Under the pieces are notes generated by a model. It had not been told where the DNA came from and ran no database searches. It worked only from the letters and a program-made list of their open reading frames with translations. 37,273 nt of DNA from Stramenopiles sp. TOSAG23-2. Lineage: Eukaryota; Sar. The position numbers and the translations under genes were made by a program. Positions 1-37,273 of the stretch are shown here, piece after piece (position 1 is the stretch's first letter; the number at the start of each line of letters is the position of its first letter). The stretch is from assembly GCA_900128395.1 (NCBI GenBank), contig LT649320.1, forward strand, positions 1-37,273, written 5' to 3'.

Positions 1-1
1 A

Positions 2-157
2 AGACCTTCGTCTACACCCACCATAGGAAAACAGAACAGCAAAAGAAGAAATTCTAAATTTGTTGATCTTTCAAAATATAGTGGACCATTAAGTGTGAAA
101 GATTTTAACGTTTGTCAATATTATTTTAAGGAAAGATATTCTAACAACAAAGCATAA
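2..157 (+). CDS. Possible C-terminal tail of an upstream gene (5' truncated by window)
   Basis: An open frame enters from the left edge and runs 51 codons to TAA at 155-157. The peptide is basic at first (GKQNSKRRNSKF) and then mixed (VDLSKYSGPLSVKDF), which looks moderately coding-like. It ends only 66 bp before the next start, a tighter same-strand spacing than any other in the window. It would also be the only same-strand neighbour pair. On the opposite strand an ATG at 24-22 opens a frame (MVGVDEGL) that runs off the edge, so the true neighbour could instead be a divergent minus-strand gene. A 51-codon open frame is only mildly improbable by chance at this base composition. I do not recognise a family. 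Confidence 0.28.
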   Translation, partial: RPSSTPTIGKQNSKRRNSKFVDLSKYSGPLSVKDFNVCQYYFKERYSNNKA

Positions 158-223
158 AGATAGATATTTTATTGAATAATTCTTTTTCTTTTTTTAATTC
201 AAGTATACATATCGAAATAAACT

Positions 224-2272
224 ATGGCAACTTTATATGCCAGACAATTGCTTGGGTTGGATGGTAAAGAGAGTGGGGATAATGATTCTAATATGCCAAC
301 GCAAAGCAGATTTCGTAGTGTTTCTAAATCAACACGTCATCGACCAAATTTATTTAATCCAAGTTATGAATACGATGAAGATGCAGCTACTACATATTAT
401 CCTAAATCCTTAGGAACGAAGCGCCTTTTGGAACATGCGCTAAGCGAGCATTATTTGTTTTCACAACTTGCAAAACGTGATTTATCGGAAGTTGTTAATG
501 CTATGAAAAAGAAACTAGCACATACAAACGATACAATTATTACTCAAGGAACAGAAGGTGATCTTTTTTACATATTGGAGGAAGGTGCTTGTGAAGCATA
601 TGTAAATGGAAAATCTGTGAAAAAATATGCTAGTGGTGAAAGTTTTGGTGAACTTGCACTTTTACATAGCTGTCCACGTGCTGCATCCGTTGTTGCTACA
701 TCCCATGGGACTTTATGGACATTAAATCGCGCTACATTTAAACGGACTTTACAAAATTCCAAAGTAAAAGAAAACATTAAACGTTGTGAATTTTTAAAAA
801 AAGTGCCAAATTTTAAGACATTGACAAATCAAGAAATTGGTAGCATTGCTGGTGTGATTGAAATGGAAATGTATGACAAAGGCAATAATATTGTTCGTGA
901 AGGTGAAAGGGGTGATAAATTTTACATTATACAAGATGGCGAATGCAATGCATTGAAAAAAGCAGATGGGGAAATTGTTACAATTGGTACTTTGCAAGCA
1001 GGTGATTTTTTTGGTGAAACTGCAATTATTACCCATGAACCACGAAATGCAACTGTGCAAGTTACGTCGGATACAGCAATTGTTTTATCATTATCAAAAT
1101 ATGATTTTGAAACGGTCCTTGGGCCATTGAAACACTTAATGGACGATGTACGGCGGAAACGCAGGAATGATACGGCAAGCGCATTGAAAAGGCATAGCCA
1201 ATCTTCTGGCAGGGGAAGTGATACAGAAGGTAAAAAAGGAGGTAAAAGTGAACCAGCAACTGCAGATTTATCTATTTTATGGGAAGATTTGAAATTTTAT
1301 GTTACGCTAGGAACTGGTACATTTGGTAGGGTCAAATTAGTAGAACACGTGCCTACAAATCGCGCGATGGCATTGAAAGCGATGCAAAAAGCACAAGTAG
1401 TAAGGGCACACCAAGCAAAAAATGTTTGTAGCGAGAAAGATTCAATGTTAATGTGCAACCACCCTTTTGTTATTAAATTGTATCGTACATTCCAAGATAA
1501 AAATTCAATTTACATGTTATTGGAGTTGGTGCAAGGCGGTGAATTATGGAGTTTACTATATCAAAGCAAAGCATTACCACGGACTCGTATTGGTATTGGT
1601 GGCTTTGAATCTAATGCATGTAAATTTTATGCGGCTTGTGTAGTCAGCGCGTTTGAACACATCCATGGATTTGGTATCGCATATCGTGATTTAAAACCTG
1701 AAAATTTATTATTAGCAGCAAATGGCTATTTAAAAGTCGTTGATTTTGGTTTTGCTAAGAAATTGCCATATCGTAAAAAGGGCAAATTGTTGCATCAAAC
1801 GTTTACTTTATGCGGAACGCCAGAATATTTGTCACCGGAATTAGTGAAACAAACAGGTCATAATCGTGGTGTAGATTGGTGGGCATGTGGTATATTGATA
1901 CATGAATTGTTACATGGGGAAACCCCATTTTGCGATGATAATCAACATCAAATGTTTAAAATGATTATGCAATCAAAAAAATATTTAAAAATCGATGAAC
2001 GTGTTGAAGGAAGCGGTAATGATATTATAAATAAATTGCTTGAGAAAGATTCGGCAAGGCGATTTGGTACTGTCCGTGGTGGCGTAGAAGATGTGAAAAA
2101 CCATCCATGGTTTAGTACAATCAATTGGGATAAATTGGTCAATCAGGATATAGCAGCACCTTTTGTGCCAAGTTTGAAAAATGCATTAGATACATCAATG
2201 TTTGACCCATATGAAGAGAGTGATCATGTACAATCATATCATGGGGATAATAGTGCTTTTGAAACATTTTAA
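224..2272 (+). CDS. Cyclic-nucleotide-dependent AGC protein kinase (PKG-like, two CNB domains)
   Basis: 682 aa. The order is N-terminal linker, two tandem cyclic-nucleotide-binding domains (about 75-190 and 195-310), then an AGC kinase domain (about 355-620) and C-terminal tail. This is the single-chain layout of cGMP-dependent kinases, as opposed to the separate R and C subunits of PKA. Phosphate-binding cassettes are visible around FGELAL (141-146) with R152, and FFGETAI (262-268) with R274. Kinase landmarks are the Gly loop GTGTFG (363-368), Lys in MALK (K385), YRDLKPEN (catalytic D489), DFG (D507) and GTPEYLSPE. The first residue after each cassette Arg is Ala153 and Asn275, not the Thr associated with cGMP selectivity in animal PKG, so the ligand may not be cGMP. 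An RFRSVS stretch near residue 30 could be an autoinhibitory or autophosphorylation site. The start is fixed by an in-frame TAA just upstream (218-220). Confidence 0.93.
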   Translation: MATLYARQLLGLDGKESGDNDSNMPTQSRFRSVSKSTRHRPNLFNPSYEYDEDAATTYYPKSLGTKRLLEHALSEHYLFSQLAKRDLSEVVNAMKKKLAHTNDTIITQGTEGDLFYILEEGACEAYVNGKSVKKYASGESFGELALLHSCPRAASVVATSHGTLWTLNRATFKRTLQNSKVKENIKRCEFLKKVPNFKTLTNQEIGSIAGVIEMEMYDKGNNIVREGERGDKFYIIQDGECNALKKADGEIVTIGTLQAGDFFGETAIITHEPRNATVQVTSDTAIVLSLSKYDFETVLGPLKHLMDDVRRKRRNDTASALKRHSQSSGRGSDTEGKKGGKSEPATADLSILWEDLKFYVTLGTGTFGRVKLVEHVPTNRAMALKAMQKAQVVRAHQAKNVCSEKDSMLMCNHPFVIKLYRTFQDKNSIYMLLELVQGGELWSLLYQSKALPRTRIGIGGFESNACKFYAACVVSAFEHIHGFGIAYRDLKPENLLLAANGYLKVVDFGFAKKLPYRKKGKLLHQTFTLCGTPEYLSPELVKQTGHNRGVDWWACGILIHELLHGETPFCDDNQHQMFKMIMQSKKYLKIDERVEGSGNDIINKLLEKDSARRFGTVRGGVEDVKNHPWFSTINWDKLVNQDIAAPFVPSLKNALDTSMFDPYEESDHVQSYHGDNSAFETF

Positions 2273-2514
2273 ATGCGTTTACATTTTAAAAAATGTACGG
2301 AATTAAGATTTTATTTTGTAGTTTGTTTTTAACTGTGTTTTTTTTTGATTTCTGTGGATAGAGGCTAGAGGCCGTTGATTTGGTACACTCCTTTTTATCA
2401 TATTTTTACTCTTCACAAATAGATCTCACGAATATATTTATTTAAATATATGTGTTTTTCTCTTACTCATATGTTAATAAATATATACGACGTATAATTA
2501 TATATATGCACATA

Positions 2515-3645
2515 TTAATGCTTCCATTCACCTGTATCATCACAAAATAATGGCCTAGCAGTTGGATAACATTCAGGTGTTTCACAGGTGAAATGCAATT
2601 GTCTACATGCTTTGCCTTTTTTACCCCATGGTGCATGTTCATCCGTGAAGCATCGTGCGGATGAACCAAAATTTGTATGCAAACCATTTTTTCGCTCATT
2701 TACTGTAGGTGTTATATAACATGTTTGTTTATTTACTTCTTTATTTTCTTGTCTCCAATCTTTTGAACAACCGGTCCTTTCTCCGGTATATTCATCAATG
2801 GTACATTTAGGACAATTATCTTGTATATCCGTACATGCAGAAGGACATGGTTTGATCCCTACGCCATTATTACTTTCATCGCATTTATAAAATAATTGAT
2901 AACACCATGCTTGTGTCAATGCATCCATGCAATCGTTTGATTGCCCTGAACCAATTAATGGGGTTTGTTCTAAATGGCGCCATTCCACACTTAAGGTTTG
3001 ATAATTTACATATTTGCCACATATATGCAAGTCGCCATAGTTTGGTTGTTTACAAGCATTCATTCCAGTAACTGGATGCAATGAATATTTAATCGATTTA
3101 ACGCTCGTAGTACTACTATTATTATTATTATTATTCCCTTCATCAGGTTTAAAATTTACACGTACATACCACCATCCTTCTTGAACTAAATGTGGTGCAT
3201 TGACACCAACAGCAAAATAACCACCATTAATTTCATCTTTTCCACCAGATTTATATAATTTTTCTTTACTTTCTTCAAAGATTGTAGAATGTTTTGTATA
3301 TGCAGTTGATACATCAGAAATACCAATATTATTAGTAGCATCACATCCATGTCTTAAATATAATGATAATGCATCTGCATTTTCATCATGGTCAGTAAAT
3401 AATGATACTTTTAATGCAGCTGGTTTGGATAAATATATTTTATAATATGCACTTTTTCCCATGTTAGTTAATAAATTAACTTCATCGTAATTTTGATCTG
3501 GTTGGATTTCTTTAGCTGATATACATTTATCATATTCCGTCATCGTAGATGTTGTTGATGAAGAAGTTACTATATCAAACATATGGGACATACATAGTAT
3601 TATTATTATTTTAATAAAAAATAATAATTGAATCTGGTTATACAT
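2515..3645 (-). CDS. Secreted protein with PPC-like and frizzled-like Cys-rich domains
   Basis: 376 aa. The N terminus has a hydrophobic run (LLFFIKIIIILCMSH) that reads as a signal peptide. Residues about 40-190 look like a beta-sandwich of the PPC/bacterial pre-peptidase C-terminal kind (ADALSLYLRHGC, then GWWYVRVNF); this assignment is weak. Residues about 195-290 carry a Cys pattern close to a frizzled CRD: CGKY..Y.TL, then CMDALTQAWCYQLFYKC, KPCPSAC and NCPKC. A further Cys-rich tail follows, with several disulphide-type Cys and no transmembrane helix, so the protein is probably secreted or luminal. Frizzled-type CRDs are best known from animal Wnt receptors but occur in other eukaryotes. 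No seven-TM region follows, so it is not a receptor of that class. It is convergent with the kinase gene and divergent from ATP synthase d. Confidence 0.75.
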   Translation of the reverse strand: MYNQIQLLFFIKIIIILCMSHMFDIVTSSSTTSTMTEYDKCISAKEIQPDQNYDEVNLLTNMGKSAYYKIYLSKPAALKVSLFTDHDENADALSLYLRHGCDATNNIGISDVSTAYTKHSTIFEESKEKLYKSGGKDEINGGYFAVGVNAPHLVQEGWWYVRVNFKPDEGNNNNNNSSTTSVKSIKYSLHPVTGMNACKQPNYGDLHICGKYVNYQTLSVEWRHLEQTPLIGSGQSNDCMDALTQAWCYQLFYKCDESNNGVGIKPCPSACTDIQDNCPKCTIDEYTGERTGCSKDWRQENKEVNKQTCYITPTVNERKNGLHTNFGSSARCFTDEHAPWGKKGKACRQLHFTCETPECYPTARPLFCDDTGEWKH

Positions 3646-4442
3646 TTCTTTAACTTAATAACAACAATACTACTGCTAATTATTAATATATTAATATATT
3701 CTAATATGATATATTCTTTCGTTAAGAATTATTATTATTATTATATTATTCTTGATTACATATATATATATATACATACGAATGTAAATCTGTGTGACGA
3801 TGACTAATTTCTTACAAATTTTATATAAAAATGTGTTCATCAAAATCCACAAAAGGTGCAAACAAAGTGCCAAAAAAAAAAAACAACAAATTTGGTTAAA
3901 AACCTTAAAATACCACTCCAAGGATTTGCGGCGCCTCCTACATACAATACTATTCGTTGTACTTAAATTTCAAACAAATCCTATCATTTTCCACCCACGT
4001 TTTAGGTGAAATATTTGCAGAACCACCCAAGTTAGCTCGACGTAGCGTTATGTCTATGTTCACCATGCCTTAGCATAGTAGACGAAAAGATTTGATCGAA
4101 TTAGAGACTAATAGCCACATAACTTTCATGATTTTCACCATTTCCATCGCTCTAATACTAACTCCATGCTTTGACGACATCAAAAACCGCTGCATGAATA
4201 TTCGTACTTGTTACTATACAAATACATCATATTAAACAAACAAAACAGTATAAAATATATACATATATTTATAAAATTGGATTACGTAAGAAATATATAT
4301 AGATGTCAAGAGAGAGAAGTGATACAAGTAGATTCATTTTGAAATAGTAATCTATATTATTATACTTTTATTTTAGTAGATAAAGAATATAATTAAAACG
4401 TATATACATACATACATACATATATATATATATAAATAAAAC
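3646..4442. other. Divergent intergenic region with a higher-GC island
   Basis: This is 797 bp between two outward-facing genes. The flanks are AT-rich: TAA/TTA runs near 3725-3755, TA repeats near 3760-3775 and 4245-4300, CATA repeats near 4405-4420, and an A12 run near 3871. The middle, about 3925-4200, is clearly richer in G+C and less repetitive. I looked for tRNA, snRNA and coding signals there on both strands and found none I could defend. It is the likely shared promoter region. Confidence 0.5.
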
Positions 4443-5083
4443 ATGTTGAGAACATCTGTTTTGAAGGTAAGGCAAGTACGTAAACGTGCTGTTGATTGGT
4501 TAGCATTATCAGGAAAAGTGAGTACTGATGGTGCAAGGACTGACGTCAACCGTTTACGTGATTTATATGATGAAATCAATGCTGCTGCTAAAATGTATGA
4601 AGGTGAAGTAGCTGCAATTGATTTTGCAGGATACCGTAAAGATATCAGTGCACCTGGTATTGTTGATGAGTTTGAAGTACGTAATACACATATATCTATC
4701 GAACACTATTATCTATACACAAAGATAAAACGTTTCCTTCCTATATCTTATATAATATATTTAAAAACATATTTTACTAACAGAATACTTATGTATATAA
4801 ACAGGCCGCATACAATTCCATAGTTTACCCAGAAATCAAATTAAGTGAAAGTACAGTTGCTGATATGAATGCTAAAATGGATCAAATCTTAGCAGATGCA
4901 TCAACAATGCGTGAAGAATCCGTTTCTCGTTTAGCAGAATTGGAAAGTATGATTGCTGAAGCCGAAGCAAACAAAACAACACGTGACACAACTATTGATG
5001 AAGTATTAGCAAGATATCCACATATTGCTGAAGAGATTGATGATGAAATTGAAAATCATCAATGGTGGAAAGATGTTAATTAA
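4443..5083 (+). CDS. ATP5PD: Mitochondrial ATP synthase subunit d (two exons)
   Basis: Exons 4443-4676 and 4805-5083 join in phase 0 to give 170 aa, close to the family's usual ~160. The subunit belongs to the peripheral stalk of mitochondrial F1Fo ATP synthase. Family signatures visible are the N-terminal VDWLALSGKV block, the AIDFAGYRKDI.APGIVDEFE block ending exon 1, and a long charged helical region in exon 2 (residues about 95-150) with the C-terminal ARYPHIAEEI motif. The intron is 128 nt (GTACGT...ACAG) with TACTAAC at 4775-4781. The exon-2 frame is open from 4805, so splicing restores AAYNSIVYPEIKL before the internal ATG at 4865. The first residues (MLRTSVLKVRQVRKRA) are basic and amphipathic, consistent with mitochondrial import. 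This may be the family's own N terminus and not a cleaved presequence. Confidence 0.88.
4677..4804 (+). other. Spliceosomal intron in ATP synthase d
   Basis: This 128-nt phase-0 intron has donor GTACGT at 4677, acceptor ACAG ending at 4804 and a perfect TACTAAC branch motif at 4775-4781. The branch A is 24 nt from the acceptor. Retaining it would abolish the conserved junction between VDEFE and AAYNS. Confidence 0.85.
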
Positions 5084-5847
5084 ACTTGTTTTTGTTCATA
5101 TATATAATTATAAAAAAGAAATATATATATATGCATTGTATATATGTAATTTATGATGTAGTTGGATGTATCATTAGAACAGGAGATTTGGAATTTAACA
5201 TACATTTTTTTTCTCGTTTTAGTTTTTTTATAATTCCGACGAGACACATTTTAATTCGTGACACATACACACATACAATGTGTGTTATCACATTTTAAAA
5301 TTGTTTCTTGATAGTTGTTTTGAAAATGAAAAGAGGGAAAAAATGGTGTAATAATCTAGTCGATATAATAATAATCTATTTTAAATCAAGAAATGAAGAG
5401 ATTTTGATATGAAGAGAGAAGAGAGAGAGAGAAATTGTTGTGTCGTCGTACATTTAAAATTAAAAAATTATATATGCTGTGTTTGTATTTTTTGATGTCG
5501 AATTTTTTATGATTCGAGAATATTGTACAGTGTTTGACGACTAGGGCTTAATGCATGTGCGTGCGTTTACATCTCCCCCCTTGTTAAGTATTTTGAAAAA
5601 ATATATTAGTGTTTTTATAGAAACAATATCTTTTAATATATATTACATACTCCTCACATTTTGCAAGTCACACGCACACATGTTTTCTCATATCTCTCTT
5701 TCAACTCTCACGTTTGTGGTATATAAATATATTAGATTTACATTCTGGTGTTTCAAATATTTTTTCAAATCAAAAATTATTACAAATTTATATCAGTATC
5801 AATGCAGTATGTTTACACACACATATATATATAAAAGCGTAATACCT
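5084..5847. other. Convergent intergenic region, AT-rich
   Basis: 764 bp between two facing 3' ends. It contains TA microsatellites (5098-5132, 5825-5835), a purine GA tract at about 5408-5432 and several T-rich stretches. No convincing ORF, RNA gene or strong inverted repeat was seen. Parts are probably 3' UTRs. Confidence 0.5.
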
Positions 5848-6612
5848 TTATGCCTCTTTCATTTCGACATCATCCGTTGACACTGTCGCATCGCCAAATG
5901 CAGTATTTAAATAATTTTTCAATTCATCGACACTTAACATTTTAACATCTTGATCTTTACCAACTATTGCAATGCCAACACTTTCAGCTGTTAAATCTTT
6001 ATCACCAGCTGCACCTTCTAAAGATTTCAAAGCATGTATTACTAATTCATCAACAGATAAGTCTGGGAATGTTTCAAATACTTTTTCCAAATATGTCCTA
6101 GCACTTTGTGATCTGGAGCCAATGGCTTGCGCTTTATGTTCGTAATAATGTGCGGTTGGGCTTGTTTCATATATATGTGGTCCAGTCTTATCATATCCAG
6201 CAACCAATAAACCAACACCAAATGGACGACCACGTTCATATGTCATATCTTGTGTACATCTTTGATGCATATCAGAAATGTGGGAAACTAAACGTCCAAC
6301 TTGTAAACTTGCACCGTATACGAACCTATGGTTTAAGCATTCCATTCGCATATGATCGCTCAAATATCGCGCATCTGCGGTTAAACCAGAGATTGAAATG
6401 ACTAAATGTGAATCCATTTTAAATAACTTTTCTTGGTATGATGCTAATTCGTCTGGTGACCTTTTCAATACCCCTAAAACTGCATGTGTTTTGCTTTTAA
6501 TTCCAACACAACATGAACCTTGTTTCACTGCTTCAGCAGCATATTCAACTTGAAACAATCGTCCTTGCGGGGAAAATGTGGTTGGATCTGTATCGTATTG
6601 ATTTCTAAACAT
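5848..6612 (-). CDS. PSMA1: 20S proteasome subunit alpha type 1 (alpha6)
   Basis: 254 aa, the usual length. This is an outer-ring, non-catalytic alpha subunit of the 20S core proteasome. The N terminus MFRNQYD.D followed by FSPQGRLFQVEYAAEAVKQG is the proteasome alpha signature in its alpha-type-1 form. Further matches are GIKSKTHAVL, ISISGLTADARYLSDHMR, ERGRPFGVGLLVAGYD..GPHIYET and IGSRSQSARTYLE. A short acidic tail (STDDVEMKEA) closes the protein. The reading frame is uninterrupted. It is convergent with ATP synthase d and divergent from the abundant secreted protein across the minisatellite region. Confidence 0.97.
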   Translation of the reverse strand: MFRNQYDTDPTTFSPQGRLFQVEYAAEAVKQGSCCVGIKSKTHAVLGVLKRSPDELASYQEKLFKMDSHLVISISGLTADARYLSDHMRMECLNHRFVYGASLQVGRLVSHISDMHQRCTQDMTYERGRPFGVGLLVAGYDKTGPHIYETSPTAHYYEHKAQAIGSRSQSARTYLEKVFETFPDLSVDELVIHALKSLEGAAGDKDLTAESVGIAIVGKDQDVKMLSVDELKNYLNTAFGDATVSTDDVEMKEA

Positions 6613-7741
6613 GATGATGTCTGTATAATATATATATATCTTGTTCCGGTCCCAGTTGTCTATATAGTACTCTTTTAAAGATATATAAACAATATTGTTT
6701 TTTATATTATATTATTTTTGAACTAAGAAGAAGAAAATATTGAATATTATTCATTATTATACTATTTATTGTACTTGAATGTTACCTATCAAACTAGGTC
6801 AATTCGTCAATTCAATTTTTTTTAAAGCACAAAGTTGCTAAACCACAGTTGCTAAACCAGTAAACATATAAAAAAATAATGGCAAAAAGTTTTGATCAAG
6901 AATAAGTTAGCTCCCAGAGCTCTAGTATAGGAGTAGCATGATGATACAGCCTGCTAAAACCTTGCTTTTCTCCCCTGCGGGCTAAACACCTGCTAAACAC
7001 CTGCTAAACACCTGCTAAACACCTGCTAAAACCTTGCTTTTCTCCCCTGCGGGCTAAACACCTGCTAAACACCTGCTAAACACCTGCTAAACACCTGCTA
7101 AAACCTTGCTTTTCTCCCCTGCGGGCTAAACACCTGCTAAACACCTGCATTCCACACCTGCTAAAACCTTGCTTTTCTCCCCTACCTGCTAAACACCTGC
7201 TAAACACCTGCTAAAACCTTGCTTTTCTCCCCTGCCTGCTAAACACCTGCTAAACACCTGCTAAAACCTTGCTTTTCTCCCCTGCCTGCTAAACACCTGC
7301 TAAAACCCTGCTAAACACCTGCAGGGGCTGCTAAAACCCGCATTTCTCCATTTCTACACAATAGCACCGACACAGCATTAACGAGGAGTGTGAAAAGAAG
7401 TGATTTTGAGGTGAAATAAAAAAAGAGGGCGGTGGTCAAGCCAATAAAACCTTCAAGGAAATACTCAATATTCCAATACTAAATAGTTATATATTTTTAG
7501 ATGGAAACACACTCGTTAAACAAGAACAGAATGTAGATAGATGTACAGATTAGATATAATTACAGATAGTATTATTATCAGATATATATATATATATAGA
7601 TAGATATATAATATTATTTTATTAAATTACAAAAGAACTTAGATATCAAAAAGTAGTTTTGTAAGATAAAAAGAACATATACAACCTGTAACGAAAGCGT
7701 GAGAGATTATTTTATATTTACAAATTTATTCATTATAAACC
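6613..7741. other. Divergent intergenic region holding a minisatellite
   Basis: 1129 bp between two outward-facing genes. From PSMA1 outward: AT-rich sequence to about 6780, a short lead-in with GTTGCTAAACCA-type repeats (about 6833-6862), the nested minisatellite 6951-7347, a mixed segment to about 7440, then AT-rich sequence with a TA/GATA microsatellite (about 7580-7610) up to the next start. No ORF of substance was found. Confidence 0.6.
6951..7347. repeat. Nested minisatellite (11-bp unit in 72/50-bp higher-order units)
   Basis: The basic unit is CTGCTAAACAC (11 bp). Blocks of it alternate with a longer spacer that starts CTGCTAAAACCTTGC and continues TTTTCTCCCC. Higher-order units begin at 6951, 7023, 7095, 7158, 7208 and 7258, with lengths 72, 72, 63, 50 and 50 bp before a degenerate last copy. 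The first three spacers end in TGCGGG; the later ones end in TAC or TGC. The array is much richer in G+C than its surroundings and lies between two divergent genes. Confidence 0.95.
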
Positions 7742-9142
7742 ATGTTACGTTCCGCTATTGTATTATTATGTATGGTAGCATTAGTTAATGCCGGTAGTTT
7801 AAGAGCACCGGATGCAGCACCAGCAAATGCTCCAGAATCTGAAGTATTAAACAAAGCATCTGAAGTTGCAAACTCTGCAGCAAGAGTACCATTGCCACAA
7901 GGAGGTCCACATGGTATGAACAGAGGAAGCGGTTATGTACCAAAATGGTCACATGACGTATTAAATAATAATGTTAAAGCAATTAAAGACAACTGGGCAA
8001 ACCAAGAAGGTAAACTTGGATATTACAATGGACATTTTGGTTACAACCCAAGTGTACACCCAGATTTACAAGGAAACGTTGTTAACCCAGCACAATTTGG
8101 TTTGAGTGGCATTCCAGCTGCAACACCAGGTTACATGCAACCTATGTTCAAAGCATCTGCATACAAAGGTAACCAACCATCAGTTGGTATGCCACCAGTG
8201 GTTCCAGGTATGCCATATCTTGGACAACCAAGTGAAAAGTTAGATGCTATGAGGCAAATCAACGAGGCAACTGCTGCTGCAAAGCAAGGTGTTGCTGCAG
8301 TGCAAAACATGGTACCAGTTACATTGGCAAATGGTATTCGAATGAACGTTCCACAAGGTGAAGCAAATGCATTAGGTATTCCAGGTATGCCAGTGCAACC
8401 AAACGGCAAACTAGCTGTTGATGCAAATAAATTGTTAGGTTCACCTATCACTTTACCAGGTACACCAGAACATTACAAAGATGTTACCACCCGTATCTTG
8501 AACGAGCAAGCTTCTGTAGGAGCACAAATCGCAAATGTACAAGCAGTTGAGACCCAGCACGCACAAAGAGCTGCATATTTAGGCGCTATGATGCATCAAT
8601 TGCAACAACAATATTTACAAGCACAACATTTGGATCACTTACAAAAAACATACATGGAAAAAATGGCACGTCGTAATGCTGCACTTGGTATTGACCGTCA
8701 TCGTGTACAAAACGAATATTCATTAGGTGGTTTATTGAACCAATACAACTCTGTAAAAGCATACGAGCAACATGTACGTAGTGTAGTTTCTCAAATCGAT
8801 GTCGTTAAACAAAACTTGATGAAAGAAATCATGACCTTCAGACAAAGTATTCGTAAAGATACCAATGCCATCAAAGAATTATTAGATGGTAAAATGCCAT
8901 CTGCATCAGCAAGTGGCCCAGAAGGTAAATTGGAAAAAGAAGAACAAGCAGCATTATCCTTAGGCGAAAAAGCAGCTGATCAGCAAAAGAAAGCAGATAC
9001 AGACGCAGTTAAAGCAAATGATGAATTCATCAACCATGTTGAATCCGCATTGAACAAAGGACCAGGTGGTGATTCTAGTGGTTCTAGTGGTGCTGCTGCT
9101 CCAGCAGCATCTGGAGCAGAGGGACGTGCACCTAAATTGTAA
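7742..9142 (+). CDS. Secreted Ala/Gln/Pro-rich protein of unknown function, probably highly expressed
   Basis: 466 aa. A clear signal peptide (MLRSAIVLLCMVALVNAG) with likely cleavage near residue 18 is followed by a mature chain in which I see no Cys. Residues about 20-110 are Gly/Asn/Tyr-rich. Residues about 120-235 carry repeated PGMP motifs (VPGMPYLGQP, IPGMPVQPNG). Residues about 240-370 are Gln/Ala/His-rich and helical (MMHQLQQQYLQAQHLDHLQ). The C terminus is charged and then Ser/Gly/Ala-rich. Codon choice looks more restricted than in neighbours, often C-ending in Asn, Tyr, His and Thr codons, suggesting strong expression. I recognise no family. A structural, cell-surface or extracellular-matrix role is only inference. 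Its upstream region contains the minisatellite. Confidence 0.85.
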   Translation: MLRSAIVLLCMVALVNAGSLRAPDAAPANAPESEVLNKASEVANSAARVPLPQGGPHGMNRGSGYVPKWSHDVLNNNVKAIKDNWANQEGKLGYYNGHFGYNPSVHPDLQGNVVNPAQFGLSGIPAATPGYMQPMFKASAYKGNQPSVGMPPVVPGMPYLGQPSEKLDAMRQINEATAAAKQGVAAVQNMVPVTLANGIRMNVPQGEANALGIPGMPVQPNGKLAVDANKLLGSPITLPGTPEHYKDVTTRILNEQASVGAQIANVQAVETQHAQRAAYLGAMMHQLQQQYLQAQHLDHLQKTYMEKMARRNAALGIDRHRVQNEYSLGGLLNQYNSVKAYEQHVRSVVSQIDVVKQNLMKEIMTFRQSIRKDTNAIKELLDGKMPSASASGPEGKLEKEEQAALSLGEKAADQQKKADTDAVKANDEFINHVESALNKGPGGDSSGSSGAAAPAASGAEGRAPKL

Positions 9143-9573
9143 TGGTTGAAGATATAAAAATATAAAAATAGGCGGGGAGTGACGGACAGAATATGATATA
9201 CTTTTAGAGATGGTTTTGCAGGCAATTATGTATAGTATATTTTATTTAAATATCATTATAATCAATACGTGAGACTCAAACTTAAAAATATTAAATGTAA
9301 CTTTTAATACACGTATTTTATTTTTTATTTTATTAATTATATATATTAATATATTTACGAGTATGTAATAAAAATGTATGATACGAAGTAATGTTTTGTA
9401 TTTTTCTACTTTTAAAAAAATGATATCATAATAATGACAATTCCTATCATACTTCAAAATCTAAAAATATTGAAAAAAATATATACCAAACGCAAAAATA
9501 ATAAAATAAAAGAATATCTTATTATCTGCGTGTAAATAATAATATTATACGCGACGTGTACGTATATTTTTCT
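9143..9573. other. Convergent intergenic region
   Basis: 431 bp of AT-rich sequence between facing 3' ends. It contains the perfect 10-bp palindrome ATGATATCAT at 9420-9429 and an ACG-rich stretch near 9550-9566. No ORF or RNA gene is supported. Confidence 0.5.
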
Positions 9574-10425
9574 CTATTTCAACCATCCTTGTTTCTTTGC
9601 TTGTTCAAACATATCAATAATATGAATTTTCTCATCTTCAACAATCTCTGGATGCCATATATCAAATAATAATAAAATTCGTTCTGTTGTTCCATTATGG
9701 TATACGTAATGTTCATAACTATCATCAAATATCATCAATTCACCTTCTTTCCATTCTTTTGCCTCACCGCCAACAACAATCCCACAATTATCTGGTACAA
9801 CTAACGGCAAATGGCATCGTAAACGTAAATTGGTGGGTCCATAATGTGCATCAATATCTGAATAAGGCATTAACGAACTGAAAAAACTATATGCAAATGG
9901 AATTTGTGTTTGTAAAAGATCAATGGAATTTAAAAATTTTGTTGTAGATGGGCAATGCTTTTCGAAAATAGGCTGTTTCTCCCCTTTTAATATGTATGAA
10001 TGCCATTCCCATTTACCACCATGCAACGTATGTTCTGTCTCATTTATTTCATAATCGGACTTGCATTCTTTACGCATGTTCAAACATTCCTCTCGGATCT
10101 TAGATACAACCTCGGGAGTAATTAAATTTGTAATATCTTTTTTCAAATTGAATTCATTACCTGAATAAAAAGGCTTTGACGTCAAACCAGGTAACGTGAA
10201 AACACTTGGATTCGGCCTTGCAATTGGTGGGTCTTTAAATTTTAATATTCTGGATGGATATATATTACATTGCAAAGGATCTTCGTTGGCATTATTATTA
10301 CTATTATTATTTTGATTCGTTAGTCTCGTCGTGGTATAACATTTATTATTATTATTATTAGATTGAAAATGTAATCTAATTTCTTTTGTTTGATTTTTTA
10401 ATTGTAACAAAAATCGTTTCATCAT
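9574..10425 (-). CDS. Aspartyl/asparaginyl beta-hydroxylase-like dioxygenase
   Basis: 283 aa. The second half (about 120-265) matches the Asp/Asn beta-hydroxylase fold of 2-oxoglutarate/Fe(II) dioxygenases. DAHYGPTNLRLRCHLPL contains the first iron-type His (H194), GELMIFDDSYEHYVYHN the second (H239), and ERILLLFDIWHPE the distal Arg region. The single-Asp/Glu ligand of many other dioxygenases is not apparent, as is usual in this subfamily. The first 60 residues are basic, Asn-rich and contain CYTTTR, which could be an organelle transit peptide. There is no transmembrane anchor or TPR region as in animal ASPH, so it is a short soluble form. The substrate is unknown. Confidence 0.85.
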   Translation of the reverse strand: MMKRFLLQLKNQTKEIRLHFQSNNNNNKCYTTTRLTNQNNNSNNNANEDPLQCNIYPSRILKFKDPPIARPNPSVFTLPGLTSKPFYSGNEFNLKKDITNLITPEVVSKIREECLNMRKECKSDYEINETEHTLHGGKWEWHSYILKGEKQPIFEKHCPSTTKFLNSIDLLQTQIPFAYSFFSSLMPYSDIDAHYGPTNLRLRCHLPLVVPDNCGIVVGGEAKEWKEGELMIFDDSYEHYVYHNGTTERILLLFDIWHPEIVEDEKIHIIDMFEQAKKQGWLK

Positions 10426-10803
10426 TTAACAATGTTTTAATAATGAAATTTTCTCATATCTTTTGAATATTATATTATACAAGGAACATTTAAAATGAAA
10501 TATGCAGACAGATAAAAATATTTTTCATTATAATTTTATTAAAAACCCAAGTATATATATAGTCTTGCAACTATAGTATTATATTTTTAATATTATTATT
10601 ATTATTATCAACAATATATAATACATAATACAATGATGGTTATTACTATAGAATAATATTAATACATATTTCAAACAATGGCAACAACATAAAATAATGT
10701 ATCTTTTAAAATAGGAATATATATATATATATGTATATTTATCCATACCAGTAGGATAATTTTAAATATAATATACAAAGTAACAGAATAGAAAATACAT
10801 ACC
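10426..10803. other. Short divergent intergenic region
   Basis: 378 bp, one of the two shortest divergent spacers in the window. It has TTA/ATT microsatellite sequence (about 10590-10610) and a TA tract (about 10720-10735) close to the plus-strand start. No GC island is present, unlike most other divergent spacers here. Confidence 0.45.
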
Positions 10804-12426
10804 ATGGGGTTTGACGGATTTGAGATGTTTCGTGCAAAATGCCAAGGAATTGGATATTGGACACATTTTTTTTGTGGTGCAATAGTTGCAATCCTTCAGT
10901 TAAAATCATATAATATGTTGGCAAATGCAGTAGCTTTTTTATTAATTGCATATCAATTGACAGATTACATGTATGGGATTGAAGATATGTACGTCACTAA
11001 TGAATTTGGGTTGTTTAGAGATTTAATAGAATACTTAATTGGATACATATTTGTTATCTGTGGAGCATACTTGGAACGAAAAAGAAGAAAAGAATCATCA
11101 AATCACAATAATGAGATGAAAGTATCATCTTCAACATCATTATCTCCGATTGCTGTTACAACTATTGTTTTTGGATCAATGACATTTGAATTAAGCCGTG
11201 TCACCATACAAGTTATATTGCCAATTATTTTTAAATATGCATTAGGATTGTCAAGAGATCAAAAAACAACATTGCAATCACTGAATTTCTTTGGTGCATT
11301 CCTTGGAATGTTTGCTGCTGCACCACTAACTGGATTATTAGGTTCACAAAAATTGACAAGTTTAAGTTTATTGATGTTAGGTTTATTAGTCATCCTGCTA
11401 TCATCCGATTTCGGATCAATAGCATTTCTTAATTTAGAAATTATTGTTTTTGTTATGGGTACAATATTATCAATTGTATCTGTCGGTCTAAATACAACCG
11501 TACAAATAGTTTCTAGTGGTAAAAATCGCACAAGCGCAAATTTACTATATCGTGCAAGTGGATTATTATCAGTAATTATTGGTCCACAAATTACATGGTT
11601 AATGGAAAATAGTAATAGCTCAAGTGATGATGCAGATCATAATACGAAATTATCAATGGCATATCTTGTATTGCATATATTAGCTGGCTTTGAAATTCTG
11701 GGGGCAATTGTTTTATTTTATTGCAACTATGTTGTCACTAAAGCTAATGTGAAAATAATTGAAAATTTAGATAAGAAAACTGCAAAGAAAAAAAACTTAT
11801 CGTTTCGTAAGATAGCAAATATTTTTGTAACAATATATGCATATCAACCTTTATTTTATTTTTGTGTTGTATTATCATGTATTGCCAGTATAGAACCCGT
11901 TATGAAAGGATTTTTACCTGATTATGTTGGTGGCAGCCCATCATTTCAAAGCTCAATGCACTCCCTTGCTGCAACGGTTAGCCTATTATTGGTAGGCACA
12001 CAATTTTTAAAAGGTAAAGATTGTAGATCAGCGTTATTTACATTTTCATGTCTACATTCTACTGGTATGATTGGTCTATCGTTTTTTAAGCATCCAATTG
12101 GTAAAGCATCCTCGTACATTTTAGTAAAAGTTGTGACTGATTTGGCAAAGATACCAACAGGTATATGGACAACGAAATGTGCAGAAGGTTATATGAAACA
12201 TAAAAATGAAACGACGAAAAATAATGATTTAACCGTGGCAATTATTGTAGCCTCTGGATTAGGCATGCAAAAATTATTAGGGTCGTTGTTAAAAGCATTT
12301 ATTAGCGCTGGCGTCAGAGCAGCAGGTGAAGATAATATTAGTTTGGACCATGTTTTTATATTTTTAATGTGCGGTGCATTCACCGCTACATATTTTATTG
12401 GCAAATTGCCAAATTACATGATGTAA
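10804..12426 (+). CDS. Multi-pass membrane protein, MFS-like transporter with extra N-terminal helices
   Basis: 540 aa. About three hydrophobic helices lie in residues 15-100 (FFCGAIVAILQL, LANAVAFLLIAYQL, LIEYLIGYIFVICGAYL), followed by a polar linker (ERKRRKESSNHNNE). A second module of about ten to twelve helices follows. It includes an acidic/aromatic first helix (MTFELSRVTIQVILPIIF) and a glycine-rich second helix (FGAFLGMFAAAPLTGLLG), as in major facilitator proteins. A charged central loop (about 310-340, KKTAKKKN) separates the two halves. No substrate-defining motif is recognisable. The start has an ACCATGG context. The N-terminal helical module is unusual for an MFS protein and could be a separate domain. 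Confidence 0.75.
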   Translation: MGFDGFEMFRAKCQGIGYWTHFFCGAIVAILQLKSYNMLANAVAFLLIAYQLTDYMYGIEDMYVTNEFGLFRDLIEYLIGYIFVICGAYLERKRRKESSNHNNEMKVSSSTSLSPIAVTTIVFGSMTFELSRVTIQVILPIIFKYALGLSRDQKTTLQSLNFFGAFLGMFAAAPLTGLLGSQKLTSLSLLMLGLLVILLSSDFGSIAFLNLEIIVFVMGTILSIVSVGLNTTVQIVSSGKNRTSANLLYRASGLLSVIIGPQITWLMENSNSSSDDADHNTKLSMAYLVLHILAGFEILGAIVLFYCNYVVTKANVKIIENLDKKTAKKKNLSFRKIANIFVTIYAYQPLFYFCVVLSCIASIEPVMKGFLPDYVGGSPSFQSSMHSLAATVSLLLVGTQFLKGKDCRSALFTFSCLHSTGMIGLSFFKHPIGKASSYILVKVVTDLAKIPTGIWTTKCAEGYMKHKNETTKNNDLTVAIIVASGLGMQKLLGSLLKAFISAGVRAAGEDNISLDHVFIFLMCGAFTATYFIGKLPNYMM

Positions 12427-12580
12427 AAAACCAGTGTAAGGACAGGTTATTATAGTGTATTTTATGTGTTTATAAGATTAAACCATGGCATGATAATCAC
12501 GGAGAAGGATATTTAAAATAATATTATAACACTTAGATTTTGTAAAAATAATAAAATAAATAAATTACTATTTACCTCCA

Positions 12581-12610
12581 CCAATATTTTTGTATCTTGA
12601 AAAATATTGG
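12581..12610. repeat. Perfect 11-bp stem inverted repeat
   Basis: CCAATATTTTT (12581-12591) pairs perfectly with AAAAATATTGG (12600-12610) around an 8-nt loop. It lies 155 bp after the MFS-like stop codon and inside repeat copy A, so it may be a 3'-end structure or part of the element. Confidence 0.7.
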
Positions 12611-12654
12611 CACACTCTGTGGATTTCAATGAACTCTATCGCAATGTTACGATT

Positions 12655-12749
12655 NNNNNNNNNNNNNNNNNNNNNNNNNNNNNNNNNNNNNNNNNNNNNN
12701 NNNNNNNNNNNNNNNNNNNNNNNNNNNNNNNNNNNNNNNNNNNNNNNNN
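12655..12749. other. Assembly gap (95 N)
   Basis: A run of 95 undetermined bases lies inside dispersed-repeat copy A. The repeat context probably explains the failure to assemble. Nothing can be said about the true length or content. Confidence 0.98.
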
Positions 12750-12946
12750 ATCTTTCAGTTTAGTGAGATAGATTTGTCTCAGTTATTGTATTCTTTCTGG
12801 AGAGTAGGAATTATCATGAGTAAATTAAAAAATAAATTAATGCATTAATTAAAATATATAATAAAAATTAATATAAATGATACTCTCTCTCTTTAGATTT
12901 TAACCATCATTTTATAAAATATAAAAAATAAAAAAAAATTTTATTT

Positions 12947-13996
12947 TTATGTTGCAATTGGCGAAATAGGTCTACTCCCAGGACTCTCGACAGTCTTGCC
13001 ATCTTTTGTTTGCTCGGACTCTATACGTTTTCCTTGATCTACCACATTCATTTTATCGTTATTATGTGCTTTTGCTACATCAATTCCAGAATCTGCGTCA
13101 GGTGGCATAAATGGTTTTTTCAACTCATCTTCCTGTTCTGGCGAACGAATAACTTCTTCCTCCTTTCGAACGTCTCGATCGTCCCCTGGTCCAATACCAC
13201 CACCACTTCGCTTAAGTCGTTTTTTATCTGCAAGGACGTATTTCTTCTTCGTTCTTTTCTTTATTGGTTTTGGTGGGGGAGGAGGAGGAGCTTTTTTAAG
13301 CGGTGGAGGTGCAATTTTCCGTTGTTTTTTATTTTGAATTTTCTTCTTCTTCTTCTTCTTCACAGGAGGTGGAATAACAACTTTTGTTGTATTTTTTGTA
13401 ATATTTTTTGTAGTATTTGTAATATTCATACTTAGTACTTTTTTTCTTGGAGGTACATAGATGAAATCATCCTTTGGGCACCCGGCAGGTAAAGGCATAC
13501 CGTTGTGTGCAGCTATTTCGCATTCAGTTAAAGTATTAGGCATTTCTTTAACGCGTCTCTCATATCTAGCTGTTCTCGAATGATCTAGAGCAATTGATGA
13601 AACTTTGTTGCATTGGACAAAAGTATTTCTACAAGTTTCTAAACAAAAACGTATATACTCTGTATCTTCACACTTAACCATTAGTTCCCTATTTTGTTTC
13701 GACTCACACATACCTTGTTCATTACAATTTGGCGGAACTTCAAAGCCAGAATTGCTACGCGAATATTTAGCATTTTGTTGTTCTGCTATGGATAAAAACG
13801 ACAACATTCGTTGATTTTCTAATTTCAACTTTTCATTTTCTTCTATTATTTGCTGTTCTATTGTTTTATCTAATGGTAGTTTATTCCAATTATTTTCAGC
13901 GTTATCATCAATATTACTATTGGAAGATTTAACAAAATATACAACTTGGACAAGAATCAACAATATGAGTATGGTATATACAGTAATGATATGCAT
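12947..13996 (-). CDS. Secreted or signal-anchored Cys-rich protein with basic Pro/Lys-rich tail
   Basis: 349 aa. The N-terminal helix (TVYTILILLILVQVVYFV) is a signal peptide or signal anchor. Residues about 45-75 form a short coiled coil (EQQIIEENEKLKLENQRM). Residues about 88-175 hold about nine Cys, with paired motifs CNEQGMC, FCLETC and FVQC, indicating a disulphide-rich domain I do not recognise. A sequon-dense linker follows (NITNTTKNITKNTT, four potential N-glycosylation sites). Then comes a low-complexity basic and proline region with a seven-Lys run, PPPPPPP and an acidic/Ser-rich end. The strong Lys/Pro content after the Cys domain is odd for a secreted protein; if the first helix is an anchor, that tail and the Cys domain are luminal or extracellular. 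Function unknown. Confidence 0.78.
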   Translation of the reverse strand: MHIITVYTILILLILVQVVYFVKSSNSNIDDNAENNWNKLPLDKTIEQQIIEENEKLKLENQRMLSFLSIAEQQNAKYSRSNSGFEVPPNCNEQGMCESKQNRELMVKCEDTEYIRFCLETCRNTFVQCNKVSSIALDHSRTARYERRVKEMPNTLTECEIAAHNGMPLPAGCPKDDFIYVPPRKKVLSMNITNTTKNITKNTTKVVIPPPVKKKKKKKIQNKKQRKIAPPPLKKAPPPPPPKPIKKRTKKKYVLADKKRLKRSGGGIGPGDDRDVRKEEEVIRSPEQEDELKKPFMPPDADSGIDVAKAHNNDKMNVVDQGKRIESEQTKDGKTVESPGSRPISPIAT

Positions 13997-14228
13997 GGTG
14001 AAATATCATATAACGACAAGCTAATAATCTCTATTAATCTTTTGAATCAATATTTTCCACAGACTAATATCTCCATACTATATATTACTGTCTATATTGC
14101 ATTTTTAGCATTGTATTATTATTCACTTCCCCTTATTGTGTATGCTGGTATGTATTATGGTGTTAGTTTAAGTTTCGATTCTCCCCTCTTCTCCTCCTCC
14201 TTATATCCTCTTCTTTTTTTTTTTCTCA

Positions 14229-14310
14229 AAGCACCAAAGCACCAAAAGGCCTGGAAAAAAGCCTGGAAAGATAAAACTGGAAAGTAAAAGCCGGAAAGCT
14301 GGAAACGCCA
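14229..14310. repeat. Cluster of GGAAAG-type short repeats
   Basis: It starts with AAGCACCAAAGCACCAAAAGG, followed by five or more CTGGAAA/CCGGAAA units. Similar short clusters occur in two other divergent spacers, at about 18649-18690 and 33671-33695. Confidence 0.6.
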
Positions 14311-14482
14311 GTTGGTATTATAGTTTATAGTCTACTCGTACTCGCCAGTATACAGTATAATATAAAAAACTCTACCGCTTTTTGCGAAAACCGAAAACCT
14401 CGTGATTTTGGTACCATATTAGGCATTGTGTGAAAAGCTAGATAAAGAAACCTAACGTACAACGCTACAGGACAGACGCCTT

Positions 14483-14524
14483 GCATACAGCATATACAGC
14501 ATACAGCATACAGCATACACAGCA
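14483..14524. repeat. 7-bp tandem repeat (CATACAG)n
   Basis: Four to five imperfect tandem copies of CATACAG, with one ATATACAG variant, lie in the divergent spacer between the Cys-rich and ankyrin genes. Confidence 0.75.
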
Positions 14525-14848
14525 GCATTAGACTATATGTAAGTTATATAGGCAAGAGGCAAGGTATGTAAGAAAAATAATAATGGCGTACGTTATAATA
14601 CCACAGTACCTGATGAAGGTATAGTAGTAGTAAGTAACAAAAGCAATGCTAAAAAAAACACAGCTATTATTATTAATAACAAAGCAAACAAAAAAAACAC
14701 TATTATTATTTTAATTATAAATACTCCTCTGTATTTTACTTTTAAATACGAACTGTACGATAATTAAAATAATTACAATTTAATGTATATACAAATAGGA
14801 AGATCCATATTGCATCACGGATGCAACAGAAAACATTGTACATAAATA

Positions 14849-15727
14849 ATGCCGAAAAAAGAGCAGAAAACTGACTCGGAAAGCGCATCAGAGGATGGCG
14901 AATTTGCAGTTAAATCTTATGTGAAAGCAGATACGAAAAAATATGCACCTAAATGTGATATAGCTTTATCAAAGGAATTACAGCTACAGTATAGGGACGA
15001 AATATTAATGGAATATAAAGAAAGTCAAATTGTAGTCCGTAAGCGTTTTGATTGTCGTGGTTTCATCCATAAATTGTTAAAAAAAAATCCAAATTCCAAA
15101 AAGCGTAAAAAAAGGTTTTTTGATGCGTGTTTAATGAATGATGCCGGTACAGCTGAAAAATTATTAATCGATGGTTTATATCCAACGTTAGAGGACGAAA
15201 GAGGACAAAATGGGGTGTATTATGCTTGTATCGAAGGAAGTTTTGATGCATTGCGGACGATACTGGCAAATCAAGTAAGCATAGAAACAAAAAACGAAAA
15301 AGACTTATCAACACCGCTACATTTGGCATGTCGGGGTGGACACAGTGGATATGAACGTTGTATAGAAGTATTACTAGAAAATAATGTGGATGTAGATGCA
15401 CGCGATATTAGGGGACAAACGCCAGCAATGTGGGCAGCACAAAGAGGTTTTTATAGAGCATTCTCTTTATTATCTGAATATGGTGCTGATTTAGATGCAC
15501 AGGATAAAGAAGGTTGGACTTGCTTACATTTTGCCAGTTATAAAGGAGATAGGAAGGTTGTAGCAGAATTATTGGAAGAAGGTGCAGCATATAGTGAAAA
15601 GGATAAACTTGGTCAAACACCTTGGGATTGGGCTATGAAAAGAAAATTTGATGGTATAGCAGCACAATTAGATGAACATGCTAGACGTATTCGGAAGTTT
15701 AAAGAAAAATATGGATATAGTCCGTGA
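14849..15727 (+). CDS. Ankyrin-repeat protein
   Basis: 292 aa. After a charged N terminus (MPKKEQKTDSESASEDGE) and a basic helical stretch (residues about 55-90, KKNPNSKKRKKRFF), about five to six ankyrin repeats fill residues about 90-285. Clear repeats are NEKDLSTPLHLACRGGH, DIRGQTPAMWAAQRGF, DKEGWTCLHFASYKGD and DKLGQTPWDWAMKRKF, each followed by the helix-turn-helix and a G/N-A/V-D turn. There is no signal peptide, membrane helix or catalytic domain, so it is a soluble protein-interaction scaffold with unknown partner. The gene ends in TGA and lies 243 bp from the facing lebercilin-like gene. Confidence 0.9.
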   Translation: MPKKEQKTDSESASEDGEFAVKSYVKADTKKYAPKCDIALSKELQLQYRDEILMEYKESQIVVRKRFDCRGFIHKLLKKNPNSKKRKKRFFDACLMNDAGTAEKLLIDGLYPTLEDERGQNGVYYACIEGSFDALRTILANQVSIETKNEKDLSTPLHLACRGGHSGYERCIEVLLENNVDVDARDIRGQTPAMWAAQRGFYRAFSLLSEYGADLDAQDKEGWTCLHFASYKGDRKVVAELLEEGAAYSEKDKLGQTPWDWAMKRKFDGIAAQLDEHARRIRKFKEKYGYSP

Positions 15728-15742
15728 ATTACAAAATCGACG

Positions 15743-15757
15743 GTACGAATTTCGTAC
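15743..15757. repeat. TACGAA/TTCGTA palindrome in a convergent spacer
   Basis: GTACGAA and TTCGTAC flank a single T, 16 bp after the ankyrin gene stop. It is followed by a loose 12-bp direct repeat, ACTTGAGC (about 15768-15800). It could form a short hairpin in the transcript. Confidence 0.6.
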
Positions 15758-15970
15758 GTAACTACAACTTGAGCTTCCACTTGAGCTATTCTTGAGGTTA
15801 TACTTGATGTAAATAACTAGAAAACTGAATAGATAATTAATTATTATAAAAATGATAGTAGATTTTTTTACGAAAAAAAAATAACAAAACCAAATAAAAT
15901 TTGTACATGATAAATGAAATTATTATCTCTCCAACTCATCGAATATGAAAAGGTATTGTAAAGAAAATTA

Positions 15971-17905
15971 CTAATAATACTTTTTCTTCTCTTTCTTCTT
16001 TCTTCTACCGGTTGGCTTAGCAAAAGTTCCAGTGCTATTTACATCATTACCTTTGTCATCATTATTATTGCTACCTTGCTGAACGTCTTCAACTTTTCGT
16101 GTTTCCTCAGTTTTACTATTATTTTTCTCAGCTTTTCTAGCATCACTTTTTTTTTGTAGCTCACTTTCATACATTAGTTGCTCCTCCATTGCGTTCATTC
16201 TTTTCTTTGCTTCCAGACGTACCTGCGTCTCTTTACGATCTTTGTAACCGCGATATCGACTTTGCAATTTAGTTGCCGCCTCATTATTTTCCTTAACTTC
16301 TTTTTGTTTCCTCCGAGATTGAAATCCTCTGTATCCAGCTTGCAATTTAGTCGCAGCACCGTGAGTTTGTGGATCATCAATATCAATACCTAATCGATCA
16401 TTTAATGTATCGTCTTTCTCCTTTTCTTCTTGCTCTTCTTGTTGTACTTCTAACAGCGCATCGTCTTCCGTTAAAATGGTGCCTTTTGTGGATGGCTTCA
16501 TTGAAGCTAATACCATGTCTGTATTATCATTCATACGGCTTGATACAAGTGGAGATGGATCATTAGTCCTATTGCTTCGTGATGCATTATTCCTAGGGCG
16601 TGATGGTTGAAATGTTGGACGTTGAGTTGGAAGAGAGATTGGCTCATCCTGTAATACAATATCTTTCAATTGTTTTTTCACTTTTTTAACTTGTAACACT
16701 TGTAGACGAACTTGCTTTTCCTTTAAACTTAATTCTGCTTTCAATCTATCATTTTCCGCCTGCGCTTCTTGCAATGTTTTCTCTTTGAGCCGCATTTCAC
16801 GCTTATGCTGTTGTTGATTAGTACGATCCATTTTTTCCAATAAAAACATTTTCCGTTTCATTTTTTCTTTTTCTTCTTCCCATTTCTCTTTATTTTCTTT
16901 CTTTTGTTTCATAGCAGCTTCCTCTTTTCTTTTTGCCTCTGGCATAATCGCATTTTCCAATTGTTGTTTTAATTTCTCATTGCTTTGCCTCAATACTTCA
17001 ATTTCGCGTTCTTGTTTCTTCCTAGTCGCAGCAAATTTAATATCACGTGTTCTGACTTTACGTAATTTTTCTTTGTAAACACGTATATCATTTTCTAATG
17101 ATGTAATTCGATGTGGCCATGCTAGTTTAAGCTCCTCCTTTGCATTAATTTCCTTTTCTTGTTTACGTTGAATCGATAATAACATTTTATTATCTTTTTT
17201 CAAAACTTGAATGGCATTTTCTTTCTCTTTCACTTGATTCTCTAACAACAAGACTCGATCATGCGAACGTGCATCTTTAAGCTGTCTATTAAGCTCTTTA
17301 TTTGTTTTTTTATATATTTCAATTTTTTGTTTCATATTTTTTAACATTTTCTCTTTTACTGCCAAAGATTTATTAGATGGTTCAAGACCTTGTGTTGCTG
17401 CATTGTTATTGTTTTTAATCGAAGCATCTAACGCCCGTGCAAATTCTTTTAATTGATTCCTTAATGCCGCATTAGCGAGTCTTAATTTTTCTATTGTCGG
17501 TTGTTGATTGTTACTGTTATTCCTGCTATTTTTATTATTGTTACTGTTTTTCGTTATAGGTTTTTTCGTTACACTTTTATTATTATTATTGGTACTACTA
17601 ACATTTGTATTACTATTAGTCGTAGTCTTGTTTTTCTTTTTCTTTGTGGCATCACTACTACCATAATTGTTACTGGTCACGCGGTTTTTTGAAGGTGAAG
17701 ATTGGAAATTAGTCTTTTTTACAGTTTTGTTCTTCGTTTGTTCCTGCCGTTGAGGTTGTGGCTTTGGATCATTTTTACTTTCCTTTGTTTCAAGCGATTT
17801 ATTATTAATAATGGGTGTTTTTGAGTCTTCCACGCTATCATCTTCAAAATCATCAAAATAATCTTCTTCCTCCTCCGACCCATCCATACTATATCCAGAA
17901 CTCAT
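15971..17905 (-). CDS. Lebercilin-like coiled-coil protein with two IQ motifs
   Basis: 644 aa from the ATG at 17905. The open frame extends 19 codons upstream, but that part is a translated TA repeat, so MSSGYSMDGSEEEE is the preferred start. An acidic N terminus and a Lys/Asn/Ser/Thr-rich linker lead into a long coiled coil (about 135-420). That region resembles the lebercilin domain: NKMLLSIQRKQEKEI, then SLENDIRVYKEKLRKVRTRD, then QREI..LR.SNEKLKQQLE. Lebercilin (LCA5) binds the intraflagellar transport machinery at the ciliary axoneme. Residues about 517-537 and 543-563 are two tandem IQ calmodulin-binding motifs (AATKLQAGYRGFQSRRK, AATKLQSRYRGYKDRKE), which I do not recall in animal LCA5. 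The C terminus is Lys-rich. Its divergent neighbour has a flagellar-type acylation motif. Confidence 0.75.
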   Translation of the reverse strand: MSSGYSMDGSEEEEDYFDDFEDDSVEDSKTPIINNKSLETKESKNDPKPQPQRQEQTKNKTVKKTNFQSSPSKNRVTSNNYGSSDATKKKKNKTTTNSNTNVSSTNNNNKSVTKKPITKNSNNNKNSRNNSNNQQPTIEKLRLANAALRNQLKEFARALDASIKNNNNAATQGLEPSNKSLAVKEKMLKNMKQKIEIYKKTNKELNRQLKDARSHDRVLLLENQVKEKENAIQVLKKDNKMLLSIQRKQEKEINAKEELKLAWPHRITSLENDIRVYKEKLRKVRTRDIKFAATRKKQEREIEVLRQSNEKLKQQLENAIMPEAKRKEEAAMKQKKENKEKWEEEKEKMKRKMFLLEKMDRTNQQQHKREMRLKEKTLQEAQAENDRLKAELSLKEKQVRLQVLQVKKVKKQLKDIVLQDEPISLPTQRPTFQPSRPRNNASRSNRTNDPSPLVSSRMNDNTDMVLASMKPSTKGTILTEDDALLEVQQEEQEEKEKDDTLNDRLGIDIDDPQTHGAATKLQAGYRGFQSRRKQKEVKENNEAATKLQSRYRGYKDRKETQVRLEAKKRMNAMEEQLMYESELQKKSDARKAEKNNSKTEETRKVEDVQQGSNNNDDKGNDVNSTGTFAKPTGRRKKKEKKKYY

Positions 17906-19038
17906 CTTTATATATGTATATATATATGTATGTATATATATATATATAAATACTATGTTCAAATTATATTAATATATTTCCAATTTCTCTCTATTTCCTT
18001 TATTTGTATCTCTCTCTCTATACCTACTGTATATTTCATATTAATAATTAGAATAATATTGCAATAAGTGTGATGAGAAATGGTGTTAAAACTGAAGAAG
18101 AAGCAGAAGAATGATGAAACGTTTTCTTGTCACGCGTTCAGATCAAGCTAGCTACTTAATAGTAGTCTAAGTACTATGTATGTACATAGGGCATAGGGAC
18201 TATCTGGCGTAAAAATACCTTATTTTAAATTTGGCGTACTCCTATCGATACATCGATACTGTACTCGATCGCACAATCCCTATATATCAACGCTGTCCTT
18301 TGTGCTCTGTGCTCTGTGCTCTGTGTACTAACTAGACGACGACTAGCACACTACATGCAGGCCGCAGGCTGGGCAGGGTATTAGACTAATAAGCTAATAA
18401 TAGTATGTTATACTGTTGTACCTGTTATTACCTGTTTCTGTTGTCTGTTGTACTGTTGTACTGTTGTTATTGTACTTGTAAAAGTTTTAGTTTAAGACTA
18501 GCACACTACAGACTTTTTACTTTTGAATACTTCAATAATTCATACCATTGAATGACAAAAAGATAGCGACCCCATGTATCATTTATAACATTAATATAAA
18601 TGGATAAACAATATAATATGGGTTGTTTATATCAACAAAAAAAAATCGGAAAGCCAGGAAAGGTGGAAAGAAAAATCAGAAAGAATCTCTTTGGAAAAAT
18701 AGAAAAAAATCCAAAAAAATACACACAGATGGACAGACGAAATCCTGGGAAAAAAGTTGTTATTTTGATGATGATGCATAATGCAATGGTATTCACATAC
18801 TATATCACGCTTTTTTTAGTCTGTATAATGCATGTAGTAAGTATAATAAGTAATAATCATATAGTAATGGCATGTTAATATTATTACAAAAATAGATATA
18901 AAGGCATATGCATATATGTTACAACAATATATTCAAATTATTTGTATCACATTATAAAAATACAACGAAATGCAACATAATAATTTCAATTTAGCATAAC
19001 TAGCATTTTAATTGAATATATAATACATATATATAAAT
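17906..19038. other. Divergent intergenic region with simple-repeat islands
   Basis: 1133 bp between outward-facing genes. Next to the minus-strand start there are TA tracts (17910-17950). A GC-richer island spans about 18115-18500, with a 7-bp CTCTGTG tandem array (18300-18326), a CTATGTA/TACATAG inverted pair near 18173-18190, two ATCGATAC units (about 18246-18262) and ACTGTTGT-type repeats (18410-18475). GGAAAG-type repeats lie at about 18649-18690. A 92-codon ORF (18600-18878) lies here; I do not accept it as a gene. Confidence 0.5.
18300..18326. repeat. 7-bp tandem repeat (CTCTGTG)n
   Basis: Four near-perfect copies of TGTGCTC/CTCTGTG lie within the GC-richer part of the divergent spacer. 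Confidence 0.75.
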
Positions 19039-19518
19039 ATGGGTGCATGTGGCGGGAAGGATGAACGCAATTCGGAAGAAGGAGACGATGACTTGTCTAA
19101 TAGTTTACTTGAATCTAGTACAACAACACCAATGATAGTACTAGCGGATGTTAGTACTTTAGACCCAATAGCTACAACTCCACCACCTACTACTAAGCGG
19201 AAGAAACGAGGGAAAAAATACAAAAAGAACCTATCACGAACCCAACCAGAATTTGGCGTTGTAACGCCTAGAAGCAGTTCTATGTCTTTTGATGAGTTCC
19301 CAGTCGAAGATATAGATAATAAAACAAATAGCGATACAACAGTTGAAGACTTAGATGAGGAAAATAATATGGAAGATGATAAAGATAACATAGAGGTGAA
19401 TAAAGATAACATAGAAGAAAAGAAAGATAGTATAGATAAAATTGAAATCGATGAAATAGCAATAACAAAATCGACGGAGGCTCTAGAAGTTAAAACAAAT
19501 GAAGAAGTAACTGCATAA
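19039..19518 (+). CDS. Small acidic protein with N-terminal dual-acylation motif (MGACGGK)
   Basis: 159 aa. The first residues, MGACGGKDE, fit N-myristoylation on Gly2 and palmitoylation on Cys4. The same MGAC start is found on flagellar-membrane proteins such as trypanosome flagellar calcium-binding protein. The middle has a Thr/Pro segment and a basic patch (KRKKRGKKYKK, about 52-64) that could aid membrane contact. The C-terminal half is highly acidic and contains about three degenerate copies of KDNIE/KDSID (about 115-140). No EF hand or enzyme motif is present. Low-complexity composition makes homology hard to judge, but the frame is long, starts with a functional-looking motif and is divergently paired with a ciliary-type gene. 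Membrane or flagellar targeting is inference. Confidence 0.68.
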   Translation: MGACGGKDERNSEEGDDDLSNSLLESSTTTPMIVLADVSTLDPIATTPPPTTKRKKRGKKYKKNLSRTQPEFGVVTPRSSSMSFDEFPVEDIDNKTNSDTTVEDLDEENNMEDDKDNIEVNKDNIEEKKDSIDKIEIDEIAITKSTEALEVKTNEEVTA

Positions 19519-20061
19519 TACTATATACATATTACACATGTACTATATATTTATTTTTGGAAAGTTAAGAGGCTCCATGTACCTCTTATTTGTAGTCCAT
19601 TATAATTTTATATTATAATAATATATGGGAGACAAAAGAAATTTACGCAAAAAAAATCCAAAACATTTGTACACATGTATATGTATAAATAATATGTATC
19701 AAATATTTAGAAATTCTTTATATCTTTTGGAATGCTGACAATGAATATTATCAATAGTACCCAGTCATCAAAATATTCATATGTGTCCATTAAAGCATCC
19801 AAGTGGCATTTTTTATAAAGAATTATCATTTCATTGAGCAATATAATACCATCTTCAAAAAAAAAATAAAAAAAACATTCCCTCTCTAGCAAAAGAAACT
19901 TGCAAAAAATTTTGATATCAATTTAACATTATTATACATTATATACCAATTAATTAATTACAAAATGTAATGCGTGTAGCGGTTTTCCAGACACATTTTA
20001 AGAAAGTGCTGTGTGCGTCCATTTTTATATTTTTTTATAATATTTATAAAAGAAAAAAAAT

Positions 20062-20080
20062 AATACGAAGCGTTCGTATT
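20062..20080. repeat. TACGAA/TTCGTA hairpin
   Basis: AATACGAA pairs perfectly with TTCGTATT around a 3-nt GCG loop. It lies in the convergent spacer, in an otherwise A/T-only context. Confidence 0.75.
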
Positions 20081-20184
20081 TAAAAATTTTATTTTAGTTC
20101 ATGTATTTATGCATAAGATTCTTTAAAATTTAATTTTTATATTACGACGCATAAATTATAAATATTTAACTAAAATGTACGCGT

Positions 20185-20400
20185 ATTTTAATTTTTTATT
20201 TCCTACTCATAACAATTCCTACTCTCCAAAGAATACAGTGCTTGAGCCAATATATTTAATTTAAATCTAATCTCACTATCGAAGTCAGATTTGATACATC
20301 GTACTGTTGTAGAGTACATCATTAGTCCGCGAAACGTGCCATTATTTCTAAAATGTAGCAATAAATGAAGGAGGTAAACAGATGCGATTAACGTACGCAT
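20185..20400 (-). repeat. Dispersed repeat, copy B (contains a 65-codon ORF)
   Basis: Read on the minus strand it parallels copy A at 12570-12840: a TACCTCCT...GGCACGTT region, a TAGAGTACAT region, an AGTGAGAT segment, and the core GTATTCTTTGGAGAGTAGGA ending near TATGAGTA. A 65-codon minus-strand ORF (20400-20203) spans it. The stop codon after LESRNCYE aligns with an in-frame stop after LESRNYHE in copy A, so the family may descend from a coding sequence. No recognisable transposase or polymerase motif is present. Confidence 0.65.
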
Positions 20401-20632
20401 AATTATTATTTTAATAAAAATATTTAATATGATGTGTACAAAAAGTAATTATTTTGAGAGATTTTTTAATAAAATTTTAAATTGTGCGACCCCGTGATGT
20501 TCCCCCCCTCTTTTTCGTGTGCGTCGCAAAAATATTTTTAAAATCTCATCTCTCCGTTGAAGACGAACATCAAAAGAAAACTTCACGAAAATACGCCTCG
20601 TATATAACACATAATACACATATAATACGCGC

Positions 20633-20658
20633 TTCGTATTAATATACGAACCGTTCGT
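20633..20658. repeat. TTCGTA/TACGAA inverted-repeat cluster
   Basis: TTCGTATTAATATACGAA is nearly self-complementary and is followed directly by ACGAAC-C-GTTCGT, a perfect 6-bp stem. It sits about 30 bp beyond the PDZ gene stop. Confidence 0.65.
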
Positions 20659-20686
20659 CGTACCAAATTATACTTATTTTATTGAA

Positions 20687-21427
20687 TCAAGGCCTTGAAA
20701 AACAAATTCTTACTTGTCCTTCCGATTTTCTTGATTGGTTGATGAAAGCACTAATTTCTCTTGAATTTGGAACTTTGGTATGTCCATATATCAAACGCAA
20801 TGGAATGCCATTAATGGATACGATTTTATCTCCTTTTTTTATACCTTGTTTAGCAGCTGCACCTTTTGCATCGACATCACTAATAATACCACCTTCGTTT
20901 TCCAATTGGATTTGTAAACGATCGTCAAAAGTTTCAACAAAAGTATCACCACTTTTTTTACCATCTTCATTGTTCACAACTTCTGTTTCTTTATTTGTAT
21001 CCTTTTTAGTATTTTTTTTTGTGTCCTCGTCATTAATATTATGTTTATTTGCATTTTTTTTGGTATCATCGGTTCCTTCTTCTTCTTCTTCCTCTCCGTT
21101 TTTATCATTAATTTTACCACCAAGTTTTAATATTTGAGCCTTTAATTTTTCATTTTCTTCTTGCAATAATTGTCTTTCATAACATTCTTCCGTATATTTA
21201 ATATCCAATGCAAGATATCGTTCTGTAACATCTTTTAATATTTGTTGCTGTTCTTCAATTTTTTTTTCTTGCATTTCATTTACCTTTAATGATTTTTCTA
21301 ACAACGTGACATGTTTTGGTTTTAATATTTTTTGCGTTACGTACATATTTTGCTCTTGATATCCACGATTACGACTAGGAGGCAATTGGCCACTTACACG
21401 ATATTGTTTGACATAACGTGGTTGCAT
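20687..21427 (-). CDS. Coiled-coil protein with C-terminal PDZ domain
   Basis: 246 aa. Residues about 40-110 form a coiled coil (EKSLKVNEMQEKKIEEQQQI, then RQLLQEENEKLKAQILKLGG). Residues about 112-160 are a charged Glu/Lys/Asp/Asn-rich linker. Residues about 165-246 are a PDZ-like fold: LQIQLENEGGIISDVDAKGA, then AAKQGIKKGDKIVSINGIPL, then a helix around SREISAFINQS and a final QVRICFSRP strand. PDZ domains bind short peptide tails or act as scaffolds. The carboxylate-binding loop is not a canonical GLGF, so the ligand mode is uncertain. No enzyme domain is present. Confidence 0.82.
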   Translation of the reverse strand: MQPRYVKQYRVSGQLPPSRNRGYQEQNMYVTQKILKPKHVTLLEKSLKVNEMQEKKIEEQQQILKDVTERYLALDIKYTEECYERQLLQEENEKLKAQILKLGGKINDKNGEEEEEEGTDDTKKNANKHNINDEDTKKNTKKDTNKETEVVNNEDGKKSGDTFVETFDDRLQIQLENEGGIISDVDAKGAAAKQGIKKGDKIVSINGIPLRLIYGHTKVPNSREISAFINQSRKSEGQVRICFSRP

Positions 21428-21955
21428 TTTTATTTGTATATATATAACAATAATATATTAATAATAGTACATTGATGAAGTATAATAAATCTAGACTGTA
21501 CATATAAATTGATATTTACGTACGTATGTTTCTACATGATACATGTATATATATATGTCAAGTATTTTTCATGTCCATCATTCATGTGCTTATTATTTTT
21601 ATAGCATCGTTGTATCGTTGTGCATTATTAAAACTGTAGTCCATGGTAGTCTATCAACAACAACTTTTTTTTATAAAAATATTTTTTTTAGACAGGAGGT
21701 TATGGCACAAGGTGCACAGCAGGAGGTATTATGCCTCATACCTTAAGTAAAATGATGATCCATAAAAACATATGATAAAGCAGAAAAAGTTGCCACGTGC
21801 CATGCAGTCCAACCACAGCCAACCAGCCAACCCACATGCAGGCCAACATTACCAGATAAACATATGCATATGGCCATACATGTTTATACCACACAATTGT
21901 AAACAACATATCCCATCGTCGATAAACAACAAACGAATAATATAATCAATATAGA
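21428..21955. other. Divergent intergenic region with a CCAAC-rich island
   Basis: 528 bp. TA-rich flanks surround a GC-richer part at about 21690-21880. It includes an imperfect direct repeat of AGGAGGT.TTATG (about 21694-21735) and several CCAAC/CCAACC units (about 21808-21850), then a CATATG-rich stretch. No ORF is accepted. Confidence 0.5.
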
Positions 21956-22396
21956 ATGTCTGAATTGGCCAGAACGTATGCAAGTGATCCATGCGATGAG
22001 CCGGTTGCATGGAAAACTAATGTAATTCCACGCGAGGAAGATGATTTAAAACATTTTTTTAAAATAGCAGATATGGTGGTAATTCGTATCGCTAAAAAAT
22101 ATGAGACAATAACATTTAATGAATTTCAAGATGAATGGATTGAATTTGAAAAATATTACTTTCGACAATTGGATCTAATCTATCTTCGTAGTTTGGTGTG
22201 TATAGATAGTCATAAATTAAAAGATAAACAAACAAGAGTAAATTATGCATTTCAAAGGTACCAATACGTCTCGCAATTTCATTCGCGGATCCATCGGTGG
22301 TGCATTTGTTTCACCAGTCCAACAAACCGTTGGGACGTTTTGATTAATTGTCGTCCTAGTGGCATCTACTTCTCGTTGTCTTACTCTACCATTTAA
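21956..22396 (+). CDS. Small conserved-looking protein of unknown function; 3' end overlaps the facing gene
   Basis: The frame is 146 codons. The first ~100 residues are convincingly protein-like: charged and helical, with EEDDLKHFFKIADMVVIRIA and DEWIEFEKYYFRQLDLIYL, no signal peptide and no low complexity. From about 22258 on, the sequence is the exact antisense of the opposite gene and reads less naturally. Either the protein really ends at 22396, sharing 180 bp with its neighbour, or an intron removes part of the tail. A GTGTGT donor at 22196 and AG at 22257 would give a different ending with stop near 22344, but no CTAAC branch site is visible, so I keep the unspliced model. I do not recognise the family. 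Confidence 0.6.
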   Translation: MSELARTYASDPCDEPVAWKTNVIPREEDDLKHFFKIADMVVIRIAKKYETITFNEFQDEWIEFEKYYFRQLDLIYLRSLVCIDSHKLKDKQTRVNYAFQRYQYVSQFHSRIHRWCICFTSPTNRWDVLINCRPSGIYFSLSYSTI

Positions 22397-22678
22397 TTTA
22401 CATGATTTTTTATAACGTTGCGCTGCTACAAGCCCTAACCATCGAAAATTTTGTTTACCACGACCTAATGCTATTTCAAACGTTGCTGGTTTATAATGTT
22501 GCGATTTTGTATTGCAATGTACAAATATCTTCATGTTTTTTCGTTTTAAAACACCGTTATCAATGACTCTTTGTTCCATTTGTTCATAGATATTATCCAT
22601 TTCATGATGGATTTGTTCATTATCAACCACTTCTTCTTCTTGATGTTCTTTCTCAATATTTTCTTCTTCTTTCTTCAT
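22217..22678 (-). CDS. Small unknown protein convergent with and overlapping its neighbour
   Basis: 153 aa. A Glu-rich N-terminal helix (residues about 1-35) precedes a mixed, conserved-looking core (about 48-140) with KIFVHCNTKSQHYKPATFEI, then KQNFRWLGLVAAQRYKK, then VPTVCWTGETNAPPMDPRMK. The final residues (CIIYSCLFIF) read like untranslated or intron sequence, so the true C terminus may be different. The core contains the less random amino-acid order of the two overlapping frames, so I take this strand as coding in 22258-22396. No family recognised. The core has no repeats or membrane helix. Confidence 0.62.
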   Translation of the reverse strand: MKKEEENIEKEHQEEEVVDNEQIHHEMDNIYEQMEQRVIDNGVLKRKNMKIFVHCNTKSQHYKPATFEIALGRGKQNFRWLGLVAAQRYKKSCKLNGRVRQREVDATRTTINQNVPTVCWTGETNAPPMDPRMKLRDVLVPLKCIIYSCLFIF

Positions 22679-22984
22679 ATTTATTATATCTATCTATCTA
22701 TAATATGATGGTTAAAATCTATAAGTTATAATAATTTTACTTCCCGTGCTATGTAATATGCTCCTTTTGTTTTACATGTACAATGTATATACAATATATA
22801 CTCTATCTCTCTCTCAAATGTGTTCCAAACTTGATGTGATATGATATATATATATATATGTAGTCTAATTGAAAAATTTTCATGTACGTAAAACGTTACC
22901 AGGCAGGTAAAACGTGCTAACCAGCTAACTGTCAAAATAATAAAAAATAATATATAATTTAGCACATACCGGTACCAATACCCC

Positions 22985-23045
22985 GCGTGAGTCCCTGCTG
23001 TGTGAGCCCCTGCTGTGAGCCCCTCTAAAACACCTTACTTTCACA
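22985..23045. repeat. Short tandem units related to the minisatellite spacer
   Basis: About three copies of TGAGYCCCTGCTG are followed by CTCTAAAACACCTTACTTTC. Compare CTAAAACCTTGCTTTTCTCC in the 6951-7347 array. Confidence 0.5.
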
Positions 23046-23940
23046 GTTCAGTCCGATGATAAAAATACAATCTAAATCTAAATCTGAATCTAAATCATAT
23101 CAAAATAGCTCTACCTAGGCTTAATCTACGTCTTAGACTACAATAAGAGGGGAATATTGTGAGAATGCTTCCAAGATCTAAGAGTTATATGTACCAAGTA
23201 GAGTTGTAGTTGTTGGATAATAAATAATAAATGTGCCAAGCCTTCGCTATCCTTACAGTACCAGCTTATAATGTCATACTAATAAAATACTAGAATGGGA
23301 ATAAGTATGGTGGATCACAAACACCTGTAAAACACCTCGAGTAAAATTTATGATATTATTATGTTCGTATTTCGTAAGTACAATTGAAACAATTTTCCCT
23401 ATCAAAAATTCATTGGTCTGAATGAAAAAAAAAAGAGAGAAAAGGGTGTGTCTCCATGTATCAGGGGAATGAACTCCAAAAAAAAATAGATTTTAGATCA
23501 AGACGTCGAGTTAGCAAGTATAAATATATATAATATATTTACATACTGTGTCATTATAATTTATTAGTATATGGAAATACATGCCTACCAAAAACTCGAA
23601 GCAAAAACACAAAAAATACTCTCCTCACTATACTACATGGAAGTAGTCACTAAAAAGAAGTGATAAATATAAACCAAGTGAGTTACACGACTACCTCTTT
23701 ATATATAGTAGAAAATGATATAAAGACTAATTAAGAAATTGTAAAGTTTGTCTATATATATATATATACATACACACACACATACATCATAGAAAACAAA
23801 TACAAGTGTTTTTCATATCACTTCTTCTATATTTTTTTTATAATATATATAGTTATCTATTTATTCATTTTTAGAATAAATACTAACTTTGAAAAGAAGA
23901 AGGGGGGGAAATATAGTTATAGTGGTTACATTTTACATTA

Positions 23941-23967
23941 TATACATACATACATACATACATACAT
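23941..23967. repeat. (CATA)n microsatellite
   Basis: About six uninterrupted CATA units lie in the divergent spacer. Confidence 0.9.
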
Positions 23968-24166
23968 ATTGGTAGATTTACAAAAGTCTGTTAAATAATT
24001 TATATATATATACAAGCATATATATTCCATATAATATTGTATTTTAGAGATAATAAATACAATACCAATTGAGAATAGAAGAGTACATATATATATATAT
24101 CTACATATACATAGTTTTACGCGCGAAGGAACCAAGTAAAACGAAATACGAACACAGAAAACAAAA

Positions 24167-26161
24167 ATGAATACTATCAATTTACCGTCTATCCGCACGA
24201 ATGGTTGTTTACCGTTCTTTTTAATCGCTTTACCAGCATTGACATTACCTGCGTTATTTTTACACCCTGGTGGTTTGACTTGGGTCATGCTGGAATCTGT
24301 TACTTCTTTTTTTAAAAATGCTCTTGGTGGTGCAACCGTTGCATTCGACATTTTACGAGAAGGAAATTTGACCACATATATTTTTATGTTATGGATATTT
24401 TTGGGTATTGCTGCCGTCCATTTTGTAGGCAGTTTAAAGATCAAAGGGAAGGGGCATAAACATTTTGGAACCGACAAGAAACGAAGAGATAAAAGTGGCA
24501 GGAACAGTGCTGATACTGGTTCTGACAAAGATCATTATATCAACAAAAAGAAAGCACGTAATCGAAAAAAACAAAAGAATTCTAAAAATCGAAACACGTC
24601 AAAGTCTGACACGTCTTTAGATGATTTAAAAAAGTTTAACAAACAAAAGAAAAAATCTTTAGACAACAACGACAGCGACGACGAGAATAATGTACCCTCG
24701 TCGCTGAGTGGTACAGATATTGAAGAGAATAACAGTAAACAAAATCGTGATAGTTCTTCGTCTATTTCATCTACAGCATCATCGACTATTTCAAGGAGTG
24801 ATGATGATGGTGTCACTGGCACTGCTGATTTTATTGCAAATAATGACGCAGTGCACATTTCTGAAAGTAAAAGTAAAGACATTGTTGATAAAAACAGTAT
24901 CTCAGATGTGGTCAAAGAAAAATTGATTGTAGAGACTGCAAATGAAAAAAAAGCAAAATTTTCATCAACATCCATTACATCATGGGCTGATGCTGTATCA
25001 AGTGATGAGGAAGATAATACACCGTCAACAAACAACAACATTTCTGGAAAAAGTACAAAATCTGTAAAGAGAAACAACAAATCAAAGAAAAATAAAACTT
25101 CTACGTCATCTTCTTTTGATAAAAGTTCATCAACAAAGGCTGGTAGTAGTAGTAGTAGCAGCAGCAACGACAACTTCCAATCAAAAAAGAAGAAAAGTAT
25201 TGCGAATAAGAAAGAGAGGAAAGAGAAAGGAATTAGAAAATCTAGCGGTACAAATCGTCGAAATGATCAACAAGAAGTTGAAAATCGCTCGTCACATTTT
25301 GAGAAAGGGAGTGGCAACAACAAGTACGACCCTAATTCTGGGATGTCCACGAATGGTTATACGAAAGATAATGGCAGGAACTACAACAAAAATAATCGCC
25401 GTAACAACAATAACAACAGCAATTCTCGTTCTTCTTCACGCAACAATAACAGTGATGCTAATACATTGAATCCGTACGCAAATGATTATGTCTATGAAAA
25501 AAGTAATAACAATTTTTACAATAATGATGGTCAACAATATTCAAATACTGGTAATACAAAGTACATCTATGAAATGTCAGAGCAGGACAAAGCGATGGCA
25601 CAACAAGTACAAATCCAGCAAGAAATATTGCATCAGCAAAAGATTCAACAAGAGAAAATGATGGAAGAGATGCGATTAAGATACCCAGAGCAAATGGCGC
25701 AATACGAGCAACAACAATTTATTATTCAACAACAACATTTTATTGAGCAACAGCAAGCGAGATTAAATATGGCGATACAAAGTCAATTGCAGCAACACCA
25801 GCAACAACAGAATAGTGGGAATATGTCGATTAACAACAATGACCATATGCTACGTGCTGAGGATGCTAATGCAAATGTTAAACAACGCGCAGATATCAAC
25901 AACGTTAATGTCATGCATGATATGACTTCAGCAAATAGTAACAATAATGTGCATGATATAAACTTTGTTGAAAATGTTGTACCGGCTACTGAGCATAATA
26001 ACGTTACAGCAAACAATGTTACAAATGGCAACGTAAATGCATCTATCAAAGCTACGACTACACCAGTGAACAGTAAAACTCGTAGTGGCAAACGCCCTGG
26101 AAGTGTCTTTAAAGCACAAGAATTAGCTTTTGATATGGCAACATCTTTGTTTGATGACTGA
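24167..26161 (+). CDS. Two-helix membrane protein with long disordered cytosolic region and PAM2-like motif
   Basis: 664 aa. Two hydrophobic segments near the N terminus (FFLIALPALTLPALFL, about 17-33; TYIFMLWIFLGIAAVHFVGS, about 70-90) suggest an endomembrane anchor. Everything after about residue 92 is hydrophilic and low-complexity: Lys/Arg-rich (95-160), Ser/Asp/Asn-rich, Arg/Asn-rich (about 400-430) and a Gln-rich helical part (about 475-545). Two short ordered islands stand out: SWADAVSSDEED (272-283) and TLNPYANDYVY (433-443). The latter resembles the PAM2 motif that binds the MLLE domain of poly(A)-binding protein, with Tyr in place of the usual Phe. The C terminus ends FKAQELAFDMATSLFDD. 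An ER- or membrane-tethered mRNA-binding adaptor is plausible but inferred. It faces an RNF10-like, ribosome-linked gene. Confidence 0.72.
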   Translation: MNTINLPSIRTNGCLPFFLIALPALTLPALFLHPGGLTWVMLESVTSFFKNALGGATVAFDILREGNLTTYIFMLWIFLGIAAVHFVGSLKIKGKGHKHFGTDKKRRDKSGRNSADTGSDKDHYINKKKARNRKKQKNSKNRNTSKSDTSLDDLKKFNKQKKKSLDNNDSDDENNVPSSLSGTDIEENNSKQNRDSSSSISSTASSTISRSDDDGVTGTADFIANNDAVHISESKSKDIVDKNSISDVVKEKLIVETANEKKAKFSSTSITSWADAVSSDEEDNTPSTNNNISGKSTKSVKRNNKSKKNKTSTSSSFDKSSSTKAGSSSSSSSNDNFQSKKKKSIANKKERKEKGIRKSSGTNRRNDQQEVENRSSHFEKGSGNNKYDPNSGMSTNGYTKDNGRNYNKNNRRNNNNNSNSRSSSRNNNSDANTLNPYANDYVYEKSNNNFYNNDGQQYSNTGNTKYIYEMSEQDKAMAQQVQIQQEILHQQKIQQEKMMEEMRLRYPEQMAQYEQQQFIIQQQHFIEQQQARLNMAIQSQLQQHQQQQNSGNMSINNNDHMLRAEDANANVKQRADINNVNVMHDMTSANSNNNVHDINFVENVVPATEHNNVTANNVTNGNVNASIKATTTPVNSKTRSGKRPGSVFKAQELAFDMATSLFDD

Positions 26162-26639
26162 TTGAAGCATCACTCTGATATATACATACTATAATATACA
26201 TACATATAATATATATATATAATAGATGATGGTTATTATATATATCACACAAGAAGTTAGTGTGTTGTGTTTGCTTGCGATTGTTGTGGCAAAGAAATTT
26301 AGCTTTTTGGAAATATATATATATGATACGATTTAGATACATCGAATATATTATATATAGATAGATATTTTATCATAATTTTTATACATATACGGATTCA
26401 TGACTTTTGTGTTTGGTGTCGAATAAACAGAACGTATATATAATATATATACGAGTACTTGAGTATGATATAAAAAATATCATATCATACCATATTTTTT
26501 AATAAATACGAATACGAAGAGAATAAACACACTTTTTATAAAAGATTTTTATATTCTATAAGAAAATATTTTAAAAATACGCGTGTACATTTTATTTTAT
26601 TTTAAATATATATATATTATAAACAAGAGAATTATATTT
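26162..26639. other. Convergent intergenic region with a hairpin
   Basis: 478 bp, AT-rich. It contains TA/GATA tracts, the TATGATAT hairpin (26464-26484) and an ATACGAATACGAAGAG stretch (about 26507-26522). No ORF is supported. Confidence 0.5.
26464..26484. terminator. TATGATAT/ATATCATA hairpin (possible 3'-end element)
   Basis: TATGATAT pairs perfectly with ATATCATA around AAAAA. The same stem recurs at 35224-35240 in another convergent spacer. A terminator or 3'-processing role is inferred only from position. Confidence 0.4.
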
Positions 26640-28925
26640 TTATTTATTCTTCCCCCATACATTTTTACTTCCACCCGGATTATTATTACCATTGCCTGAC
26701 ATGGCTCTTCGACTTTTTTTACTTTGATTATTTGTCTTTGCAGCTTCTCCTAAAGTTGGAAAGAAACCCATGGTTTTAGTTATATTTGCAAAACTTTTAT
26801 CTTTTTTCTTCCCAATGTTATTATATGCAGCAGGAAGAGCAGGTTCTTTTAAAACTATTTTAGGTGGTGAACCGACAGAAGGAAAATTCTTTGGTGCCAA
26901 AGATTCTTTACGTTCTTTTTCTATTTTAGCGCTTATCATTTCAGGCGATGGGCAATCACGACTTTTATTGTGTGATTTATTTCCATTTTTATGTTTTTCT
27001 TTCATTTTTTTATCACGATCTCTTTTTCGCTTTTGAAGCTCCTTTTTAAACTTATTCTTTGTCGCTTGTGAAAGAAGATCATTTAAATCAATTTCTATTA
27101 ATTTAATTTCTGCATTGAGATTTAAATGGGATAAATACTTGTAAAATTTCGCCTTATCTTTTGTTAAAGTAACAGTTTCGATATCCAACACGTCACTTGA
27201 CTTTAATTCAGATGGAAAATTATCATATGTTTTAAATTCTTCTTTTAACAGATTGACACAAAACGGATGCAAAAATGTTTTGCTACCATCTTCAAGTTGG
27301 TAAAAGTAGAAACCTGTTTCAGTAGAACCAATTTTATTTAATGCAATTGGCTGTTGTTGTAAATTCGTTGGTGCCACAAGTTTTGGTGGCGAAATAGTTG
27401 TAGTTTTCTCCACCAAATTACTTTCAACAGTTGATTTCTGTAACTTGTCTTTTTTACTATTCGGGCTGGTTCCTCCTCCTCCTCCTAAAGATGGATACTC
27501 TTCCTCATCAAGTATAATTTTATTGTTTTTCGCAGATTTTTCTTCTTTCTTCTTCTTTTCAGATTCAATAATAGTTTCAATTAATTCATGTAATTCCCAC
27601 TTCAATGCCTTCTCAGCAATCATTTGACGTCCAAGACTATCTAATTGCGTTATTGACTCGTTTTCCTTTTGACTATCTTCGTATTTACCAATAATAGCAA
27701 GAAAATTCGCATCTTGTTTTGCCTCTGTAACTACTTTATTTAAATCTTCAATTTCTTTACATAAAATAGATTTTATATATTCTTTTGTGCATCTTAAAAA
27801 TTGTGTAAATTTTAAAAGTTGTTCTTTCTCGTTAAAATAATTATTATTGCCATTTTTTATTATTTTTACAGTAGGCATTTTTTTTTGCATTACATTATTC
27901 CATTCTTCATTTGTGATTGTTGATAAATATGCAAAGGTTGATCGAGTTGATATTTTATTGCGAAACATTAACTTAAAAGTAGCTAAAGCCGTATTACTTT
28001 TATCATTATCTTTTGCTATTGGATTGATATTGCTATTATTATTGTTATTATTGTCATCAATATCATCATTGTCATTACTATTTTCATTCTTCTTCTCGCT
28101 ACTAGTAGTTTTATTATTCTTTTTCTGATGTTGTTTGATACTAATTGTTGGTTTTATAGAAGTAATATAGCGATTTGCTGTTGGTCTTAATTTTTCTTTT
28201 GTAATTGGGTCATTACATATTGCGCATTTCACCCAATTTTTTCGATTCGAATTTTCCAAAAGTCTTAACACACATAACATGCAATATACATGACCACAAC
28301 AATTCATTAATGGCACTTCGGGTTTGCATAAACATATTGGGCAAGAAAAATCGTTATTATCTTCCAGATCAAATAAAACTTGTTCTACATCGTTCCAGTC
28401 AACTTTTTTATTATTATGAATCAACATATATGGATTATTCGTTTCAGATGCAGATGGGCCAGATACAACAAAACGATAAGTTGCTTTTAAAAATGCATTG
28501 CGATCAAATACAGGATGGTGAACTTTATGTTGCGACCGTTTCCCTATTACAGTGGATGGAAAGTAATTAAGACTATCATCCACTTCACGTTCATATTTAA
28601 AGCCTAGGAATGCACTATTTATTTGTTGTTGTGATTTTTTATTATTTTTTTTACTATTATTACCTTTATATATTTTTGCTGTCGTTATATTTTGTTGTTG
28701 CTGCTTTTTATAATGATTGCGTCGTGTTGGATATTTTTTTGTATTATTGTTATTGTAAGCACTTTTGTTTTTCTTGTTATTTTTTTTCTTGTTACTGTAT
28801 TTTTTATTAGTATTGTTATTGTTATTATTATTCTTTGAATTCCCTGATGAAGAATTGTTATTGTTATTATTATTATTATTATTACTTGGTATCCATTCTT
28901 TTGCATTAACTGATAATGCTGACAT
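26640..28925 (-). CDS. RNF10: RNF10-like RING E3 ubiquitin ligase
   Basis: 761 aa, similar to the ~800 aa family norm. An Asn/Lys-rich low-complexity N terminus (10-110) leads to the RNF10 pre-RING block (GFKYEREVDDSLNYF, FDRNAFLKATYRFVVSG, KVDWNDVEQVLFD). A C3HC4 RING follows at about 195-240 (CPIC from C195, CGHVYCMLC, CAIC). The C-terminal half has the second family signature, GFYFYQLEDGSKTFLHPFCV, then YLSHLNLNAEIKLIEIDL and a basic RKRDRDKKMKEKH stretch, ending with a FPSVG motif and Asn/Gly-rich tail. RNF10 in animals ubiquitinates 40S ribosomal proteins on stalled initiating ribosomes. All zinc ligands are present, so the protein should be active. The start is the only ATG before the low-complexity run. 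Confidence 0.9.
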   Translation of the reverse strand: MSALSVNAKEWIPSNNNNNNNNNNSSSGNSKNNNNNNNTNKKYSNKKKNNKKNKSAYNNNNTKKYPTRRNHYKKQQQQNITTAKIYKGNNSKKNNKKSQQQINSAFLGFKYEREVDDSLNYFPSTVIGKRSQHKVHHPVFDRNAFLKATYRFVVSGPSASETNNPYMLIHNNKKVDWNDVEQVLFDLEDNNDFSCPICLCKPEVPLMNCCGHVYCMLCVLRLLENSNRKNWVKCAICNDPITKEKLRPTANRYITSIKPTISIKQHQKKNNKTTSSEKKNENSNDNDDIDDNNNNNNSNINPIAKDNDKSNTALATFKLMFRNKISTRSTFAYLSTITNEEWNNVMQKKMPTVKIIKNGNNNYFNEKEQLLKFTQFLRCTKEYIKSILCKEIEDLNKVVTEAKQDANFLAIIGKYEDSQKENESITQLDSLGRQMIAEKALKWELHELIETIIESEKKKKEEKSAKNNKIILDEEEYPSLGGGGGTSPNSKKDKLQKSTVESNLVEKTTTISPPKLVAPTNLQQQPIALNKIGSTETGFYFYQLEDGSKTFLHPFCVNLLKEEFKTYDNFPSELKSSDVLDIETVTLTKDKAKFYKYLSHLNLNAEIKLIEIDLNDLLSQATKNKFKKELQKRKRDRDKKMKEKHKNGNKSHNKSRDCPSPEMISAKIEKERKESLAPKNFPSVGSPPKIVLKEPALPAAYNNIGKKKDKSFANITKTMGFFPTLGEAAKTNNQSKKSRRAMSGNGNNNPGGSKNVWGKNK

Positions 28926-29290
28926 ATTCTATTATTTTTTGTAGTGCCTTACAGCCAGAAAAAAATAAATCAAAAATAAAAGATAATATACAATATGATA
29001 TTATATATATATATACACACACATACAAATATATTATCTATCTCTTTATGTTTGTTATATAAATCTATGGATAACCTTTCTATATATATATACAGTAGCT
29101 ATACGCAGACTTTTTTTTACACAAAACATATATACATTGTTTATTTAAGCAAACGGATATTAAACATAAATACAGAAAGCATTTACCTTGGGTATAAAAT
29201 AATCACATTTCATACATACATGTAAAACAATGAACAAATTAGTTGAACTTGAATGTAAATAAAGATAAACAAGTTTATTTATTAACAATT
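28926..29290. other. Short divergent intergenic region with an upstream ORF
   Basis: 365 bp of AT-rich sequence with TA and CACA microsatellites (about 28999-29025). An ATG at 29230 opens a 10-codon upstream ORF (MNKLVELECK, stop at 29260-29262) just before the MORN gene start; it could dampen translation if included in the transcript. Confidence 0.5.
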
Positions 29291-31318
29291 ATGCCAGTGA
29301 AACAAATTGCACGTAAATTCCATACTCTTGACTTAGCTTTAAGCACTGGTGGATTGTATGTTGGCGGTCTTATCGATATTGGGTATGGACCACAAAGGCA
29401 TGGAGAAGGAACCAGATATTACAAAGATAGGGAAACTATAGCATATGAGGGTTCCTATAAATATGGTAGATGGGATGGTCATGGGAAACGATTTGCTGCT
29501 GATGGACGCTTAATTTATGAAGGATATTTTTACAACGATTTGTATCATGGTAGAGGTACTTTATATGGAGATAATGGAGAATATTATGAAGGTGAATGGG
29601 TAGACGGATTGAAAGATGGTCCTGGTACATATGTAAAACAAGATGGAGAGAAATACACGGGCAATTGGAAAAAAGGTAAATACCACGGCAAAGGTAAATT
29701 GCATAATAAAGAAGGAACTCTAATTTTCAAAGGAACCCACAAATACGGTATTCGAGTTGGTGAATGTTATTTCCTAGATGAAGACAATGGAGAAGTATTT
29801 GATGGAAATCATATTGATGGAATATTGCATGGTCAAGCGAAATATGTCGATTCGCATGGTAATTCCTATGAAGGATCTTGGAATATGGGTACTCGTGAAG
29901 GGTATGGCAAATCTGTAAATAGAGATGGTAGTAAATATGTCGGTCAATGGAAAAGTGATGAGAAAAATGGAGATGGGGAAGACATTGATAAGGATGGTTA
30001 TAATTTAAAAGGTACCTTTGTAAATGGCTATTTAGAAAATTATGGTATATTGTATTATCCAAATAAAGCAATAGCATATGAAGGTGAGTTTAAAAAAAGC
30101 AAATTTCATGGGCTAGGTGAAATATTCCGAGGAGACGGAATACTTGTGTACTCTGGAACATTTAAAAATGGAAAATACGATGGTTATGGAAATTGCTACA
30201 TGGCAAATAATGGTTATTACTACGGCTACTGGAAAAATGGACTGCGGCATACTGGAAATAGTGAATTAATAACAGTTGAGGAGGAGGAAGAAGAAGGGGA
30301 AGAAGAAGACGATGAAGATAAATTTAAAACTGGTGAATTCCGAGATGAACATGGGTGGGTTTACTCCGGTGAATGGGTTAATGATAAAAGGCACGGTAAA
30401 GGAAAATTGTATGACCAACATGGTGTACTAGTGTACGACGGTGAATTTGTCAATAATATTGTAAATGGCGAAGGGCATCATCATTATACTAGTGTAATGA
30501 TGAGAGGGAGTGACTTCAAAGGTACATTTATTAATGGAAAGAAAGAAGGTGATGGCATATTAACGTATAAAGATGGCACGGTCTTATACAAAGGCACGTA
30601 TGTACACGATACATGGCATGGTGAGGGGGAATGGCAAGATTTATATGGCACGTGGTACAAAGGCACATTTGTTCTTGGGAAACGCACTGGTAGTGGCGAA
30701 GTTCAATTGAGCAATGGTCACTTTTACAAGGGTGATTTTTTGGATGGGAAATATCATGGAAAAGGTGTCTTAGTAAAACGTAAGGTGGTTTGTGATGGTT
30801 ATTTTAAAAATGGGGAATATTTAGAGAGCAATGATGAAAGGGAAGAACGTTTGAAAGTAGAAGAAAAAGAAAGAAAACGCAGGGAATTAAAGAAAAATGC
30901 CATAGCAGAACAAATGCGAAGACGGGATGCTGCATTGAAACGACGAGCAGATGCAAAAGCAAAAGCTATGTCAAAATTGTCCAATTGGGGGGATGATAAT
31001 GATGATATGGAAGATATTAATGAAGCAAATGAACGCATAATGGCAGAGGAACAAGAAAAGCAGCGTTTATTAAAAATAGAAGAAGATAGAAAGAAAAAAG
31101 AGGAGGAAGCTAAAAGAGCAGCTGAAACTCCAGAGGAAGAAATCTTACCATCATTAGCAAAACAAAAACGACTTGATATATTGAATAAACGTGGTTCAAG
31201 AGCATTAAGTAGGAAAAAAATTCCACGTAAACATGGTAAAGGTGTCTCCGAGACCATGGAAATGAAGAAAATTGAACGGAAATCAATGTTACAATTACCA
31301 AAGTTGAATAGTCCATAA
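29291..31318 (+). CDS. MORN-repeat protein
   Basis: 675 aa from ATG 29291; the open frame continues upstream without an ATG, so this start is chosen. About 20 MORN-type repeats of ~23 aa fill residues about 35-515. The pattern is Y.G.W..G..HG.G, for example YEGEWVDGLKDGPGTYV, YTGNWKKGKYHGKGKL and YSGEWVNDKRHGKGKLY. They are interrupted once by an acidic Glu/Asp run (about 330-345). After the repeats comes a charged coiled coil (about 530-640; REERLKVEEKERKRREL) and a basic tail. MORN arrays typically mediate membrane-lipid or protein contact in axonemal, basal-body and cytoskeletal proteins. There is no kinase or SET domain. It is convergent with an outer-dynein-arm docking-like gene. Confidence 0.92.
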   Translation: MPVKQIARKFHTLDLALSTGGLYVGGLIDIGYGPQRHGEGTRYYKDRETIAYEGSYKYGRWDGHGKRFAADGRLIYEGYFYNDLYHGRGTLYGDNGEYYEGEWVDGLKDGPGTYVKQDGEKYTGNWKKGKYHGKGKLHNKEGTLIFKGTHKYGIRVGECYFLDEDNGEVFDGNHIDGILHGQAKYVDSHGNSYEGSWNMGTREGYGKSVNRDGSKYVGQWKSDEKNGDGEDIDKDGYNLKGTFVNGYLENYGILYYPNKAIAYEGEFKKSKFHGLGEIFRGDGILVYSGTFKNGKYDGYGNCYMANNGYYYGYWKNGLRHTGNSELITVEEEEEEGEEEDDEDKFKTGEFRDEHGWVYSGEWVNDKRHGKGKLYDQHGVLVYDGEFVNNIVNGEGHHHYTSVMMRGSDFKGTFINGKKEGDGILTYKDGTVLYKGTYVHDTWHGEGEWQDLYGTWYKGTFVLGKRTGSGEVQLSNGHFYKGDFLDGKYHGKGVLVKRKVVCDGYFKNGEYLESNDEREERLKVEEKERKRRELKKNAIAEQMRRRDAALKRRADAKAKAMSKLSNWGDDNDDMEDINEANERIMAEEQEKQRLLKIEEDRKKKEEEAKRAAETPEEEILPSLAKQKRLDILNKRGSRALSRKKIPRKHGKGVSETMEMKKIERKSMLQLPKLNSP

Positions 31319-31521
31319 AATAAATAAAATAATGTCAAACATAATATCAAAATCTTTTTATCATATTCTCTAATATGCATATACTCTGATGTGTGTGAAT
31401 GGAACGCTGACTCCATATATATTACACATATATAGGTGTATCAACTTAATTCCATTTTATCAAATGATATGATAGTATTGTGCATATTGTGTGCATTAAA
31501 TTTATGATTGGGGTAGTATAT

Positions 31522-33138
31522 TTAATTTAAACTTTGTTTACTAGCATTTAATGTTTCAGCTAATTTCATTTGATAACTACGAATACTTTGTGTTAATGAC
31601 AGATTACCATTTGTTGCTGCTAAAATATCATCATCATTTAAGTTATCGTTGTCCTTTAATGATGGTGCGACAATATTTGTAAATTTAGATAATGAGCCAT
31701 GGGCTTTAGCTGGACCCATATCTGGCATTTTTGGTAAAACAGAACGACGATGCGCAGCTTTATTTTGCCGTTTCCTATCAGAAATCAAAGCAGAATATTG
31801 ATGTACCAAATTTTTCCCTCTTGATTCTAAAATACCTAAAAACAACATGTAATTATCGCTTTTAACTTCCGTGGTTGGATCGCTAACTGTAATAGCTTCC
31901 GGGTTTGATTGTAAAAATTCTATTTGACTGGCATCTTTTCCCGTTATGAATTTATCACAACCAATTTTAAAGAAAGTGGTATGTAATGGCTCAAACAAAG
32001 TCTCTAAATTTTGCAACGCTTCTTCATGCATGTGTTTTCCATTTAAATAGGACTGTTCAGATTTTATATTTTCTTTCTGGCTTTGAGATAAAACTTCTGC
32101 CCTTTCAGCATTACGAGATTCGTTTGCCTCCATAATTGATTTAAATTCATTATTTAACATTTGTACAGTCTTTAATGCTTCCTCATATTCTAGCGTAACC
32201 TCATTTACTTTATTGATCAAATTGAATTCATCCTTTGACATTGTATCAAACGAAGTGGTTACAGCTTGGTATATTTCTTTTCCATTTCCATTAAATTCTA
32301 AACCGACGGCACCACTTAATGCAGCGAATTGCTCTTCTACATGTTCCAATTCTTTCAATTTCCGTTCATATGCCATATCGCTTAAACTTGCCAATGATGA
32401 AGATGAATTTTTTCTACCTTTATTCACTGGCGATAATGCTTTTCCGTGCATCCTTGTTGTGCTAGATCTGCGATGAAGCTTTTGACGCTGCAATTTTTGT
32501 ATTGCAATATCTGTGCGATCGATGATAACGGTCAAATCTTCATAATCTTTTAAAAATTGATGTTTGTCTTGGTCATACATTTTCTTTAAGTCTTGCATAC
32601 GGAGTTGTGCAGCATCTCTATCCGCATATAAATTTTCAATTTCATAGTTCAGCTGCTTTAATTCATGCGCTGTATCTGCAAGGTCATCGATCATGCGTTG
32701 AGAGACACGTTCAAATACGATTTTCTCCCTGCGTGCTAAGTCGATCTCACGTTTAATTTCATTGTTAAAACCAACTGCCTTGTCATTTTTACTTAAGACG
32801 AATTGTTTTCGTTTAGTTAATAGTTCACATTCTTGGCGTATACGCCTTTGACTCACAGCCGGTGCATCAGATGCACCAAGTGGCCGTTCACTAAGTTGCC
32901 TAATATCATCTCCGCGAGTGACCCAAGTAGCATAACTGCCCATTTTTTTTCTTGTACCCCAAAGCTCGTCTTTAATCACATTGACTTGAGGTTCCAAAGC
33001 ATCTATTTGTGTTTGAATTTGTACGATGTCATTCTCTATATCCACTTTTTCTAACTCTAGACCATGTGCTTCACGTACAGCTTTTTGTTGCCATATGGTT
33101 AAAGGCTTTACGTCTGAAACATCGTCTTCATCAGCCAT
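31522..33138 (-). CDS. Outer dynein arm docking-complex-like coiled-coil protein (ODA1/CCDC63/CCDC114 family)
   Basis: 538 aa, close to the ~62 kDa algal docking-complex subunit. Three long coiled-coil blocks (about 20-75, 95-225, 250-385) are separated by a basic Ser/Arg hinge (HRRSSTTRMHGKA, about 220-245). The conserved C-terminal block of the family (about 390-460) is recognisable as LETLFEPLHTTFFKIGCDKF then NYMLFLGILESRGKNLVHQY, where animal proteins have a similar 'LGIIEQR' element. Such proteins dock outer dynein arms on axonemal doublets. A low-complexity tail follows. Coiled-coil similarity alone can mislead, so the assignment rests mainly on the last block. It supports a motile, dynein-bearing cilium. 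Confidence 0.7.
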   Translation of the reverse strand: MADEDDVSDVKPLTIWQQKAVREAHGLELEKVDIENDIVQIQTQIDALEPQVNVIKDELWGTRKKMGSYATWVTRGDDIRQLSERPLGASDAPAVSQRRIRQECELLTKRKQFVLSKNDKAVGFNNEIKREIDLARREKIVFERVSQRMIDDLADTAHELKQLNYEIENLYADRDAAQLRMQDLKKMYDQDKHQFLKDYEDLTVIIDRTDIAIQKLQRQKLHRRSSTTRMHGKALSPVNKGRKNSSSSLASLSDMAYERKLKELEHVEEQFAALSGAVGLEFNGNGKEIYQAVTTSFDTMSKDEFNLINKVNEVTLEYEEALKTVQMLNNEFKSIMEANESRNAERAEVLSQSQKENIKSEQSYLNGKHMHEEALQNLETLFEPLHTTFFKIGCDKFITGKDASQIEFLQSNPEAITVSDPTTEVKSDNYMLFLGILESRGKNLVHQYSALISDRKRQNKAAHRRSVLPKMPDMGPAKAHGSLSKFTNIVAPSLKDNDNLNDDDILAATNGNLSLTQSIRSYQMKLAETLNASKQSLN

Positions 33139-34019
33139 CTTTTATGTCCTAGTATATAGGTATGTATTTATATATGCAAATATTGCAACAAAACTAATTT
33201 TCTATTGAAAAATACAAATAATGTGGGGAATACAAATACAAACTTCTATATCTATATCTATATATAATTGATGTTTGTGATGTCGTTGTATTAGTGTATA
33301 TTACGTATTAATAGTCTAGTATGGTATTTATTATTATTATTACAGTTGTTGTTGTTGTTTAGCTGGTTAGTGCTTTATGTGAAATAAATAATACGCAACA
33401 ACACGACTAACGGTATTTTCATCCTATCGATCTGTTTTCTGCTTTGTTCTTACCTGGTATCAGAGAGAGGATAGGTATATTTATATTATACTAATTGGTA
33501 CCAGCTTACTCATGTCTTGTATCTTCTCAGTTCTTAGTGGTTCTAGTCGTAAAAGTATTATACAGTACCACAACAGTACTGCTGGACTGTACAAAAAGGA
33601 TACTGTAATACTATTTTTAAAAAGTTGCAACAGAAAAAAAAAAAAGTCTGTTGTTGTTGCAACCTTAAAAAGATGGGAAAGCCGCCTGGAAAGCAAACAA
33701 TAAAAGGAATGGTTTGCAATCATCATCTGGCATACGAATAGCATAGCGGGGTTTCCTGAGTACTTTCTGGCTAATAAAATCTGGCAATCATCGTGATGGC
33801 AATGCAATGAACACACTTTTTATTACAAACTATAAAGATATCCAAAGATAGATTAGATACCATCGAGTAAAATATACATTGAAGTTATAAACGAATCGCT
33901 GTTGTGTTCTCATTATTTCAGATTTTATTCATATAATCATATATATAGAGAGATAGATTAGAGTTGCGCTTCTAATAAGTTAGAATACTAAATTAATTAA
34001 TTCAATACAGAAGGATAAC
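33139..34019. other. Divergent intergenic region with GC-richer segments
   Basis: 881 bp between outward-facing genes. It includes a (TATATC)n tract (about 33248-33265), TTG/GTT repeats (about 33345-33360), mixed sequence at 33415-33800 with GGGAAAGCC and CCTGGAAAGC units (33671-33695), and AT-rich sequence before the transporter start. No ORF or RNA gene is accepted. Confidence 0.5.
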
Positions 34020-35120
34020 ATGAGTAACTTGGAAAAAAATAAAGTGACGTCGGCGTTGGTAAGTATTTTCTGTCGACAATATTACCCCTTAATATAGATC
34101 CAATGCTAACAATACTGATTTGAATCAAAATACTAGCCATTATTATCAAGTTTAGCGTATGCTTGTTGCTCTATAGGTATGATATTGTTTAACAAAGCCC
34201 TGGTATCAACATTTCAATATACGCATTTTACGACGTTAATTATGATACAAAATACAATAGGATTAACTTGCTTATTATTACTACGAAATTACATAGATTT
34301 TATAAAGTTTCCTATAAATTTAGATTTGAACTTGGTAAAAGTGTGGATTCCTGCTAATTTATTCTTTGTGTTCATGCTGTATACGGGTTCAGGGAGTTTG
34401 CATGGATTGCCTGTTCAACTTGTTACCGTATTCAAAAACACAACAAATGTTATTATCGCATTTGGCGATTATTTTCTTTTCAATAACGAAACTTCATCTA
34501 TGGGTATCTTTAGTTTTGTATTAACCCTTCTAGCTACGTTATATACTGCGAAAGAAGATTTTGAACATCATCAACGAATCCAAGGTTACATTTACATGAC
34601 TTTGAATTGCTTAACAACCGCAGGTTATGTTTTGTATTTAAGATACGCCATTAAGAAAACTAAATTTACACGTTTTGGTGCGGCATATTATAACAATGTG
34701 CTATCGATTCCAATACTTTTCATATTTTCATGTGTCAATAATGGTAACCCAATTAAGCCCTTTTTGCATGATGCATTTTCAAATTTTTCATTTTGCTTCA
34801 TGCTTCTTTGCACTGGCGCATTAGGTGTTACACTTTCTATATCAGCAATGTGGTGTATTGAATCAACATCTGCAACGACATATTGTGTTGTAGGAGCGGC
34901 AAATAAAGTTGTATTAGCTATACTTGGTGTTGTATTTTTCCACAGCAAGATTACGCAAAAAACTTGGATATTTATAGTTGTAGGTATACTTGCAGGTTTA
35001 TTGTATGGCTTGTCTAAATTACCATCTGCTAAAACAGATGATGATAAAAAAAAAAATGATGATAAAAACAATACGAGGAGTACAATTCCATTGAAAAATA
35101 TTAAAAGTAGTGCTGTATGA
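34020..35120 (+). CDS. Nucleotide-sugar transporter, GDP-mannose type (two exons)
   Basis: Exons 34020-34058 and 34137-35120 join in phase 0 to give 340 aa, the usual length. Splicing restores the first transmembrane helix (LLSSLAYACCSIGMILFNKA), a family hallmark that is lost if the internal ATG at 34179 is used. About ten helices follow. The protein has an FYxNN-like motif (YYNNVLSIPIL) and a GALNK-like motif (GAANKVVLA); both are the sites that define Golgi GDP-mannose transporters such as Vrg4 and GONST1. The second motif differs by one residue (Ala for Leu). The C-terminal tail is Lys/Asp-rich and cytosolic. The role is import of nucleotide sugar, probably GDP-mannose, into the Golgi lumen for glycosylation. 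It is divergent from the docking-complex-like gene. Confidence 0.85.
34059..34136 (+). other. Spliceosomal intron in the nucleotide-sugar transporter
   Basis: This 78-nt phase-0 intron has donor GTAAGT and acceptor CTAG ending at 34136. A TGCTAAC branch-like motif lies at 34104-34110, with branch A 27 nt from the acceptor. It contains an in-frame TAG, so it must be removed for translation from 34020. Confidence 0.85.
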
Positions 35121-35223
35121 GAGAGAAAAATATACGAGTGTGTAATGTGTGGGCTAATGCAAAAGATTTCAAAATATTTTTAAAAAGTACGAATATGATA
35201 CCTGTAAAAATAATTGACATAGA

Positions 35224-35240
35224 TATGATATAATATCATA
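35224..35240. terminator. TATGATAT/ATATCATA hairpin (possible 3'-end element)
   Basis: A perfect 8-bp stem with a single-A spacer, identical in stem sequence to 26464-26484. It lies 103 bp beyond the transporter stop codon. The role is inferred from position only. Confidence 0.4.
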
Positions 35241-35362
35241 CAAAAGCTCGTACGATTTTTCGTTCTAGTAATTTCTTAATTCCGTCACTTATATCTCCCA
35301 TGTATCATATTATCAAATATTAATATACTCGTAATATTTAGTATAATTAACGCTATATAACT

Positions 35363-35411
35363 TATTCTTTAATTTACTCATGATAATTCCTTACTCTCCA
35401 GAAAAAATACG
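35363..35411 (-). repeat. Dispersed repeat, copy C (core only)
   Basis: The minus strand reads GTATTTTTTCTGGAGAGTAA then GGAATTATCATGAGTAAATT. This matches the copy A core at about 12788-12835 except for a few substitutions and one inserted base. Sequence outside the core is not obviously shared. Confidence 0.7.
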
Positions 35412-35574
35412 AAGTACGAACCTCGTACAAAATATATTACATCATTTATAAAATTAATTTAATAATTTAAATATTAAAAAAACAAATATACAGAGGTGCG
35501 TGTATGTGAAATTAAATTCATAAAACACGACTAAAGTCATGTGTACAGATATTATAATACGAGAGAGTAATATA

Positions 35575-35597
35575 TACGAGTATATATACGACTCGTA
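35575..35597. repeat. TACGAGT/ACTCGTA inverted repeat
   Basis: Perfect 7-bp stem with a 9-nt loop, in the convergent spacer 79 bp from the facing gene's stop. Confidence 0.65.
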
Positions 35598-35675
35598 TTA
35601 TATATAATTTTTTTCTAAATATTTTTTTTCAAAAATAAAATAACATACCCACACCAAAAACATAAAACATGTGTG

Positions 35676-37273
35676 TTACTGTCCATCACCGAACCAACAC
35701 AATCGTACAATTATTTGATTATTGCCATCTTGAATTGTGCTAATATTATTTGGACAACCAAGGTATTCCCCTGATTCTTGATTAACACTAATTACTGGAA
35801 TATGAATTTCTTTTTCTAGGGGATCGCCAACATTCATCTTTGCACGCACCGGTAAGTCTGCTTTTCCATCTTTTTTTTGACAACAAAATATTAACATCTT
35901 AGCTCCAGCTTGGCAAGCCTCATATGCAATTGTGCCGAAACTAGTTGATTCTGGAAACCCAGCTGCCGGCCTGCTTACCAAAAGTGCTTTCCCCATGCTC
36001 GTTGATGAGTCAATTTTTGGTACGCCGTTTATATCAGTTACACATATAACTGGCAAATGCATTGATGAATAATTAGACTGCTTTCCAAACTTTGCTCGTT
36101 TACAATCCATCATGTTGCAACTTTGTTCTACGTTTAATTTCTCATCAATAATCCTGCCCTCAATTTTTAAACGAGGTCTTTGTACAACGGCAATGGAAAA
36201 CATTGGCGCACTTCCTATCTTCAAAACATATTGACCAGCTAAGTCTGGATATGGATATGCAGGGTTATGGTCAGTTGCGCCTGGTATTCTACCCCATGAA
36301 AATACTTGCCCACTACTAGTCAACGCAGTTGTATGCATTTTACCACACACCACGTCTTTGATATACAATTGTACATTTTCTAAATATTTATTGTTTTCCT
36401 TACTATTTGTACTTCCAATAAGGAAATCATCCCTCAAAACCACTTCAACTGGTTCAGCGATAAACGCACGGGAGGAAGATAAACTGAAAAATATTTTTGA
36501 TAAATTTTCATCAACATCCACATTGTTACTGTTTTCATCGATGCCATTATTTAAACTATTGGACGTTACCTGGCCATACTGATTACGACCCCACATAAAC
36601 AATTTTCCATCATCAAACAATGCAGCAAAATGTCTTCCTCCATTAGCAACTTTAATGCACTTTGCCTTTACCCTTTTTGCACTTTCTGGAAATTTTACCC
36701 GCTTGAAAATTGACTTTGATGCTCCATCATCACTGAACGTAATTTGCGTTGTTCCATCATCATTCCCGCTTGAATAAATTCTACCATCGTTAGTCAAAGC
36801 CAGTATGGATCGTTCGCCACATGCTACTTGTTTCATGTTGTTTATTAATTTATTGTACGAGCTTCTTTCTACAGTATCGTCCCCATCATTGCTTATGTTG
36901 TTGTCAGTATTGTTTGCTGACAATATTGTATACATACTTCCTCTACGTTTCAAGGCAGAAACAGGTTCGGCAATACCATCGCGTACACCACGGTGATTCA
37001 TCACACTATCCTCGTCTTTCTTTTTAAAAGCTAATTCTTGTTTCATTTTGGCACTAAGCTCAACATCATGTACTTCGCCCTCTGCATCATTTTTCCATAA
37101 GTAGACACCCAATTTTCCTTTGTCCTTCGAACTTTTTGATTCATGTGCAATTGCCATATTTCCCTGTCCTTGACAACAAAATAAATCTTTGTCTAACACA
37201 TTTAACAATGGGATAGGATGAAAATATTGGCTACCACCAAAATTATATAACTTATATCTTGTTTTCCGATTTG
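35676..37273 (-). CDS. RCC1-repeat protein with C-terminal PA-like domain (5' end beyond window)
   Basis: The frame stays open from the stop at 35676 to the right edge, at least 530 codons. No ATG lies at the apparent start near 37208, which is a TTG, so the N terminus is outside. Visible residues begin ...KLYNFGGSQYFHPIP. RCC1-type beta-propeller blades are recognisable in VACGERSILALTNDGRIYSS, VANGGRHFAALFDDGKLFMW with GRNQYGQV, and VVCGKMHTTALTSSGQVFSW, separated by Asn/Asp/Ser-rich insertions. The last ~150 residues resemble a protease-associated (PA) domain: a KALLVSRPAAGFPES stretch, then TIAYEACQAGAKMLIFCCQK and IPVISVNQESGEYL. RCC1 plus PA is not a combination I recognise. A binding or scaffold role, possibly luminal, is inferred. 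Confidence 0.8.
   Translation of the reverse strand, partial: NRKTRYKLYNFGGSQYFHPIPLLNVLDKDLFCCQGQGNMAIAHESKSSKDKGKLGVYLWKNDAEGEVHDVELSAKMKQELAFKKKDEDSVMNHRGVRDGIAEPVSALKRRGSMYTILSANNTDNNISNDGDDTVERSSYNKLINNMKQVACGERSILALTNDGRIYSSGNDDGTTQITFSDDGASKSIFKRVKFPESAKRVKAKCIKVANGGRHFAALFDDGKLFMWGRNQYGQVTSNSLNNGIDENSNNVDVDENLSKIFFSLSSSRAFIAEPVEVVLRDDFLIGSTNSKENNKYLENVQLYIKDVVCGKMHTTALTSSGQVFSWGRIPGATDHNPAYPYPDLAGQYVLKIGSAPMFSIAVVQRPRLKIEGRIIDEKLNVEQSCNMMDCKRAKFGKQSNYSSMHLPVICVTDINGVPKIDSSTSMGKALLVSRPAAGFPESTSFGTIAYEACQAGAKMLIFCCQKKDGKADLPVRAKMNVGDPLEKEIHIPVISVNQESGEYLGCPNNISTIQDGNNQIIVRLCWFGDGQ

What the first reader, a model, noticed from the sequence alone, without database searches (positions are those of the whole stretch)
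224..37273. Twenty consecutive genes alternate strand without exception
The order is + - + - ... for all twenty protein genes from the kinase (224) to the RCC1-like gene (37273), giving 10 convergent and 9 divergent junctions and no tandem pair. With random orientation the chance of 19 alternating junctions is (1/2)^19, about 2 in a million. The genes are functionally unrelated, so this is a genome-layout rule and not an operon. It implies bidirectional promoters shared by every divergent pair and shared 3' regions for every convergent pair. It is the opposite of the long one-way gene blocks known in kinetoplastids and dinoflagellates, and I do not recall strict alternation as a described general mode. 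The one possible exception is the doubtful plus-strand ORF tail at 2-157.
Basis: partly seen in the sequence, partly recalled or inferred. Interest (0 to 1): 0.88.

Follow-up and report, generated by a model that had tools for sequence, protein, structure and literature searches.

The report
Genes that mostly alternate DNA strands
In the parts read of this gene-dense, probably single-celled eukaryote, neighbouring genes lie on opposite DNA strands about three times in four instead of half the time, and the gaps where two genes end facing each other are rich in short DNA words that are scarce in the other gaps.

Summary
The pattern is real. My gene caller finds 19 genes in the window, 17 of 18 junctions alternating; the missed twentieth (21956-22261, +) has relatives, giving 19 of 19. 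It is not a strict genome rule: in 200 kb from four other contigs 55 of 72 junctions alternate, against 0.547 +/- 0.064 after random flips; other settings give 70-79% against 45-49%. Orientation memory decays like a nearest-neighbour chain, so several runs this long are expected genome-wide. A milder bias is published for Ectocarpus (61.7%). What looks new is a word signature of convergent spacers (TACGA/TCGTA, TATGATA/TATCATA, CGTACG): 31 of 36 convergent, 4 of 36 divergent and 0 of 17 tandem spacers reach 6 words per kb. In a genome-wide word search, 12 of 14 distinct held-out intergenic places are convergent. Best reading: promoter-type and terminator-type spacers alternate, and tandem pairs are selected against. 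No RNA data exist here; the mechanism is inferred.

The parts
224..2272 (+). gene 1: kinase with two cyclic-nucleotide-binding domains
   Evidence: Pfam Pkinase and cNMP_binding, 2 stretches; called
2273..2514 (.). convergent spacer, 8.3 signature words/kb
2515..3645 (-). gene 2, unknown
   Evidence: ORF to 3645; called to 3591; no Pfam hit
4443..5083 (+). gene 3: mitochondrial ATP synthase d subunit, one intron 4677-4804
   Evidence: Pfam Mt_ATP-synt_D on the first exon; two exons called
5084..5847 (.). convergent spacer with low signature (1.3/kb), an exception
5848..6612 (-). gene 4: 20S proteasome alpha subunit
   Evidence: Pfam; homologues
7742..9142 (+). gene 5, unknown
   Evidence: called; no Pfam hit
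9143..9573 (.). convergent spacer, 13.9/kb
9574..10425 (-). gene 6: aspartyl/asparaginyl beta-hydroxylase-like
   Evidence: Pfam Asp_Arg_Hydrox; called to 10422
10804..12426 (+). gene 7: MFS transporter-like
   Evidence: Pfam MFS_1
12427..12946 (.). convergent spacer, 1.9/kb, an exception; holds a 95-base N run at 12655-12749
12947..13996 (-). gene 8, unknown
   Evidence: ORF; caller instead uses 12947-13916 plus a small upstream exon at 14371-14426
14849..15727 (+). gene 9: ankyrin-repeat protein
   Evidence: Pfam
15728..15970 (.). convergent spacer, 16.5/kb
15971..17905 (-). gene 10: coiled coil with IQ motif
   Evidence: Pfam IQ
19039..19518 (+). gene 11, unknown
   Evidence: called; coding score 67.6 against 4.0 for the antisense ORF
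19519..20686 (.). convergent spacer, 7.7/kb
20687..21427 (-). gene 12: PDZ protein
   Evidence: Pfam
21956..22261 (+). gene 13, unknown; 3' end missing
   Evidence: 4 database hits, three covering 65-70% at 87-97% identity; placed by tblastn; not called by my caller
22217..22678 (-). gene 14, unknown; 3' end possibly cut at the join with gene 13
   Evidence: called; score 50.9
24167..26161 (+). gene 15, unknown
   Evidence: called; no Pfam hit
26162..26639 (.). convergent spacer, 18.8/kb
26640..28925 (-). gene 16: RING-finger-like
   Evidence: Pfam below cut-off, 21.3 against 25.2 bits
29291..31318 (+). gene 17: MORN-repeat protein
   Evidence: Pfam; called
31319..31521 (.). convergent spacer, 9.9/kb
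31522..33138 (-). gene 18: ODAD1-like ciliary coiled coil
   Evidence: Pfam ODAD1_CC; homologues
34179..35120 (+). gene 19: EamA-like transporter
   Evidence: ORF, Pfam; called from 34374
35121..35675 (.). convergent spacer, 30.6/kb
35676..37273 (-). gene 20: RCC1-repeat protein, open at the contig end
   Evidence: Pfam RCC1_2; called

Best explanation
The window is a long but statistically expected stretch of a genome with a strong nearest-neighbour bias toward opposite orientation. Inferred mechanism: the compact, intron-poor genome (about 74% coding, one gene per 2.5 kb in the 237 kb read) uses two specialised kinds of spacer, a promoter-type between gene starts and a terminator-type between gene ends. 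The terminator-type spacers carry clusters of short words (TACGA/TCGTA, TATGATA/TATCATA, CGTACG), often in facing pairs, that I propose stop or separate two polymerases meeting tail to tail. Tandem spacers are poor in these words and would be prone to read-through into the next promoter, so tandem arrangements are selected against and alternation is what remains. Shown: the alternation bias, its nearest-neighbour form and the enrichment of the words in convergent spacers. Inferred: that the words act in termination or insulation, and that selection against tandem pairs is the cause.
For: 55 of 72 junctions outside the window alternate, binomial p 4e-6. Random-flip controls with the same caller: 0.547 +/- 0.064, maximum 0.677 of 60; with three other settings observed 0.70, 0.73 and 0.79 against 0.45-0.49 +/- 0.05, 25 flips each. 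Kinase loci 9 of 11. Lag correlations without the window -0.55, 0.28, -0.08, 0.12 against -0.55, 0.30, -0.17, 0.09 predicted by a first-order chain. Signature: TACGA/TCGTA 135 in convergent spacers against 48.8 +/- 7.2 in sequence of matched dinucleotide make-up, 43 against 38.2 +/- 5.4 in divergent; CpG observed/expected 1.66 against 0.83; all words together 14.9 per kb convergent, 2.5 divergent, 2.1 tandem; >= 6 words/kb in 31 of 36 convergent, 4 of 36 divergent, 0 of 17 tandem (Fisher p 1e-10 and 8e-10). Held out: kinase loci, convergent 14.5, 11.0, 5.3, 0, 19.4; divergent 1.5, 4.6, 1.3, 1.8; tandem 1.5, 0. TTCGTACGAG occurs 76 times in the genome against 10 for the word read backwards; of the 20 places fetched, 18 are distinct and held out: 12 convergent, 2 tandem, 4 inside called genes, 0 divergent, p 2e-5 for 12 of 14 intergenic. 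Facing arms of the same type 18 against 10.1 expected, p 0.0045.
Against: No transcript data. The words were picked from the same 237 kb on which the 31/36 count rests; only the kinase loci and the genome-wide word search are held out. Five of 36 convergent spacers lack the signature, two of them in the window, and 4 of 36 divergent spacers have it, one (C3:856-1460) at 14.9/kb. The tandem result depends on small genes: with genes under 100 aa ignored, tandem spacers show an excess (TACGA 28 against 13.9 +/- 3.6) and their 3' halves 6.6 words/kb, between convergent (16.0) and 5' halves (2.5), and the first 150 bp after the stop differ from convergent only at p 0.036; with genes down to 60 aa the tandem 3' halves fall to 2.8/kb. 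So part of the signature may belong to gene ends in general. RNA folding is not special: mean z -0.36 convergent, -0.28 divergent. TACGA shows no strand preference relative to the nearest gene (66 against 69), unlike TATGATA (62 against 29). Tandem spacers also hold an excess of inverted repeats (partial output). Contig C1 shows only 10 of 18. Close pairs of long genes (< 500 bp apart) reach only 15 of 22, p 0.067. Selection against tandem pairs was not tested.
Confidence: 0.48

Rival explanations
1. Alternation is driven from the divergent side: bidirectional open-chromatin promoters make divergent pairs stable, and convergent pairs follow automatically because every second junction must then be tail to tail.
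For: Published for Ectocarpus: close divergent pairs share one nucleosome-depleted region, and 61.7% of genes at TSS-adjacent spacers are in divergent pairs (PMC7784034, passages). With strong divergent pairing, convergent junctions rise equally, as seen here (36 and 36).
Against: Divergent spacers here are not compressed: median 682.5 bp against 447 tandem, p 0.018 in the wrong direction, while in Ectocarpus they are 409 against 2293. The enriched sequence signature sits in convergent, not divergent, spacers.
Confidence: 0.25
2. The convergent-spacer words are the decayed remains of small mobile elements that survive mainly where no promoter is hit, and have no function; alternation then has an unrelated cause.
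For: 15 of 25 shared-repeat pairs between spacers join two convergent spacers; some convergent spacers hold repeated segments, one pair in inverted orientation in C4.
Against: Shared repeats cover 1343 of 16745 convergent-spacer bases, no more than in divergent spacers (3024 of 29384), and masking them leaves the separation almost unchanged (AUC 0.899 against 0.904). Older, unrecognisable copies are not excluded.
Confidence: 0.24
3. Gene-calling artefact: shadow ORFs and missed or fused genes create apparent alternation.
For: The base caller is biased by +0.05, as it recalls on average 65 junctions of 72 planted, probably by fusing some neighbouring genes.
Against: With introns forbidden or shortened, the null falls to 0.45-0.49 while the observed stays at 0.70-0.73. 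Pairs of genes >= 200 aa less than 800 bp apart outside the window: 32 of 43, p 0.001. The word signature sorts spacers by the called orientation on loci not used to choose it.
Confidence: 0.03

Closest known systems
Ectocarpus (brown alga) alternate-strand gene layout
   Same: Adjacent genes lie on opposite strands more often than chance (61.7% of genes at TSS-adjacent spacers are in divergent pairs; PMC7784034, passages).
   Different: Stronger here: 55 of 72 (p 0.006 against 0.617; with introns forbidden the figure is 55 of 79). Divergent spacers are long here and short in Ectocarpus. No convergent-spacer word signature was mentioned in the passages I saw.
Theileria compact genomes with a tail-to-tail motif
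   Same: A motif peaking at transcription termination sites and conserved in tail-to-tail spacers is reported (PMC4761415, passages and part of one section).
   Different: Orientation there is about random (computed from its Table 1: 46%, 48%, 53% and 46% opposite-strand pairs in four species), so the motif exists without alternation. The sequence of that motif was not in the text I saw.
Chromera and Vitrella (chromerid algae)
   Same: Closely spaced genes are head to head more often than chance (PMC4501334, passages).
   Different: No figure given in the passages (data not shown), and only head-to-head pairs are named.
Plasmopara downy mildews (oomycetes)
   Same: Stramenopiles with an excess of tail-to-tail pairs below 500 bp (34% against 25%) and of head-to-head pairs above 5 kb (32%) (PMC6660063, passages).
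   Different: Mild excesses limited to distance classes, not a chain of alternating genes.
One-way gene blocks of dinoflagellates such as Amoebophrya
   Same: A genome-wide orientation rule.
   Different: The opposite rule: 83 to 98.5% of genes in co-oriented blocks in three strains (PMC7789003, passages).

Membership tests
Ectocarpus-type alternate-strand layout | opposite-strand neighbours above random genome-wide | tested here: met
   55 of 72 outside the window, in 200 kb of 17.45 Mb; flip control 0.547 +/- 0.064
Ectocarpus-type alternate-strand layout | divergent spacers shorter than tandem spacers | tested here: not met
   medians 682.5 and 447 bp, p 0.018
Ectocarpus-type alternate-strand layout | one shared nucleosome-depleted region per close divergent pair | not testable with these tools
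   needs nucleosome or TSS maps
Ordinary compact eukaryotic genome (Theileria pattern) | orientation ratio about 1:2:1 | tested here: not met
   36 divergent, 17 tandem, 36 convergent including the window
Ordinary compact eukaryotic genome (Theileria pattern) | spacer length falls from 5'5' to 5'3' to 3'3' | tested here: inconclusive
   682.5, 447, 426.5; tandem and convergent not different, p 0.74
Directional gene clusters (kinetoplastids, dinoflagellates) | long co-oriented blocks | tested here: not met
   longest same-strand run is six calls in C1, two of which look by eye like pieces of one leucine-rich-repeat gene
MAST-4A-like uncultured stramenopile | about 34% GC, few introns per gene | tested here: inconclusive
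   GC 0.32-0.35, 21 called introns in 95 genes, 0.22 per gene, unverified; paper: 33.9% and 0.56 per gene. Compatible, not proof
MAST-4A-like uncultured stramenopile | 18S rRNA | not tested
   thirteen rRNA requests did not complete (first, last)

The most novel reading that the evidence does not exclude
The nuclear genome is punctuated by two alternating classes of spacer. A dedicated word code, built from TACGA/TATGATA-type words in facing pairs, marks tail-to-tail junctions as bidirectional termination or boundary islands. The need for such an island at a gene's 3' end forces its neighbour to face it, so strand alternation is a consequence of how transcription is stopped and not of shared promoters.
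Probability: 0.33. Interest if true: 0.82.

Novelty: new variant of a known kind. Interest (0 to 1): 0.62.

Why it matters
As I recall the field, gene orientation in eukaryotes is usually treated as close to random, with long one-way blocks as the known exception. A genome at about 75% alternation, with a sequence code concentrated in convergent gaps, would make an open question testable: whether termination or promoter sharing shapes gene order in compact genomes. It may also give annotators a cue, since a signature-rich gap between two same-strand genes can point to a missed gene: C3:40792-42281 splits into a convergent gap at 32.6 words/kb and poor gaps once two small genes are counted, and L043 gains an opposite-strand gene under permissive calling. 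The cue is imperfect: at C3:379-1460 most of the words end up in a divergent gap.

Tried and rejected
Rejected: strict alternation as a genome rule (17 of 72 junctions outside the window are tandem). Rejected: chance (flip controls). Rejected: a long-range layout plan; correlation dies off as for a nearest-neighbour chain. Rejected: RNA hairpin terminators as the whole story; folding energies of convergent spacers are not special. Rejected: recognisable shared repeats as the source of the signature. Led nowhere: viral-contig scans for relatives, Rfam and tRNA scans of the window, organism identification by 18S (not completed), identification from the proteasome homologues (120 of 4814 hits listed; named ones include Nannochloropsis, Tribonema, Ochromonadaceae and a brown alga, but also green algae). 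Paper searches that bear on strand alternation or convergent motifs; in the listings and the passages I read I saw no alternation this strong. The original Ectocarpus genome paper was not seen. The words 'orientation' and 'strand' do not occur in the main text of two MAST genome papers (PMC8163842, PMC5778133).

Rows dropped before counts: the junction counts use every called gene; the spacer tables leave out genes under 60 aa or under 100 aa. In these tables the window enters as the caller saw it, with gene 13 missing, so its gene 12/14 junction counts as tandem. For the word test I dropped L029 (from a contig used to choose the words) and L040 (overlaps L039). One search ended at its time limit; only its inverted-repeat lines are used.
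Full report
What the window is. The window is the whole of contig C87 of a 17.45 Mb, 793-contig genome. Its contents are eukaryotic: a kinase with cyclic-nucleotide domains, a proteasome alpha subunit, a mitochondrial ATP synthase subunit with an intron, an ODAD1-like ciliary protein and a MORN protein. The genome is AT-rich (GC 0.32-0.35 in the five stretches read), about 74% coding in the 237 kb examined, with 21 called introns in 95 called genes. These traits are compatible with MAST-4A, an uncultured marine stramenopile with 33.9% GC and 0.56 introns per gene (PMC5269757, passages), but the organism is not identified.

Checking the count. I wrote a seven-state gene caller with optional introns, trained on long ORFs, that takes no account of neighbour orientation. 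It genes in the window, 17 of 18 junctions alternating. The missing one, gene 13 on the plus strand, has four database hits, three of which cover 65-70% of it at 97, 93 and 87% identity, and P0130 places it at 21956-22261. P0130 continues for about 49 residues that find no match in the assembly, and the gene abuts gene 14 exactly where it is cut, so that join may be a deletion or an assembly fault.

Genome-wide rate. Only part of the genome could be read: the first 50 kb of each of contigs C1-C4. Outside the window 55 of 72 junctions alternate (10 of 18, 16 of 19, 16 of 21, 13 of 14 by contig), Wilson interval 65-85%. As control I flipped each gene block at random and re-called: 0.547 +/- 0.064, maximum 0.677 in 60 runs. 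That null exceeds 0.5 probably because the base caller fuses some neighbouring genes; with introns forbidden, introns short, or strict penalties the observed rates are 55 of 79, 55 of 75 and 55 of 70 against nulls of 0.451, 0.486 and 0.492 in 25 runs each. Eight kinase loci give 9 of 11. Pairs of genes of 200 aa or more give 32 of 43 within 800 bp but only 15 of 22 within 500 bp. The bias is therefore real, and it is not strict.

Form of the bias. Orientation correlation by gene distance, window left out, is -0.55, 0.28, -0.08, 0.12, close to a first-order chain. At rates of 0.70, 0.75, 0.775 and 0.80 about 2, 7, 12 and 20 runs of 19 alternating junctions are expected among roughly 7,000 junctions, against 0.007 at 0.5. 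The window is a long run in a biased genome, picked out by a reader looking for patterns.

Promoter sharing. Divergent spacers are the longest class: medians 682.5 (n 36), 447 tandem (n 17), 426.5 convergent (n 36), divergent against tandem p 0.018. This is the reverse of Ectocarpus (409 against 2293), where moreover the expression of divergent partners is uncorrelated, r 0.04. Sharing in some pairs is not excluded, but nothing in the sequence demands it.

A convergent-spacer signature. Comparing 3' and 5' flanks brought up words enriched at gene ends. They concentrate in convergent spacers: TACGA/TCGTA 8.06 per kb convergent, 1.46 divergent, 2.73 tandem, 1.82 coding; TATGATA/TATCATA 5.43, 0.78, 1.46, 0.27; CGTACG 1.02, 0.03, 0.10, 0.06 (genes of 100 aa or more). 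Sequence of matched dinucleotide make-up explains the divergent counts but not the convergent ones (135 against 48.8 +/- 7.2 for TACGA) and not fully the tandem ones (28 against 13.9 +/- 3.6). CpG observed/expected is 1.66 in convergent spacers and 0.83-0.92 elsewhere. With genes of 60 aa or more, 31 of 36 convergent, 4 of 36 divergent and 0 of 17 tandem spacers reach 6 words per kb, and the totals are 14.9, 2.5 and 2.1 per kb.

How far it is confined to convergent gaps. Two tandem spacers looked rich when genes under 100 aa were ignored. Counting the small genes, one (C3:40792-42281) resolves as the reading predicts: 14 words, 32.6 per kb, in a convergent gap of 429 bp, the other gaps poor. 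The other (C3:379-1460) does not: 2 words in a convergent gap of 201 bp and 9 in a divergent gap of 605 bp. Tandem 3' halves hold 6.6 words per kb under the 100-aa rule and 2.8 under the 60-aa rule, against 1.4 for tandem 5' halves. A weaker form of the signature at all gene ends is therefore possible.

Held-out tests. The words were chosen on the same DNA, so I tested elsewhere. At the kinase loci 3 of 5 convergent spacers exceed 6 per kb (14.5, 11.0, 19.4; the others 5.3 and 0), 0 of 4 divergent and 0 of 2 tandem do. Across the whole genome TTCGTACGAG occurs 76 times against 10 for the same word read backwards, and CTTCGTATGATA 60 times against 0. Loci were fetched for 20 of the 76 places; 18 are distinct and held out: 12 convergent, 4 inside called genes, 2 tandem, 0 divergent. 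Convergent spacers make up 30% of intergenic bases, so 12 of 14 intergenic hits has p 2e-5. One of the two tandem cases becomes convergent when the caller is made permissive, the other does not; the four genic cases lie in called exons under the base settings.

What the words might do. Facing pairs of arms outnumber pairs facing away (32 against 14; same-type facing 18 against 10.1 expected, p 0.0045). TATGATA points along the nearest gene (62 against 29), TACGA does not (66 against 69). RNA folding is unremarkable. I therefore prefer a DNA-level or protein-bound boundary or termination element over a hairpin terminator. Decayed mobile elements are a serious rival: convergent spacers share some repeats, but these cover 8% of their length (10% in divergent spacers) and masking them changes the separation little.

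Standing. Biased alternation is known from Ectocarpus in milder form, and a tail-to-tail termination motif is known from Theileria without alternation. I did not see the combination of about 75% alternation with a convergent-gap word code in searches (listings, and passages of the papers named here). I rate it a new variant of a known kind, with the mechanism open.

Noticed in passing
window 22200-22680: Genes 13 and 14 are joined tail to tail with gene 13 cut; the C-terminal residues of its relative P0130 find no match in the assembly. One short relative (P0131) jumps from gene 13 to the start region of gene 14, as if gene 14's body were absent there.
   Followed up: partly
window 6927-7323: A block of near-tandem units built from CTGCTAAACAC and CTTGCTTTTCTCCCC in the divergent spacer between genes 4 and 5.
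   Followed up: no
window 12655-12749: A run of 95 N in a convergent spacer, an assembly gap or a masked stretch.
   Followed up: no
G000 C18 and C644; C163 and C209: Identical kinase hits at identical coordinates on two contigs, which suggests duplicated contigs in the assembly.
   Followed up: no
G000 C1:15355-18875: Leucine-rich-repeat coding split into two adjacent same-strand calls; probably one gene, so one tandem junction may be false (by eye).
   Followed up: no
G000 C4:32297-33050: A segment of about 750 bp whose ends match, in inverted orientation, a repeat core also found in C2; mobile-element-like, inside a convergent spacer.
   Followed up: no
G000 C4:14150-18146: The only tandem junction called in C4 joins two proteins that look alike by eye, perhaps a local tandem duplicate that kept its orientation.
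   Followed up: no
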